Below are positions 1-53,139 of a stretch of DNA of 53,139 nucleotides, one piece after another. Origin of the DNA: an uncultured Pyrinomonadaceae bacterium (GTDB lineage Bacteria > Acidobacteriota > Blastocatellia > Pyrinomonadales > Pyrinomonadaceae); contig CADCUR010000224.1 in assembly GCA_902805935.1 (NCBI GenBank), forward strand, positions 1-53,139, written 5' to 3'. The notes under the pieces are model-generated. The model saw only the letters and a list, made by a program, of their open reading frames with translations. It did no database searches and had not been told where the DNA came from. The first letter of the stretch is position 1. Every line of letters starts with the position of its first letter. The translations under genes were made by a program, and so were the position numbers.

Positions 1-250
1 TTTATCAAACAAACGGAAACGCCCCGGGGCGTAATTATTTTACGCCGATGGAAGCCGGACTTCAATGGAAGTCGCAAGCCCGTCTTTCATCCTACCAATG
101 GATGCGCGGGCAACAGCTTTCTTAAAAACGCTTTTTGTTTTCCTCGCTTTGCGTGATAATCGGATTCGCCCGACGTTGTTGCTAACGCTCAGTGCTTTCG
201 GCTGAGAACAGCGGTTGAGACATTGTTACCAAATATGTATGAGGAAACGT
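1..250. other. Left-edge non-coding stretch with hairpins
   Basis: I see no convincing gene here. There is a stem GGCGTAA/TTACGCC (28-34 with 40-46), a 6-bp stem GACTTC/GAAGTC (58-63 with 68-73) and a CTCAG/CTGAG stem near 190-205. The first may be the terminator of a gene to the left, but no long T-run follows it. The stretch ends at the ribosome-binding site of the acetyltransferase (GAGG, 241-244). Confidence 0.4.
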
Positions 251-961
251 ATGCTCACTGATTTAGACCTAATGAACAAACACGTCTCCGCCTTGTTCAC
301 TCACGATGCCGAATCGCAGCTTTTGTTTGTCAACGAGCCGGACGGCGCGGTTACGCCTGCTTCACGTTTATTTTTGGGTCGAACGCGAGCCGGCAACGTC
401 TGGCGATTTCGCGCCGATTTGCCAAAAAATCTCTGCGCGAAATTGGGCGCGCTGTGCGCGGACGAGCCGCCGTTGAGTATAGAATTTAAGGAGTCGCTTC
501 GTCATCTTGAATCATACGTGCGTCTGCTCGAAACGCACGCGCCTGTCGAGAACTTCGGGAACGGTCTGGCGTATCACTTTCCCGAAGCTGTCTTGCCGCC
601 GTCAAGACCGGTTATGCTCGTTACGGAAAAGAATGCAAAGTGCTTGCAGGGCGGTTTTGAAAAGTTGATTGAAGAACTTTCCGCTTGGCAGCCCTTCGTC
701 GCGCTCGTCGAGGAAAATAGAGCCGTGTCCGTCTGCCGCAGCGTGCGCATCACAAATGAGGCTCACGAAGCCGGTGTCGAGACGTTGCCGGAGTTTCGCG
801 GAAAAGGCTTTGCCGGAGAGGTCGCCGCAGAATGGGCGCGACAAGTTCGGGCAACGAATGCGATTCCGTTATACAGCACGGCTTGGGAAAACAGCGCTTC
901 GCAAGCGGTCGCGCGAAAATTGCGCTTAAAATGTTACGCGAGTAGTTTCAACGCAGCTTGA
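251..961 (+). CDS. GNAT-family N-acetyltransferase
   Basis: A 236-residue protein whose C-terminal third is a GCN5-related acetyltransferase core. The acetyl-CoA pyrophosphate loop is visible at about residues 182-189 (FRGKGFAG), followed by a helix and the final strand with WENSASQAVARKL, typical of motif B. The N-terminal 120 residues match nothing I recognise, so the acceptor substrate is unknown. The reading frame is open back to a TTG at 215 and an ATG at 239. I chose the ATG at 251 because GAGG lies six bases before it. The gene stands alone on the plus strand and is followed by a clear hairpin terminator at 1111-1137. Family assignment is good; function beyond acyl transfer is not known. 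Confidence 0.75.
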   Translation: MLTDLDLMNKHVSALFTHDAESQLLFVNEPDGAVTPASRLFLGRTRAGNVWRFRADLPKNLCAKLGALCADEPPLSIEFKESLRHLESYVRLLETHAPVENFGNGLAYHFPEAVLPPSRPVMLVTEKNAKCLQGGFEKLIEELSAWQPFVALVEENRAVSVCRSVRITNEAHEAGVETLPEFRGKGFAGEVAAEWARQVRATNAIPLYSTAWENSASQAVARKLRLKCYASSFNAA

Positions 962-1110
962 TAATTGTTAGGTTTGAGCTATGAAAAACAGGCGCAGAAG
1001 AGTAACGGAGGAAATTATAAAAATCACGCGACAATCGAACTTTATAAGAATAGTGTCGGTAGCTTGAATAAAGGTAGTTTTTTCGGTCGGTGTAGAATCG
1101 TTATCGGTCA

Positions 1111-1137
1111 GCCGGATTCCATGTATCCGGCGGTTTT
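1111..1137 (+). terminator. Intrinsic terminator after the acetyltransferase
   Basis: A 7-bp GC-rich stem (GCCGGAT at 1111-1117, ATCCGGC at 1125-1131) with a 7-base loop is followed by GG and five T residues. It lies 150 bases past the acetyltransferase stop and before the converging lipoprotein gene. Confidence 0.65.
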
Positions 1138-1195
1138 TAACGCTTTTCTGCCGTTCGGGTTTTACCTTAAATTTTTAAACTGCCGACACGCTTTT

Positions 1196-2095
1196 TTATC
1201 GCTTGATTTTCGCGGCTTCGAGTTTTCCGCTCGTTTGAAAACCGTCGGCGGCGACCGCCGGAAGCGGCTCGAACGTCAAAGAAATTTTGGCGCCCGTCAT
1301 TGTTCCCGAAACTTTCAGCGGCGGTTTCGGACCTTCCGAAAAACTGCCCGCGTCGAGCCGCGCCAAATCAATCTTCCCGTTTTTCATCGCGCCCGAAGCC
1401 GTCTCGGTCAAACGCATACCGGAGGCGTCCGCGCCTTTTCCCGAAAGATTGAAAAATAGCGTTGCGAGATCGCCGAAACTTAAAACGCCGATGGTGCCTT
1501 CGGCGTTAAATTTTTTCAGCCGACCGGCGAAACCGCCCGACGATTCAAATTCGCCGGAGACGACTCGGAAAGTCTGCATAGCGTTTTTCCAATTTCCCGA
1601 AACTTCAACCGGCAAAGTTTCTTCGCCCTCGATTGAAACGAGCGAAACCGCGAACGGCGTGGTCAAAGCGTCGGTCGTCATCGCATCCTTCGGCGGTTCG
1701 TTTAACCCGATTGTAATTTTACCGCCGGTTTTTACAACAGACACCGAATAGCCGCCCGTGTTTTTTGTTCCGGCAAAAGCGGCGACGATTGCCGATTTTG
1801 CAAAATCAATTTCCGATGCGGGCGGCAGCTTTTGCGCGACGATTTTTTGCAGTTGCCCATAAGTTTCTAAGGAACGCGCCACAAAAATAAAAGGCACGTC
1901 GAGACTTTCGTAAACGCCTTCGACGACGATTTTCACATTTTCGGCGGTCGGCTCGGCTTTCGGTTTTTCATTCATCGGTTTGGTGTTTTTCGGCTTGGTA
2001 TTTTTATTCGTTTGACGTTTGTCGGTTTGACCCGAAACGCAGCCGGCGAGACTTAAGCCGAGCGCGGCGAGCAATAAAAGTTTGCTTATTTTCAT
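1196..2095 (-). CDS. Lipoprotein with PrcB C-terminal-like domain
   Basis: A 299-residue exported lipoprotein. The signal peptide ends in a lipobox LAGC with the lipidated cysteine at residue 19, followed by a Lys/Asn/Thr/Pro linker to about residue 50. Residues 98-155 carry the pattern of the PrcB C-terminal domain: a strand ending AAFAGTKNTGGYSV, then a Pro-containing turn and a final strand. PrcB partners the PrtP protease of Treponema; no dentilisin-like protease is present here, so only the fold is being claimed. Residues 160-299 look beta-rich and are unassigned. The start is supported by AGAGG about nine bases upstream. Confidence 0.72.
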   Translation of the reverse strand: MKISKLLLLAALGLSLAGCVSGQTDKRQTNKNTKPKNTKPMNEKPKAEPTAENVKIVVEGVYESLDVPFIFVARSLETYGQLQKIVAQKLPPASEIDFAKSAIVAAFAGTKNTGGYSVSVVKTGGKITIGLNEPPKDAMTTDALTTPFAVSLVSIEGEETLPVEVSGNWKNAMQTFRVVSGEFESSGGFAGRLKKFNAEGTIGVLSFGDLATLFFNLSGKGADASGMRLTETASGAMKNGKIDLARLDAGSFSEGPKPPLKVSGTMTGAKISLTFEPLPAVAADGFQTSGKLEAAKIKR

Positions 2096-2183
2096 ATTGA
2101 TTACCTCTCTTCACCCGTTCATCAGGCAGTATATGGAACGCGCAATTTTCGGAAAACTTGCCCGCAAAAATTTTGAACCGATT

Positions 2184-3581
2184 TTATTCCCGCATCTTTG
2201 CCGAAATCTCTCGCAATTTCGCCTTCACTTCCGCCTCGTCAATTTTCAGAGCGCGCCCGTCGCGGTAAATTTCCTCGCCCGCCACAATCGTCATTCGCAC
2301 GTCGCGCGCGTTCGAGGCGAAAAGCAGCGCCGAATAAACGTCGTGAACCGGCTGTTGCGCGATGTCCGCCAGTGAGATGACGATGACATCGGCTTGTTTG
2401 CCCGCTTCGAGCGTGCCGATTTCGCGGTCTAATCCGAGCGCGCGTGCGCCGCCGAGCGTCGCCGCTTCAATGATTCCCGCCGCTGCTAAAAAGCGGTTTC
2501 CGTTCGCCGCGCTGCGGGCAATGAGCGTCGCAAAACGCGCTTCCTCCAAAATGTCGCAACTGTTGTTGCTCGCCACCGAATCGCTGCCGAACCCAACGCC
2601 GATTTTCCGGCTCAAGAATTTTTCGAGCGGCGCGGCGCCGTGTCCGAATTTGGCGTTCGATTTCGGACAATGCGCGATGCGCGAATCGCTTTCGGCAATC
2701 AGTTCGATGTCCGCGCCGGAAACTTTAACGCAGTGCGCAAGCAGCGGTTTGGCACGCAGAACTCCGATTTGAGAAAGGTATTCGATTGAAGAGACGCCGG
2801 GAGCGTTCCATTCGAGATTCGAGTTTTTGTAGATGTCGGCGAAAAATCCAGCGCCTGTTTCCATCAAATCCGTTTCCTGAACCGATTCGGCGGCGTGAAC
2901 CGAGATTTTGACGTTTTCGGCAAGGGCGTAGTCGGTGATTCGCTCGAAAAGTTTTCGGCTGACCGTGTAAGGCGCGTGCGGCGAAAGTCCGGCTTTGACG
3001 AGCGCGGTTTCGGCTGCTCTTAATTCTAAAAATTTATCCGTGAGTTTCTCGAAATCTTCGTCCGCCGTTTTGTCAGTCGGCGAAAATTCGGTTTCTTGGA
3101 AAACGACGCCGCGCAAGCCGTTCGTCTTTAACGCTTCAAAACCGGCGACGCCGAAACGCCCGATGTCGCCGAAACAGGTAATTCCGGCGCGCGCGCCTTC
3201 GAGCGCCCCGGCGAGCGCGGCGGCTTTCACGTCCGCTTCGGTTAAAATCTCGCCGCGCGTTTTGGTTAGCTTTATCAACCACGTATAAAAATCGGCTTCC
3301 GCGTCGTCAAGAAATCCGCGCATCGCCGTGATTTCCAGATGCGAATGACAATTAACCAAGCCGGGCATTATCGCGGCTTCGCCGAAGTTTTCGACTTTGA
3401 TTTGCGGAAATTTTTCGGCGAGTTCCGTCTTTGTACCGACGGCGACGATTTTAGTTTTGTCAACGACGATTGCGCCGTCTGCTATCGGCGCGGCGGAAAT
3501 CGGCAAAAGATAATCGGCGGCGAGAAAACGCGCGGACGCGGAAACCGGAGAAAGCGCGGATTTTTTCTGCACGTCGCTCAC
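2184..3581 (-). CDS. Amidohydrolase, ATZ/TRZ-type deaminase (possible aminodeoxyfutalosine deaminase)
   Basis: A 465-residue metal-dependent hydrolase of the cytosine-deaminase/chlorohydrolase branch. Metal and catalytic residues are visible: H79 and H81 (VNCHSHLE), H229 and E232 (VHAAE), H283 (LAHC) and D334 (GSDS). Members deaminate or dechlorinate purine- or triazine-like rings. The HSHLE box with a Trp about 20 residues later resembles the aminodeoxyfutalosine deaminases of the futalosine menaquinone pathway, but S-adenosylhomocysteine-type deaminases are close relatives and no other mqn gene is in the window. Its start overlaps the stop of the upstream transglycosylase by four bases (3578-3581), so the two are translationally coupled. 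Confidence 0.82.
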   Translation of the reverse strand: MSDVQKKSALSPVSASARFLAADYLLPISAAPIADGAIVVDKTKIVAVGTKTELAEKFPQIKVENFGEAAIMPGLVNCHSHLEITAMRGFLDDAEADFYTWLIKLTKTRGEILTEADVKAAALAGALEGARAGITCFGDIGRFGVAGFEALKTNGLRGVVFQETEFSPTDKTADEDFEKLTDKFLELRAAETALVKAGLSPHAPYTVSRKLFERITDYALAENVKISVHAAESVQETDLMETGAGFFADIYKNSNLEWNAPGVSSIEYLSQIGVLRAKPLLAHCVKVSGADIELIAESDSRIAHCPKSNAKFGHGAAPLEKFLSRKIGVGFGSDSVASNNSCDILEEARFATLIARSAANGNRFLAAAGIIEAATLGGARALGLDREIGTLEAGKQADVIVISLADIAQQPVHDVYSALLFASNARDVRMTIVAGEEIYRDGRALKIDEAEVKAKLREISAKMRE

Positions 3582-4153
3582 AATTTGTTTTTCACCTTTT
3601 CGTATCTTTCCAAAATCGAGGAGACGTAAGATTTTGTCGAGGCGATTCCGATGCGTTCGACGAATTCCCGCTCGGATAGTTGCGCGGCTTTCGCACTACC
3701 GCGCGTCCAATCTTCGACGCGGCTCGCGCCGGCGTTGTAAGCCGCCAGCATCATCGCCCGCTCTGCCGGAAAACCGCGGTAATTGCCGCGCATTTTTTCC
3801 AGATACCAACAGCCGATTTGTATATTTCTTTCCGGCTCGCGCAAGAACTCGACGACGTTTTCCGCCGTCTGTTTTTCAAATTCCCGAAAGCCCGTCTCTT
3901 TCGCCCATTCGCGGGCGACCGTTGGCGTTACCTGCATTAACCCGACTTCATCCGCCGCGCCGATTTGCCACTCGCGAAAATACGTTTCCTCGTAAATCAC
4001 GCTCCAGACCAATTGCGCGTCCAGACGATAAATTGACGCCTGCCGCGCAATCAAATCGTCGTAGCGGTGTATCCAGAAACGGTTCAAAAGATAAGCTCCG
4101 CCCGACGCGAGCAAAACGAAAACGATTAAACCGGAGAGCAGATAACGACGCAT
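3578..4153 (-). CDS. Membrane-anchored lytic transglycosylase (SLT domain)
   Basis: A 191-residue protein with one N-terminal hydrophobic segment (residues 5-24) that should anchor it to the inner membrane with the enzyme in the periplasm. The SLT fold is clear: the catalytic glutamate of the E-[ST]-x-F box at about residue 56 (EETYF), GLMQVTP at 71-77, and AAYNAG at 137-142. These enzymes cleave the MurNAc-GlcNAc bond of peptidoglycan, leaving 1,6-anhydro ends. It is short, essentially an anchor plus the catalytic domain. It overlaps the amidohydrolase by four bases, though the two activities have no obvious link. Confidence 0.88.
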   Translation of the reverse strand: MRRYLLSGLIVFVLLASGGAYLLNRFWIHRYDDLIARQASIYRLDAQLVWSVIYEETYFREWQIGAADEVGLMQVTPTVAREWAKETGFREFEKQTAENVVEFLREPERNIQIGCWYLEKMRGNYRGFPAERAMMLAAYNAGASRVEDWTRGSAKAAQLSEREFVERIGIASTKSYVSSILERYEKVKNKL

Positions 4154-4211
4154 TTTAGAAGTGGTAAGCGAGATTTCAAACGCTTGACGCCCGAAAACAA
4201 CTCGACGCTTT

Positions 4212-5003
4212 TTAATTTAACTTTTTGTAGTTTTTCCAAAAATCCGCCGCGTTTCCCGACCAGTCAACGCCTTCGTAGCTTGAGAGGAAAGTTGACTCGG
4301 CAACGATATGACCTTGCAGCCAAACGTCGGCTCTGACGTTCGCTCCGACGCGCAGCAGTTTATCGCCGATCAAGCGGCGGCGATTGACGAGAATCTCCAA
4401 CTCGAAGTTCCCCAAGTCAAGATGAATCCAGTATAAATCGCTGCCCGAAAACGGATTGCGCAGCGCGTTGTAATTTATCACGCACCCGCTCAGACGCCAA
4501 TCGGCTTGGTCTGCATCGGAGTTTCCGGCGGTTTCCGAAAGCCGTCGCCATTCGAGCGCTTCATCATCCGCCGCCGCAACGCGCGCGCGGTAAGCCAAAC
4601 CGCACAAACCGACGGTTAGAAATTTTCGCTCGAAAATTTTCGTCCCCGTTTCCGTTAAGTTTTGTAGTTGAAAGAAAATTTCGTCCGGGTGATTTTCGAC
4701 ACAACCGGCGACGGCGGCTTCGCCGTCTGCTTCGTCTTCGTATAAAAACCAGCGGCTTAGATTCTGCGTGTAGCGAGCGCGAAAACCCGGTCGGCAATCT
4801 GCGTGAAAAACTTCGCCCGTCGCCGATTCGTAAAGCGTTGTCCAAACTTCGAGTCCGAAACCGATGCGCCAGCAACGCCCGTGAATCGTGCCGCCGGAGC
4901 GCGTCGAAAGCGAGGCTTCGCCGCGCCGTTCGGCATCTTCGGCTAAATCGTTAATTGTTTTTCCTTTTGGGATTTCTAAACCGATGGCGTTAAAAATTTC
5001 CAT
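4212..5003 (-). CDS. Hypothetical protein, 263 aa
   Basis: I do not recognise this family. The protein is acidic and soluble, without signal peptide or membrane segment, and rich in Trp and Cys. The C-terminal part (IGDKLLRVGANVRADVWLQG) has the strand pattern of a small beta-barrel. It begins 17 bases after the stop of the 58-residue gene at 5021-5197 on the same strand, so the two probably form an operon. Codon use looks like that of its neighbours. Confidence 0.6.
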   Translation of the reverse strand: MEIFNAIGLEIPKGKTINDLAEDAERRGEASLSTRSGGTIHGRCWRIGFGLEVWTTLYESATGEVFHADCRPGFRARYTQNLSRWFLYEDEADGEAAVAGCVENHPDEIFFQLQNLTETGTKIFERKFLTVGLCGLAYRARVAAADDEALEWRRLSETAGNSDADQADWRLSGCVINYNALRNPFSGSDLYWIHLDLGNFELEILVNRRRLIGDKLLRVGANVRADVWLQGHIVAESTFLSSYEGVDWSGNAADFWKNYKKLN

Positions 5004-5020
5004 AAACCAATGAATGACGG

Positions 5021-5197
5021 TTAACTGTCCGTCTCCGAAACGTCGTTTTCCAAATCCCGATTTTCCCTCTCCGGTTCGACTTTGAATTTACCCGAGCGAA
5101 CCATCTCGGCGAACAAATCTATATCGTAATCGGCTTCGCGCGACATCACCTGGCGGATTTCGAGCAGAACTTCTAAAAATTTCGGACGACGATACAT
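5021..5197 (-). CDS. Small hypothetical protein, 58 aa
   Basis: An ATG-initiated frame encoding 58 residues, highly charged, beginning MYRRPKFLEVLLEIRQ and ending in an acidic tail. A ribosome-binding sequence AGG lies about eight bases before the ATG. It is followed after 17 bases by the 263-residue gene. The N-terminal half (to about residue 36) predicts as amphipathic helix. It could be a regulator or partner of its neighbour. It is downstream, not upstream, of the PIN-domain gene, so an antitoxin role is unlikely by position. Coding status rests on start, ribosome site, codon use and tight spacing. Confidence 0.62.
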   Translation of the reverse strand: MYRRPKFLEVLLEIRQVMSREADYDIDLFAEMVRSGKFKVEPERENRDLENDVSETDS

Positions 5198-5240
5198 AAC
5201 GACCTGTTAATTGTTATTTGTTAAGGGCGAATCGTCAACC

Positions 5241-5364
5241 TAAAAAGCGAAAAGGTGAAAAAGCAGGAAGTCGGAAAAATTCCCGACTCGATAAAATACA
5301 GCCGGATTTGCCAAACGACAAACAAACTTTTTCATCTTTTCACTTTTTCACCTTTTCACTTTCA
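5241..5364. repeat. Inverted array of a degenerate heptamer (AAAAGTG type)
   Basis: The left arm (about 5243-5270) is purine-rich with GAAAAGGTGAAAAAG. The right arm (5327-5363) is its complement, CTTTTTCA/CTTTTCA units of period 7-8. The loop ends with AACAAACTTTTTC at 5321-5333. The right arm runs into the TGA stop of the PIN-domain gene (5362-5364). Confidence 0.8.
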
Positions 5365-5820
5365 AGGGCTGACGAGAAATTCGGGTGTGACGATAACGGG
5401 CGAAAAGAATCCGGCGGCAGTATTAAAAAGTCGTATCCGCGCTTGCTTGCGGACGTTCGCCAGATGTCCGAAATTCCATGTCACGAGATAATCAACTTTG
5501 TGAAACGAAGCGAGCGCGACGTGCAGCGCGTCCGCCAAAAATTTTCGATGAAAAATGCCGCGTGAGACATAGCCTTCGGCGAGGATGGCGACTTCTTCAG
5601 CAAGTTCGAGTGTGGCGAGCGGCGCGATCAATTTCAGATAACCCGTTCGGTGCGGCTCGCTCGTTTGTTCGAGTTCGCGCCGAACGAGAATCGAACTGTA
5701 AGCCTGATATTCGACAAGTTCGTGTTCCCACCAGCGAATCGTCAAATCGCGCCGGAAAGGTTCGCCGTTGTCGAGATATGCGCCGACGACGGAAGTTTCC
5801 AGATATAAACTTTGTTTCAT
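5362..5820 (-). CDS. PIN-domain protein (VapC-like ribonuclease)
   Basis: A 152-residue PIN-fold protein. It starts with the YLETS variant of the family's first acidic motif (E8), has the helix acid E49, and the second cluster FLADALHVA with D97, then D110 and the TWNFGHLAN element. PIN proteins are metal-dependent ribonucleases, most often toxins. No antitoxin gene is visible immediately upstream: the 76 bases before its start contain no frame, and the next gene is the TPR/retropepsin protein. It may therefore be an orphan toxin or a housekeeping PIN protein. Its stop codon lies within the right arm of the heptamer repeat. Confidence 0.82.
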   Translation of the reverse strand: MKQSLYLETSVVGAYLDNGEPFRRDLTIRWWEHELVEYQAYSSILVRRELEQTSEPHRTGYLKLIAPLATLELAEEVAILAEGYVSRGIFHRKFLADALHVALASFHKVDYLVTWNFGHLANVRKQARIRLFNTAAGFFSPVIVTPEFLVSP

Positions 5821-5896
5821 TTTAAAATCGGTCTGGGGACTTCAGTCTGTGATTTTTTCTTGCAAAGACAGAAGAGCTAAACTCAAGACCGTTTTT

Positions 5897-7480
5897 CTAT
5901 TTAATCGGCACGAAAATCACTTTCGAATTCAGAAAATCGAACGTTAGGCGATAATTTTTCAGAAAGTTTCCGCCCAGAATTCCCGCCTGTTCAAACCCGG
6001 AAGTTTCGTTTATCAAATTCAAATCGAGCGCGACCGCCGTGATGCTGTTGCGGCTGTGCGCGCCGAACGAGATGCGCGGCAGCAAAAAAGAAGGCACGTC
6101 TTCGGTGATGCCCGCCGCGCCGATGACGCGCATTTTTTCCGCTTTAACGAACGGGCTGATCTCCTTAGAATTTGCCAGCGCCTCGGAAATAACCGATACG
6201 CTCGCGCCCGTATCAACGATAAAATTCAAGGGAACCTGCACGCCTTCGAGTTCGACTTCGCCGCTTAGAAATCCGCTCGAAGTCAGGCGCAGCGGCAGCG
6301 ACAAATTCTTTGTTTCAGCCGGTTTTTCCTCAACCGAACTTTGATTGATTAGAGTAAAAGTCGCGTTGCCGTAATCAAGTGTCGTCAAAAATTTTGAAAT
6401 CAGCGACAAGCCTATGTAGCCGTCAACCCGCTCGTTTTGCGTGTGAAATTTGCGAATATAAACCGGGACGTTTTTGATTTTTACTTCGCCGATGTATATT
6501 GACGGCAGAAAACCATAGACGATTTCAAACTTGCCGTCGCCGCCGATGCCGCGTGCCAAACCGCCGCGCGTAATCGGTTTGATGTTTAATCTTTGGGCGG
6601 TCGCATCGGAGATGACGGAAATTCCCGAACCCGTATCAAGAACGAAATTCAGCGGCTCGTCGGATTTACCCAGTTTGATTTGAATGACCGGACGGTCGTT
6701 GACAAGTTTGACTGGCACGACGGTTTGTTTTGCGCCGTCCAGATCATAAAGCGACTGCCGGTTGCCTAAAAATTGCAGAAAATTAATCAGCCCTTTGATG
6801 CGGTCGCGCCTTTCGACATCGGTCTGCGGCGAAATCCGTAAAAAATTTTTATACGCATCGGCGGCTTCTTTGTAGCGTTCGGCGCGCGCCGAAACCTGCG
6901 CCAGCGCATACAGAAAATCCGGCTCCTGCGGCTCAAGATAAACAGCTTCGCGCAAACTTTCGAGTCCTTGGTTAATCCGATTTTCGTAAAAATCGAGCAT
7001 TCCCAAACCCATCCAAGCCAACGGTTCCTGATTATTAAGTTTTAAGGCGTTAACGAAAGCGATCTGCGCGTTGCGAAAACTTCCGGCGTGCAGCAAGGTC
7101 GTGCCTAAAACGGCGTAGGCGTAGGAATTTTTCGGCTCGGCTTTGGCGATTTCAAACGACATTTCATAAGCCTCAAGAATTCGCCGCTGCTTGAGCAGAA
7201 TGTAGCTGAGATTGAGTTTGGCTTTTGAATGTTGCGGATTGCTCTCAACAACTTGGCGCAGAATTTTTTCGGCTTCGTCAAGCTCGCCTTTGCGCGCCAG
7301 CTTTTCCGCCTGTTTGATTATCTGTTTCGCATCGCCGCCAGCAGTTTGGCTGACGTTATCATTCGCCGCCGCCAGTATCGCAAAAACAGTTGTGATCAGA
7401 CAAACTGACAACGAGCGAACAAATTTTTTCTTGCGGAAAGGAAACCGAAAAACGACAGTTAAAAAATTTTCATACTTCAT
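5897..7480 (-). CDS. Secreted TPR protein with two retropepsin-like aspartyl protease domains
   Basis: A 527-residue exported protein. The basic N-terminus and hydrophobic stretch at 22-39 form a signal peptide or anchor. Residues 50-220 hold TPR repeats. Two aspartyl-protease half-folds follow, each with its own catalytic motif: D282-T-G-S at about 279-295 and D423-T-G-A at 420-436, each followed by the usual ISDA/ISEA helix and a later GxxG-containing flap. Retropepsins act as dimers of one half-fold, so the tandem may form one intramolecular enzyme, as in pepsins. A perfect AGGAGG lies before the ATG. TPRs probably recruit the substrate in the periplasm. Confidence 0.87.
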   Translation of the reverse strand: MKYENFLTVVFRFPFRKKKFVRSLSVCLITTVFAILAAANDNVSQTAGGDAKQIIKQAEKLARKGELDEAEKILRQVVESNPQHSKAKLNLSYILLKQRRILEAYEMSFEIAKAEPKNSYAYAVLGTTLLHAGSFRNAQIAFVNALKLNNQEPLAWMGLGMLDFYENRINQGLESLREAVYLEPQEPDFLYALAQVSARAERYKEAADAYKNFLRISPQTDVERRDRIKGLINFLQFLGNRQSLYDLDGAKQTVVPVKLVNDRPVIQIKLGKSDEPLNFVLDTGSGISVISDATAQRLNIKPITRGGLARGIGGDGKFEIVYGFLPSIYIGEVKIKNVPVYIRKFHTQNERVDGYIGLSLISKFLTTLDYGNATFTLINQSSVEEKPAETKNLSLPLRLTSSGFLSGEVELEGVQVPLNFIVDTGASVSVISEALANSKEISPFVKAEKMRVIGAAGITEDVPSFLLPRISFGAHSRNSITAVALDLNLINETSGFEQAGILGGNFLKNYRLTFDFLNSKVIFVPIK

Positions 7481-7511
7481 AAAATCCTCCTTTCCCGCGC
7501 GGCGAATAATT

Positions 7512-8174
7512 TTATTTAAGAATCTCGCCGGTTTTCATTGACCATAAAACTAAATCCAATTCATCAAAATCAATTCCGGTCAGCGCTGCTAAATTTTTCA
7601 ATTTTTCTTCGGTCGCCAGGTATTTCGCTCTGGTGTTCGGCGGTTGCGGATCGCTGATAATTCCGAGTTCCGCGAGCGAGCGCAAAACGTGTTTGTCGAG
7701 AATCGCGTAGCCCCGATAGCCGATGTTTCGCAAATAATGGCTCGCTTCTTTATAACCCAAACCTTTAATGCGTTTTTCTTTAACCAGCCAGTCGCGCCGC
7801 GCTGCGTCGTCCTCGAGACCTTCCAGTTTCTCGCGTAGACGCAAGCCGCAATGCTCTTGCAAAAACTCGCGCGAAGCGACGATGTAACCAGCCCGCGCAT
7901 TCGGGTAACGATGTCTGCCGACTAACGCGGCAGCTAATTCCGCCTGATTTCCCGCAAGCAACAGCGGTTTGACCGCCTCGACCGAGCGAATGCCCATCCG
8001 CGCCGAACAGCCGCCGGTGAAGAAACAAAAAACCATTTCCTCCCAAAGGCGTTCGTCCGCTCCGCTCCTCCGAATGTCTTGAAACTCCGCCAGTCGTCTC
8101 TCGATTTCCGTGCGTCGTTCAAGGTGAGCGGCTTTTATTTTTTCAATCGTTAAGGGCGTTTGTTCTTTTTTCAC
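7512..8174 (-). CDS. ogg: 8-oxoguanine DNA glycosylase/AP lyase, Ogg2 type
   Basis: A 220-residue bifunctional base-excision enzyme of the helix-hairpin-helix superfamily. The hairpin IKGLGYKEASHYLRNIG (136-152) carries the catalytic lysine K142, and AILDKHVLR has the conserved aspartate D160. This hairpin-plus-DKH arrangement matches the Ogg2 class best known from archaea and a scattering of bacteria, which removes 8-oxoguanine opposite cytosine and nicks the abasic site. There is no C-terminal 4Fe-4S cluster, unlike Nth. The start is a GTG. A second glycosylase, Nth, is encoded at 51539-52255. Confidence 0.87.
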   Translation of the reverse strand: MKKEQTPLTIEKIKAAHLERRTEIERRLAEFQDIRRSGADERLWEEMVFCFFTGGCSARMGIRSVEAVKPLLLAGNQAELAAALVGRHRYPNARAGYIVASREFLQEHCGLRLREKLEGLEDDAARRDWLVKEKRIKGLGYKEASHYLRNIGYRGYAILDKHVLRSLAELGIISDPQPPNTRAKYLATEEKLKNLAALTGIDFDELDLVLWSMKTGEILK

Positions 8175-8544
8175 GAAGATTGTTAATTGAGCCTAATTTT
8201 AGGAGTTTCCGCGCTAAAATGCAATGTTTTTTTGAAATTGAAACGGCGGCAGATTGAAGTTTGATTATGCGTTCCTAATCCGACTCATTTTTTTGGAAAA
8301 TTTTCGGAAAAACTTTTCCTTTTCATAGTTTTTAAGGTATAAGTAAACAACATCGTTTCCATAAGCGATGTTTAAGGCTTGCATCCAAATCTCAATCGAA
8401 AACATCAAAATGCACGTTTGGCGCGAAACGGGCGCGAAACTCGAAAAAAGTTTTTTGTGCTTGAAAAACACGGCGGTCGGTATGCTACAATGATTTCAGC
8501 CTTCCAAACAGGAAAGCCTCCCGTAACCGCCAAAAAGAAAAATT
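8175..8544. other. 370-base intergenic region between divergent genes
   Basis: I see no gene. It contains a 7-bp hairpin AACATCG/CGATGTT (8349-8355 with 8366-8372), A/T-rich stems near 8300 and 8440, and the promoter of the carboxypeptidase gene at 8461-8491. The short open frames here lack ribosome sites and normal codon use. Confidence 0.5.
8461..8491 (+). promoter_or_regulatory. Extended -10 promoter for the D,D-carboxypeptidase
   Basis: TTGAAA (8461-8466) and TGcTACAAT (8483-8491) form an extended -10 promoter with 19-base spacing. The expected start leaves a leader of about 45 bases before the ATG at 8545. Confidence 0.55.
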
Positions 8545-9987
8545 ATGAATCGTTTTATCAAGAATAAGTCTTCTCTGTGGCTCAGTGTCGCCGCTACCGC
8601 GCTTTGGCTCGGCTCGACCGTTTCAGTTTTCGGACAGGTTTCGAGCAAACCGACCAATCCGCCGCAGAAACCTCTTTTGCAGCCGATTATCGTTCAAACG
8701 GATAAAACCAATTCATCGCAGCCGACCGGCGCGGGTTCGCAAAAATCCGCTACGCCGCTCGTGACGAAAACGGGCAGTTCGTCGCCGACCGGCGTGTCCG
8801 CGCGCAAAACTTCTTTTCCGGTTTTGGCTGACGTGGCAATTCCGGGTTATTCGGGCATTCTGGTTGAAAACCTGGACGGCAACGTCGTTCTTGACAGCGC
8901 TTCAAATTTTCCTTTTAATCCGGCTTCGAATGTGAAAATCGCCACCGCTTACGCCGTTTTGAAAACCTTCGGACCCGATTATCGTTTTCCGACGAGTTTC
9001 TGGACGGACGGACAACTCGAACAAGCAACCGGCACGCTTTACGGCAATTTGTATGTGTCGGGACGCGACCCGATGTTTAGCAGCGAACACGCCGTCAGCG
9101 TCGCCGCCGAACTCAACCGTTTGGGCGTTCGCAACATCACCGGCGACTTAATCGTGACCGATAATTTTGCGATGAATTATTCGACGCAGGCGCAGTATTC
9201 GGGCAATGCGCTGCTGGCGGTGATGAATTCGGCGAAGCGTTCGGCGGCGGCGACCCGCGCCTGGAACAACTATCTAATCAGTTCGAGAAGAACCGCCGTT
9301 TTGGTTCCGAGCGTAGCGGTGGCGGGCAGCGTTTACGTGCAGGCGCTTCCGACCAATGCGAAACTCGTTTTTTCGCACGAATCGGCGCCGATGCGCGAAA
9401 TTCTCAAAGTGACGCTTTGTTATTCAAATAACTTTTTGTCGGAACGCTTGGGCGATATGCTTGGCGGACCGTATGCCGTCGCTCGAATCGTGCAGCAGGG
9501 CGGACAAATCGCACCGGAAGAATTTTACATTCAGACGGCAAGCGGACTCGGCATCAACCGCGTCACGCCGCGGGCGATGATGAAACTATTGCGGGCGTTA
9601 AGAAGCGATTTGGCAAAAAATAAAATGAGTTTTACCGACATTATGCCGGTCGCCGGAATTGATAAAGGAACGCTCGAAGGACGTTTTGATACGGATTTTG
9701 CGCGCGGCAGCGTCGTCGGCAAAACCGGGACTCTCGGACAAACCGACGGCGGTGTCAGCAGTCTGGCAGGGGAGATTCAGACGCGAAACGGCAAACTCCT
9801 GTTCGTGATTTTCAATCAACGCGGCGGCGTCAATCGTTTTCGCGCTTTTCAAAATTCGCTCGTTTCTTTGATTCAGGGACAAATGGGCGGCGCAACTCCA
9901 ATGGGTTATAACGAAATTCCGCTCGATGTCCGATTGGCGACGACGCGCATTACTTATCCAGACACGCGCGCCAGAGTCAACGAATAA
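8545..9987 (+). CDS. dacB: D-alanyl-D-alanine carboxypeptidase/endopeptidase, PBP4 family (S13)
   Basis: A 480-residue periplasmic penicillin-binding protein. A signal peptide (to about residue 31) is followed by a Pro/Ser/Thr-rich linker (35-90), then the S13 catalytic domain with all three motifs: SNVK at 128-131 (nucleophile S128), SNN at 294-296 and KTG at 393-395. It trims or cleaves D-Ala cross-links of peptidoglycan. The family is usually 460-490 residues, so the length is normal despite the added linker. An extended -10 promoter lies upstream and two hairpins follow. It precedes murJ, so two peptidoglycan genes are adjacent, although terminators separate them. Confidence 0.9.
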   Translation: MNRFIKNKSSLWLSVAATALWLGSTVSVFGQVSSKPTNPPQKPLLQPIIVQTDKTNSSQPTGAGSQKSATPLVTKTGSSSPTGVSARKTSFPVLADVAIPGYSGILVENLDGNVVLDSASNFPFNPASNVKIATAYAVLKTFGPDYRFPTSFWTDGQLEQATGTLYGNLYVSGRDPMFSSEHAVSVAAELNRLGVRNITGDLIVTDNFAMNYSTQAQYSGNALLAVMNSAKRSAAATRAWNNYLISSRRTAVLVPSVAVAGSVYVQALPTNAKLVFSHESAPMREILKVTLCYSNNFLSERLGDMLGGPYAVARIVQQGGQIAPEEFYIQTASGLGINRVTPRAMMKLLRALRSDLAKNKMSFTDIMPVAGIDKGTLEGRFDTDFARGSVVGKTGTLGQTDGGVSSLAGEIQTRNGKLLFVIFNQRGGVNRFRAFQNSLVSLIQGQMGGATPMGYNEIPLDVRLATTRITYPDTRARVNE

Positions 9988-9991
9988 TAAA

Positions 9992-10045
9992 GGAACGCCA
10001 GCATCTTGCTGGCATCAGTGTTTGCCAGCAAGATGCTGGCGTTCC
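9992..10045. repeat. Perfect 23-bp inverted repeat made of smaller palindromes
   Basis: Arms at 9992-10014 and 10023-10045 are perfectly complementary around an 8-base loop. Each arm itself contains the 17-base hairpin GCCAGCATCTTGCTGGC. The locus begins four bases after the carboxypeptidase stop. It looks like a REP/BIME-type element in a 3' untranslated region. Confidence 0.8.
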
Positions 10046-10049
10046 GTTT

Positions 10050-10079
10050 AAGGAAGCAAAAAACTTTGCTTCCTTTTTA
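10050..10079 (+). terminator. Intrinsic terminator between dacB and murJ
   Basis: An 11-bp stem (AAGGAAGCAAA at 10050-10060, TTTGCTTCCTT at 10065-10075) with a 4-base loop is followed by T-rich sequence. It immediately follows the nested palindrome. Confidence 0.7.
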
Positions 10080-10141
10080 TTTTGCGCTTTACAGAAAAGC
10101 ATACGATAATTCACGTTTGCCGAGAAAGCATTTAAGAATGG

Positions 10142-11890
10142 ATGAGCGAAATCGAAAAAACCGGACAAACAGAAGAACCGCCCGAAAAATTAGCCGACCC
10201 GACCGAGCAGACGGAACAAGTCGAAGCCGAAAAACCGAAAACGCAAAGCGTCGCCCGAAGCGCGGGCATCGTCTCGATTGCAGTGATGTTCTCGCGCGTT
10301 TTGGGCTTAGTGCGAGAGGTAATTTTCGCTAAGTATTTCGGGGCGGGGTTTTTGTATGACGCATTTCTGGTCGGCTTCCGCATTCCGAATATCCTGCGCG
10401 ACCTATTCGCTGAAGGCGCACTGTCCGCCGCATTCGTCAAGGTTTTCACCGATTACCAACTCAAAAAAAGCGAAGCTGAAGCGTGGCAGTTGGCGAGTTT
10501 GATTTTCAATGCGCTGGCGATTGTTTTAAGCATAATCACTATCATCGGAATTTTCGCCGCCCCGTATCTCGTTCCGTTGCTCGCGCGCGGCTTTTCGCCA
10601 GAAAAAGCTGCGCTCGCCGTAACTTTGACGCAAATAATGTTTCCGTTCATTCTGCTCGTCGCGCTCGCCGCCGTTGCGATGGGCGTGTTGAATACAAAAG
10701 GCAGATTTGGCGTTCCGGCTTCGGCTTCGACGGCTTTCAACATCGCTTCAATCATCTTCGGACTCGGTTTGGCTTTTTACTTAAGCGGCGGTGTTTGGGA
10801 AACATCTGCAGACAAAGATTTGATTCCGAGCGCGGCGGCGCAATGGGCGATAATCGGAATGGCAATCGGAACTTTAATGGGCGGCGCGTTTCAGCTATTT
10901 ATCCAAATTCCATCCTTGCTTCGCGTCGGCTTTCGCTTTACGCCCGTCGTCAGTTTTACCGACGAAGGCGTGCGGCGCGTGATGCGCCTGATGGGTCCGG
11001 CAATCATTGGCACGTCAGCCGTGCAAATCAAAGTTTTGGTTGATACGTTTATCGTCTCCAGCATTGACGGCGGGCAATCGTGGCTCAGTTACGCTTTTCG
11101 CTTAATGCAGTTTCCAATCGGACTGTTCGGCGTGGCAATCGGCACGGCGGCGGTTCCGACGCTTTCGCGGCTGGCTTCGGAAAACAATTTTACAAAATTC
11201 CGCTCGACTTTATCCGATGCGCTCAAGTTGGTTTTTTTGCTGACCATTCCGGCGGCGTGCGGTCTCGTCGTTTTGGGCGAGCCGATTATTCGTCTGCTTT
11301 ACGAACGCGGCGAATTCAACGAGTTTGACACGAGTATGACGGCGTGGGCGCTCGCGGCGTATTCGATTGGCTTGACCGGCTATGCGGCGATAAAAATTGT
11401 CTCGCCGTCGTTCTACGCCTTGGACGATGCGAAAACGCCGATGTATGTCAGCATCGCTTCGATTCTCGTTCACGTCGTCGTCAGCTACTCGATGATGCAA
11501 TTCCTCTCGACCGTCGGCGTTTCGCCTGAGCGTCCAAACGGTTTCGGACACGTCGGTGTGGCGCTGGCGACTTCGACCGTCGCGCTGGTCAATTTTTTCG
11601 CGCTTACATTTCTAATGCGGCGGCGCATTTCCGGTTTGAACGGCAGAGAGATTTTCAGTGCGTTCATCAAAATCGTCATCGCTTCGGCGGCGATGTCGGC
11701 GGTCAGCTACGCGAGTTACTATTTTTTAACAAACTCGCTCGGCGAGAAAACTTTAATCGTAAAACTCGTCGAAGCCTTCGTGCCAATCGCGCTCGGCGGA
11801 ACGGTTTTTTTTATCGCAGCGAAACTCCTGCGCGTCGGCGAGATTGATAAATTCGTCGGCGCGATAAAACGAAAATTAGGACGTAAATAA
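10142..11890 (+). CDS. murJ: Lipid II flippase MurJ (MviN)
   Basis: A 582-residue polytopic inner-membrane protein. After a charged, Glu/Gln-rich N-terminal tail of about 40 residues it has the MviN hallmark SIAVMFSRVLGLVREVIFA, then FGAGFLYDAFLVGFRIPN and LFAEGALSAAFVKVF, and about 14 hydrophobic segments. MurJ moves the undecaprenyl-linked peptidoglycan precursor lipid II to the periplasmic face. The hydrophilic tail is longer than usual. No strong ribosome-binding sequence precedes the ATG; an overlapping out-of-frame ATG lies at 10138. The alkyltransferase-like gene starts one base after its stop, so the two share a transcript. Confidence 0.93.
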   Translation: MSEIEKTGQTEEPPEKLADPTEQTEQVEAEKPKTQSVARSAGIVSIAVMFSRVLGLVREVIFAKYFGAGFLYDAFLVGFRIPNILRDLFAEGALSAAFVKVFTDYQLKKSEAEAWQLASLIFNALAIVLSIITIIGIFAAPYLVPLLARGFSPEKAALAVTLTQIMFPFILLVALAAVAMGVLNTKGRFGVPASASTAFNIASIIFGLGLAFYLSGGVWETSADKDLIPSAAAQWAIIGMAIGTLMGGAFQLFIQIPSLLRVGFRFTPVVSFTDEGVRRVMRLMGPAIIGTSAVQIKVLVDTFIVSSIDGGQSWLSYAFRLMQFPIGLFGVAIGTAAVPTLSRLASENNFTKFRSTLSDALKLVFLLTIPAACGLVVLGEPIIRLLYERGEFNEFDTSMTAWALAAYSIGLTGYAAIKIVSPSFYALDDAKTPMYVSIASILVHVVVSYSMMQFLSTVGVSPERPNGFGHVGVALATSTVALVNFFALTFLMRRRISGLNGREIFSAFIKIVIASAAMSAVSYASYYFLTNSLGEKTLIVKLVEAFVPIALGGTVFFIAAKLLRVGEIDKFVGAIKRKLGRK

Positions 11891-11891
11891 A

Positions 11892-12266
11892 ATGAATGAC
11901 AAACAAGTAAATGACAGTCAATATCGTGAGCGCGTTTACGAAATCGTCCGCGAAATTCCAGTCGGGCGCGTCATGACTTACGGGCAAATCGCGGGGATTT
12001 TGGGCGAAGGTTATACGCCGCGCACGGTCGGATACGTGATGCACGGCGCGGACACAAAGGAAACCCCTTGGCAGCGCGTCATCAATGCGCAGGGCGCGTG
12101 TTCGACCGGAAAAATGACCGTTCCCGTTAATTTGCAACAGCAAATTCTCGAAGACGAAGGCGTGAAATTCAATGAAAAAGGTCGCTGTGATTTAAAGATT
12201 TATCAGTGGTCACCCGAAAGCGCTGACGATAAGGAAGATGATGAACAGCCGAGTTTATTCGTGTAA
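11892..12266 (+). CDS. atl: Alkyltransferase-like protein (ATL)
   Basis: A 124-residue protein with the DNA-binding domain of O6-alkylguanine-DNA alkyltransferase: VGRVMTYGQIAGILG and the helix-turn-helix arginine region PRTVGYVMHG. The alkyl-accepting PCHRV box reads PWQRV, with tryptophan at residue 60 in place of the reactive cysteine. ATLs cannot transfer alkyl groups. They bind O6-alkylguanine, flip it out and hand the lesion to nucleotide excision repair. The gene starts one base after murJ, an arrangement that suggests co-transcription rather than a shared pathway. Confidence 0.88.
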   Translation: MNDKQVNDSQYRERVYEIVREIPVGRVMTYGQIAGILGEGYTPRTVGYVMHGADTKETPWQRVINAQGACSTGKMTVPVNLQQQILEDEGVKFNEKGRCDLKIYQWSPESADDKEDDEQPSLFV

Positions 12267-12319
12267 TTAACATTCCGAAGAACTTCGTTTTAATTTTTGC
12301 CTTTTCGCTTTCTACGTGT

Positions 12320-13201
12320 TTATCTTCCCCATTTCAATTTGTTTCGCAGAACGTCGAAATAATTTCGATTCGGCGGCTGGACGAGGTTAAAATTCGTCGG
12401 GCTTTTGCGAATCGAAACGGTGTCGCCCGTTCTCATCTGATAACCGATTTGCCCGTCCAAAGTTATCGCCACGCCTTCGTTTTCGTTTTTCAAATGCAAA
12501 TTTATCGCTGCCGCGTCCGGCACGACAATCGGGCGATTCGTTAAAGTAAAAGGACAAATCGGCGTCAGCACGACGGCGTTCATCGAAGGATAAACAATCG
12601 GACCGCCGGCGGAAAGATTGTAGGCGGTCGAGCCGGTCGGCGTTGCGACGATTAAGCCGTCAGCGCGAAACGAATTGACGAAAAGATTGTCTAATTCGAC
12701 TTCGATTTCGATGATGCGGGCGAGCGCGGCTTTGTTAATGACGACATCGTTCAACACGCGCCCGCTTTCCAAAATCTCGCCGTCACGCCGGTGTTCGACT
12801 TCGAGCATCACACGGCGGTCAATCTCATAATCTCCGGCGAGAATCGCTTCGAGCGCGCCGAACATTTCTTCGATGCGAAACTCGGTCAAGTAGCCGAGAC
12901 TGCCGTAGTTGATTCCTAAAACCAGAACTTCCCGATCGCCGGTAAGTCGCGCGGTCGAAATCATCGTGCCGTCGCCGCCGAGAACAACGATTAAATCGGC
13001 TTGCGCTTGAAATTTTTCGAGTCCGACCGTTTCGATACCGCACGCTTCCGCGCCGAAGCGTTCGGTTTCCTCGCGCGGTTTGCCGATTAAATTTATATTT
13101 CGTTTTTCGAGCCAGTCGGAAAGCTCGCGCGCCGTCGCCCACGCTTCTTTGTGATTCGGCTTGACGACCACGCCGACGCATTTTATTTCTTGATTCGTCA
13201 T
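12320..13201 (-). CDS. nadK: NAD kinase
   Basis: A 293-residue ATP- or polyphosphate-dependent NAD kinase that makes NADP. The GGDGT motif (75-79) with the catalytic aspartate, the NYGSLGYL element, the LNDVVINK strand and the ADGLIVATPTGSTAYNLSAG block are all present. The frame extends two codons upstream to a TTG, but the ATG at 13201 is a better start; no strong ribosome-binding site is visible for either. It converges with the ATL gene and is not obviously in an operon. Confidence 0.94.
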   Translation of the reverse strand: MTNQEIKCVGVVVKPNHKEAWATARELSDWLEKRNINLIGKPREETERFGAEACGIETVGLEKFQAQADLIVVLGGDGTMISTARLTGDREVLVLGINYGSLGYLTEFRIEEMFGALEAILAGDYEIDRRVMLEVEHRRDGEILESGRVLNDVVINKAALARIIEIEVELDNLFVNSFRADGLIVATPTGSTAYNLSAGGPIVYPSMNAVVLTPICPFTLTNRPIVVPDAAAINLHLKNENEGVAITLDGQIGYQMRTGDTVSIRKSPTNFNLVQPPNRNYFDVLRNKLKWGR

Positions 13202-13289
13202 TGCCAAAAGTTTTGTTAGTGATTGACTAAAAGATTTGAAACTGCAAGTTTTTATAATTTTCGCTCGAAACCGCCCGAATCGTCCAAAG

Positions 13290-14363
13290 CTAATCTAGTT
13301 TCGGATGTTCCTTGACAAACTTTAAAAGATTTCCGACATAAGACGCGAACGGCGGACAAGCGATGTCGTGCGCGGCGAGCAGCTCGTCGGCGACGCGCGT
13401 GTCGTAAGTTTGCGGCACGAAAAAATACGGCACCGACGGAAACGGCAAACCGGAAACAATCGGGGAAAACGGCAGCATCAGAGATTTTTCAATTAACTGC
13501 GGCGGCGGTTTAACGACGGATTTTTTCCGGGTCAATGCCTCGCTGATCGCGTCGAAAAGTTCTTCGGTCGTCAGCGGATTCGGGTCGGCGAGCGCGACGG
13601 TTTTCCCGATGGCGCGTTCGTCCGTCGAGAGCGCCGCAATGCCTTCGACGACAAAATCAACCGGCACGAGATTCAATTTGACCGCCGAGTTTCCGACGTT
13701 CACATAACGCAACAGATTCGGCGCTTTCCGCAAATAATGAATCAGCGAATAAATGCCATCGTATTTCGCCGTCTCGCCCGTCAGCGAGTCGCCCACGACG
13801 ACCGACGGGCGATAAATCGTCGTCGGAATTTCGTTTTTCAAACGCTCGACTTCCATCTCCGCCAGGTATTTCGTTTCCTCGTAAAAATTGCGAAAACCCG
13901 CCGCGTGTTCGAGTTCGGTTTCCAGAATCTCGCCCGTCCGTCGTCCGGCAACGTAACAAGTCGAGACGTAATTATAGCGGCGCAGATTCTTTAAACTCCC
14001 GACAATTTCGTTGACGTTGCGCGTGCCTTCGACATTGACCGAATAAGCCGTATCTTTCGCCACCGACAAATCGTAAACGGCGGCGAGATGATGAACGTCG
14101 GTCGTCTCCGTTTGAATAATTTGTAAATCCGCGTCGGAAATTCCGAGATTCTTTTGCGTGATGTCGCCCTCGACGAGCGCGAAGTTCTGCGGCGGCGCGT
14201 TTGTATTTCGGGCGATTTCTTCGATTCGGCGCATTGCCTTTTCGATGAAAGGTTTTTGCACGAGCAGAAAAAACTGCGCGCCACGCCGCGCCAGTTGCTT
14301 GACCAATCGTTCGGCGATAAAACCGGGAAAGCCGGTTACGAAAATTGTTTGGTCGAAATTCAT
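13290..14363 (-). CDS. NAD(P)-dependent SDR reductase (NAD_binding_4-like)
   Basis: A 357-residue extended short-chain dehydrogenase. The Rossmann motif TGFPGFIAERL lies at residues 10-20, the active-site pair at Y161 and K165 (YEETK) and the VSTCYVAG strand at 133-140. The layout resembles the reductase domains that act on fatty acyl or aminoacyl thioesters and plant male-sterility proteins, and also nucleoside-sugar epimerases, so the substrate is open. A TATAAT hexamer ends eight bases before the ATG with no ribosome-binding sequence, suggesting a leaderless message. Confidence 0.8.
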   Translation of the reverse strand: MNFDQTIFVTGFPGFIAERLVKQLARRGAQFFLLVQKPFIEKAMRRIEEIARNTNAPPQNFALVEGDITQKNLGISDADLQIIQTETTDVHHLAAVYDLSVAKDTAYSVNVEGTRNVNEIVGSLKNLRRYNYVSTCYVAGRRTGEILETELEHAAGFRNFYEETKYLAEMEVERLKNEIPTTIYRPSVVVGDSLTGETAKYDGIYSLIHYLRKAPNLLRYVNVGNSAVKLNLVPVDFVVEGIAALSTDERAIGKTVALADPNPLTTEELFDAISEALTRKKSVVKPPPQLIEKSLMLPFSPIVSGLPFPSVPYFFVPQTYDTRVADELLAAHDIACPPFASYVGNLLKFVKEHPKLD

Positions 14364-14516
14364 CTGTTGAAATTATAGCCGCAAGACGCGGAAAAAACAC
14401 ACGAGCGATAACGCGTTTGAAAACTTCAGAGAATTTTGTTTCGACCGAAAATCCGCCTCGCCGATGTCTTTGCCTTTTGCGGGGCAGTCTTTAAAACCGC
14501 GTTCGCGCCGAAACTT

Positions 14517-14545
14517 TTTACAACCATTGCGGGTTATGTTAGAGT
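14517..14545 (+). promoter_or_regulatory. Promoter placing transcription start at the ATG of the 83-aa gene
   Basis: TTTACA (14517-14522), 17 bases, then TGtTAGAGT (14537-14545) form an extended -10 promoter. Only nine bases separate the hexamer from the ATG at 14555, so the message would be leaderless or nearly so. Confidence 0.55.
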
Positions 14546-14554
14546 TCGGTAAAA

Positions 14555-14806
14555 ATGCAAGCGAAAAAACAGGAAAATAAAAAGCCGAAAAAAAACCGCG
14601 CGTCGGCTGAGAACGCGCCGAGCGAATTGAATGAGCCGCGCTGGTCGGTCGTATCGTTTGAGGCGCGCGCAGCAGGCAATTTGACTTATGCGCAGGCGAC
14701 CCAGAAACTGGCGGAACTAGCGGCGCAAAAAGTTGCCGGGCTTTGCATCATCACCGACGAAGCCGCCGCGCGAATTGACGAAAATAGACGGAGATTAAAA
14801 CTCTAA
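14555..14806 (+). CDS. Small hypothetical protein, 83 aa
   Basis: An 83-residue protein with a Lys/Asn-rich N-terminal tail (to about 22) and a folded-looking core with EPRWSVVSFEARAAGNLTYA followed by an Ala-rich helix. I do not recognise the family. The promoter at 14517-14545 directly precedes the ATG and no ribosome-binding sequence is present, which together support a leaderless message. It converges with the quinone oxidoreductase gene and the two overlap by 12 bases at their 3' ends. Confidence 0.65.
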   Translation: MQAKKQENKKPKKNRASAENAPSELNEPRWSVVSFEARAAGNLTYAQATQKLAELAAQKVAGLCIITDEAAARIDENRRRLKL

Positions 14807-15802
14807 AACTACTTTCCCGAAACTTCGATTTGATTCGAGATATTCGTGGGCTTCTCTCGCTGCTTCGACCGGAAAAACTTCGTCCAGATTCGGTTTGATT
14901 ACTCCCGCCGCAACGAACGGCAAAACTTCGGCGACAAACTCGCGCGTCGCCTCGGCTTTTTCTTCAGTGGAGCGCGAGCGCAAAACCGTGCCGATGATTT
15001 TCAGACGTTTCGACAAAGCCGCGCCGAGATTAAATTCCGCTTTTGCGCCGCCGGTCAAGCCGACCAAAACGAGACGACCTTTCAGATTGAGACTTTCCAA
15101 ATTCGCCGCGAAATACTTTGCGCCGACTAAATCCAAAATCACGTCAACGCCTTTGCCGCCGTTATGATATTCAATAATTTCGGCGAAATATCTCGGAGTT
15201 TTACCTTCGCTCAAATCGGTACTGGCGACGATTCCGCAATCTAAACCTAACTCGCCGCATTTTGTTAATTTGTCTGTCGTGCGCGACGTTCCAAAAGTTT
15301 TAATAGCTTTTGCTTTCGCCAATTGCAGCGCGGCGAGTCCGACGCCCGAACCGACGGCGTGAATCAAAAGCGTTTCGCCCGTTTGCAGATTGCCCTGCGT
15401 AAAAATCGCGTCGTGCGCGGTAATGAATGCTTCGGGAACGCAAGCGGCTTCAACGAAATTCAAATTGCCGGGAATTTTTGCGAGGAATGATTCGTCGGTT
15501 GTAAGAAATTCGGCTTGCGCTCCGCCCGCCGTGATGCCGAAAACTCTGTCGCCGATTTTATATTCGGTTACGCCGTCGCCGATTCGAGCGACTTCGCCGG
15601 CAAATTCAAGTCCTAAAATTCGTTCGGGAAAACCTTTCGGCGCGGGATAAACGCCTTGCCGCTGCAAGATGTCGGCGCGATTAAGAGCCGCTGCCTTCAC
15701 ATTTACTAAAACTTCTGTCGCTTTCGGTGCGGGAGGATTTTCAACCTGGCGGATTTCCAAATTCTGCGCGCCGCCGAATTCTCTGACGTAAACTGCTTTC
15801 AT
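14795..15802 (-). CDS. Zinc-independent NAD(P)H quinone oxidoreductase (MDR family)
   Basis: A 335-residue medium-chain dehydrogenase/reductase of the quinone-oxidoreductase/PIG3 type. It has the GroES-like N-terminal domain (GLEFAGEVARIGDGV, YKIGDRVFG) and the Rossmann motif HAVGSGVGLAALQLAKA near residues 148-164, but lacks the cysteine cluster of zinc-binding alcohol dehydrogenases. Members reduce quinones or enones with NADPH. The start has no ribosome-binding sequence, while AATAAT ends eight bases before the ATG, consistent with leaderless initiation. A period-7-like inverted repeat lies directly upstream. Confidence 0.86.
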   Translation of the reverse strand: MKAVYVREFGGAQNLEIRQVENPPAPKATEVLVNVKAAALNRADILQRQGVYPAPKGFPERILGLEFAGEVARIGDGVTEYKIGDRVFGITAGGAQAEFLTTDESFLAKIPGNLNFVEAACVPEAFITAHDAIFTQGNLQTGETLLIHAVGSGVGLAALQLAKAKAIKTFGTSRTTDKLTKCGELGLDCGIVASTDLSEGKTPRYFAEIIEYHNGGKGVDVILDLVGAKYFAANLESLNLKGRLVLVGLTGGAKAEFNLGAALSKRLKIIGTVLRSRSTEEKAEATREFVAEVLPFVAAGVIKPNLDEVFPVEAAREAHEYLESNRSFGKVVLEF

Positions 15803-15815
15803 TTACCAAAATTAT

Positions 15816-15903
15816 TTAGCCACAGAGGACACAGAGAGAAAAACTAGAGAAGGAAATGAACAAACTTTTTCTCTCTGTATTTCTCCGTGTTCTCTGTGGC
15901 TAA
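15816..15903. repeat. Inverted repeat built on CACAGAG units
   Basis: The left arm (15816-15841) reads as tandem variants of CACAGAG/GACACAGAG, the right arm (15866-15903) as the complement CTCTGTG. The arms are imperfect. The loop ends with AACAAACTTTTTC at 15859-15871, the same 13 bases as at 5321 and 19674. It lies between the start of the oxidoreductase and the stop of the M48 protease. Confidence 0.82.
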
Positions 15904-15908
15904 AAAAA

Positions 15909-16880
15909 TTACTTCTTCATCAAATCCGCGTATTCGCCTTCGTCAACCCATTTCAGAATTTCCGATACGCGCCAGACGGGAAACGGATGCGATAAACCCG
16001 AACCTAAAATGTCCGCCCAGAAGCGGTCGAGTTTTTTCTCATCGTAATTTTTCTCAAACTCGCGCGCCTGCTCTAAAAACAAATCGTAATCAATTTTCGA
16101 GGCGAAAGTTCCGCCGCAGAGTTTCATCATCGTGCGCCCGATGACGTGCGGGTCTTGCGTCACGAGCAGCGCGGCGCGGTCACAGGAAAGTTCGGCTTTG
16201 CGCGCCCACGCGAGCAAGGAGCCGCTGATGCCGGCGGAAATCAGAAACTTGATGATGTCCGCACCCGGAATCAGCCGCGCTAGCGAAGCATTCGCCAGCG
16301 CTTCGATAAGACGCGCGGCGGTCAAATACAAAACATGCTCGGCGTGAATATGTCCGACTTCGTGCGCGATGACCGCCAGAGTTTCTTCGTCGTTCAGACG
16401 CTCGATCAGAGACGAATGCAGCACGATAATCGGTCGGTCAACGCCGCCCGTAAAAGCGTTAACGACCGGATTTTGCTGCACGTAAAGTTCCGGCATATCA
16501 ACGCCAAGCGTCGTGCAGGCGATTTGCAGTTTGGCGTATAAATCCGGGCATTGTTTCGGCGTGACTTTCACCGCGCTCGCCATAAACATCACGCGAATAG
16601 CTGATTCGCCCGTCACTTTCAGCAACTGTTTTAATGCCGTATCAATTCCGGGAATCGCCCGCAACGCAGCGAGAGCTTTGCTGTCCGCCGGATGAACGTA
16701 TTCGTGTTTGCTCAAATCGGCAAACTTTTTATGCGCTTCGTTCGAGAGCGGCAGACGGCAGCGTCCGCACACGGCTTCATTGTTTTTGTAATCTTCGCGG
16801 ACGGAATTTTTCTGTCCGCAGTAACGGCACCGCACCGAATAACGCTCGGCGACGGCGGCTGTTGAATCTTTTTTTGACAT
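15909..16880 (-). CDS. M48-family zinc metallopeptidase with zinc-ribbon
   Basis: A 323-residue protein. An N-terminal zinc ribbon (CxxC at 18-21 and 38-41) precedes an M48 peptidase domain with HEVGH at 173-177 and the third zinc ligand E230 in ARKAELSCDRAAL. M48 enzymes include HtpX and Ste24; the peptide ARKAELSCDRA and the hydrophobic stretch around 200-225 suggest membrane association. The frame opens 12 codons earlier, but the ATG at 16880 begins the typical cytoplasmic ribbon, and a TACACT hexamer ends seven bases before it, so the mRNA may be leaderless. Confidence 0.85.
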   Translation of the reverse strand: MSKKDSTAAVAERYSVRCRYCGQKNSVREDYKNNEAVCGRCRLPLSNEAHKKFADLSKHEYVHPADSKALAALRAIPGIDTALKQLLKVTGESAIRVMFMASAVKVTPKQCPDLYAKLQIACTTLGVDMPELYVQQNPVVNAFTGGVDRPIIVLHSSLIERLNDEETLAVIAHEVGHIHAEHVLYLTAARLIEALANASLARLIPGADIIKFLISAGISGSLLAWARKAELSCDRAALLVTQDPHVIGRTMMKLCGGTFASKIDYDLFLEQAREFEKNYDEKKLDRFWADILGSGLSHPFPVWRVSEILKWVDEGEYADLMKK

Positions 16881-17022
16881 AATTAAAAGTGTAGATAGAT
16901 ATTTCCCATAATTCAAATTTCAAGCGAATCTCGTCTATTAAAACGAAAAACGACGGCGAAAAGTTTAGATGCAGATTCGATTCGTCTTTATCGCCCGGAT
17001 TGTGCATTATATTTTTATAGCT

Positions 17023-18126
17023 ATGAAAAGGCGCCTTCTCAAATTCATTAAAATCGCCGCGCTGATTTTTATTATTTTAATTGGCGTTTCGATTGGGATA
17101 ATTTTATGGAGCGAACGAGACGAAGCCGTGACTAAAGAATACGCGAAAAATGAACGTCTGCCGACGATAAAAGCGGATTGGCGAGGCACGCCGGTTGACG
17201 AGAAAGGCAGATTCGTCAATGCTGAATTTCCCTTTTTGCCGAAAGTGTCGGATATGCTGAAATGGCAACTCGGCACGCGACCGCAGAAACAGGAAAAGCA
17301 AGCTGATGTTGAACGACTCGAAGTCAAAGACCCGACCGAATTTTTGAACTCCGAGGCGGACGGAATTTTATGGTTCGGTCACGCTTCGTTTTTGATTCGC
17401 GTCAGCGGCGTAAACATTCTACTCGACCCGGTTTTCGGCGAACCGTCGTTTATTACTCGGCTGGTTTCGCCCGTCTCGCCGCTCGAAAAAATTCGTAAAG
17501 TTGATTACATTCTCGTCTCGCACGACCACCGCGACCACTGCGACGAAGCGACGATTGAACAACTCACTGAAAAATTTCCCGACGCTAAAATTTTCGTCGG
17601 ATTGCGAATGGACGAGCTTTTAAGCGATTGGAATTCTTCCAAAACCGAAATCCAAACCGCCGGTTGGTATCAGCAATTCGCTTTGCCGACCGATAAAATA
17701 AAAATTTCGTTTCTGCCGGTTCGTCATTGGTCGCGGCGCGGGCTTTTCGACACTAACGCCAGACTTTGGGGCGGATTCGTTATCGAAGGCGCGGGCAAGA
17801 CGATTTATTTCAGCGGCGACTCCGGTTACGGCAGCCATTACGCGGAACTCGCCGAGGTGTTTCCGAAAATAGATTATTTCATCATCGGCATCGGCGCGTA
17901 TCAGCCGAATTGGTTTATGCGCGCCAATCACAATTCGCCCGCTGAAGCGTTTCAAGGATTTCTCGATGCGAAAGCCGACGTTTTAATCCCAATGCACTTC
18001 GGACGTTTCGATTTGTCGGACGAGCCGCCGAGCGAACCGTTGCGCCTTCTAAAAGATAAAGCGGCGGAAGCGAATTTGACGGATAAAATAAAAAATCTTC
18101 AGATCAATGAAAGCATAAGTTTTTAA
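17023..18126 (+). CDS. Membrane-anchored MBL-fold metallohydrolase
   Basis: A 367-residue protein with an N-terminal membrane segment (residues 8-29) and a metallo-beta-lactamase fold. The metal-binding motif SHDHRDHCD supplies H167, H169, D171 and H172; H120 (WFGHASF), the later RHW and YFSGDSGYG complete the site. The pattern resembles the UlaG/NAPE-phospholipase D branch, which hydrolyses phosphodiesters or lactones; the substrate cannot be read from sequence. The frame opens 18 codons earlier but the ATG at 17023 begins the anchor. TATATT ends nine bases before it. malQ follows 12 bases after its stop. Confidence 0.83.
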   Translation: MKRRLLKFIKIAALIFIILIGVSIGIILWSERDEAVTKEYAKNERLPTIKADWRGTPVDEKGRFVNAEFPFLPKVSDMLKWQLGTRPQKQEKQADVERLEVKDPTEFLNSEADGILWFGHASFLIRVSGVNILLDPVFGEPSFITRLVSPVSPLEKIRKVDYILVSHDHRDHCDEATIEQLTEKFPDAKIFVGLRMDELLSDWNSSKTEIQTAGWYQQFALPTDKIKISFLPVRHWSRRGLFDTNARLWGGFVIEGAGKTIYFSGDSGYGSHYAELAEVFPKIDYFIIGIGAYQPNWFMRANHNSPAEAFQGFLDAKADVLIPMHFGRFDLSDEPPSEPLRLLKDKAAEANLTDKIKNLQINESISF

Positions 18127-18138
18127 TTCGCAAAAATT

Positions 18139-19629
18139 ATGGATTTCCCAAGAGCCAGCGGTATTTTGCTGCACGTGACTTCTCTGCCGAGCCGTTTCGG
18201 TGTCGGCGATTTCGGCGGCGAAGCGTTTCAATTTATAGATTTTTTGGAACGAGCCGGACAAACTTATTGGCAGATTCTGCCGCTCGGTCCGACCGGCTAC
18301 GGCGATTCGCCGTATCAATCTTTTTCGGCGTTCGCCGGAAACGCGCTTTTAATTTCGCCGGAAAGAATCGTCGAAGACGGATTTCTGACGAAAAAGGAAA
18401 TCGCTAATCCGCCGAAATTTTCCGCCGAACGAGTTGATTTCGGCGGCGTGATCGAATGGAAGAACAAAATTCTGAAACAGGCTTTTGAACGATTCAAGCG
18501 GACGGACGACGAACGAATCGCCCGCGCGTTTCACGAATTTTGCGACCGCAACAATTTCTGGCTCGAAGACTATGCGCTCTATCGCGCTATTAAATTATCA
18601 ATCAGCCAAGATTCCTGGCAGGATTGGGAAGCGCCTTTGAAACTGCGCGAACCGGAAGCCTTAGACGAGACGAAACGTGAACTCGACGAAACCATATTCG
18701 CCGAAAAATTTTACCAATTTACATTTTTCAAACAATGGTTCGCGCTAAAAAAATACGCCAACGGTAAAGGCGTGAAAGTAATCGGCGACGTGCCGATTTT
18801 CGTCGCGCTCGATTCCGCCGATGTCTGGTGCAATCCGCCGCAATTTAAATTAAACGCCGACGGAAAGCCTTCGGTTGTCTCAGGCGTTCCGCCCGATTAT
18901 TTTTCAAAAACCGGGCAGCGTTGGGGCAATCCGATTTACGATTGGGAACAGATGCGGGCGGACGGCTTTCGCTGGTGGATTGAACGAATTAGATTCGCGC
19001 TGCAACAAACCGACATCATTCGCGTTGACCATTTTCGCGGATTTGAAGCGTGTTGGGAAGTTCCCGCCGCGGACAAGACGGCGGAAAACGGACGCTGGAT
19101 TTCGGCGCCGGGCGCGGAGCTTTTAAGCGCGCTGCGCGACGCGCTCGGCGAACTGCCGTTTATGGCGGAAGATTTGGGCGAGATTACGCCGGCGGTCGAA
19201 CAGCTTCGTGATTCGTTCGGTTTAGCGGGAATGAAAATCTTACTTTTCGCTTTCGGCGGCGCGGCGGATAATCCGTATCTGCCGCACAACCACGTCAAAA
19301 ACGCGGTCGTTTACACGGGCAATCACGACAACGATACGATTGTCGGCTGGTTTAAATCGGCGAATAGAAGCGAACGCGATTTTTGTTTGAAGTATCTCAA
19401 CTCAAACGGTAAGGAAATTCATTGGGACTTTATTCGCGCCGCGTTCGCTTCGGTCGCCGACAGCGCGATTGTGCCGTTGCAGGACGTTCTCGGCTTGGGC
19501 AACGAAGGTCGTATGAATTTGCCTTCGACCGATTCGGGAAATTGGAACTGGCGCTGTCAGGGCAAGGACTTTTCCGATAAACTCGCCGAAAAATTAAAGG
19601 ATATGACGAAAATTTACGGACGGGTGTAA
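18139..19629 (+). CDS. malQ: 4-alpha-glucanotransferase (amylomaltase)
   Basis: A 496-residue GH77 enzyme that transfers maltodextrin segments between glucans in the cytoplasm. Family blocks are present in order: SGILLHVTSLPSRFGVGDFG at the N-terminus, LGPTGYGDSPYQSFSAFAGN, the nucleophile strand IIRVDHFRGFEACWEVP, the acid/base strand MAEDLGEITP and the stabiliser GNHDNDT. Length is typical. It lies 12 bases after the MBL hydrolase gene and probably shares its transcript. The TAA stop overlaps the first bases of a heptamer repeat. Confidence 0.94.
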   Translation: MDFPRASGILLHVTSLPSRFGVGDFGGEAFQFIDFLERAGQTYWQILPLGPTGYGDSPYQSFSAFAGNALLISPERIVEDGFLTKKEIANPPKFSAERVDFGGVIEWKNKILKQAFERFKRTDDERIARAFHEFCDRNNFWLEDYALYRAIKLSISQDSWQDWEAPLKLREPEALDETKRELDETIFAEKFYQFTFFKQWFALKKYANGKGVKVIGDVPIFVALDSADVWCNPPQFKLNADGKPSVVSGVPPDYFSKTGQRWGNPIYDWEQMRADGFRWWIERIRFALQQTDIIRVDHFRGFEACWEVPAADKTAENGRWISAPGAELLSALRDALGELPFMAEDLGEITPAVEQLRDSFGLAGMKILLFAFGGAADNPYLPHNHVKNAVVYTGNHDNDTIVGWFKSANRSERDFCLKYLNSNGKEIHWDFIRAAFASVADSAIVPLQDVLGLGNEGRMNLPSTDSGNWNWRCQGKDFSDKLAEKLKDMTKIYGRV

Positions 19630-19726
19630 AGTGAAAACGGGGAAAGGTGAAAAAACGAGCTTGCCAAAATTCAAACAAACTTTTTCCCCTTTTCACTTTT
19701 TCACTTTTTCACTTTTTCACTTTTAA
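19628..19726. repeat. Inverted heptamer array between convergent malQ and RlmD-like genes
   Basis: The left arm (19628-19655) has GTGAAAA/GGTGAAAAA units and the right arm (19681-19724) the complement CACTTTTT, four near-identical copies. AACAAACTTTTTC sits at 19674-19686. The left arm starts inside the malQ stop codon. The right arm contains the stop codon and the last residues (KVKK) of the converging gene. Confidence 0.83.
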
Positions 19727-20902
19727 TCTGACGATTGTTTCGACGTGATGCGTTTGCGGGAACAAATCGAGCGCGACGATTGATTCAATTGAATAATTGT
19801 TTTCAGTCAACATTTTCAAATCGCGCGCTAAAATCGAAGGCTCGCAGGAGACGTAAGAAATTTCTTTCGGCTGTAATTTTATAATCTGTTCGACGGTCTC
19901 CTTTTCCGTGCCGGAACGCGGCGGGTCGAGCAACAGGAAGTCGAGATTTTTAAAATTTTCTGAGTTTTCTTTCAACCAATCGCCGACGTTTTCACGATAA
20001 AATTTCACATTGGCGAGCCGCGCGTTTTCGATGTTCTTTTCGGCGTAATCAATAGCTTTGTCATAACCTTCGACGCCGACGACCGTTTCAAACTTCCGCG
20101 CCAGCGGCAACGTAAAAAGCCCGACGCCGCAGTATAAATCGAGCGCGGCGTCGCCCGTCGCATCCGCCACAGCCGCTTCGATAAGTTTTTCAATCAAAAA
20201 CGGATTGCCCTGAAAAAAACTCGTCGCATCGAACAGATATTTTTCGCCGCTTGCCGTAAAAGAAATTTCTTCGGTCGGTTCGATTATCTCCGCCGAATAA
20301 ATGGAAACTGCGCCGTCCGCCGTCGCCGATTCAATTTCAACCGTCTCGCTCCAAAAACTTTCCCATTCAATCGTTTCGCGCAGTTCGGTCAAAACCTGTT
20401 GCAATTCGGGCTTGAGAATCGGACAAATTTCAACGTCAATTATGTCGTGCGATTTTCTCTGGAAATAACCGATTTTTTTCCGCCGCGTGTCAACGTGCCA
20501 CGCGGCGCGCGAGCGATATTCGTAATCGTTCGGGCTGCCGATAATCGGAATCTCCGGTTCGTAATTTATTCGTCCGATTCTGGTCAGACAATCGCGGACG
20601 ATGCCGACTTTCGCCCGAAGCTGCGCTTCGTATTGCAACTGCTGAAAATCGCAGCCGCCGCAGCGTCCAAAATATGGACAGCGCGGTTTGGTTCGCTCGC
20701 CCGACGGCTCGATAATTTCGACGATTTCGGCGAAAGCGGTTTTGCCTTTTAATTGATTGACGCGAACGCGAAGCCGGTCGCCCGCAGCGGATAAGGGAAC
20801 GAACACGGTGAGATTTTCGGCGAAAGCCAAACCGAAACCGTTCGGCACGATTTTCTCGATTCGCACGTCGAGCAGCTCGCCGATTTTAGATTGTTTGCTC
20901 AA
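19709..20902 (-). CDS. rlmD: 23S rRNA/tRNA uracil-C5 methyltransferase, RlmD/TrmA family
   Basis: A 397-residue SAM-dependent RNA m5U methyltransferase. An N-terminal TRAM domain (to about 65) precedes the 4Fe-4S cysteines CPYFGRCGGC, the SAM motif DLYCGVGLFTLPLA, the DPPRSG strand and the catalytic cysteine region SYVSCEP, where most relatives have SCNP. RlmD modifies 23S rRNA U1939 and RlmCD or TrmA act on other sites; the specificity is inferred only. The start appears to be TTG at 20902, 20 bases after the upstream gene. The C-terminal KVKK and stop are encoded by the heptamer repeat, which has evidently replaced the original tail. Confidence 0.86.
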   Translation of the reverse strand: MSKQSKIGELLDVRIEKIVPNGFGLAFAENLTVFVPLSAAGDRLRVRVNQLKGKTAFAEIVEIIEPSGERTKPRCPYFGRCGGCDFQQLQYEAQLRAKVGIVRDCLTRIGRINYEPEIPIIGSPNDYEYRSRAAWHVDTRRKKIGYFQRKSHDIIDVEICPILKPELQQVLTELRETIEWESFWSETVEIESATADGAVSIYSAEIIEPTEEISFTASGEKYLFDATSFFQGNPFLIEKLIEAAVADATGDAALDLYCGVGLFTLPLARKFETVVGVEGYDKAIDYAEKNIENARLANVKFYRENVGDWLKENSENFKNLDFLLLDPPRSGTEKETVEQIIKLQPKEISYVSCEPSILARDLKMLTENNYSIESIVALDLFPQTHHVETIVRLKVKK

Positions 20903-20922
20903 TAAATGTTTTCAACCTCAAT

Positions 20923-21657
20923 TTATAAATAAAACAAACTCAGACGCGGAATTTCAGCTTGTTCGCGCAAGCGTTTGAGCAGCATTAAATCGAAGGTGCG
21001 CCGGTAAACTTCCCGTTCCATTTTGTTTTTATACGAGGCGATTTCTTTTTCGATTTCACCTTTTAGCGCGTCGGTTTCAAAAGCGTGCAGCAGGCTTTCG
21101 TCAATCAACGCGTCGAGTCGCTCAAGCGATTCTTCGAGTTTTTCTGCCGCGTGCGATTTTCCTTTGAGTTCGGCGAGGCGATTCGCAACTTTTTTCAAAG
21201 TCGCTTGCAAGTCGCCTTCGGCTTTATCGGCGGCTGATTTTAATTCGAGCGAAACTCGTTCGAGATGCGCGGCAATTGCGTCGTCGGGGAAAAGTCCTGA
21301 GTCCTGAGTCCTCGGCGCTGAGATTTCCGACTTGGGACTTCGGACTTGGGACTCGGGGTTTCGGACTTCCTGACCGTTGCCGTTTTTCCCAACTTGCCGC
21401 TCCAGCCATTCGGCGTATTGCGCTTCAATTTCCTCTTTGCAGTAAAGCAGACTTTTCACGGTTCGCTTGCGCGCCGCCGGCTGCAAATCAACGCTGTCGA
21501 AAATTTTTTCGATGCCGCGCAAGATAATGTGCAGCGGAACTTTGCGCTCCTGCCAGCTTTCAATCAACGCCCAGTCGAGCGGCGACAGCAACAGATTGCG
21601 CCCGCGCCGCCGTATGAACAGTTCTTCGATTTCGGAAAAATAATTAAAGTAATTCAA
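20923..21657 (-). CDS. Hypothetical helical protein with repeat-derived insert
   Basis: I do not recognise the family. The N-terminal half (FSEIEELFIRRRGRNLLLSPLDWALIESW and IEKIFDSVD) looks like a compact helical domain. The C-terminal half is strongly charged and helical. Between them an Asn/Pro/Ser-rich insert (NPESQVRSPKSEIS) is encoded exactly by the period-7 tract at 21292-21370, in frame. The frame is open to a TTG at 21705, but bases 21660-21705 belong to another repeat, so I prefer the TTG at 21657. Start confidence is low. It lies 20 bases upstream of the RlmD-like gene, on the same strand. Confidence 0.62.
   Translation of the reverse strand: MNYFNYFSEIEELFIRRRGRNLLLSPLDWALIESWQERKVPLHIILRGIEKIFDSVDLQPAARKRTVKSLLYCKEEIEAQYAEWLERQVGKNGNGQEVRNPESQVRSPKSEISAPRTQDSGLFPDDAIAAHLERVSLELKSAADKAEGDLQATLKKVANRLAELKGKSHAAEKLEESLERLDALIDESLLHAFETDALKGEIEKEIASYKNKMEREVYRRTFDLMLLKRLREQAEIPRLSLFYL
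21292..21370. repeat. AGTCCTG/GGACTTG period-7 tract inside a coding region
   Basis: The left half is three tandem AGTCCTG-like units (from 21293). The right half has GGACTTG/GGACTTC units in the inverse sense. The tract is in frame with the hypothetical gene and encodes a low-complexity Pro/Ser/Asn linker. Confidence 0.8.
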
Positions 21658-21659
21658 GG

Positions 21660-21791
21660 AATTTGCGATTTTCAATTTGTGATTGGTCAAAAGAGCAAGC
21701 TGCAAATTGAATTTGAGTTTTTAACGCTTTGAATTTTTCACTCAACCTTTGCTTTACGAAATTGCAAGTCGCAAATCGCAAATCGCAAATT
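21660..21791. repeat. Inverted array of GCAAATC heptamers
   Basis: The left arm (21660-21687) has ATTTGCG/ATTTTCA/ATTTGTG units. The right arm (21762-21791) has GCAAGTC and three GCAAATC copies. The loop is about 74 bases. The right arm ends in the TAA stop of the 86-residue gene (21790-21792) and the left arm abuts the hypothetical gene's probable start. Confidence 0.78.
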
Positions 21792-22050
21792 ACTCCAGTC
21801 TGATTTTCATTCGCCGCAAAGCGCGCACGTCTTCGTCGGTCAAATCGAGTTCGATTTCTTCCGGAAAATTGTCGAAGTCTTCTTCGGTCGGCTGCAAACC
21901 GATTTCTAATTTGAGAGTTAAATTCGGTTCGTAACCAAGCCTGCGCAAGCCTTCGATGGCGTCCGCTACGCGCGAGGATTTTTCCACCGCCGCGTTGATC
22001 GCATCGCCGAGTTCGCCCACCGCTTGTTTTGCGTTTTTGTCGAGTTCCAT
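21790..22050 (-). CDS. Small hypothetical protein, 86 aa
   Basis: An 86-residue acidic protein. The first 45 residues are helical with alternating Ala (NAKQAVGELGDAINAAVEKS), followed by LGYEPNLTLKLEIGLQP and a Glu/Asp-rich end with DLTDEDVRALRRMKIRLE. I do not recognise a family. It has no signal peptide or membrane segment. It is upstream of the helical hypothetical gene on the same strand but separated from it by the GCAAATC repeat, which begins at its stop codon. Confidence 0.65.
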   Translation of the reverse strand: MELDKNAKQAVGELGDAINAAVEKSSRVADAIEGLRRLGYEPNLTLKLEIGLQPTEEDFDNFPEEIELDLTDEDVRALRRMKIRLE

Positions 22051-22095
22051 TTCGCGTTAAATGAAAATGCTACGCGAGGCGCGAAGAAAATTCAA

Positions 22096-22180
22096 ACAGG
22101 ACAGACGGGATTTACGGGATAAAAAATTAAAACCGAGAAAAATTGATTTCCATCCTGTTTATTCCGTTCATCCTGTTAAT
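22096..22180. repeat. Inverted period-9 repeat (ACAGGATGA type)
   Basis: The left arm (22096-22120) has AACAGGAC/AGACGGGAT/TTACGGGAT units of period 9. The right arm (22151-22180) is the degenerate complement with CATCCTGTT. It lies between the divergent 86-residue gene and the acyl-CoA mutase gene, just upstream of the latter's promoter. Confidence 0.7.
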
Positions 22181-22209
22181 CGCAGCCTTATTCAATGCGG
22201 AAAATTTTG

Positions 22210-22218
22210 TGTTAATCT
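22210..22218 (+). promoter_or_regulatory. Extended -10 element for the acyl-CoA mutase gene
   Basis: TGtTAATCT ends nine bases before the ATG at 22228. No ribosome-binding sequence is present. The -35 match is poor (TTCAAT at 22191). This points to a leaderless message. Confidence 0.45.
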
Positions 22219-22227
22219 ATTGCCGTT

Positions 22228-23820
22228 ATGACAGAAAGACGCGAACGATTTCAAACTTCATCGGGCATCGAACTGCCGAACGACTTTAATCCGGCGAATA
22301 CGAAAATTGATTACGAAACGGATTTGGGACGCGCCGGAGAATTTCCATACACGCGCGGCGTCCGCAAGAATATGTATCGCGGGCGTTTTTGGACGATGCG
22401 CCAATACGCCGGTTTTGCGACCGCCGAAGAATCAAACGCGCGTTATAAATATCTGCTCTCGCAAGGCACGACGGGTTTGTCGGTGGCGTTTGATTTGCCG
22501 ACGCAAATCGGGCTTGATTCGGACGACGAACTCGCGGCGGGCGAAGTCGGCAAAGTCGGCGTGGCGATTGATTCTTTAGAAGATATGTTGCGCTTGTTTG
22601 ACGAAATTCCGCTCGATACGGTTTCGACCTCGATGACGATCAATGCGACGGCTTCGACGCTTTTGTGTTTATATCTGGCGGTGGCGCGAAAGCAAAATGT
22701 TTCGTTTGCTCGAGTTCAAGGGACGATTCAAAACGATATTTTGAAAGAATACATTGCGCGCGGAACTTATATTTATCCGCCGCAGCCGTCGCTGCGATTG
22801 ATTACCGATACGTTCGCTTTTTGCGCGGCGGAAGTTCCGAATTGGAACACGATTTCGATTTCCGGCTACCACATCCGCGAAGCCGGTTCGACTGCCGCGC
22901 AGGAAATCGCTTTTACTTTAGCCGACGGTATCGCATACGTTGATGCGGCAATTTCCGTCGGTTTAAAGGTTGACGATTTCGCGCCGCGTCTGTCGTTTTT
23001 CTTTAATTCGCACAACAATCTGCTAGAAGAAGTCGCCAAATTTCGCGCGGCGCGCAGGCTTTGGGCGAAGATTATGCGCGACCGCTTCGGCGCGAAAAAC
23101 CCGAAATCTTTAATGCTTCGTTTTCACACGCAAACCGCCGGTTCGACTTTGACGGCGCAACAGCCGGAAGTCAACGTCGTGCGGACGACGATTCAAGCGC
23201 TGGCGGCGGTTTTGGGCGGAACGCAATCGCTGCACACGAATTCGATGGACGAGGCGCTCGGTTTGCCGACCGAATCGGCGGCGCGCATCGCGCTTCGCAC
23301 GCAACAAGTTATCGCCAACGAGTCGGGCGTCGCCGACCTTGTTGACGCGCTCGCCGGAAGCTACGCGATTGAAGAATTGACGAATGGACTTGAACAAAAA
23401 GCGGTCGAATATATCGAAAAGATTGATGCGATGGGCGGAATGCTGAAGGCAATCGAAAACGGTTATCCGCAGCGCGAAATTCAGGAAGCCGCTTTCGATT
23501 ATCAAAAAGCGGTCGAAACCAACGATGCCGTCGTCGTCGGCGTCAATAAATTTCAGATTGCCGAAAATGAGACGATTCCAATTCTTCGCGTTGACCCGCA
23601 AATCGAACGCAATCAAATCGAACGAGTTCGCGCCGTGCGCGAAAAGCGCGACAAAGTGAAAGCCGAAACTGCTCTTGCAAAATTAGGAGAAGGCGCGCGC
23701 GGAGATGAAAATCTTCTGCCGCGCATTTTGGATTGCGTCGAAAGCTATGTGACCGTCGGTGAGATTTCCCATTGTTTGAGACGAATTTGGGGCGAATATC
23801 GGGAAGCCGTAACTTTGTAA
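22228..23820 (+). CDS. Acyl-CoA mutase large subunit (methylmalonyl-CoA mutase family)
   Basis: A 530-residue cobalamin-dependent mutase large subunit. Hallmarks include [65 protein letters not shown] and [19 protein letters not shown]. It ends before the C-terminal B12-binding domain of fused methylmalonyl-CoA mutases, so the cobalamin-binding small subunit must come from another gene; none is in this window. It may rearrange methylmalonyl-CoA/succinyl-CoA or isobutyryl-, 2-hydroxyisobutyryl- or ethylmalonyl-type substrates, and I cannot decide which from memory of the specificity residues. An extended -10 lies just upstream of the ATG. Confidence 0.9.
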
Positions 23821-23847
23821 AAACCATTTGTCTGGATTCTCGTTCGG

Positions 23848-23891
23848 TTGATTTGAATTTTAATAAATGCTACTGTTTCACAGATGAAACA
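23848..23891 (+). promoter_or_regulatory. Promoter with overlapping hairpin upstream of the Rad52-like gene
   Basis: TTGATT (23848-23853), 17 bases, TGcTACTGT (23868-23876). A perfect 7-bp stem TGTTTCA/TGAAACA (23874-23880 with 23885-23891, loop CAGA) starts within the -10 hexamer and covers the expected start site. It could be an operator or a 5' mRNA hairpin. AAGGAG follows close to the ATG at 23924. Confidence 0.55.
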
Positions 23892-23923
23892 AGCATTTCT
23901 TTTATATTAAGGAGAACATTTAG

Positions 23924-24373
23924 ATGCCAGCAACAGGGACAACTGAAATTGAAACAAGCGGCGTTCGAGCTGAAATTGCCGACGAGAAATCGAATTTGGA
24001 ATTACGCTCAATCCGCGAAATCGTCAAAGACCTGTCGAAGCCGATTGCGCAAAAGCATCAGCGCAAACGGCGGCAAGGCGGTAAGGAAATAACTTATCTG
24101 GCGTGGCACGACGCGGTGAAATACCTTGACCATTTCGCGCCAGGCTGGTGTTATGAAATCCGCTCGATTGATTCGGTCGCCGGAAAATTGATTATGACCG
24201 TGCGCCTGACGATTCAGTGCGCGGAAGGCGCGGTTTACCGTGAAGCGACCGGACAAGAAGACGAAACTTTGGATTCGTATGGCGATTCCAGCTCGAACGC
24301 CGAGTCAATGGCTTTACGCCGCGCCAGCGCGAAGTTCGGTTTGGGTCTGGCGCTTTATGACCAAAACAAATAA
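23924..24373 (+). CDS. Rad52/Rad22-like single-strand annealing protein
   Basis: A 149-residue protein resembling the DNA-binding half of Rad52-type annealing proteins. After a variable N-terminus, residues 60-75 (YLAWHDAVKYLDHFAP) and the aromatic CYEIRSID lead into strands with TVRLTIQ, and the C-terminal block SSNAESMALRRASAKFGLGL matches the family's helix. Rad52-like proteins coat single-stranded DNA and anneal complementary strands. In bacteria they are mostly phage-borne, but no phage genes surround this one, so it looks chromosomal. It has its own promoter and an AAGGAG ribosome site. An ABC exporter starts nine bases downstream. Confidence 0.72.
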   Translation: MPATGTTEIETSGVRAEIADEKSNLELRSIREIVKDLSKPIAQKHQRKRRQGGKEITYLAWHDAVKYLDHFAPGWCYEIRSIDSVAGKLIMTVRLTIQCAEGAVYREATGQEDETLDSYGDSSSNAESMALRRASAKFGLGLALYDQNK

Positions 24374-24382
24374 TTTTTCGAG

Positions 24383-26176
24383 ATGAACGTCTGGCAAATT
24401 ATCGTTCGGCTCGCGCCGTTCGTCAAACCTTACAAATCGCTCGTCGTCATTTCGTTTTTTCTCACTTTGCTCGGCGCGGTTATCGCGCAAATCAACCCGA
24501 TAGTTTTGCGCTATACGGTTGACACGATTCAGCAATTATTAAACGAGGGCAGCCGCGTCGAGCAAGCCACGTCGTTGCTTTTATTTATCAGCGCGATCTT
24601 GTTCGGCAAGGAACTGGCAAATATCGCCGTCAAATACGGGCAAAATATGCTCGGCGAGCGAATCCGCATCAATTTGTCGAGCCAGCTCTCGCAATACGCC
24701 GTCGAGCGAATCTTAACTTACCGTTACGCCTATTTCGCCGACGACGAAAACGCGACCGGGAAACTGCAAACGCGCATTGACCGCGGCGCGGAAAGTCTGA
24801 CGCGCTTTGTCCAGAACATTTTCATCAACCTTTTGCCGCTTTTCGCCAACGCGCTTTTCGCGCTCGTCGTGATGTTTTCCGCCAATTTCTACGTCGGCTT
24901 AATCGCTTCGGTGATTATGCCGATTTATTTTTTATTAAGCTGGCGGCAAGCCGGAATGTTAAAAGGCGTGCGGCGCGGTTTGCGAACCCTGCGCGAAGCG
25001 AAAACCAACGGTTTATTCAATATCATCGAATCAATCATCGTCATTAAATCGTTCGTCCGCGAAGAATACGAGCGCGAAAAACAGGCGCGCCTTCAGCGCA
25101 ATTTGATTGACGCGCAAATCCGGCAGCGCAAAACCAACTACGTTTTCGACGCGCTGAAAACTTTCGTCGAACAAGTCGGCGTGGTCTTGATAATTATTCT
25201 CACGGCTTATCTCGTTCTCGACGGGGAAATGACGATTGGCGCGATTATGTTTCATATTCTGCTCTTCAACAACGTTTCCGCGCCGATTCGCCAGCTTCAC
25301 CGGATTTACGACGAAATCAACGAAGCGATGACCTACGCCGAAGGATTTTTTGAAGTTTTAGATGCGGATGACGCGATTGAAGAATCGGGCGCGACGGAAA
25401 CGGAAAATTTGCGCGGCGAATTTATACTGAAAAATGTAAGTTTCACTTACCCGAACGGAACGCAAGCGCTGTTCGACGTTTCGATGCGGATTCCGGCGGG
25501 AAAAACCGTCGCGTTTGTCGGATTGAGCGGCGCGGGAAAATCAACGCTGCTGAATCTTTTGTGTAAATTTTACCAGCCGACGAGCGGCGAAATTATGCTC
25601 GACGGCAAAAACATTTTAGATTACGACACCAGGCTTCTGCGCCGCCGAATCGGATTGGTGCTGCAAAAAAATCACATTTTTCGCGGCTCGATTGAAGAAA
25701 ACATTCGCTACGGAAATATAAAAGCGAATTTCGCGGAAGTCGAAGCTGCGGCGCGAAACGCTTACCTGCATGACCAAATCGAAGAACTGCCGCGCCGATA
25801 CGAATCCGAAGCGCAGTCGCTATCCGGCGGACAACAGCAGCGCATCGCCATCGCGCGTCTGTTTTTGAAAAATCCGCCGGTAATTTTCCTCGACGAGCCG
25901 ACGGCGAGCCTCGACGCGATTGCGACCGAGCAAATCAAAAACAGTCTCGACGCGATAAAAGAACGCCGCACGACGGTCGTCATCTCGCACAGCATTTCGC
26001 AGATAATTGATTCGGACGTTATTTTCGTTCTCAAAGAAGGGCGCGTCGTCGAAAGCGGAACGCACGAGGAACTTTACGAGAACGGCAAAACTTACCGCGA
26101 AATTTTCAACGCTTCAGCCAGAAGTTTGAATTTAAGCAAAATCTCGAAAACAATCGAATACGAAACAATCGAATAA
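24383..26176 (+). CDS. ABC exporter, fused permease-ATPase
   Basis: A 597-residue half-transporter of the type-IV exporter class (MsbA/MDR-like). Six membrane helices lie between about residues 18 and 310. The nucleotide-binding domain has Walker A GLSGAGKST (380-388), the signature LSGGQQQR (480-487), Walker B VIFLDEP (500-506) and the switch histidine in VISHS. It would act as a homodimer exporting a lipid, peptide or drug. It begins nine bases after the Rad52-like gene and likely shares its transcript, with no obvious functional link. A strong terminator follows. Confidence 0.9.
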   Translation: MNVWQIIVRLAPFVKPYKSLVVISFFLTLLGAVIAQINPIVLRYTVDTIQQLLNEGSRVEQATSLLLFISAILFGKELANIAVKYGQNMLGERIRINLSSQLSQYAVERILTYRYAYFADDENATGKLQTRIDRGAESLTRFVQNIFINLLPLFANALFALVVMFSANFYVGLIASVIMPIYFLLSWRQAGMLKGVRRGLRTLREAKTNGLFNIIESIIVIKSFVREEYEREKQARLQRNLIDAQIRQRKTNYVFDALKTFVEQVGVVLIIILTAYLVLDGEMTIGAIMFHILLFNNVSAPIRQLHRIYDEINEAMTYAEGFFEVLDADDAIEESGATETENLRGEFILKNVSFTYPNGTQALFDVSMRIPAGKTVAFVGLSGAGKSTLLNLLCKFYQPTSGEIMLDGKNILDYDTRLLRRRIGLVLQKNHIFRGSIEENIRYGNIKANFAEVEAAARNAYLHDQIEELPRRYESEAQSLSGGQQQRIAIARLFLKNPPVIFLDEPTASLDAIATEQIKNSLDAIKERRTTVVISHSISQIIDSDVIFVLKEGRVVESGTHEELYENGKTYREIFNASARSLNLSKISKTIEYETIE

Positions 26177-26179
26177 CTT

Positions 26180-26224
26180 AAAAATCAAAAAGCCGCGTCG
26201 AATTGACGCGGCTTTTTGATTTTT
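26180..26224. terminator. Bidirectional intrinsic terminator
   Basis: A perfect 20-bp stem (26180-26199 with 26205-26224), GC-rich at its apex and A/T-rich at its base, with a 5-base loop. It lies between the converging ABC exporter and the basic secreted protein and should work in both directions. Confidence 0.85.
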
Positions 26225-26241
26225 TTATGCGCTAAAATTTT

Positions 26242-26622
26242 TTAGTAGCTGCGGACGTAACGGCGACCGTTGCGGTAATAAACGCGGTATCTTTGCGGAT
26301 ACGCGCGACGGCTGCTGCTCACGACATAACCGCGATTCGACCGGCTTCTGTAATAACCGCGATTCAACCGGCGACCCGTGTCGCGCCGGTAATCGCGTCG
26401 CGCGTCGCGTACATCGTCACGATATTCGCGTCTGGCTTCACGGCGGTTTTCTCCACGCCGAACGTCTTGTCTATAATCTCGACGCGCGTCTCTCACTTCG
26501 TCTCGATACTCGCGTCTGGCTTCTCTTCGATCTCCCCTGTTTTGTGCGTTTGCCGTACCAACGCTAACGAACATTATGCTGAACGCAAAAGCGATAATTC
26601 CGGCTTTAAGTAAATTTTTCAT
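26242..26622 (-). CDS. Secreted Arg/Tyr/Asp-rich repeat protein, 126 aa
   Basis: After a signal peptide ending about residue 26 (TANA), the mature protein is almost entirely Arg with Asp, Glu and Tyr. It contains two copies of a roughly 28-residue unit built on REARREYRDEVRDARRDYR, then a Tyr/Arg-rich tail (RGYYRSRSNRGYV, YRVYYRNGRRYVRSY). The repeat should form a charged amphipathic helix; the tail may bind nucleic acid, lipopolysaccharide or peptidoglycan. I do not recognise a named family. AGGGAG precedes the ATG. The large upstream gap suggests its own promoter. Confidence 0.72.
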   Translation of the reverse strand: MKNLLKAGIIAFAFSIMFVSVGTANAQNRGDRREARREYRDEVRDARRDYRQDVRRGENRREARREYRDDVRDARRDYRRDTGRRLNRGYYRSRSNRGYVVSSSRRAYPQRYRVYYRNGRRYVRSY

Positions 26623-26980
26623 CTTTTTGTCTCCCTACTCTTGTTTTTATTTCGCACGTTTTCTTGTGAAAACTGTGCTTATTTATTACACAAAGAAGTT
26701 TTTTCCGATGTGTGTCCGGTAACTTCGCAAGAGATATGCCTAAAACATTTATTTATTAAAAAGAGTTTCAGCGAAGTATTTGTAGTGCCGGTTTCAATTA
26801 ACGTTCGCTTATCTATTTGCAACGATTTGCTCTTTTCTCGAATGTTAGCCAGGCTGGTGCGTTTATGCCATTTCGTTTATCGGGCGAGGCGAGATGCCTT
26901 ATATGGTTGAAAGTCAAAAGTCAGAATCCGAAGCGAATTGATTCGCTAATTTATGCACTTCTTTTCCGTCTTACTCAGTT
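26623..26980. other. 358-base intergenic region
   Basis: A/T-rich on the left, with no gene I can support. The only open frames (26641-26910 and 26817-27188 on the plus strand) have no ribosome site and abnormal composition, and the second runs into the methyltransferase gene antisense. It should contain the promoter of the basic secreted protein, but I could not place one with confidence. Confidence 0.4.
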
Positions 26981-27742
26981 TTACCTTTTTCCGGCGACGA
27001 CGACAATCGAAACGCCGAACGGAAAATCGAAATTTTTGAGCCAGAAGCGTTCCGCGCCGAAGAGTTTCCCGAAAATGCCGTTGAGCGCCGAGACGTTGAC
27101 GTTATTTTCTGATTCGGGTCGGATGCCGGTGAGCCGCATTAAAGTTCTACCGCCCAAAATCGGCGCGAAAAACGTCCAATTGGCGTAGGTCGCGCGTTCG
27201 ATTTCAAAACCGGCTCGTTCCAATCTTTCCGTAATCTGTTTTTTCGTGTAACGAATGCGGTGATTGGAAACGTCGTCCTGCACGCCCCAGAGCCACATAA
27301 ACGCCGGAACGAAAATTAAAGTTTTGCCGCCCGACTTTAAAGCGCGGTGCATTTCCTTGAGTCCGGCAACGTCGTCGTCCAAATGCTCGACGACATCGAG
27401 CGCGGTCACGACATCGAAACTCTCATCGGCAAACGGCAGTTTTTCAGCTAAGCCTTTATGAACTTTTAAGCCTTTCGATTTACAGAATTCGAGCGCTTCG
27501 TCGGAGACATCTACGCCTTCCGCCGCGCCGAATTTCTCCAGCATTTCAAGGTTGCCGCCCGTGCCGCAGCCGACATCGAGAATCTTTGGATTTTGGATTT
27601 TGGATTTTGGATTTTGGATTATTCGCTCTAAAAAAGATTCTAAAATTTGGCGGCGACCGACATACCACCAATGCGAATCTTCAACGCGGTTCATAATCGC
27701 GTAGGTGTGTTGCTGCATTTCCTGCGGTAAAGTTGAACTCAT
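26981..27742 (-). CDS. Class I SAM-dependent methyltransferase with repeat-derived insert
   Basis: A 253-residue Rossmann methyltransferase. Motif I, ILDVGCGTGG, lies at 54-63, followed by the acidic end of strand 2 (GVDVSDEALEFC), TALDVVEHLDDD and the FVPAFMWLWG region; HWWYVGRRQIL near the N-terminus is typical of glycan- or lipid-linked family members. Directly before motif I, residues 42-53 (IQNPKSKIQNPK) are encoded by five tandem TTTGGAT heptamers on the opposite strand (27585-27620). The insert keeps frame and should form a short loop on the surface. The substrate is unknown. Confidence 0.83.
   Translation of the reverse strand: MSSTLPQEMQQHTYAIMNRVEDSHWWYVGRRQILESFLERIIQNPKSKIQNPKILDVGCGTGGNLEMLEKFGAAEGVDVSDEALEFCKSKGLKVHKGLAEKLPFADESFDVVTALDVVEHLDDDVAGLKEMHRALKSGGKTLIFVPAFMWLWGVQDDVSNHRIRYTKKQITERLERAGFEIERATYANWTFFAPILGGRTLMRLTGIRPESENNVNVSALNGIFGKLFGAERFWLKNFDFPFGVSIVVVAGKR
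27585..27620. repeat. Five tandem TTTGGAT heptamers inside a coding region
   Basis: A 36-base run of near-perfect period 7, single orientation. It encodes IQNPKSKIQNPK in the methyltransferase; three heptamers equal seven codons, so the peptide also has period 7. Confidence 0.9.
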
Positions 27743-27847
27743 AAAGTATCTTCTGCCTGAAAAACTTCAGATTTGATTGGCGTATTTTTGTAAAAAAAAG
27801 GCGCGTCACGCTAACGCTGTTTTTTCAAAAAACTTTGAAATTAAATT

Positions 27848-29593
27848 TTACCTTAAACGCAAAAACCTTCCTAAAATTTTCGCCTGCGGCGGGTCAACCG
27901 GTTTCAGCATTTCGTAGTATTGCCGCGCTAAACCGAGATTACCCGTTTTAACATACAAAAGCGAAAGATTGAACAGTGCGGGCGAGTTCGTCGGTTCAAA
28001 TTCGACAGTGCGTTTATACATCTCGATTGCTTCCTGACGCTTCCCTTGGTCGCGCAGAAAATCGGCGTAAGCCTTCAAAACATAAACCGAATCGGGTTTT
28101 ACTTCGAGTCCCTTTTTGTATGCCTGCTCGGCTTCGCTCGCGCGCCCTAGTTTTTGCAGAGAGTTTGCTAAACTCAGATAGATGATATGATGCGGCTCGA
28201 TGGCGGCGGCTTTTCGGTAATACTCAATCGCCTTTTCCGGCTTGCCCAAATCCGTATAGAAAACAGCGATGAGATTTTGACTTTTATTGTCCGGCGGCAA
28301 AAGCGTAATCAATTCTTCGAGAACAGTTTCGGCTTCTGCCGGGCGGCGCGTGTAAAGCAGCATTTTAGACAAACTTTCACGAACCTTTGCGTCCTTCGGG
28401 TTTCGCGCCGCAACCTGCTTCATCAATTCGATTTGTGTCGCGCCTTGCTGTCGCGCCCGCGTCACGCTCAGAAACATCTGGATAAACTGATTGCTCGGCT
28501 TCATCCGGTCAGCCTGCGACAAAATCTCCAAAGCCTCATCGAATTTTCCAGCCTCTGTCAGAGCCATTCCGAGCGCGGCTTTCGTTTCGAAATCATCCGA
28601 CTTGATTTTATCGGCTTTTCGCAGATGCTCGACGGCTTCGTCAAATTGCCGCTCGCTGCATAAATTCGAGCCTAATTCCTTTTGGAAAACAAAGGTTTCC
28701 GGCGCGAGATTGGCAGCTTGTCGCAAAGCGACGATTGCCGCCCCGGACTTTCCGCGCCGCGTTTCGCTTATACCGAGGTAATAAAAAGCGTCGGAAAGTT
28801 TCGCGTCGAGTTCGGCAGCCTTGCGAAAGGCGTTTGCCGCTTCTTCGTTTTGTCCGAGTTCAAAATAAAGTCTGCCGGAAAAATAATGCGCCGTCGCCCT
28901 TTTCGGTTCGAGTTCGATTGCCCGGCGCGCCGACGCCATCGCTTCCGCGTCGCGTTCGAGCCGCAAATAAACGTCGGCTAACCCGATTTGATAGACAGCC
29001 GCGTTCGGATTCGCCCGCGCCAGTTTTTCGTAAAGCTGCAACGCCTGCGCGTTGTTTCCGCTCTCGGCGTAAAGCGCGGCGGCAACGCGCGTCAAATTTT
29101 CGTCGTCGGGAAATTTCTCGAGCGCCGCCTCGGTCGAGCGGAGAATTTCGCCCGCCGGACGATTGGCAGTTTGCAGCGCGGCGATCAAAGCCGCGTGCGC
29201 CCCGACCGCGCTGCCATTTAAACGAACGCCTTCCTCGCATTGCTTGATCGCTTCGGCGTGATTTTTCGTTAAGCTCAGCGATCCGCACAAAGCCAAGCGG
29301 AAACTTCTGTCGTTTGGGGCGAGCCGCACGGCTTCGCGGAACAGCGCGACGGCTTCGGCGGTGCGGTCGAGTCTGATTAATATCAGACCAATGTTGCCGT
29401 GCGTTGCCGCATCCTTCGGTTCAAGCCCGGCGCTTTTCCGAAACGCTTCGAGAGCTTCGTTAAGTTTTCCCTCTTTCAAAAAAACGACGCCGTTGTCAAA
29501 ATAATCTTTCGCCGTCGGCGTTTGCGCTGCCGACGGCAGGACCGATGAAAAACAGAAAATCGCTAAAAGAAAAAGTTTGATACGCGGAAGCAT
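27848..29593 (-). CDS. Secreted TPR protein, 581 aa
   Basis: A signal peptide (to about residue 23, SAAQ) followed by about 15 tetratricopeptide repeats filling the protein, with typical units such as DAATHGNIGLILIRLDRTAEA and SPALFNLSLLYVKTGNLGLA. It should be a periplasmic superhelical scaffold. There is no catalytic domain. GAGG precedes the ATG. It stands alone on the minus strand between the methyltransferase and the nuclease gene. Such proteins usually organise cell-envelope or protein-export assemblies; the partner is unknown. Confidence 0.85.
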   Translation of the reverse strand: MLPRIKLFLLAIFCFSSVLPSAAQTPTAKDYFDNGVVFLKEGKLNEALEAFRKSAGLEPKDAATHGNIGLILIRLDRTAEAVALFREAVRLAPNDRSFRLALCGSLSLTKNHAEAIKQCEEGVRLNGSAVGAHAALIAALQTANRPAGEILRSTEAALEKFPDDENLTRVAAALYAESGNNAQALQLYEKLARANPNAAVYQIGLADVYLRLERDAEAMASARRAIELEPKRATAHYFSGRLYFELGQNEEAANAFRKAAELDAKLSDAFYYLGISETRRGKSGAAIVALRQAANLAPETFVFQKELGSNLCSERQFDEAVEHLRKADKIKSDDFETKAALGMALTEAGKFDEALEILSQADRMKPSNQFIQMFLSVTRARQQGATQIELMKQVAARNPKDAKVRESLSKMLLYTRRPAEAETVLEELITLLPPDNKSQNLIAVFYTDLGKPEKAIEYYRKAAAIEPHHIIYLSLANSLQKLGRASEAEQAYKKGLEVKPDSVYVLKAYADFLRDQGKRQEAIEMYKRTVEFEPTNSPALFNLSLLYVKTGNLGLARQYYEMLKPVDPPQAKILGRFLRLR

Positions 29594-29683
29594 TTGTTAC
29601 CTCACTGATGCAAAATTTGTGTTTTGATGTGTGTTTCGCATTTCGAGAAACGACTTCTTTAGATAAAAGCCGAAAGGGTCGAA

Positions 29684-30592
29684 TTATTTATTATCAACAC
29701 GATTTTCAAGCGTTTCCTGCAAGTTCATCGGCAGATTTGAAAGCAGATTCAAATTCGTTCGCAGTTCGATGGCGCGAACCGTCGTGCGGAAACTGCGCCA
29801 ATTCGGTTTGCCGAGATTCGGCGCGTTCGGCATATCTACGGCTGTTACGGGAGTGGTTTCGTTGACGGCGGAAAAATCCGCGCCCGGCGGAACGGCGACG
29901 ATGACTTTCCAGCAATTAGTCGGGACGACGATTTTCTTTTTCAGTCTTCCCTTATCGCCGTAACAACCGGCGACGACGTATAAATCAACTCGATTTTTCT
30001 TCACCAAATCGCGCGAGTAAGTTTCAAAATCGTTCCAGACGTTGCGGTTTAAATCCGGCGTTTGCGGAATTATGTTCGTCATAAAAAACGTCTGGCTGTT
30101 CGCCTCTGGACTGCTCGAACGGTCGGCGCTCGGACACAGATGCCCGCGGTCGAAACCGCTGCCCGTATAGTCAGCGGGCGTGATGCGCGCGAAAGTTTTC
30201 GGCAGATTCGGGTCGGGTCGAAAATCGTTTTGCCGTTCGGCAGCGCCGAAATCCGTTTCCGTAATGCGCCACGCGACCCAATTCGCCGCGCCGCGGCTGT
30301 TGTTATACGAAAGCGCGTAAGCGTTGTTGACCAGCAAATAATTGTCGGCGTTTAGAATATTATTCGTCGCGTTCGACGGATTGCCAGCCGCAAGATAAAT
30401 CTCGCGTGCCTGTTCGACGTTTGTAACGGGGGCGTTCGGCTGGCGCGGCGGCGCGGGCGGCGCGGTTTCGGTCGTTTCGGTTTTGTCGGTCGCCGATTGC
30501 CAGATTTTTCTGCCAATCAAGACGCAGGCAATTACGAGCAAAACGATGACTGCCAAAGCGATTAAGCCCGCGATAAGAGTTTTCCTGTTCAT
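29684..30592 (-). CDS. Membrane-anchored DNA/RNA non-specific endonuclease (NUC family)
   Basis: A 302-residue beta-beta-alpha-metal nuclease. An N-terminal membrane helix (6-27) and a Thr/Pro-rich linker lead to the catalytic domain. It has DRGH at 148-151 (general base H151), then FFMTNIIPQ and the metal-binding asparagine with E190 in VWNDFE. Relatives such as Serratia nuclease degrade single- or double-stranded DNA and RNA. The anchor should leave the enzyme in the periplasm or at the cell surface, for nutrient scavenging or defence against incoming DNA. No immunity gene is visible. Confidence 0.88.
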   Translation of the reverse strand: MNRKTLIAGLIALAVIVLLVIACVLIGRKIWQSATDKTETTETAPPAPPRQPNAPVTNVEQAREIYLAAGNPSNATNNILNADNYLLVNNAYALSYNNSRGAANWVAWRITETDFGAAERQNDFRPDPNLPKTFARITPADYTGSGFDRGHLCPSADRSSSPEANSQTFFMTNIIPQTPDLNRNVWNDFETYSRDLVKKNRVDLYVVAGCYGDKGRLKKKIVVPTNCWKVIVAVPPGADFSAVNETTPVTAVDMPNAPNLGKPNWRSFRTTVRAIELRTNLNLLSNLPMNLQETLENRVDNK

Positions 30593-30689
30593 AAATTTTT
30601 TGCCGGAACGACTGCAAAAAGTTTATCACAAACAATCGAAAAAACCCCCGATGCGCTTTTAGCATCAAATACGCTAAAATAAATTAGCG

Positions 30690-31769
30690 ATGAGCGATAA
30701 ACTTCACATCACCGGACTTTCAATTAACGACCTTGCCGAATTCGTCCAGGAAATCGGCGAGCCGAAATACCGCGCGAAACAGATTTTTGTAAATCTGCAC
30801 GCGAGACGCGCTCTCGATTTTGACGAGATGACGGATTTGCCGAAAGCGTTTCGTGAAAAGTTGAACGAGACGGCGAGGGCGACGACTCTAAAAGTCGAAT
30901 CGCGCTACGTTTCGGCGGACGGAACGCGCCGATTTTTGATGAAAACTCACGATAATTATCCGGTCGAGACGGTTTACATTCCGACCGAAGACCGCGACAC
31001 GATTTGTTTTTCCTCGCAGTCAGGCTGTCCGCTTAAGTGCGATTTTTGTTTGACGGCGAAGCTCGGACTATTGCGGAATCTAACGGCGGGCGAGATTGTC
31101 GAGCAGATAATCGTCGTTTTAAACGACGTTTACGGCGCGGGCGCACAGACGCCGCACGGCACGAATCTGGTGGCGATGGGCGCGGGCGAGCCGTTTTTGA
31201 ATTTCGAGAATTTAATAAAAGCGCTGGGAATAATGGCGGACGAAGCCGGTTTGTTTATCGTCCCGAACCGCGTTACGGTTTCGACCGCCGGCATCGTGCC
31301 GAAGATTTACGAATTTGCGCGTCTGGAAAAGCGTCCGAATCTGGCGATTTCGCTATCGGCGCCAAACGATGAACTGCGCGACAAGTTAATGCCGATCAAT
31401 CGGCGTTGGAATATCGAAGAACTTCTGCAAGCCGCCAAAGAATACGAAAAAACTTTGCGGCGCGGCGAGCGGTTCACGTTTGAATACGTTTTGCTCGGCG
31501 GCGTGAACGATTCGGACGCGCACGCCCGCGCTTTAGCCGAACTGCTCGCCAAATACGATTTGCAGCGAGTGAAAATCAATTTGATCGCGCACAATTCGGC
31601 GGAGCCGCTCGAATATCGCCCGCCTGATATTGAACAAGTTGAACGATTCAAAAAGATTTTAGAATCGAAGGGCGTGTCGGCTTACGTGCGTCGTCCACGC
31701 GGGCGCGATATTTACGCGGCTTGCGGACAACTCGCGGCGAAAAACGCGCCGAATCTCGTGCGGGTTTAA
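30690..31769 (+). CDS. rlmN: Dual-specificity RNA methyltransferase RlmN
   Basis: A 359-residue radical-SAM enzyme that methylates C2 of A2503 in 23S rRNA and A37 in tRNAs. The cluster motif CPLKCDFC gives C113, C117 and C120; GAGEPFLNFENL, LAISLSAPND and the C-terminal AACGQL, with the methyl-carrying cysteine near residue 345, complete the signature. TAAAAT ends nine bases before the ATG with no ribosome-binding sequence, and a CGCTAA/TTAGCG stem spans the start region. A heptamer repeat begins two bases after its stop. Confidence 0.95.
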   Translation: MSDKLHITGLSINDLAEFVQEIGEPKYRAKQIFVNLHARRALDFDEMTDLPKAFREKLNETARATTLKVESRYVSADGTRRFLMKTHDNYPVETVYIPTEDRDTICFSSQSGCPLKCDFCLTAKLGLLRNLTAGEIVEQIIVVLNDVYGAGAQTPHGTNLVAMGAGEPFLNFENLIKALGIMADEAGLFIVPNRVTVSTAGIVPKIYEFARLEKRPNLAISLSAPNDELRDKLMPINRRWNIEELLQAAKEYEKTLRRGERFTFEYVLLGGVNDSDAHARALAELLAKYDLQRVKINLIAHNSAEPLEYRPPDIEQVERFKKILESKGVSAYVRRPRGRDIYAACGQLAAKNAPNLVRV

Positions 31770-31771
31770 AG

Positions 31772-31882
31772 GTCAAAAGTGGAAAAGTGAAAATGTGAAA
31801 AAGTTTTTTTGTCGAGAGTATATGATTGCTTTTTTACTTTTACCCTTTTTCACATTTTCACTTTTCCACTTTTCCACTTTTT
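31772..31882. repeat. Inverted heptamer array (GAAAAGTG type) after rlmN
   Basis: The left arm (31772-31803) has AAAAGTGG/AAAAGTG/AAAATGTG; the right arm (about 31830-31882) has the complement, ending in CCACTTTTCCACTTTTT. GAAAAAGTTT next to the left arm resembles the inverse of the AACAAACTTTTTC motif. It fills the gap between rlmN and the next gene's ATG. Confidence 0.8.
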
Positions 31883-31885
31883 GAT

Positions 31886-32416
31886 ATGGAAATTTTTATC
31901 GTCGGAGTCATCGTCGTCGCGCTGATGGTTTACGTTTCGACGCGAATCAAAAAAAGCGCGGCGCAGGCTTACGAGCCTGAAACGATTGACGCCGAAGATT
32001 TTACGATTAAAAAGCCCGCCGGTTTTATCAATCCGATAAACGATGATTCGACTTTTGCGTTCGAGGCTTACACGAAGGATTTCGGAACGGACGAAGCGAA
32101 GGATTTCCGGCAGGCGCGGGCGAGATTGCGGCGGATTTCGGATTCGAGTTTTGATGCCGTTTGCAAAAACGTCAAACAATCGGCGGATAAAGTCCTGTCG
32201 AAAAACTTTTCTGAAAGCGCCGCTCAAGGACAGCGCGTTTTTCAGCTCGAAACCGATGGCGTCGAAGCAGACGTGCCGGTTTTTTCCGCGTGGAAAATCG
32301 TCGAGAGCCGCGAGCGGCGAAAGATTTACGAACTGCAAATTTCGGTCTTGGAAGAATACAAAAAAAATTACGTGGACGAAGTAGCCGAGATAATTGAAAG
32401 TTTTGTCGTCAAATAA
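31886..32416 (+). CDS. Hypothetical single-pass membrane protein, 176 aa
   Basis: A short N-terminal membrane helix (residues 1-17) with the rest cytoplasmic. The soluble part is charged and ends in a helix with VDEVAEIIESF. I do not recognise a family. The frame is open through the upstream heptamer repeat to 31826, but that portion is repeat sequence encoding Phe/Ser/Pro, so the ATG at 31886 is chosen. No ribosome-binding sequence is visible, as the repeat ends four bases before it. The next gene lies 61 bases downstream on the same strand. Confidence 0.68.
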   Translation: MEIFIVGVIVVALMVYVSTRIKKSAAQAYEPETIDAEDFTIKKPAGFINPINDDSTFAFEAYTKDFGTDEAKDFRQARARLRRISDSSFDAVCKNVKQSADKVLSKNFSESAAQGQRVFQLETDGVEADVPVFSAWKIVESRERRKIYELQISVLEEYKKNYVDEVAEIIESFVVK

Positions 32417-32477
32417 ACGGAAAACAAAAGCATCTCGAAAAAACAATCAGACATCATTTACCGGCAGAGGACAATTT

Positions 32478-32939
32478 ATGAAAAAACTTTTATTCGCTTT
32501 ATTTACGGCATTTATTTTGACGGCGGGCGCGCTCGTCGAAGCAGACGCGCAAACAGTCAGCGGTTCAATCGGCGCAGTAAAACGCGGCGGCGCAACAAAA
32601 GGCGCGATTGTGTTGAGCATACCGGGCGGCTTGCACGTCAATTCGAATCGTCCGAACAGCCAATACGCGATTCCGACCGTCGTCCGCCTCAGCGCGGTCG
32701 GCGCGAAAATCGGCGCAGTTAGTTACCCGCGCGGCGTTAACCGCAAATTCGGTTTTTCCGAAGATACGATAAACGTTTACGAAGGTCGCACCGCGTTCAG
32801 TTTTAATTTAACCGTTCCTGCCAGTTTCAAGGGAAACGTCGTCAGGGTTCGCGCCGTCGTGCGTTATCAGGCTTGCACCGACGAAGTTTGTTACCCGCCG
32901 AAAAGCAAGGAAATTACTTTGACCGCAAAGGTTCAATAA
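32478..32939 (+). CDS. Secreted DsbD N-terminal domain-like protein
   Basis: A 153-residue protein with a signal peptide (to about residue 23) and an immunoglobulin-like domain matching the N-terminal domain of DsbD: GGLHVNSNRPNSQY near the start and YQACTDEVCYPP near the end, where the two cysteines are the redox pair. In DsbD this domain passes electrons from the membrane domain to periplasmic thiol proteins. Here it stands alone, without the membrane or thioredoxin domains. AGAGG lies about eight bases before the ATG. A repeat-type hairpin follows the stop. Confidence 0.8.
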   Translation: MKKLLFALFTAFILTAGALVEADAQTVSGSIGAVKRGGATKGAIVLSIPGGLHVNSNRPNSQYAIPTVVRLSAVGAKIGAVSYPRGVNRKFGFSEDTINVYEGRTAFSFNLTVPASFKGNVVRVRAVVRYQACTDEVCYPPKSKEITLTAKVQ

Positions 32940-32960
32940 ACAAAAAATAAATAAATAACT

Positions 32961-33031
32961 GCGAAAAGGCGCAAAATTCACAAAATAAAAGTCGGCAATT
33001 GAAGTTTTGTTAATTTTGCGCCTTTTGCGGC
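32961..33031. repeat. Imperfect 25-bp inverted repeat (GCGAAAAGG type)
   Basis: Arms at 32961-32985 and 33005-33031 are complementary for about 22 bases with one mismatch before they diverge, around a 19-base loop. It lies 20 bases past the DsbD-N-like gene's stop and probably doubles as its terminator. Confidence 0.72.
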
Positions 33032-33119
33032 TGCGAAAACCTGAAATATCTTTTCGTAAATTACGTTTTTAAGCTAAGATAAGCGAGCCGTAATAAATCT
33101 TGCAAAAGGAGTTTTCAAT

Positions 33120-34988
33120 ATGTGTTTTCGACGCTTTGTTTATCTGAGTGTTTTGGGTTTGGCGTTTTTTACCGTTTCGTTCGCCCAGAGTTTGCCGACT
33201 AATTCGACGACCGAATCGCCGTCGGAAAAAGAGAAAAAACAAAAGGAACTGCAAAAGACGGTTTTGGAAATGCTCGACCAGGCGGTCGGCGAAGCGGCGG
33301 CTTTGAAGTTGGCGCAAAACCGCGCGATTGTTTTCGCCATTGCCGGAGATTTGTATTGGAAGTTCGACGAAAAACGCGCCCGCGAACTTTTTCGCAGCGC
33401 GGCAAACGACATTATCGTCTCAAACGCCGAAGCCGAAAAAGAGAAAAAGGAAACCGACGACACGTTCGGACAAATTTACGAATTCAACGATACGCGTAAT
33501 CAAATTTTGCCGATGATCGCCAAACACGACGCCGATTTAGCTTTGGAATTGCTCGTGCAAACCAGACCCGCAAAAATCACCGAAGCATTAGCAAAGGCGA
33601 CCGACCCGAACGCCAAGCAAGAAGGCGGAATGCTCAACTTCAACCCCGACCAATATCGCGTGCGGCAGGAAATCGCGCTCGAACAGCAGTTTGCCGTTCT
33701 CGCCGCCGAACAAAATCCCGACAAAGCCATCAAATTAATCAAGGAAAGTCTGGCGAAGGGAATTTCGTGGAACGTGATGCCGCTGCTGCAAAAAATCAAT
33801 CAAAAAGACGAGAAAAAAGCCTCTGCTCTGGCTGATGATGTCGTCAGAAAAATCGTTGACACCGATTTGACCAAAAAGCGCGAAGATTTAGGCGCGGCGA
33901 TTCGTTTTCTGCAATCTGCTACTGATCCGAATCAGCCGAAAACGACCAAAGAAAAACAATTCAAATTTTCCGAACGGCAATTGAGAGACATCGCCGACAA
34001 ACTCGTCAGCACGTTTATGCAGCCGTCGAATTCGCTGGAAATGACGATGGGAATGTCGCAGGCGATGCCGAATCTGGAAAAAATCGTGCCGGAAAAAGTT
34101 CAGCTTTTGAAGCAGAAACAAGCCGAAGCGACGAAAAATCTGCCGCCCGAGTTAAAGCGTTTTCAGCAGCAGGAAAAACTCTGGAATCCGAATTCCACGC
34201 CCGAAGAAATTCTCACCGAAATACCGAAACTCAACGAATTCGAGCGAACGCAGGCGTATCAGTCTTTAACATACAAAATCGGACAGATCGAAGACGAAAC
34301 AAGGGCGAAGAAAATTATCGAACAAATCCCCGACGAAAAAGCCCGGCAAAACGCTGCCGAACAATTCGAGTCGGGGAGAATCAGCCGCGCGGCGCGTGAC
34401 GGCAAGCTCGACGAAGCGAAAAAACTGATCGGCAATTTGAGCAAAAAGAAAACTCAAATTCAAAAACTCGTGTCGCTGGCGACGGACTTTCATAAAAAGG
34501 CAACGGAAAAAGACCGCGAAACCGCCGTTAATTTAATGAAGGACGCCAAAGCCCTGGCTAACGAATACCCGGAAGATGAAGACGAATTAAACGATTTGAT
34601 GGAAATCGTGAGAGGCTACGCGACGATTAATGCGGACGAAGCGTTTCGGATGTTCGACCCGATTGTTGATCAAATCAACGATTTTGTGCAGGCTTCCGCG
34701 ATTTTGAGCAAATACAACAAACGCAACCGCACTTTCAAAAAAGGCGAACTGTTGATGCGCGTCAACGGCTATTCGTGGGACGGACTGCTTCTTTTTCGCT
34801 ACATCAATCAAATTCAACTGCTCGGCAAAGCCGACCTCAACCGAATGAGTTCGCTCTCCAACAAATTCCAGCGCAGCGACGCCCGCACCATCGTCAAACT
34901 GTTTGTCGCACAAGGGTTTTTGGCTGAAGAAAAGAAAGCCGACAACGGCGGCGCAGCGGGCGGCAGTGTTGTTATACTCGGAATGTAA
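33120..34988 (+). CDS. Secreted helical protein of unknown function, 622 aa
   Basis: A signal peptide (to about residue 23, FAQ) followed by nearly 600 residues of charged helix, with units such as ARELFRSAANDII and DADLALELLVQTRP that look like a helical solenoid. I do not recognise a named family and see no catalytic motif. It is expected in the periplasm. AGGAG sits eight bases before the ATG. A 15-bp terminator follows. A solenoid scaffold fits the composition better than an enzyme. Confidence 0.7.
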   Translation: MCFRRFVYLSVLGLAFFTVSFAQSLPTNSTTESPSEKEKKQKELQKTVLEMLDQAVGEAAALKLAQNRAIVFAIAGDLYWKFDEKRARELFRSAANDIIVSNAEAEKEKKETDDTFGQIYEFNDTRNQILPMIAKHDADLALELLVQTRPAKITEALAKATDPNAKQEGGMLNFNPDQYRVRQEIALEQQFAVLAAEQNPDKAIKLIKESLAKGISWNVMPLLQKINQKDEKKASALADDVVRKIVDTDLTKKREDLGAAIRFLQSATDPNQPKTTKEKQFKFSERQLRDIADKLVSTFMQPSNSLEMTMGMSQAMPNLEKIVPEKVQLLKQKQAEATKNLPPELKRFQQQEKLWNPNSTPEEILTEIPKLNEFERTQAYQSLTYKIGQIEDETRAKKIIEQIPDEKARQNAAEQFESGRISRAARDGKLDEAKKLIGNLSKKKTQIQKLVSLATDFHKKATEKDRETAVNLMKDAKALANEYPEDEDELNDLMEIVRGYATINADEAFRMFDPIVDQINDFVQASAILSKYNKRNRTFKKGELLMRVNGYSWDGLLLFRYINQIQLLGKADLNRMSSLSNKFQRSDARTIVKLFVAQGFLAEEKKADNGGAAGGSVVILGM

Positions 34989-35025
34989 AATCTAAAAACC
35001 GTAAATTTTGGGATGTTCGCAAACT

Positions 35026-35071
35026 AAAAAGCGGCTGACAAATTGCCCGGATTATCTGTCAGCCGCTTTTT
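35026..35071 (+). terminator. Intrinsic terminator after the helical secreted protein
   Basis: A 15-bp stem (35026-35040 with 35057-35071) carrying AGCGGCTGACA, with a 16-base loop and a T-run. Confidence 0.82.
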
Positions 35072-35115
35072 TATTGCGGCAATAAAATTTTTGCGGGGAT
35101 TTTTTTTGCAAAAAT

Positions 35116-35190
35116 TTGTTAAAAATTAACAACAATGCGCTTTTCTTTTTTTTTGTGATTGTTTACAATATATCAGGTAAAAATTTACCT
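35116..35190 (+). promoter_or_regulatory. Palindrome-rich control region of the kinase gene
   Basis: TTGTTAA/TTAACAA (35116-35122 with 35126-35132) is a perfect 7-bp dyad. A possible -10 TACAAT lies at 35164-35169 with a poor -35 (TTTTCT) 17 bases upstream. A second dyad AGGTAAA/TTTACCT (35175-35181 with 35184-35190) sits just downstream. These look like regulator sites, but the regulator is unknown. Confidence 0.4.
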
Positions 35191-35233
35191 TCCCATCTTA
35201 ACCCAAAATTATTCCTTCGTTTACACACAAGAT

Positions 35234-36952
35234 ATGCTGACAAAAGATAAAGTTTTAAAAGGGCGTTACCGAATCATTGACGCGCTCGGACAAAGCGAGA
35301 CCGGCGCGGTTTATGAAGCCTATGACAGTATCCGCAAGGCGAATGTCGCCGTGAAGGAAATTCTGATTGATTCGGAAAAAGTTCCGGCGATCAACGAACG
35401 CGAAGTTCTCAAACGCTCGTTCGCCGACCGCGCGAAAACTTTGGCGGAAGTCAAACACGAATCTTTGCCGCAGATTCGCGGTTATTTCTCGGAATTCGAC
35501 CGTCAGTATCTGGTGATGGAATTGATTAACGGCGACGACGCGGGCGAATTGTTAGCGAAAAATGAAAAGCCGCTGTCGTTTTCGGACGCAACGAACTGGG
35601 CAGATCAACTGCTCGACGCGCTCGATTATCTGCATACGCTCGCGCCGCCGCTCATTCACGGCGACATCAAACCGCAAAACGTAAAGCTGAATTCGCGCGG
35701 CAAAATAAAACTGCTCGGTTTCGATATTACCGAAAGCAAAGACGCAAAGATCAACACCATCGTCACGAATCAAACCGCTGTCGCTGCCGCTCTGCCTTAT
35801 TCGCCGCTCGAACAAATTCTGCGAACGGTTGACTTGGCGGAAAGAGGCGTGACAACGAAAGTTTACGGCGAGAAACTGAAAAACGCCTTAAAGAAAACCG
35901 CCGACGCGCGAAGCGACGTTTACGCGCTCGGCGCGACGCTTTATCATCTGGTGACGGCGCAGATTCCGGTTGACGCGCTCGAACGAACGCTCGCCGTTTG
36001 GTCCGAAGAATTCGACCCGCTGCCGTCCGCTAACGAACTCAACCCGGCGATTCCAATCGAAGTCTCCGACGTTTTGGCGAAAGCGATGGAACTCGAACCG
36101 GAGAAGCGCTTCGGGTCGGCGATGGAGATGCGCCAGGCGTTGCAGACCGCTGTCACGCGGGCGCAGGAACGCGCGGCGGAAGAAGTTAAAATCCGCGAAG
36201 CGTCAGCCGCCCGCGAAACTCTCTTGGCTGAGGAAAAACGTCTGGGAGAGGAACGCCAAAAAGTCGAACAGGAGCGGCTGCGGCTTGAAGAAGAACGCAA
36301 ACAGCAGGCGGATTTGGTTCAGCAGCAATTGAAGACCGCCGAAGCCGAACGGAAAAAAGCCGAACAACGCGCTGCCGAAGCCGAAAAGCGGCTTTTGGAA
36401 AAGAAAACCATTAACGCCGACGAAAACAAACATTCGGCAGTCAAAGAGAATTTCGTTCAAAAAGCGTCCGACGCAGATGCTACGACTAAACCAGACGAAC
36501 AAAAAATCGCGTTCGAGGACTCTTCGGTTTTGTTCGCCGAGCCGGAGCAGAACAGAAAACCGGCGTGGCTTTTGCCCGCCGTGATTGTGGGTTTTCTACT
36601 AATCGGCGGCGCGGCTGGAATCTGGGCTTTGCGGTCGCCGAACGTTGCGGCGGAATCAAATCAATCGAGTCCGAGCCAAGCGGTTGTTGTAGAGAATCCG
36701 CCGCCCGCGCCCACCGTCGAAGCCGCGCCGCAGCCGACAATTGAGACGATTTCCGCGACCAAAGCGCCGACGACTTCCGCGCCGTCGGTTTCCGTCGAAA
36801 AAACTGCCTCCCAAACCGCGACTAGAAACAAACCTGTCGTCGCCGCAGCTCCGCAACAGTCAAAAGTTGAGAAACCCGCTGCGGCGCGTCCCAAACCGGC
36901 GGCTACTCAAAAAAAAGCCGTTACGGTTGACGATATTATCGGCGGCAATTAA
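35234..36952 (+). CDS. Degenerate Ser/Thr protein kinase with transmembrane tail
   Basis: A 572-residue membrane protein. The kinase fold spans about 11-280. The ATP lysine K41 (VAVKEI) and the catalytic-loop aspartate D144 (HGDIKPQN) are kept, but the metal-binding DFG reads GFD at 162-164 (KLLGFDITE), and the glycine loop is GQSETGAV. Loss of the DFG aspartate suggests a pseudokinase or weak kinase. A coiled coil (about 300-395) leads to one membrane helix (about 443-466) and a Pro/Ala/Ser-rich extracytoplasmic tail ending in DDIIGGN. The frame opens 25 codons earlier, but the ATG at 35234 starts the fold. Confidence 0.85.
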   Translation: MLTKDKVLKGRYRIIDALGQSETGAVYEAYDSIRKANVAVKEILIDSEKVPAINEREVLKRSFADRAKTLAEVKHESLPQIRGYFSEFDRQYLVMELINGDDAGELLAKNEKPLSFSDATNWADQLLDALDYLHTLAPPLIHGDIKPQNVKLNSRGKIKLLGFDITESKDAKINTIVTNQTAVAAALPYSPLEQILRTVDLAERGVTTKVYGEKLKNALKKTADARSDVYALGATLYHLVTAQIPVDALERTLAVWSEEFDPLPSANELNPAIPIEVSDVLAKAMELEPEKRFGSAMEMRQALQTAVTRAQERAAEEVKIREASAARETLLAEEKRLGEERQKVEQERLRLEEERKQQADLVQQQLKTAEAERKKAEQRAAEAEKRLLEKKTINADENKHSAVKENFVQKASDADATTKPDEQKIAFEDSSVLFAEPEQNRKPAWLLPAVIVGFLLIGGAAGIWALRSPNVAAESNQSSPSQAVVVENPPPAPTVEAAPQPTIETISATKAPTTSAPSVSVEKTASQTATRNKPVVAAAPQQSKVEKPAAARPKPAATQKKAVTVDDIIGGN

Positions 36953-37058
36953 ACCAATTGCCGCTACACAACAAAGAGAATTTCTTATATGCGAGCTTTA
37001 ACGTCTTAAGGTTTGCCCAACATCAAAGCTGATTTATCAAGCGTCGAGGAACAAAAAT

Positions 37059-38159
37059 ATGAAACTCTTAAATCTTTCCCGAATCAGATTAAGGCGCCCG
37101 CGCGTTCTTTCCGTTTTTGCATCGGCATCGTTGATGCTTTCGCTGACGCTGTTCAGTCAATTCGGACAGGCGCAGCAGGCGCAGCTTAGCTTAGCCGATA
37201 TTTTAATCGGTCTGCGGTCGAAAAAGGTGACGCTCGACGAGCGCAACAAACTTTTGTCCGGCGCGGTCATCGAGCGCGGAACGACTTTCTCGCTCACGCC
37301 GGAAATCGAAACCGAACTCGTCGGCACGGGCGCGAGCCGTGAACTCGTCGAAGCGATTCGCCGAAAAAGCGAGAAAATAATAGCAGCCGTCGCTTCCAAA
37401 CCCGATTCCATTCCCGTAGCGACTCCAACGCCTGGTCCCGATTACGCATTTTTCCGCAAGCGGGCTGATGAAAATAACTTTAAAGGCGAATTTGCGCTTG
37501 CCGTGGAAGATTACAACAAAGCCATCGAGTTAAATCCGAAGGATGCCGCCTCATATCTCAATCGCGGGCGAGCATATTCCGGCAGAAAAAATTACGATTC
37601 GGCGATTCTCGATTACAATAAAACGATCGAACTCAACCCGCAGGATTCGACGGCATATTTCAACCGCGCAGACGTTTACGAAAGGAAAGGCAACGTCCAG
37701 CAAGCCGCCGCTGATTATCAAAAAGCCGTCGAGCTTGACGCGGGCAACGAACCGGCGAAAAACAATTTAAAGCGGTTGCAGAACGAATTGGCGAAAAACT
37801 CGCCGAAACCGAAAATACAAGAATCGCCCGTAGCAATCGAAGCGCCTAAAATAACGGAAACGTCCGCCGCGCCCAAATCGGTTGACCTCGGACAACTAAA
37901 CAGTCTCGCCCTCAAATTGGCGATGCCGGTTTACCCTGAAATCGCCCAAAAATTAAACGCTCAGGGAAAAGTCACGGTTCAAATAATGCTCGACGAAGAA
38001 GGCAAAGTTATTTCCGCCAAAGCGACAAGCGGCTCTACTTTGCTGCGTTCGCCGAGTGAAGATGCCGCCCGCAAATCGAAATTCAAACCAACCATGGTCG
38101 GTAATCAGGCGGTTAAAGCCACCGGCTTTATCACCTACAATTTCGTTGATAAAATGTAG
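37059..38159 (+). CDS. Secreted TPR protein with C-terminal TonB domain
   Basis: A 366-residue protein with a signal peptide or anchor (hydrophobic about 19-38), a helical segment to 115, three TPR units (FALAVEDYNKAIELNPKDAA and two similar ones), a Pro/Lys-rich linker and a C-terminal TonB_C domain (VYPEIAQKLNAQGKVTVQIM to the end). TonB_C domains contact outer-membrane receptors. No ExbB or ExbD is nearby, so it may be one of the TPR-TonB_C adaptors rather than an energiser. GAGG lies near the ATG. A bidirectional terminator follows. Confidence 0.85.
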   Translation: MKLLNLSRIRLRRPRVLSVFASASLMLSLTLFSQFGQAQQAQLSLADILIGLRSKKVTLDERNKLLSGAVIERGTTFSLTPEIETELVGTGASRELVEAIRRKSEKIIAAVASKPDSIPVATPTPGPDYAFFRKRADENNFKGEFALAVEDYNKAIELNPKDAASYLNRGRAYSGRKNYDSAILDYNKTIELNPQDSTAYFNRADVYERKGNVQQAAADYQKAVELDAGNEPAKNNLKRLQNELAKNSPKPKIQESPVAIEAPKITETSAAPKSVDLGQLNSLALKLAMPVYPEIAQKLNAQGKVTVQIMLDEEGKVISAKATSGSTLLRSPSEDAARKSKFKPTMVGNQAVKATGFITYNFVDKM

Positions 38160-38200
38160 ATGTAATAATTCCGACTTATGAAAATCGTTTGAATTAAAAA

Positions 38201-38254
38201 GCGAAAGGCGCGACGTTTTAACTTTGATTATAGTTAAAACGCCGCGCCTTTCGC
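38201..38254. terminator. Bidirectional terminator between convergent genes
   Basis: Arms of 23 bases (38201-38223 and 38232-38254) pair with one mismatch around an 8-base loop. It lies between the TPR-TonB gene and deoC, which converge. Confidence 0.8.
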
Positions 38255-38294
38255 GCATCGGCGCAAAGAACATTTTTGATTCCTGAAGCGGCTT

Positions 38295-39164
38295 TTAATA
38301 ATTTCCGGCGACGATATTTGATTTTACACCGCCCGCTTCCTGCGCGATTTTAACGCCGACCGACGCGCCGATGCGCGTCGCTCCTGCTTCAAACATCGCC
38401 CGCGCGTCTTCGATTCCCTTCACGCCGCCCGACGCTTTGACGCCGAGATTTGCGCCGACCACGCGCCGCATCAGCTGGACATCCTCGACCGTCGCGCCGC
38501 CTTTGGCAAATCCGGTCGAGGTTTTGACAAAATCCGCGCCCGCGTTTTTCGATGCGAGACACGCGCGGACTTTTTCGTCGTCGGTTAGAAGCGCGGTTTC
38601 GATAATCACTTTGCACAACACGCCGTTTTCGTGCGCGGCTGTGACGACGTGGCGAATGTCGTCTTCGACCGCGCAGTCGTCGCCGGATTTCAGCGCGCCG
38701 ATGTTAATGACCATATCAACTTCGCTGGCGCCATTAAAAATCACGCGACGGGCTTCAAACGCCTTCACGTCCGAAAGCGTAGCGCCCAAAGGAAAGCCAA
38801 TCACCGTACAGACCGGAACATTTGAACCTTTCAGAAATTCCGCCGCTTTTTTCACCCACGCCGGATTGACGCAAACCGACGCGAAACCGTATTGCACGGC
38901 TTCCTGACAAAGTTTTTTAATGTCAGTCTCAGACGCTTCCGGCTTTAATAAAGTGTGATCAACGAGGCTCGCCCAATCTTGCGCCGTTGCCGATTGACCG
39001 AGGACGACGCCGATGCGCGACGCGCCCGCGTCAACGATTCGTCGGACATCCGCGCTGCAAAACGACGGACAATAATCGTCCGCGCCGCTGTCGAGCCGCG
39101 ACAAAACCAAATCGGTGATTTGCTCGACGAGCGTTTCGTAATTGCCGTTTTGAAGATTAGCCAT
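38295..39164 (-). CDS. deoC: Deoxyribose-phosphate aldolase with N-terminal extension
   Basis: A 289-residue class I aldolase that splits 2-deoxyribose-5-phosphate into acetaldehyde and glyceraldehyde-3-phosphate. The Schiff-base lysine K214 (FVKTSTGF) and the second active lysine K243 (VKASGGVKG) are present, with DHTLLKP at 69-75 and VDMVINIG. The core resembles E. coli DeoC (259 residues), but about 65 residues are added in front. The first 25 ([17 protein letters not shown]) form an amphipathic helix like the targeting peptides of microcompartment cargo. It lies eight bases after rpiB on the same strand. Confidence 0.93.
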
Positions 39165-39172
39165 TTTTGTCT

Positions 39173-39973
39173 CTAGCGTTTGTATTGTCGCTCAATCTGG
39201 TCAATTTTTCCAACGCGCTTTCGGTGCCTCTCTTCGGTCAAATCGGTTGCCAGAAACGCTTCGACGATTTCCTTTATTTGGCTAAAATCGTTTTGACCGC
39301 TGCCCAAAGTTAAAACATTCGCGCCGTTATGCTCGCGAGAATTGCGCGCCAGCGCGACCGAATAACAGGCGGCGGCGCGGACGTTCGGAACTTTGTTCGC
39401 CGTCATCGCGCTTCCGATTCCGGCGCCGTCAATGATGATTCCGACATCAACGGATTTTTCGGAAACCGCACGGGCTACCGCGTGCGCGAAGTCCGGGTAA
39501 TCAACTGCGTCTGTCGAGTTCGTCCCGAAATCGCGGATTTGGAGACCTAACTCGTCAAGGAAAATCTTCAATTCTTCTTTGAATTGAAAACCGCCGTGGT
39601 CGGCGCCGACGGCGACGGATTTTGCTTTTGATGAATCGCGTCGTGAAGATTTTACGACGAGTTCGATCCCTCTTTCTTTTATCAGGTCGGCGGCGAGCGG
39701 CGTAAATTTAGCGTTTTCCGAAACGCGCACTCGCGCGCCGCCGTCTAGCCCGCGCAAATCGTCTTCGGTAATCAAACTTTTCGCCGATTCGTCGCGGTCG
39801 AATTCTTTGCCAACCTCGTCTTTCAGCGAATTGACGACGAGGCGCTGCGGGAAAGTTTCCGCAGAAGTCGAAGCAGAAGAAGAAAAAGACGATTCATCTT
39901 CGACGGGAACGCGTTCCAGCACGTCTCTGACGAGTGCGCGCACGCGGTCGCGGGTTTCTTTGTCGTTTGCCAT
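39173..39973 (-). CDS. rpiB: RpiB/LacAB-family sugar-phosphate isomerase with N-terminal extension
   Basis: A 266-residue protein. Residues 118-266 are an RpiB fold with ADHGG (124-128), DYPDFA and the NKVPNVRAA region. The catalytic cysteine of E. coli-type RpiB is replaced by aspartate ([12 protein letters not shown]182). About 117 residues precede the fold: an amphipathic helix [15 protein letters not shown] (8-22), a Ser/Glu linker and a segment [17 protein letters not shown] that recurs in microcompartment-linked enzymes. The frame opens earlier at a GTG (40018), but the ATG at 39973 begins the targeting-like helix. It is the first gene of an rpiB-deoC operon. Confidence 0.86.
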
Positions 39974-39996
39974 AAAGATTTTTTCGAGTCGGTAAA

Positions 39997-40025
39997 TTGA
40001 CGTTTCCAATTCTCTCACATACTAT
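39997..40025 (+). promoter_or_regulatory. Promoter for hpt
   Basis: TTGACG (39997-40002), 17 bases, TACTAT (40020-40025). GGAGG follows at 40054-40058, seven bases before the ATG at 40066. It lies in the divergent gap with rpiB. Confidence 0.65.
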
Positions 40026-40065
40026 TTTTCTAAACAATTTTAAGAGAATTTTCGGAGGATCAAAG

Positions 40066-40638
40066 ATGTCGGCGACACTCGTTCAAAAAATGACCGAATT
40101 TACCAACACAAATCTGGAAACCTTATATTCAGCCGAGCAGATAAAAACTCGCGTCGCCGAACTCGGCAAACAAATCGCCTTTGACTACGCCGACAAGGAT
40201 TTGGTCGTCATCGGCGTTTTGAAAGGCTCGTGCGTTTTTCTGGCGGATTTGATCCGCCAGATTGATTTGCCGCTGGCAATAGATTTTATGGCGGTGTCGT
40301 CTTACAAAGACGGCACGAAATCAACGGGCGACGTTGAGATTTTGAAAGACGCGAGCCAGCCGATTCGCGGCAAAGACGTGATTGTCGTCGAAGACATCGT
40401 TGACACCGGCTTAACTTTATTTCGCCTGTTGGAAATTTTAGGCTCGCGCGGCGCAAGCTCGATTAAAATCGCCGCTCTGCTGGATAAACCCGAACCGCGC
40501 ATCAAAAAAGAATTGAAAATTGATTACTGCGGTTTTCAGATTCCGAATAAATTCGTCGTCGGCTACGGTTTGGACGTGGCTGGACGCTACCGCAATCTGC
40601 CGTTCATCGGCGTGGTGAAAAATCCCCACATCGCCTAA
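40066..40638 (+). CDS. hpt: Hypoxanthine phosphoribosyltransferase
   Basis: A 190-residue purine-salvage enzyme that converts hypoxanthine (and usually guanine) with PRPP to the nucleotide. The PRPP-binding loop VIVVEDIVDTGLTL, the early VIGVLKGSCVFLADL and the C-terminal FVVGYGLDVAGRYRNLP are all typical. The frame opens earlier, but a perfect GGAGG seven bases before the ATG at 40066 fixes the start. It diverges from rpiB-deoC, a pairing of pentose-phosphate and purine salvage that would make functional sense, though co-regulation is not shown. Confidence 0.93.
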   Translation: MSATLVQKMTEFTNTNLETLYSAEQIKTRVAELGKQIAFDYADKDLVVIGVLKGSCVFLADLIRQIDLPLAIDFMAVSSYKDGTKSTGDVEILKDASQPIRGKDVIVVEDIVDTGLTLFRLLEILGSRGASSIKIAALLDKPEPRIKKELKIDYCGFQIPNKFVVGYGLDVAGRYRNLPFIGVVKNPHIA

Positions 40639-40652
40639 AATTCAAATCTTTC

Positions 40653-40682
40653 TTGACACGAACTGCCCTGAACCGATAACTT
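40653..40682 (+). promoter_or_regulatory. Promoter for the RsbW-like gene
   Basis: A consensus TTGACA (40653-40658) is followed after 16-18 bases by GATAAC/TAACTT (40675-40682). The expected start leaves a leader of about six bases before the GTG at 40695. Confidence 0.55.
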
Positions 40683-40694
40683 ACAAACAAACTT

Positions 40695-41126
40695 GTGAGC
40701 GAAAAAAGAAGAGAATTAAAATTAACGAGCCGGCTCGAATCAGTCGAACAAGCTGCCGCCGAAGCGGAGAGATTTGCCGAATCGAACGATTTCGGCGAAG
40801 ACGTAAAATCCGCCGTTGATATGGCGGTGCGCGAAGCGGTTGCCAACGCCGTCAAACACGGAAATAAATTGGACGAAACAAAACGAGTCGAGATTACGTT
40901 TGAAAATCGCGGCGAAGCGTTTGAAATAACTGTCAGAGATTTCGGCGCAGGCTTTGCGGTCGAGGAAGTTCCCGACCCGACGAATCCTGAAAATCTATTA
41001 AAGGCGAGCGGGCGCGGCATTCTATTTATGCGCTCGTTTATGGACGAAGTCGAATGGTCTAATCACGCCGAGGGCGGTATGATTGTCAAAATGCTGAAAA
41101 AACGCGAATCGAACTTGGACTTTTGA
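40695..41126 (+). CDS. RsbW-like anti-sigma factor kinase
   Basis: A 143-residue GHKL-type ATPase of the anti-sigma serine kinase family. The N box AVREAVANAVKHGN, the G1 box VRDFGAGF and the GRGILFMRSFMD helix are clear. Such proteins bind and silence a sigma factor, or phosphorylate a STAS antagonist. The start is a GTG, with no ribosome-binding sequence and a close promoter. The STAS gene lies 57 bases downstream on the same strand, so this is a typical kinase/antagonist pair. No sigma-factor gene is in the window. Confidence 0.88.
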   Translation: MSEKRRELKLTSRLESVEQAAAEAERFAESNDFGEDVKSAVDMAVREAVANAVKHGNKLDETKRVEITFENRGEAFEITVRDFGAGFAVEEVPDPTNPENLLKASGRGILFMRSFMDEVEWSNHAEGGMIVKMLKKRESNLDF

Positions 41127-41183
41127 GAAGGTTCTAGTCTAAAATTTGCAATCAAAACTTTTTTCAAAAACAGGAGATAATAA

Positions 41184-41531
41184 ATGGCTGAACTTAATAT
41201 TTCGGAACGTCAGGCGGGCGATATTACGATTCTCGATATGGACGGCAAGGTGACCATCGGCGAAGGCAGCGTCGCGCTTCGCACGACTATTCGCCGTCTC
41301 TTAGGCGAGGGCAAAAAGAAAATTCTGCTTAATCTGGGCAGAGTCGGTTACGTTGATTCGAGCGGCATCGGCGAACTCGTGTCGAGCTTTACCGCCGTCA
41401 ATAAAGAAGACGGCAGTTTGAAGCTGCTGAATTTGACGCAAAAGATTCAAGACCTGCTGGCAATCACCAAACTTTTGACCGTTTTCGACGTTTACGAAAA
41501 CGAAGGCGAAGCTCTCAGCAGTTTCAAATAA
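41184..41531 (+). CDS. STAS-domain anti-sigma factor antagonist
   Basis: A 115-residue protein of the SpoIIAA/RsbV class. The phosphorylation strand and helix read [16 protein letters not shown], with the target serine in the DSSG motif. When unphosphorylated it binds the RsbW-like partner and frees the sigma factor. AGGAG precedes the ATG. It is downstream of the RsbW-like gene; in many operons the order is reversed. A short heptamer hairpin (AAAGGAT) follows and probably ends the message. Confidence 0.9.
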
Positions 41532-41554
41532 AAGTGAAACTTTGCGCAGCGAGA

Positions 41555-41603
41555 GTTAAAGGATAAAGGATAAACGACAGTTGAATCCTTTATCCTTTTC
41601 GCG
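41555..41603. repeat. Inverted AAAGGAT heptamer hairpin
   Basis: AAAGGATAAAGGAT (41558-41571) pairs perfectly with the complement from 41585 to about 41598, around a 13-base loop. It lies about 25 bases past the STAS stop and is followed by T-rich sequence, so it may act as its terminator. Confidence 0.78.
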
Positions 41604-41648
41604 TTTTTGAAAAGCATCTTTCGTCCGCTGCCAAACATCTTTATTACA

Positions 41649-41724
41649 GCAAAGGCGCAAAATAGATCAGAAAATCACCCTTGTCGTTCCCCTTTGATTT
41701 TCTCGTCCTTCTTGCGTCCTTTGC
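41649..41724. repeat. Imperfect inverted repeat of GCAAAGG type
   Basis: Arms at 41649-41677 and 41694-41724 pair imperfectly (GCAAAGGCGCAA with TTGCGTCCTTTGC; AGAAAATCA with TTGATTTTCT). It lies directly upstream of the secreted protein's ATG at 41754. Confidence 0.65.
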
Positions 41725-41753
41725 AATTTCGGGTTTTTCTAATCACAAATACA

Positions 41754-43499
41754 ATGAAACGAGTTTTACAGCTTGCCGCAATTTTAATTTTTTCTGTCAA
41801 CGTCTTTGCCCAGACGCCGCCTGGTCTTGATTTAACGAATTACGGCGTGCGAATCGAGCCGGACAAACGCGTGATGACCGTTTTGGCGGCGCTCGAAGCG
41901 GCGGGCATTGATACGTCTCTGACGGCGGAAGGCGAGAATTTTCGCCAAAAGTTAAAAACCGATTTATTAAGTACCAGTCCCGATCTACGTCAGAAATTAG
42001 TTGTCTTTGTCGAGCAGTATAAACGCCGTCATCCAAAGGCGACGAACGCCGAGCTAATTGCGCCGTTCGTTTCGATGGCTTATTCGCTCGCGCCCGCGCC
42101 GGATTTGACCGATTCGCCGCGTTCGACCGATTTGCCGGGCGACCTGCTCGACGTGCTTGATTTCGCGCCGCTCGTGCGCGAATTTTACCGGCGCCAATTC
42201 AGCCAGAAAATTGACGAATACGTCAAAGATTATCAAACCGCTGGAACGGATTTGCGCCCCACAGCCGGTGCGATGGTCGGCGAACTGCTCGACTATCTGC
42301 ATACCCGACCGCAGCTCGTTTCTATAGAACGAATCAAAACCGAATCGAAAGACGCCAAAGGCAAAAAGACTATAACGCAAACTGAAACGCGCGAGCGCGA
42401 GCGCAGATTTTACATTATTCCAGAAATGCTCGCCCCGAAAAACACGATAAATTTCGTTAACGTCGGCGACAATTACTACGCGATTGTGCCGCCGAAAACC
42501 GATTTGAGCCAATCGGAGGCAAGGCGCGCGTATTTGCAGTTCGTCGTTGACCCGCTCGTTTTAAATAACGCCAAAGATATTGCGACGCTGCGCGCGGGCA
42601 TCAAAACTCTGCTCGACGAGCAGCGAAAGCGTAACGCAGAAATTTCGCCCGATGTCTTTCTCGCCGTTTCCCGCTCGCTTGTGGCGGCGACCGAAGCCAG
42701 ACAAATCGAATTCGAGAAAACGAATATCGCCACTGCGCAAGCCCGCCGCAAAATTGACGGGATGAAAACCGAGCCGGAAAAACTCGCGGTTTCCGCCGAA
42801 CTCGACGCAGTTAAAAAATCGCTCGCCGACGAAACGGCTCTGCAGCTTTCCGAAGCCTACGAGCGCGGTGCCGTTTTGTCGTTTTATTTCGCCGACCAGT
42901 TAAAAGGCTTGGAAGATTCGGGTTTCGACATTGCCGGTTCGTTGCGCGACATTATTTTGTCGCTCGACCCAGCGAAAGAAGCGAATCGTCTCGCGCAGTT
43001 TGCCGACGCCAGAAAACGCGCCACCCTAGCGCGCGAAGAACGCCGAAAAAACAATCCTACTCAGGAATTCGTCGTGGAAAATCCGGTGACCAAAAAACTG
43101 CTTGAGATTGACCAAATCACCAGAACGAAAAATTACGCCGAATCGGAAAAACAACTCAAACAACTGCTCGACGCGAACCCGTCGGAATCGCGCATTCATT
43201 ACGCGCTCGGTCGCGTGGCGAGCCTTTCGGCTGAAAGCATCGCCGATACCGACAAGCGCAACAACCGTTTGGCGGAAGCGAAAACATATTATACAAACGT
43301 CATTCGCTCGGCGACGCCGGCGACCGATGCGGCTCTGCTTTCCCTGTCTTACGTTGCGCTCGCGCGAATTTACGAGTATTTCGGCGATACCGGATACGCC
43401 GCCAAGATTTATGAAACGGCAATCAAAATCGGCAACGTCAAAGACGGCGCATACAATGAAGCGGTTGCCGCACGCGACAGATTGGTCAAAGAGCAATAA
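41754..43499 (+). CDS. Secreted protein of unknown function with TPR-like C-terminus, 581 aa
   Basis: A signal peptide (to about residue 21, VFAQ) leads into a mostly helical protein. The last 150 residues contain TPR-like units (AESEKQLKQLLDANPSESR and a later YEYFGDTGYAAKIYETAIK). The middle has a long Lys/Glu-rich stretch. I do not recognise the family. The frame opens earlier through repeat sequence to 41607, but the ATG at 41754 begins the signal peptide. TAATCA ends eight bases before it and there is no ribosome-binding sequence. A heptamer repeat begins one base past the stop. Confidence 0.75.
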   Translation: MKRVLQLAAILIFSVNVFAQTPPGLDLTNYGVRIEPDKRVMTVLAALEAAGIDTSLTAEGENFRQKLKTDLLSTSPDLRQKLVVFVEQYKRRHPKATNAELIAPFVSMAYSLAPAPDLTDSPRSTDLPGDLLDVLDFAPLVREFYRRQFSQKIDEYVKDYQTAGTDLRPTAGAMVGELLDYLHTRPQLVSIERIKTESKDAKGKKTITQTETRERERRFYIIPEMLAPKNTINFVNVGDNYYAIVPPKTDLSQSEARRAYLQFVVDPLVLNNAKDIATLRAGIKTLLDEQRKRNAEISPDVFLAVSRSLVAATEARQIEFEKTNIATAQARRKIDGMKTEPEKLAVSAELDAVKKSLADETALQLSEAYERGAVLSFYFADQLKGLEDSGFDIAGSLRDIILSLDPAKEANRLAQFADARKRATLAREERRKNNPTQEFVVENPVTKKLLEIDQITRTKNYAESEKQLKQLLDANPSESRIHYALGRVASLSAESIADTDKRNNRLAEAKTYYTNVIRSATPATDAALLSLSYVALARIYEYFGDTGYAAKIYETAIKIGNVKDGAYNEAVAARDRLVKEQ

Positions 43500-43500
43500 A

Positions 43501-43636
43501 GCGGAAAAGTGGAAAGGTGTAAAAGGTGAAAAAGTTGGTTTGGTAATCGCAAATGACTTTTTCGCCTTTTGTCGTTTATACATTCTTCGCGTTTCCGCTT
43601 TTTCACTTTTTCCCATTTTCACTTTTCCGCTTTTTA
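43501..43636. repeat. Inverted heptamer array (GGAAAAGTG type) before era
   Basis: The left arm (43501-43535) has GGAAAAGT/GGAAAGGTGT/AAAAGGTG. The longer right arm (43557-43636) has TTTTTCAC/TTTTCCGC units. GAAAAAGTTGGTTTGG next to the left arm resembles an inverted AACAAACTTTTTC. It fills the gap between the secreted protein and era. Confidence 0.8.
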
Positions 43637-43652
43637 CTGCTAATTTTACTAG

Positions 43653-44552
43653 ATGAAATCCGAAACTTTCCGAAGCGGTTACGTTGCTCTGATCGGTCGC
43701 CCGAACGCGGGAAAATCAACTCTGCTAAATCATCTGGTCGGCGAAAAAATCGCCGCCGTTTCCAATAAACCGCAAACCACCCGCCATAAAATTCAAGGCA
43801 TCGTCACGCTTGAAAATGGGCAAATCGTTTTCGTTGACACGCCGGGCGTTCACAAACCCGGCTATCTTTTAAATCGGCGGATGATGGCGGCGGTTCACGA
43901 TGCGATTCTTTCAGTTGACGTGGTTGTTCTGCTGCGCGACGCCTCGGTTTCGACCGGCAACGGCGACCGTTTTGTTCTGGATTTGGTCAAGCAATCGGAA
44001 AAAACCGCCGTTCTGGTTCTTAACAAAATTGATAAAATTCATGATAAAAAAGAACTTTTGCCGCTTATCGAATTTTACGCGAAAGAATACGACTTTGCGG
44101 AAATCGTTCCCATTTCCGCATTAAAGGGCGAAGCGATTGATAATCTGTTAAAACAAATCGTCAAACATCTGCCAGAAAGCGCCGCGATTTTCGGCGAAGA
44201 CGAATTAACCGACCAATCAATGCGGACAATTGTCGCAGAAATGGTCAGAGAAAAAATTCTGCAAACGACCGGCGACGAAATTCCGTATGTCACGGCGGTC
44301 GTCACGGAAACGTATGACGAGACCGACCCGGATGTGATGAGAATTCAATGCGCTATTTACGTCGAGCGCTCGTCACAGAAAGGAATTATCATCGGCAAAG
44401 GCGGCATCAAACTTAAAAAAATCGGCACCGAAGCGCGGGTTGATATTGAACATCTTTTGGGCGTAAAAGTTTACCTCCAGCTTTTCGTCAAAGTCGTCGA
44501 AGATTGGCGCAACCGCCCGCAGGATTTGGACGAAATCGGCATCGTCGAATAA
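43653..44552 (+). CDS. era: GTPase Era
   Basis: A 299-residue essential GTPase that binds 16S rRNA during 30S assembly. G1 GRPNAGKST, the switch region PQTTRH, G3 DTPGVH and G4 NKID are in place, followed by the C-terminal KH domain with the IIGKGGIKLKKIG loop. The frame is normal in length. prmA follows two bases after its stop, so both ribosome-related genes are co-transcribed. The start follows a heptamer repeat directly, and no strong ribosome-binding sequence is visible. Confidence 0.95.
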   Translation: MKSETFRSGYVALIGRPNAGKSTLLNHLVGEKIAAVSNKPQTTRHKIQGIVTLENGQIVFVDTPGVHKPGYLLNRRMMAAVHDAILSVDVVVLLRDASVSTGNGDRFVLDLVKQSEKTAVLVLNKIDKIHDKKELLPLIEFYAKEYDFAEIVPISALKGEAIDNLLKQIVKHLPESAAIFGEDELTDQSMRTIVAEMVREKILQTTGDEIPYVTAVVTETYDETDPDVMRIQCAIYVERSSQKGIIIGKGGIKLKKIGTEARVDIEHLLGVKVYLQLFVKVVEDWRNRPQDLDEIGIVE

Positions 44553-44554
44553 AT

Positions 44555-45469
44555 ATGAGCAAACAAACGGATGCTGACAAAAATTGGTTAGCGCTCAAAA
44601 TTACGGTTAATGCAGAAGCGTCTGAAGCAGTCGAATTTGCGCTTAACGAACTCGACGCGCTCGGCACGGAAATTAACAATCTGGGCGCAAAACAAGCGGA
44701 AACTCTCGATGTCATCGGTTATTTCAACGAACCGCCCGACAATGAAAAGATTGAAATTGAACTTAATGAAGCGCTGCGCATCTACAATTTTTCTCCGGGC
44801 GTAATTCGTGAAACGGATTGGCGCGTAATCGGAAACACGGACTGGCTTTTCGAGTGGAAAAAACACTGGAAGCCGACCGAGACCGGGAAATTTATCATCG
44901 CGCCGACTTGGGAAAACGTCGAAAGCGCCGATAAAATCGTTGTCAGAATCGAGCCGAGTATGGCTTTCGGCACCGGCACGCACGAAACGACCCGGCTTTG
45001 TTTGAAAGCGATTGAGGAAAATTATCGAGGCGCGATGAGTTTTCTCGATGTCGGAACCGGAACGGGCATTATGGCGATTGCCGCAGCTAAGTTTCGGGCA
45101 TCAGAAGCGGAACTTAAAACTCGCAACATTATTTTAGGCTGCGACACCGATTTTGATTCGATCACGATTGCCCGAGAAAACGCCGCAACGAACAAGGTCG
45201 GCGATGAGATTGAGTTTCGCGTCGGTTCGATTTCGGAAAAAGATTCTGTATATGATTTTGTTTGCGCTAATTTGACTGCCGACGTTATCGTTCCGCTTCT
45301 TCCGCTGCTGCTAAAAAAATTCAGTAGAGTATTAATTTTGTCGGGAATCTTAAACGAGCAGAAGGATTTTATAATTGCAAAACTAAAAGGTTGCGGCATT
45401 GAAAATCCCAAAATCGAATTGCTCGGCGAATGGATTTCGGTGCTGATAGAAAAACAAACGAACGATTAA
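44555..45469 (+). CDS. prmA: Ribosomal protein L11 methyltransferase
   Basis: A 304-residue SAM methyltransferase that trimethylates residues of ribosomal protein L11. An N-terminal substrate-recognition domain (to about 115) is followed by the family block EPSMAFGTGTHETTRLCL, motif I LDVGTGTGIMAIAA and the VCANLTADVIVPLLP strand. It starts two bases after era's stop and is evidently in one operon with it. The frame continues upstream out of any start; the ATG at 44555 is the natural start. Its last codons form part of the stem-loop terminator. Confidence 0.92.
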   Translation: MSKQTDADKNWLALKITVNAEASEAVEFALNELDALGTEINNLGAKQAETLDVIGYFNEPPDNEKIEIELNEALRIYNFSPGVIRETDWRVIGNTDWLFEWKKHWKPTETGKFIIAPTWENVESADKIVVRIEPSMAFGTGTHETTRLCLKAIEENYRGAMSFLDVGTGTGIMAIAAAKFRASEAELKTRNIILGCDTDFDSITIARENAATNKVGDEIEFRVGSISEKDSVYDFVCANLTADVIVPLLPLLLKKFSRVLILSGILNEQKDFIIAKLKGCGIENPKIELLGEWISVLIEKQTND

Positions 45470-45497
45470 ACAGCAATTGTTTTTCGTTCGTTTGTTT
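45452..45497. terminator. Terminator overlapping the prmA 3' end
   Basis: A 13-bp stem (AAACAAACGAACG at 45452-45464 with 45485-45497) and a 20-base loop that contains the prmA stop codon. T-rich sequence follows. It also serves the converging YCF48 gene. Confidence 0.65.
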
Positions 45498-45508
45498 TCG
45501 GCTTTTCG

Positions 45509-47578
45509 CTAATTATCTTTTTCTTTTTTTGGTTCGGTCGCCGCCGGAATATCGCCGTCGTCAGCGACGGTCACAATCGGCTGCCGCGTTTTCGGTTTAC
45601 TTTTTGGAATTCCCAAACGCAGCGTCGGCGGTAGTTTTTGACCTTCGGTTGTTCTGACCGCTGACAGCGTTTCGGAGCGGCGCAGAATCGAGCCGCCGCG
45701 TCCGGCAATCCACAAATCAATGCCACCGAGATAAACTATCGCCTGCAAAGATTTGTTCGTGATGCTCGGCTGTCTTTCCCAGGTTTCGCCGCCGTCTCTG
45801 GTCATAAAAATCGCGCCCGCCTCGCCGACCGCAATCGCTTCTTTGCGGCTATAACAGGTCACCGCGTAAAGGTTTACTTTGAAAGATGTTTCCTGTTCTC
45901 GCCAGGTTTCGCCGCCGTCGGCGGAGCGCAAAACCGTGCCGTTCGCGCCGACCGCCACGCCGATTTTTTCATCGTAAAAATCGAGCGCGTATAAATTGTC
46001 TTCGAGATTTGTGTTGATTTTTCTCCAACTCGCGCCGCCGTCATTCGTTTTCAGAATCGTTCCCTTGTCGCCGACGATTACACCGCGCCGTTCGTCGAGA
46101 AATTTTACGTCCTCAAGCCACGTCCGCGCGCCCGATTCTATTTGTTCCCAATTCAAGCCGCCCGAAACAGAGCGCAAAATCATGCCGCCTGCGCCGACGG
46201 CACAGGCGGTTTTTTCGCCTGCGAAATCAACGCCGTGCAAATCTTCGATGACGCCGGAAACAGTTTTGCTCCAGCTCGCGCCGCCGTTGCCCGTCCGCAA
46301 AATTGTGCCTTTGTCGCCGACCACCAAGCCGCGCGCAGCATCGAGAAAACCGAGCGCGTTCAAATTTTCTTCCGCGCCCGAGAAAACCGACAGCCAATCG
46401 TTGCCGCGATTATTCGTAATCCAGATTTTGCCTCGCGCGCCGGCTGCCAGACCGATGTAGTTATCGAAAAACGTCATATCGTTGACATCTTGGCGTCCGC
46501 CATCACTCAAGCGCTGCCAACTGTAGCCGCCGTCGTCCGAGCGGATTATCAAACCGTTTTCGCCGACTGCCCAGCCGGTGAACGGATCGGCAAAATAAAG
46601 CGCGACGAGTTTCGGATTAGTGCGGATGCTGAACGGCAACCACACATTGCCGCCGTCGCCGGTCAGCCAAATCATACCGTTCGCGTCGGTCATAAACCCG
46701 GTCTTTTCGTCGGCAAAATAGATTGACAAAAAATCGGCGCGGCTGAAGACGTTGATTTTCTCCCACGTTTCGCCGCCGTCAACGCTGCGCGCTACGCAGC
46801 CGCCGTGACCGACGGCGACGATTTTTTCCGCCGCCGGATACGCCGCGCCCGTCATTAGGTAATTGTCGCACGGTTTATTTAATTTCCAGATTTCGCCGCC
46901 GTTTTTTGTTGATAAAATCGCGCCGTTCGTGCCGACGACAACGCTTTTTTGCGCGTCGAATGCGGCGATCTTTAAGAGCTGTTCCGTCGTTCCGCTCGAC
47001 TGATTGCGCCAAGTTTCGCCGCCGTCCGTCGTTTTCAAAATCCGCCCGTAAGTTCCGACCGTCCAGCCCGTCTGAAAATTTTCGCCCGCCAAAGCAATGC
47101 CGTAAAGATGGTCTTTTACTTCGATTTCAATACGCTGCCATTCCTTGCCGCCGTCGTCGGTCGTGTAAATAGAACCGCGCGAGCCGACGATGACCGCGTT
47201 TTTTTTATCTTTGACAAAAACGCCGGAGAGCGTGGCGGCGTTCGGCGAACTTTGCTTTTGCCAGCGAAAACCGCCATTCTCCGTTCGCAAAATCGTATTT
47301 TCCGCGCCGACCGCAAAACCGTTTTCTTTATCTTTGGCAAAATGAATTGAGTAAAGCGCATTGCCCTGCGGCAGCGGATTTTGCCAAATCCAGCCGGAAG
47401 AACTTTGTTTCTGCGGAAATGCGGAGGAGCAAAGACAGAGAAGAAGCAGGAAAAGAAACGCGGAGACGCGGAGACGCGGAGACGCGGAGAGGTGTTGCTC
47501 AAACTGCTGATTTTTCTCCGTGTCCCTATGACGCTGCGTCTCCGCGTCTTCCCAAAATTTTGCGTCTTCGTCTCGCAT
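45509..47578 (-). CDS. YCF48/BNR-repeat beta-propeller protein, secreted
   Basis: A 689-residue protein whose bulk is about a dozen YCF48-like blades, each with a motif such as GFAVGAENTILRTENGG or GVIVGDKGTILKTNDGG. YCF48 is a photosystem II assembly factor in cyanobacteria; in other bacteria such propellers are secreted and bind partners. The signal core is RVSAFLFLLLLCLC at about 37-50, unusually preceded by 36 hydrophilic residues (DAETQRHRDTEK, SASPRLRV) encoded by an octamer repeat. The start is coupled to the rnhA stop (TAATG, 47576-47580). The last 45 residues are Lys/Pro-rich. Confidence 0.85.
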   Translation of the reverse strand: MRDEDAKFWEDAETQRHRDTEKNQQFEQHLSASPRLRVSAFLFLLLLCLCSSAFPQKQSSSGWIWQNPLPQGNALYSIHFAKDKENGFAVGAENTILRTENGGFRWQKQSSPNAATLSGVFVKDKKNAVIVGSRGSIYTTDDGGKEWQRIEIEVKDHLYGIALAGENFQTGWTVGTYGRILKTTDGGETWRNQSSGTTEQLLKIAAFDAQKSVVVGTNGAILSTKNGGEIWKLNKPCDNYLMTGAAYPAAEKIVAVGHGGCVARSVDGGETWEKINVFSRADFLSIYFADEKTGFMTDANGMIWLTGDGGNVWLPFSIRTNPKLVALYFADPFTGWAVGENGLIIRSDDGGYSWQRLSDGGRQDVNDMTFFDNYIGLAAGARGKIWITNNRGNDWLSVFSGAEENLNALGFLDAARGLVVGDKGTILRTGNGGASWSKTVSGVIEDLHGVDFAGEKTACAVGAGGMILRSVSGGLNWEQIESGARTWLEDVKFLDERRGVIVGDKGTILKTNDGGASWRKINTNLEDNLYALDFYDEKIGVAVGANGTVLRSADGGETWREQETSFKVNLYAVTCYSRKEAIAVGEAGAIFMTRDGGETWERQPSITNKSLQAIVYLGGIDLWIAGRGGSILRRSETLSAVRTTEGQKLPPTLRLGIPKSKPKTRQPIVTVADDGDIPAATEPKKEKDN
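47456..47552. repeat. Inverted octamer array (GACGCGGA) inside the YCF48 gene's N-terminus
   Basis: The left arm (47456-47490) has four tandem copies of GGAGACGC-type units, the right arm (about 47511-47552) the degenerate complement. Period 8. The array encodes a charged N-terminal extension and the first signal-peptide residues (SPRLRVSAF) of the YCF48 protein. Confidence 0.85.
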
Positions 47579-48036
47579 TAAATTTCGCGCACACCGATTT
47601 CCGCGACGGCTTCGTCCAAAATCTTTTCGTCAACTCGACCGAGTTCCGCCATCAGGCGCGCCATTTTGTCGGCGACTTCCTGAACTTCGTGTCCCGCGTG
47701 TCCTTTTGTCCACTGCCAGTTTATCCGGTGCTTTTTCGCCGCTTCGTCGAGTTTGCTCCACCAATCCAAATTCGCTTTTTTGCGAAATCGCCCGGTCATC
47801 GTCTCGACCACGTAGCGCGAATCGGTTAAAACTTTCACTCGGCACGGTTCGCGCAGAGTTTTTAATCCAACCCACGCCGCCGCGATTTCCGCCTGCTGAT
47901 TTGTCGCCTCGCCCAAGAATTCACCGAACGCCCGCCAGTAACCGCGATAGCCGAGTACGGCGACCGCCGCCGCGCGCGGCTTGCCTTTGCCGTTGCCGAG
48001 ACTCGAACCGTCGCAGACGATTGTTACTTCCTTCAT
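47578..48036 (-). CDS. rnhA: Ribonuclease HI
   Basis: A 152-residue enzyme that cuts RNA in RNA-DNA hybrids. The metal-binding acids are visible: D9 (CDGSS), the glutamate of NQQAEIAA, the aspartate of TDSRYVVE, and the late aspartate of EVQEVADKMA, where the usual NERCD box reads EVAD. The length is typical. Its stop overlaps the start of the YCF48 gene (TAATG). The GHAGHEVQEV segment is the histidine-containing flexible loop. A 35-bp perfect repeat lies seven bases upstream of its ATG. Confidence 0.92.
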   Translation of the reverse strand: MKEVTIVCDGSSLGNGKGKPRAAAVAVLGYRGYWRAFGEFLGEATNQQAEIAAAWVGLKTLREPCRVKVLTDSRYVVETMTGRFRKKANLDWWSKLDEAAKKHRINWQWTKGHAGHEVQEVADKMARLMAELGRVDEKILDEAVAEIGVREI

Positions 48037-48042
48037 AATAAT

Positions 48043-48128
48043 TAAGGGATAAGGGATGAAGGGTGAGGGATGAATAAAGCAAAAATACTTGTCTTATTCA
48101 TCCCTCACCCTTCATCCCTTATCCCTTA
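48043..48128. repeat. Perfect 35-bp inverted heptamer repeat (AAGGGAT)
   Basis: Arms at 48043-48077 and 48094-48128 are perfectly complementary and each is a run of AAGGGAT-type heptamers, with a 16-base loop. It fills the gap between rnhA's start and the stop (TAA, 48126-48128) of the next gene. The right arm supplies that stop codon. Confidence 0.95.
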
Positions 48129-48737
48129 TTGCATCTCGTCGAGATCCAACTGCTCTAAAATCTGCTGGGCGTCTTGGTTGTCGAATTCAAACGCCTGCTG
48201 TTCAATCGCGTTGCGAGCGATTTCAAAATAAAGCGTGTCGTCGAGCAGCGGAAGCAGATGAGCGATTGGCATCATCATTAGCGTCTCGTAAGCGACGGCG
48301 CGAAGCTGAGCAAGTTCGGTCTGCCTGACAATTTCCGCCACTTCGCCCGCCGAAAAGCGTTGAGCAAGTATGTCGGCGAGGCGGTCGAGAGTTTGAAAGT
48401 CGTTGCGCTGCACGGCGCGTTCCGCCAGTTGAATAAACACTTCGGCAGACGCGGTTTGCGTTTGCAAAACTTTCGCGCACGCCTCTGCCAGTTGTTTTAT
48501 CTCACTCAGTTTTTCCGCGTCGCGGCGAAATTCCGCATCTTTCGCCTGCTCGTCAAGGGCGGAAAGCAGACGGCTCAGTTCCCATTCGGCGTGAACATCG
48601 TAGGAAAATTTCTGTGTTTGCGGGTTCGCCGCATTTGCGCCGCTCGCCGCAAGCGCGCCGACCAGCATTTTTTTTGTCATCGGGCGCAAACCTTCCCAGA
48701 CACTCACGACTCGCGCACCGAAATTTTTTATCATCAT
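48126..48737 (-). CDS. Hypothetical helical protein, 203 aa
   Basis: A soluble, mostly helical protein with an N-terminal segment (MTKKMLVGALAASGANAA) that could be a weak signal. The body has repeated Leu/Ala helices and the end is acidic (LEQLDLDEMQ). I do not recognise a family. The heptamer repeat supplies its stop codon. It is the third gene of a minus-strand run with the 114-residue gene and a lipoprotein upstream, with a 59-base gap. Confidence 0.6.
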   Translation of the reverse strand: MMIKNFGARVVSVWEGLRPMTKKMLVGALAASGANAANPQTQKFSYDVHAEWELSRLLSALDEQAKDAEFRRDAEKLSEIKQLAEACAKVLQTQTASAEVFIQLAERAVQRNDFQTLDRLADILAQRFSAGEVAEIVRQTELAQLRAVAYETLMMMPIAHLLPLLDDTLYFEIARNAIEQQAFEFDNQDAQQILEQLDLDEMQ

Positions 48738-48796
48738 TTCAATCTTTTAAGTTTGCAACAAAAGAGGCGGTTTGTAAATGAAAAATCACGGGTCGT

Positions 48797-49141
48797 TCAG
48801 ACGACTTTTTCGTTACCGGATTTTGATGCCTGTTTCATCAATCTGGTTTGCATTTCAAATCTAGCGTCCTCGCGCACGTCTTCGTCGTCGTCCGCTTCGA
48901 AAACTTCGACGAGCGCGAAAGGCGTATTCGACAGATGTCTTAACTCCCAGGTTTCGCGCCCCTCATGTGAGGGGCGCGAAAACCAAAGCGCGTCTATGTT
49001 TGACGAAACGATGTCAGTTTGACCGAAAAGCGTCGGCGGCAGATTTTCTTTGATTTCCGCAGAAAGCAAAACACGGCGTAGACTCCAGCCGTGTTTTTCA
49101 TATTGCGTTAAAATTTCTTTAATTTCTCGCTCGCCAATCAT
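48797..49141 (-). CDS. Hypothetical protein, 114 aa, containing a palindromic insert
   Basis: A 114-residue acidic protein with RRVLLSAEIKENLPPTLFG and IDALWFSRPSHEGRETWELR. I do not recognise a named family. A perfect 14-bp palindrome (48952-48981, two-base spacer) lies in frame and encodes about FSRPSHEGRE. It overlaps the upstream lipoprotein's stop by four bases (ATGA, 49138-49141), so translation is coupled. No membrane segment. Confidence 0.62.
   Translation of the reverse strand: MIGEREIKEILTQYEKHGWSLRRVLLSAEIKENLPPTLFGQTDIVSSNIDALWFSRPSHEGRETWELRHLSNTPFALVEVFEADDDEDVREDARFEMQTRLMKQASKSGNEKVV
48952..48981. repeat. 14-bp perfect palindrome inside a coding region
   Basis: Arms 48952-48965 and 48968-48981 are exact complements with TG between. 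The sequence TTTCGCGCCCCTCA is GC-rich and palindromic like a REP element. It lies inside the 114-residue gene. Confidence 0.9.
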
Positions 49142-49794
49142 TTTTTCGGTTTCTCTTCCTTCGGCACTTCAACCGATTTAGTCTTGTCCGAAACCGGCGG
49201 GACTTTGGTTAAGCTATTAGCATTTATTTCGGGAAAATTCGTCACCGCGTTCGAGGGCATCGGCATCATTTTATTTGAGGCTTCGGTTTCGATTTGCGCC
49301 TTGCCTTTCGGCAGCGTTTCCTTTGGGTCGAACGTGCCGGCGAAAAGGTCGCCGACGGCGAGCTTCCAACCGCCGTCCTCCAGCACGAACGGCAAATCTT
49401 CCCAGCGGTTTTCCTGCGCGTTTTTAACTTCGATTTTCCCGAAATTGTCTTTGATGCGCTCTTCGCGGATTTCGGTTATCGCAGGCGCGAATGTCGGCGC
49501 GACCAATCCGTTTTCGAGAACTTGGTCGAGCGACTTTTTCTGCTGGCTGGCTTGCATACCGGCTAAGCCGAGCGAGCCTTTCGACATTAACTGCTTGATT
49601 GTATCCGAATCCTTCGCTTTAACTGCCGCGTATAGCATCCGGTAAGCGTCAGTCGGCGACTGCGCTTTGACAGTCGGCTTCGCCTGTTGCTGTGCGGCGT
49701 TGCTGTTTCCCGCCTGCTGCGTCTGACACGAAACAGCGGCAAAAGCCAAAATTAATAACAGAAAAAAGCCGATGGTTTTGTTTTTATATTTCAT
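49138..49794 (-). CDS. Lipoprotein, 218 aa
   Basis: A signal peptide with lipobox AVSC (cysteine about residue 23), a Gln/Ala/Asn linker and a compact alpha+beta domain (SPTDAYRMLYAAVKAKDSDT to about 150, including LPFVLEDGGWKLAVGDLF) that resembles NTF2-like lipoprotein folds such as DUF4878. The tail is Pro/Lys-rich. Catalysis is not indicated; such domains usually bind a ligand. It heads the minus-strand run and is coupled to the 114-residue gene. Confidence 0.75.
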   Translation of the reverse strand: MKYKNKTIGFFLLLILAFAAVSCQTQQAGNSNAAQQQAKPTVKAQSPTDAYRMLYAAVKAKDSDTIKQLMSKGSLGLAGMQASQQKKSLDQVLENGLVAPTFAPAITEIREERIKDNFGKIEVKNAQENRWEDLPFVLEDGGWKLAVGDLFAGTFDPKETLPKGKAQIETEASNKMMPMPSNAVTNFPEINANSLTKVPPVSDKTKSVEVPKEEKPKK

Positions 49795-50185
49795 TGTTGG
49801 TTACCAAAGAGGCGATATTGTTTCGGTAAGAGTATAAATGATTGTTCGTGTAAAAGTAAATTTTCGTGTCGCGGATTCCAATGGCTTCGCATTCTCGCGG
49901 ATGATTTGGGAAAACCTTCTTAATGGAAAATCTGCTTGCATATTCAGGCGAATTTGTGGTAAACCATAAACAGAGCTGTTTTACTCGACGACGGCTCGCA
50001 TCCCAAGTGGACGCATTCCTTCCACGGTCTTATTAATCAGCCAACGTAAAATCTTTTGAAATCATCAATTGTAGGTAACGATTTCGCCGAAATTTACCGG
50101 CGAAAACCGGCATTATAAATTCGTCTATTTTGACGAGACGCTTTTGAGAAGAGCGTTGTTTTGTTTGACGAGGAGAAGAAAAGAA
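49795..50185. other. 390-base intergenic region upstream of the AAA+ gene
   Basis: No gene seen. The right part has a CCGG-CGAAAA-CCGG stem and TATAAA near 50115-50120, a candidate promoter with a weak -35. The left part presumably holds the lipoprotein promoter, which I could not fix. GAGGAG near 50170 is the ribosome site of the AAA+ gene. Confidence 0.4.
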
Positions 50186-51403
50186 ATGAGAAACGAAACA
50201 GCTAAAAAGAAAGAATCCACTGAAAAACTCGTGCTGCTCGACCCGGATTTGAAAAGCCCGCGCGCCAAAGATTTTGAAGACAAATTATCATCGTTCATCG
50301 TCGGACAAGAACGCGCCGTGCGGCGGATGAGCGGGCTTTTCCAAATTTATCTCGCCGGGATGAACAACCCGGCGCGTCCCGTCGGAACGCTGCTTTTTTT
50401 GGGTCCGACCGGCTCTGGAAAAACGCGCGTCGTCGAAGCGGCGGCACAGGTTCTGTTCGGCGAACCGCACGCGGTCGTCAAAATTGACTGCGCCGAATTT
50501 CAACATTCGCACGAAATTGCCAAACTTATCGGCTCGCCTCCGGGCTATCTCGGACACCGCGAAACGTCGCCGATGTTGACGCAGGAGAATTTGGACAAGG
50601 CACACACCGAAGACACGAAATTAACCTTCGTGCTGTTCGACGAAATCGAAAAAGCGTCTGACGCGCTCTGGCAACTGCTTTTGGGAATCTTGGACAAAGC
50701 GACTTTGACTTTGGGCGACAACCGGCGCGTTGATTTTTCGAAAACCGTCGTGATTATGACTTCCAATTTGGGCGCGCGCGAGATGTCGGAGATGATCTCC
50801 GGCGGCATCGGTTTCGCGCCGACCAAAGCGCAGAAAAACTCGGACGACAACGAAATTGACACGAAAATTTACCGCACCGCGCTCGAAGCCGCGAAACGTA
50901 AATTCTCGCCGGAATTTATGAACCGCATTGACAAAGTCGTCGTCTTTAGAAGTTTAAAGGAACATCATCTGCGCCAGATTCTCGACATCGAACTGCGCGG
51001 CGTGCAGGAGCGCATCACCGATTCCGCCGGAACGAAATTCGTTTTTGAATGCACCGAAAAAGCTAGGGAATTTCTTCTCGGCGAAGGCATTGATTTGAAA
51101 TACGGCGCCAGACATCTGAAGCGCGCCATCGAGAGATTTCTCGTGTATCCGCTGTCAAATTTAGTGGCGACCGAGCAGGTCGAAACCGGCGATTTGGTGA
51201 CGATTGATTTTGATGAAGAGCAAACCAAACTTATTTTCACGAAACAATCGGGCAAGATGATTGTCAGCGATTCGGACGCGGAGATGCTCGACTATGAACC
51301 GGAAATCAAATCCGACGCCGTCGGGCTGCCGCTGCCGCACGTGCAAGCCGCCGCCAGCGGAAAAGGCAGCAAATCGAACAATATCGAAAACAATGAAGGT
51401 TAA
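50186..51403 (+). CDS. Single-ring AAA+ ATPase of the ClpB/ClpA D2 type
   Basis: A 405-residue protein with one AAA_2 domain and the C-terminal ClpB D2-small domain. Walker A GPTGSGKT, pore loop PGYLGH, Walker B FVLFDEIEKA, sensor 1 MTSNLGA and the arginine-finger region (FSPEFMNRID) are in order. There is no Clp_N domain, no first ring and no ClpX zinc finger, so it is a stand-alone D2-like unfoldase or motor. I see no IGF/L ClpP-binding loop. The ATG at 50186 has AGGAG ten bases upstream; an earlier start at 50144 is possible. A strong terminator follows. Confidence 0.86.
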   Translation: MRNETAKKKESTEKLVLLDPDLKSPRAKDFEDKLSSFIVGQERAVRRMSGLFQIYLAGMNNPARPVGTLLFLGPTGSGKTRVVEAAAQVLFGEPHAVVKIDCAEFQHSHEIAKLIGSPPGYLGHRETSPMLTQENLDKAHTEDTKLTFVLFDEIEKASDALWQLLLGILDKATLTLGDNRRVDFSKTVVIMTSNLGAREMSEMISGGIGFAPTKAQKNSDDNEIDTKIYRTALEAAKRKFSPEFMNRIDKVVVFRSLKEHHLRQILDIELRGVQERITDSAGTKFVFECTEKAREFLLGEGIDLKYGARHLKRAIERFLVYPLSNLVATEQVETGDLVTIDFDEEQTKLIFTKQSGKMIVSDSDAEMLDYEPEIKSDAVGLPLPHVQAAASGKGSKSNNIENNEG

Positions 51404-51424
51404 TCGAATTTAGCCGGAAAGTTT

Positions 51425-51468
51425 AAGGGCGAACAATAGATGTTTCTATTGTTCGCCCTTTTTAATTT
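51425..51468 (+). terminator. Strong intrinsic terminator after the AAA+ gene
   Basis: A 16-bp perfect stem (51425-51440 with 51445-51460), a TGTT loop and a T-run. Confidence 0.9.
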
Positions 51469-51538
51469 TTATCGCTCTCCGTCGGTCAATAAAAAACTCT
51501 TTCAATCAATCGTTGCAGAAGTAATCCGCCGTGCTCGC

Positions 51539-52255
51539 TCAAATTTGCGTCAAGCCGTAATCGCAATATTCGATCAGCGGACACTGCTGGCACAACGGCT
51601 CGCGCGGGCGACAAATCTTTCTGCCCAAACGAATCAAATTAACGTGCAACGAATAAAACTTTCTCGGCGGCGCGAGTTCGTCAAGCAATCGGTGCGCTTT
51701 CGTGTCGGTGATTCGTTCAGGCAAAATTCCCATTCGCTTCAGCACGCGAAAAATGTGCGTGTCGAGCGGAAAAACTTCTTTGTGACAGGCGAACAATAAA
51801 GTGCAGGCGACGGTTTTCGGTCCGATTCCGCGAAAACTTTGCAGGTAATCACGCGCTTCGTCATTCGGCATTTTTTTGACGAATTCCAGCGACAGATGTT
51901 GGCGTGCCGCTTTTACTTGACCGAGCAAATCTTTAATGACGCGCGCCTTTTGATTTGCCAAACCGCCGAGCCGAATCGCGTCGGCGATTTCCGCCTCATC
52001 TGCCGCCAAAACTTTTTCCCAAGTTCCAAAACGCTCTTTTAGATTACAAAATGTTCGCGCGCTGTTCGCATCGCTCGTCGCCTGCGACAAAATTATATTT
52101 ATCAACATCGCCAGCGGGTCGCTTTTCGGCGCCGGTTGCGCCTCGCCGAAAGTGTTTTCCAAATTCTGCACGATGTATTTGAAAGGTTTTTCTTCTTTAA
52201 TGCGCTCAATAAAAAACGATTGATTGGTAGTTTCTGATTTTGCAGACATCTTCAT
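51539..52255 (-). CDS. nth: Endonuclease III
   Basis: A 238-residue DNA glycosylase/AP lyase acting on oxidised pyrimidines. The hairpin FRGIGPKTVACTLLFA carries the catalytic lysine, FPLDTHIFRV the aspartate, and the C-terminal cysteines C-x6-C-x2-C-x5-C (CRPREPLCQQCPLIEYC) ligate the 4Fe-4S cluster. The N-terminal 40 residues are more charged than in E. coli Nth. The start is an ATG at 52255; a second ATG two codons later is equally possible. It is the last intact gene before the arsenic-operon remnant. Confidence 0.93.
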   Translation of the reverse strand: MKMSAKSETTNQSFFIERIKEEKPFKYIVQNLENTFGEAQPAPKSDPLAMLINIILSQATSDANSARTFCNLKERFGTWEKVLAADEAEIADAIRLGGLANQKARVIKDLLGQVKAARQHLSLEFVKKMPNDEARDYLQSFRGIGPKTVACTLLFACHKEVFPLDTHIFRVLKRMGILPERITDTKAHRLLDELAPPRKFYSLHVNLIRLGRKICRPREPLCQQCPLIEYCDYGLTQI

Positions 52256-52394
52256 TTTGTTCGGCGATTCTGATTATACCAAGCGGACTTTGCAAACTCA
52301 CAGCGTCCGCACTCAGATTCGCAAAGAAAGACGAAGCGGGGACCGACACGAAACAGATTCAGTCTTTTCGCTTTGTTTTATGCTGATTCGCGGT

Positions 52395-52640
52395 CTAACT
52401 CTTTTCACTCCGAACGAAATCATTCAGCCACTCGCGCAGTTGGTCGCGCACTTCCCGAAAAATTTTCAAACGCGCTTCGTCGTCGCCGGCGGTTGTGGGC
52501 GGCGGGTCGGTAAAATTCTGATGAATGCGCGTCGCACTGCCTGGGAAAAATGGGCAACTGTCTTTGGCATTATCGCAAACGGTAATAATGAAATCGAAAT
52601 TTCGTCCAGCGAATTCCTCGATTGATTTCGAGCGGTGACG
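52395..52640 (-). pseudogene. arsC: arsC C-terminal fragment (thioredoxin-type arsenate reductase)
   Basis: About 81 codons corresponding to the C-terminal two thirds of an arsenate reductase of the low-molecular-weight phosphatase fold: HRSKSIEEFAGRNFDF, then VITVCDN-like ITVCDNAKDSCPFFPG with the cysteines and a normal C-terminus. The N-terminal catalytic loop (CxxxxxR) is missing. At 52640 the arsC sequence joins, out of frame, to the start of an aquaglyceroporin gene. So a deletion removed most of one gene and the front of the other. The fragment cannot encode an active reductase. Confidence 0.85.
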
Positions 52641-52713
52641 CAACGACTGCCGCCAGCAGCATCGCCGTTCCCAACGCCTCAGCGACAACACGCCGCGCCA
52701 GTGTTTGTTTCAT
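52570..52713 (-). pseudogene. Aquaglyceroporin (MIP) N-terminal fragment fused to arsC sequence
   Basis: An ATG at 52713 begins MKQTLARRVVAEALGTAMLL, the start of a MIP-family channel, as found in arsenic operons (arsenite efflux). After about 25 codons the MIP sequence stops, and the frame reads arsC sequence out of phase to a TAA at 52570. The start lies 35 bases inside the 3' end of arsI, a natural overlap. The rest of the channel gene is gone. Confidence 0.78.
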
Positions 52714-53139
52714 TGGTTATTTCGACCGCACTCGGCGGACAACACCCCGCCGTTTTTTCCTTTTCTTCTTCGAGCAACTTCGTGCCGCACTCGCACGGCT
52801 CACTTTCCGCCAGATTGTCTTCCAGCACGACGAAAACCTCCCACTCAATGCCGTCCGGGTCGCGCACCCAGGTTTTATCCTGAAGCGCGTAACAGCAATT
52901 GGTCTGCATTTCATCTCTGGTTAAAAGTCCGATTTCTTCCCAACGCGCTTTGGTTTTCAAAACGTCTTCGGTGGCGGCGACCTGAATTCCGAGATGCGAA
53001 AGCGCACCGCGTTCATCAAACGAAGATTCGTTCAAGGCAAGATTGAGCGGCGGATTCAACACGTCAAATTTAGCATAACCGGTGCGAACTTTCGCTGGTC
53101 CGACGCCGAACAGTTTTTGATAGAATTCAATGCTTTTTT
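52679..53139 (-). CDS. arsI: ArsI/CadI-type glyoxalase-fold organoarsenical lyase (partial, 5' end beyond window)
   Basis: At least 153 codons; the 5' end lies beyond the right edge, since the edge reads KSIEFYQKLFGVGPAKVR, the family's start region. The vicinal-cysteine motif TNCCYALQDKTWVRDPDGIEWEVFVV is the arsenic-binding feature of ArsI C-As lyases and the CadI relatives. The C-terminus is Cys-rich (CECGTK, GCCPPS, AACCR). ArsI splits methylarsenite to arsenite. It is apparently intact at its 3' end and overlaps the MIP fragment by 35 bases. It is the only complete-looking gene left of this arsenic cluster in the window. Confidence 0.88.
   Translation of the reverse strand, partial: KSIEFYQKLFGVGPAKVRTGYAKFDVLNPPLNLALNESSFDERGALSHLGIQVAATEDVLKTKARWEEIGLLTRDEMQTNCCYALQDKTWVRDPDGIEWEVFVVLEDNLAESEPCECGTKLLEEEKEKTAGCCPPSAVEITNETNTGAACCR

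Follow-up and report, generated by a model that had tools for sequence, protein, structure and literature searches.

The 53,139-nt window analyzed here, from an uncultured Pyrinomonadaceae bacterium, carries what are probably families of dispersed convergent tandem-repeat hairpins, each composed of a tract of 7-, 8-, or 9-nt units, a short core, and an inverted tract. We put the probability of this reading at roughly 55%, a joint figure that covers the whole of the explanation developed below. The repeats look like a known bacterial kind caught during rewriting. The same gaps are reused, units change through whole arrays, sites keep a memory of their unit, units recur at many loci, and arm polarity is mostly fixed. 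Many sites persist over species divergence, and elements often lie in gaps just past stop codons. In what follows, G000 is the genome to which the window belongs, and G001 to G008 are eight relatives.

Tandem repetition and inverted pairing in the window are real and far above chance. There are 24 tandem tracts of period 6 to 9, against a mean of 3.3 (maximum 9) in 60 dinucleotide shuffles made in 300-base blocks, and 11 tracts have an inverted partner at most 130 bases away, against 0.05 (maximum 1). The original observation of at least 13 loci of period 7, 8, or 9, nearly all with inverted arms, is partly borne out; three of the loci it listed are unpaired or nontandem. Of 105 paired elements, drawn from G000 and from all but one of the eight relatives, 74 have period 7 and 26 have period 8, and the loop has a median of 27 nt (5 to 95% range, 7 to 90), close to the 10 to 70 bases noted originally. 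These elements use 52 distinct units. Related distinct units have the same arm polarity in 33 of 45 pairs and the opposite one in 12, polarity being mostly fixed but not absolute. Element ends facing a stop codon fall within 15 bp of it in 22 of 29 cases, compared with 9 of 27 for ends facing a start codon.

As for the individual loci, the four described as period-7 AAAAGTG repeats (5241, 19628, 31772, and 43501) in fact have a period of 8, and all four are octamer palindromes. The first, an octamer (AAAAGTGA) palindrome at 5239 to 5367 with 43 nt separating its arms, lies between two minus-strand ORFs; the orthologous gap holds an octamer element in G008 and none in G003, G004, or G006. The second (19628 to 19724) has convergent ORFs on either side, and no orthologous gap was bracketed in the relatives. 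At the third (31768 to 31881, gap g15), relatives carry the octamer (G007), GGCAGTC-type (G004), AAAGGAT (G008), a mix with AAACTAA (G003), or, by eye, GGTGAAC-like units (G005); G002 has none of these, and G006 lacks an array. At the fourth (43498 to 43634, gap g21), all five bracketed relatives have arrays, built from the octamer (G004, G005), AAATGGA (G006), AAAGTGA (G008), or CATTTAT (G002). A nonamer (ACACAGAGG) palindrome at 15809 to 15910 (gap g5) takes up the whole interval between a start codon and the neighboring stop codon, and the relatives have GCAGT-type (G004), GGTGATA-type (G008), or GGTAAGT-type (G001) palindromes in its position. The GCAAATC palindrome at 21657 to 21794 (gap g7) corresponds to GGTGAAT (G002), GGTAAAT (G003), GTAAGTG (G004, G005), CAGTTAT (G007), and GCAGTTA (G008, at a contig end). 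In the divergent gap g8, a degenerate nonamer (ACAGGATGA) palindrome at 22096 to 22181, seen by eye and missed by the automatic detector, corresponds to GTTTCAA (G002, G003, G004), AATTCCA (G007), and CAGTTAT-like units (G005). Gap g27 (5821 to 5896) has no clear array in the window, and its relatives carry GTTCAAA/AGTTCAA, a single unit (G003, G004, G008), AGTCCAA (G007), or AAAGAGT (G006), with no array flagged in G005.

The remaining loci are more varied. Two lie inside ORFs: the AGTCCTG/GACTTGGG arrays at 21292 to 21369, within ORF 20923-21705(-), where relatives have ACTTCTG, ACTTTGA, and AATCTGG units and G002 has none, and an octamer (ACGCGGAG) array with its partner at 47458 to 47547 (listed at 47456), within the 5' part of ORF 45509-47578(-), where G004, the sole relative aligned across the locus, has a similar array. 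A one-armed array of five TTTGGAT units (27585 to 27620, minus strand) has no inverted partner and sits within a methyltransferase gene (ORF 26981-27742, identified by its methyltransferase domain). The locus listed at 32961 is an inverted repeat with 22-nt arms (95%) at 32964 to 33026, but it has no clear tandem units; no orthologous gap was bracketed. That at 41649 retains a weak pair (27 nt, 74%), but no tandem tract. A short AAAGGAT hairpin followed by TTTT (41556 to 41598, plus strand) is a terminator-like exception, its unit being common, by eye, to six of the seven genomes compared and degenerate in G004. Finally, the GGGATGA-type heptamer palindrome at 48043 to 48129 (gap g23) does contain the perfect 35-bp inverted repeat that had been reported, nested in 40-nt arms that are 95% complementary.

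One pattern is that gaps are reused while units change. At many orthologous gaps in same-genus genomes, palindromes are built from other units, and the changes extend through whole arrays and, in several instances, affect the two arms alike. Relatives do not keep the loci unchanged, so the outcome named in the original note as refuting its view is not what is seen. Relatives carry arrays in 23 of 38 cells where the window has an element in the gap and in 17 of 82 cells where it has none (Fisher p=5e-5, a hand tally confounded by gap length). Between two species that are ~90.5% identical (G003 and G007), the unit differs at six of 22 compared sites, and at four of the 22 the array is found in one species alone or is unlike. 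Yet units at one site resemble each other: 7-mers differ by 2.29 mismatches at the same site (59 pairs) vs. 3.13 at different sites (503 pairs; p=0.0002 by within-species site shuffle), and for all periods the values are 2.19 (64 pairs) and 3.05 (520 pairs). In the methyltransferase gene, the array occupies the same codons across genomes and reads TTTGGAT, TTTCGAT, TTTGGAC, or TTTGAAT, its place kept and its unit changed. Together, these two findings indicate that units evolve in concert in place. Drift alone is nevertheless no full explanation, since some units at the same site are unrelated, 16 of the 64 pairs being at distance 4. The two arms tend to mirror each other's unit order (of 63 cases, up in 34, down in 16, and tied in 13; Wilcoxon p=0.006). 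The effect is weak: across the 34 tracts that allow six or more orders, an average of 62% of orders did as well as the true one or better. At g8, G002 and G007 have similar cores (equaled by 0 of 500 shuffles) though their arm units differ at two of seven bases. The corresponding numbers are 0 for G003-G004, 10 for G004-G007, 134 for G002-G003, 147 for G002-G004, and 133 for G003-G007, the last not significant.

A second pattern is dispersal. The idea that each locus has its own unit holds insofar as units differ between loci but is overstated, because the octamer pattern occurs at 29 loci of the own genome (34 overlapping matches) and full-length copies resembling the 48043 element occupy many loci of G006, with several more in G000. 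Octamer matches number 34 in G000, 28 in G004, and 0 to 4 in the other seven same-genus genomes. Within a search range of 10 to 40 nt, the octamer core measures 21 to 26 nt at 34 of 59 loci with the exact pattern, and at 51 of 59 when variant inner units are allowed by eye. This near-constant length looks like the copying of a defined element, whereas one-armed arrays turn over without inversion; the single process that had been proposed for both expansion and inversion is not supported. The cores share a loose consensus (TTGA in 17 of 45 and TCAA in 15 of 45, vs. 2.9 and 2.6 in shuffles), with no covariation within them (p=0.18). Core centers align across loci only slightly better than shuffled ones for the octamer (5.71 vs. 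5.36, a score that none of 40 shuffles reached), and within the shuffle range for GGGATGA (3.68 vs. 3.57). Such near-shuffle scores suggested that loops might be random filler at break ends, a view weakened by the octamer core length and positional consensus. The heptamer CAGTTAT, searched with a looser motif, has a convergent partner at 15 of 92 array places in named genomes and a divergent one at none; an exact inverted partner, too strict for variant units, is found downstream only in 6 and upstream only in 1 of the 92. CAGTTAT arrays are present in 80 viral stretches, and among 86 arrays in viral contigs 5 have a convergent and 1 a divergent partner. Carriage of the octamer family by viruses was set aside, a tandem arm being present in 1 of 49 octamer-pattern matches in viral contigs, and with another unit.

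Could the elements be transposons of a REPIN- or MITE-like sort, mobilized in trans by a Y1 transposase (RAYT or IS200-like), unit differences arising as different families enter a few tolerant gaps and older copies are lost? The dispersed octamer with its core of near-constant length and loose consensus would fit, as would the species-specific abundance (octamer in G000 and G004, GGGATGA in G006), the mostly fixed polarity, the ends close to stop codons, the arrays that are unlike between two close species or present in only one of them, and the presence of Y1_Tnp in eight of nine genomes. For REPIN spacers, too, the published constraint is on length and hairpin capacity, not on sequence (PMC3116915). 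However, same-site units are more alike than chance, and the coding array changes its unit in place. No periodic hairpin was found within about 1.5 kb of the Y1 transposase gene at the seven loci examined of 35 listed, and the number of Y1 genes does not follow that of octamer matches (two Y1 genes and 34 matches in G000, six and 1 in G006). Nor is there target-site duplication among 103 elements (mean 3.78 vs. 3.81 when re-paired, p=0.64), in a comparison whose power is limited by the ill-defined ends of tandem tracts; what looked like an ATTCAAG duplication in G004, at g7, did not generalize. This agrees with the original view that these are not transposons with fixed ends, and we regard transposition of this kind as possible but on balance doubtful. 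A different reading invokes a rewriting system not described before, in which a hairpin-recognizing activity would draw a tandem unit from a pool in the genome and overwrite both arms of a resident palindrome with it. The site and the polarity would stay, and at times the native core as well, as the similar g8 cores of G002 and G007 might suggest. The element would then be a site plus a structure and not a sequence; we consider this reading possible but rather unlikely.

If the elements were functional RNA or DNA hairpins, such as terminators or protectors of mRNA 3' ends, selection would keep the stem while the sequence drifts. Ends that hug stop codons, the 41556 hairpin with its T run kept in relatives, and a terminator-like hairpin flanked by CAGTTAT arms in Arcicella (L257) are in line with this. 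But the gaps holding elements (17 codirectional, 6 convergent, and 5 divergent) match the background of gaps of at least 60 bp (120, 45, and 51; chi-square p=0.77, T run not scored), which led us to reject general terminators, 41556 excepted. Moreover, 8 of 36 elements overlap ORFs in a crude gene call, the one-armed array turns over as well, and no Rfam family is found at the gathering threshold, making such a function unlikely. If random seeds had each expanded by local slippage, independently of one another, units would be shared through composition bias only; this would account for the many different units, and heptamers are the most abundant long-SSR class in most surveyed genomes (Mrazek 2007, cited in PMC4679880). 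It is opposed by the inverted partners and by units from different sites, which lie closer to each other than intergenic 7-mers do (mean distance 3.13 vs. 3.70; 20 of the 503 pairs, or 4.0%, differ by one mismatch or none, vs. 1.6%). Already weakened by the length and consensus of the octamer core, slippage by itself is very improbable.

For the families of tandem-repeat hairpins that we favor, we infer a mechanism in two layers. In place, replication or repair would copy one unit or arm onto another, by slippage along the tract or template switching through the hairpin, so that units would be homogenized within, and sometimes between, arms and the unit would drift as a block. In addition, a putative activity may copy whole elements of successful families into gaps, whether new ones or ones that already hold an element; as with REPINs, it would recognize the hairpin and not fixed sequences at the ends. 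The elements are most likely tolerated or selfish repeats with side effects on mRNA ends and not dedicated signals.

Short tandem heptamers occur in intergenic DNA of cyanobacteria as STRR sequences. The likeness to these and to small dispersed repeats, as commonly described, is an analogy and nothing more, the host being a member of the Acidobacteriota. To our knowledge, no mechanism or function is generally accepted for the heptamer repeats that are found here and there among unrelated bacteria. The closest known kinds are the GGGAATC heptamers of Xanthomonas, TAACTGA heptamers, and REPINs. The first (PMC4692102) are tandem and intergenic, form 70 and 75 convergent inverted pairs in two species, and mostly retain their singlet or pair type. 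Our elements likewise have two inverted, convergent tandem tracts of mostly period 7, but the Xanthomonas repeats are one G-rich, G-quadruplex-forming unit in both species, whereas here many units change at the same site and octamers and nonamers occur. TAACTGA heptamers are scattered over phyla and show indels in 7-nt steps between close strains (MacGregor 2015, PMC4679880). CAGTTAT, a rotation of the TAACTGA complement, is the unit of G007 at g7 and is found in G003 at other loci. The published sets are direct repeats (169, against one indirect), most of which lie immediately 5' of a start codon, in contrast to our convergent pairs, often near stops, with changing units. REPINs share inverted doublets, a hairpin, dispersal, and intergenic location (PMC3116915), with a length-constrained spacer that is matched here by the octamer family only. 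They have one conserved REP at their ends, unlike our variable tandem tracts with no RAYT linkage at the loci examined. The GTAG or CGTC tag of REP repeat ends (title of PMC3733652) appears in 0 and 3, respectively, of the 52 units (either strand, in tandem). The sections of PMC3116915 consulted make no mention of in-place unit turnover, and in one open-licence library we recognized no account of it in bacterial tandem palindromes, though this absence is not proven.

The same gaps can be tracked through changes of unit within one genus, which makes the question of heptamer repeats testable and separates in-place homogenization from dispersal. Close species pairs in which events could be read are G003/G007 and those of Microcystis (92 to 98%). 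If true, hairpin-guided rewriting would be a new way in which intergenic DNA evolves.

Tandem palindromes are far more abundant in the window than in dinucleotide shuffles, with 24 tandem tracts of period 6-9 (3.3 in shuffles) and 11 tracts with an inverted partner (0.05 in shuffles). The repeat loci of the original prediction exist, with amendments: the AAAAGTG loci, described as period 7, have a measured period of 8; the array at 27585 is unpaired; and neither 32961 nor 41649 is a clear tandem tract. A stricter detector found seven paired elements (tandem tract, core and inverted tract) in the window, i.e., 13 per 100 kb. It found 18 in 180 kb of the relative G003 (eleven fetched stretches, some on contigs first found via repeat matches, one of which, L344, supplies 6 of the 18), four in 60 kb from other genera of the family (14 loci) and one in 30 kb from other families of the class (7 loci), while ten shuffles of each of these samples yielded none. 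A 439-kb sample of the window's own genome, G000 (3.87 Mb in 317 contigs, of which the window is all of C224; 89.9% complete, G+C 50%), holds 36 paired elements, a biased density since the contigs besides the window were chosen for octamer matches.

The nearest relatives are eight same-genus genomes (G001-G008), whose gene-sized matches to the window, among those listed, are ~65-89% identical. The window's methylmalonyl-CoA mutase is 91% identical over residues 96-530 to that of Pyrinomonadaceae bacterium CAN_BIN29, the genome holding locus L270, and at most 65% identical in the four other genomes with a match (eight compared). Judging by a shared contig number and match position, the CAN_BIN29 genome is probably G008. 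When 35 window gaps between ORFs were searched for bracketed orthologues, at least one was found for 28. In gap g7 the window unit is GCAAATC. Each of the five relatives with a bracketed gap has an array there, built from GGTGAAT, GGTAAAT, GTAAGTG (in two of the species) or CAGTTAT; in G008 the unit is GCAGTTA and the contig stops within the array. Arrays of octamers or of three heptamer kinds occupy g21 in five of five bracketed relatives. As counter-examples, the elements of g1 and g23 each have a counterpart in one of four. Overall, arrays occur in 23/38 relatives' cells for element-bearing gaps (g1, g5, g7, g8, g15, g20, g21 and g23, g8 being called by eye) versus 17/82 for other gaps (Fisher p=5e-5), in a hand tally with non-independent cells and uncontrolled gap length that leaves out element gaps g6 and g16, which have no bracketed orthologue. 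Loci unchanged in distant relatives had been named as evidence against the original prediction; in these orthologous gaps, units change at reused sites.

We then compared consensus units in 44 site-species cells (two entered by hand, unequal-period pairs left out). Heptamers at the same site differ by 2.29 mismatches (59 pairs) versus 3.13 at different sites (503 pairs; p=0.0002 when units are shuffled among sites within species), the corresponding values for all periods being 2.19 and 3.05. Since 25 of all 64 same-site pairs lie at distance 0 or 1 and 16 at distance 4, same-site units often derive from one another, some having been replaced wholesale. Random heptamers from intergenic DNA are on average 3.70 apart, so the units form a narrower pool than chance would give.

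Unit change is also seen in the closest pair, G003 and G007 (90.55% identity over 58 kb of summed alignments), at 22 comparable sites judged by eye. The unit differs at six non-coding sites: GTTTCAA/AATTCCA, TGGTAAA/CAGTTAT, GTTCAAA/AGTCCAA (one base per unit), an AAACTAA mix/octamer, TATAAAC-type/AAAATCG and a 10-mer/AATTCCA. It is unchanged at three others (ACACAGATT, AATTACG and AAAAGTG-type) and in arrays L334:10317, L334:16217, L336:15100 and L068:9111, the last within an ORF of the window's orthologue. Four sites (L347:3715, L133:1508, L334:14841 and L144:577) are in one species alone or unlike, and five sites that were unclear, non-tandem or showed small changes (L078:873, L123:5141, L334:9853, L348:86 and L348:169) were set aside. 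At L334:14749-14932, G003 carries a MITE-like insert missing from G007, with terminal inverted repeats TTAGAACTTACGCAGTTGAA and a heptamer palindrome inside.

Within genes, an array directly preceding the ILDVGCG motif of a methyltransferase recurs at the same codons in G002, G003, G004 and G008, the four relatives aligning across its full length. Its units are one or two bases apart between genomes and largely uniform within each array, being mixed in G008 and 6 bases shorter overall in G004. As this array has no inverted partner, homogenisation can do without a hairpin. At 21292, relatives carry arrays of ACTTCTG, ACTTTGA, AATCTGG and ACTTGGG at the same place, and G002 has none.

As for the arms, we examined 63 paired tracts detected independently of pairing. 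The order of unit variants fits the other arm better than permuted order does in 34, less well in 16 and equally in 13 (p=0.006). The signal is modest: where six or more orders were possible (34 tracts), a mean of 62% of them did no worse than the true order. Polarity is the same in 33 of 45 pairs of distinct related units, and in 496 locus pairs versus 55 opposite, in a sample dominated by two families and partly fetched by similarity. A 24-mer scan for the CAGTTAT family returned at least 111 stretches, and the 80 loci among the matches listed, from taxa including Cyanobacteria, Planctomycetes, Bacteroidetes, Verrucomicrobia, Nitrospirota, Beggiatoa relatives and Acidobacteria, hold 92 array places, of which 15 have a convergent partner and none a divergent one. 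An exact-partner test on the matches listed gave six convergent and one divergent, and 86 places in viral contigs gave five and one. With so few partners, most CAGTTAT arrays outside the genus are one-armed. In Arcicella aurantiaca (L257), convergent CAGTTAT arms surround a terminator-like hairpin whose stem also contains CAGTT.

Some families are dispersed. The octamer pattern (GTGAAAAAG, 10-40 bases, CTTTTTCAC) matches 34 times in G000, 28 in G004 and 0-4 in each of the other seven same-genus genomes; read backwards, it has no match in these nine. Of 119 family genomes, 6 contain a stricter version of the pattern. Counted once, the loci number 59 (29 in G000, 20 in G004, 10 elsewhere), with an innermost gap of 21-26 nt in 34, or in 51 by eye once the inner unit may deviate by one or two substitutions or lack one base; the rest measure 10, 10, 11, 15, 18, 33, 39 and 39 nt. 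We then took 45 cores, each 21-26 nt long (34 of these loci and 11 of the stricter family search, other lengths dropped): 17 have TTGA towards the left, 15 have TCAA towards the right and 7 have both, versus 2.9 TTGA and 2.6 TCAA in shuffled cores (maxima 8 and 7); these 45 show no covariation between sides (p=0.18). Some cores read TTGA-N6/7-TCAA (e.g., G000:C208:21503-21543), a likeness to the consensus of FNR/FixK-type sites. By eye, the listed GGGATGA copies of G006 and G000 share arms and a GAATAA-like inner end, and hardly the core centre.

Could these be known mobile repeats? The elements match Xanthomonas convergent heptamers in anatomy and work somewhat like REPINs. However, they fail the REPIN end-tag test, and linkage to a RAYT (Y1 transposase) was not found at the loci examined: Y1_Tnp domains occur in 8/9 genomes, with no periodic hairpin beside them at seven loci examined of 35. 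Flanking direct repeats do not exceed chance in 103 elements, and one of 49 viral stretches matching the octamer pattern has a tandem arm, of a different unit. A crude gene call puts 17 of 36 own elements (an octamer-biased sample) between co-directional, 6 between convergent and 5 between divergent ORFs, matching the make-up of gaps 60 bp or longer (p=0.77), while the other 8 overlap ORFs. Element ends lie within 15 bp of the codon in 22/29 cases facing a stop versus 9/27 facing a start. The window contains other repeats as well. A REP-like palindrome at 9989-10051 (GGAACGCCAGCATCTTGCTGGCA), without tandem units, recurs many times in similar form in G000 and G004. The assembly was probably interrupted by a repeat at 1-130, since these first ~130 bases recur elsewhere at 82-97% identity in G000, G002, G005 and G008 and at 70% in G003. 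A 90-base stretch (35597-35686) in the protein-kinase ORF 35159-36952 has 75-88% identical copies at several loci of G000 and relatives.

In Microcystis viridis, composite elements at L243:400-600, 1100-1280 and 7000-7200 combine a G-rich GGGTGTG arm and a CTGATAA arm, in both orientations, around a common core whose sequence is GGGGAGTTTTCTCAGTGA or a near match. In the gap at L243:7000-7200, six comparable Microcystis genomes (92-98% identity in long matches of one 8-kb stretch; a seventh was not bracketable) carry differing, mosaic heptamer arrays, those of G040 and G043 being most alike. This one stretch suggests that fixed sites undergo fast rewriting outside the window's genus as well. 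A bolder reading, in which a hairpin guides the rewriting of both arms, seems unlikely to us. The best account (probability about 0.55) has two layers: units would be homogenised in place, and successful families would be dispersed by a postulated enzyme.
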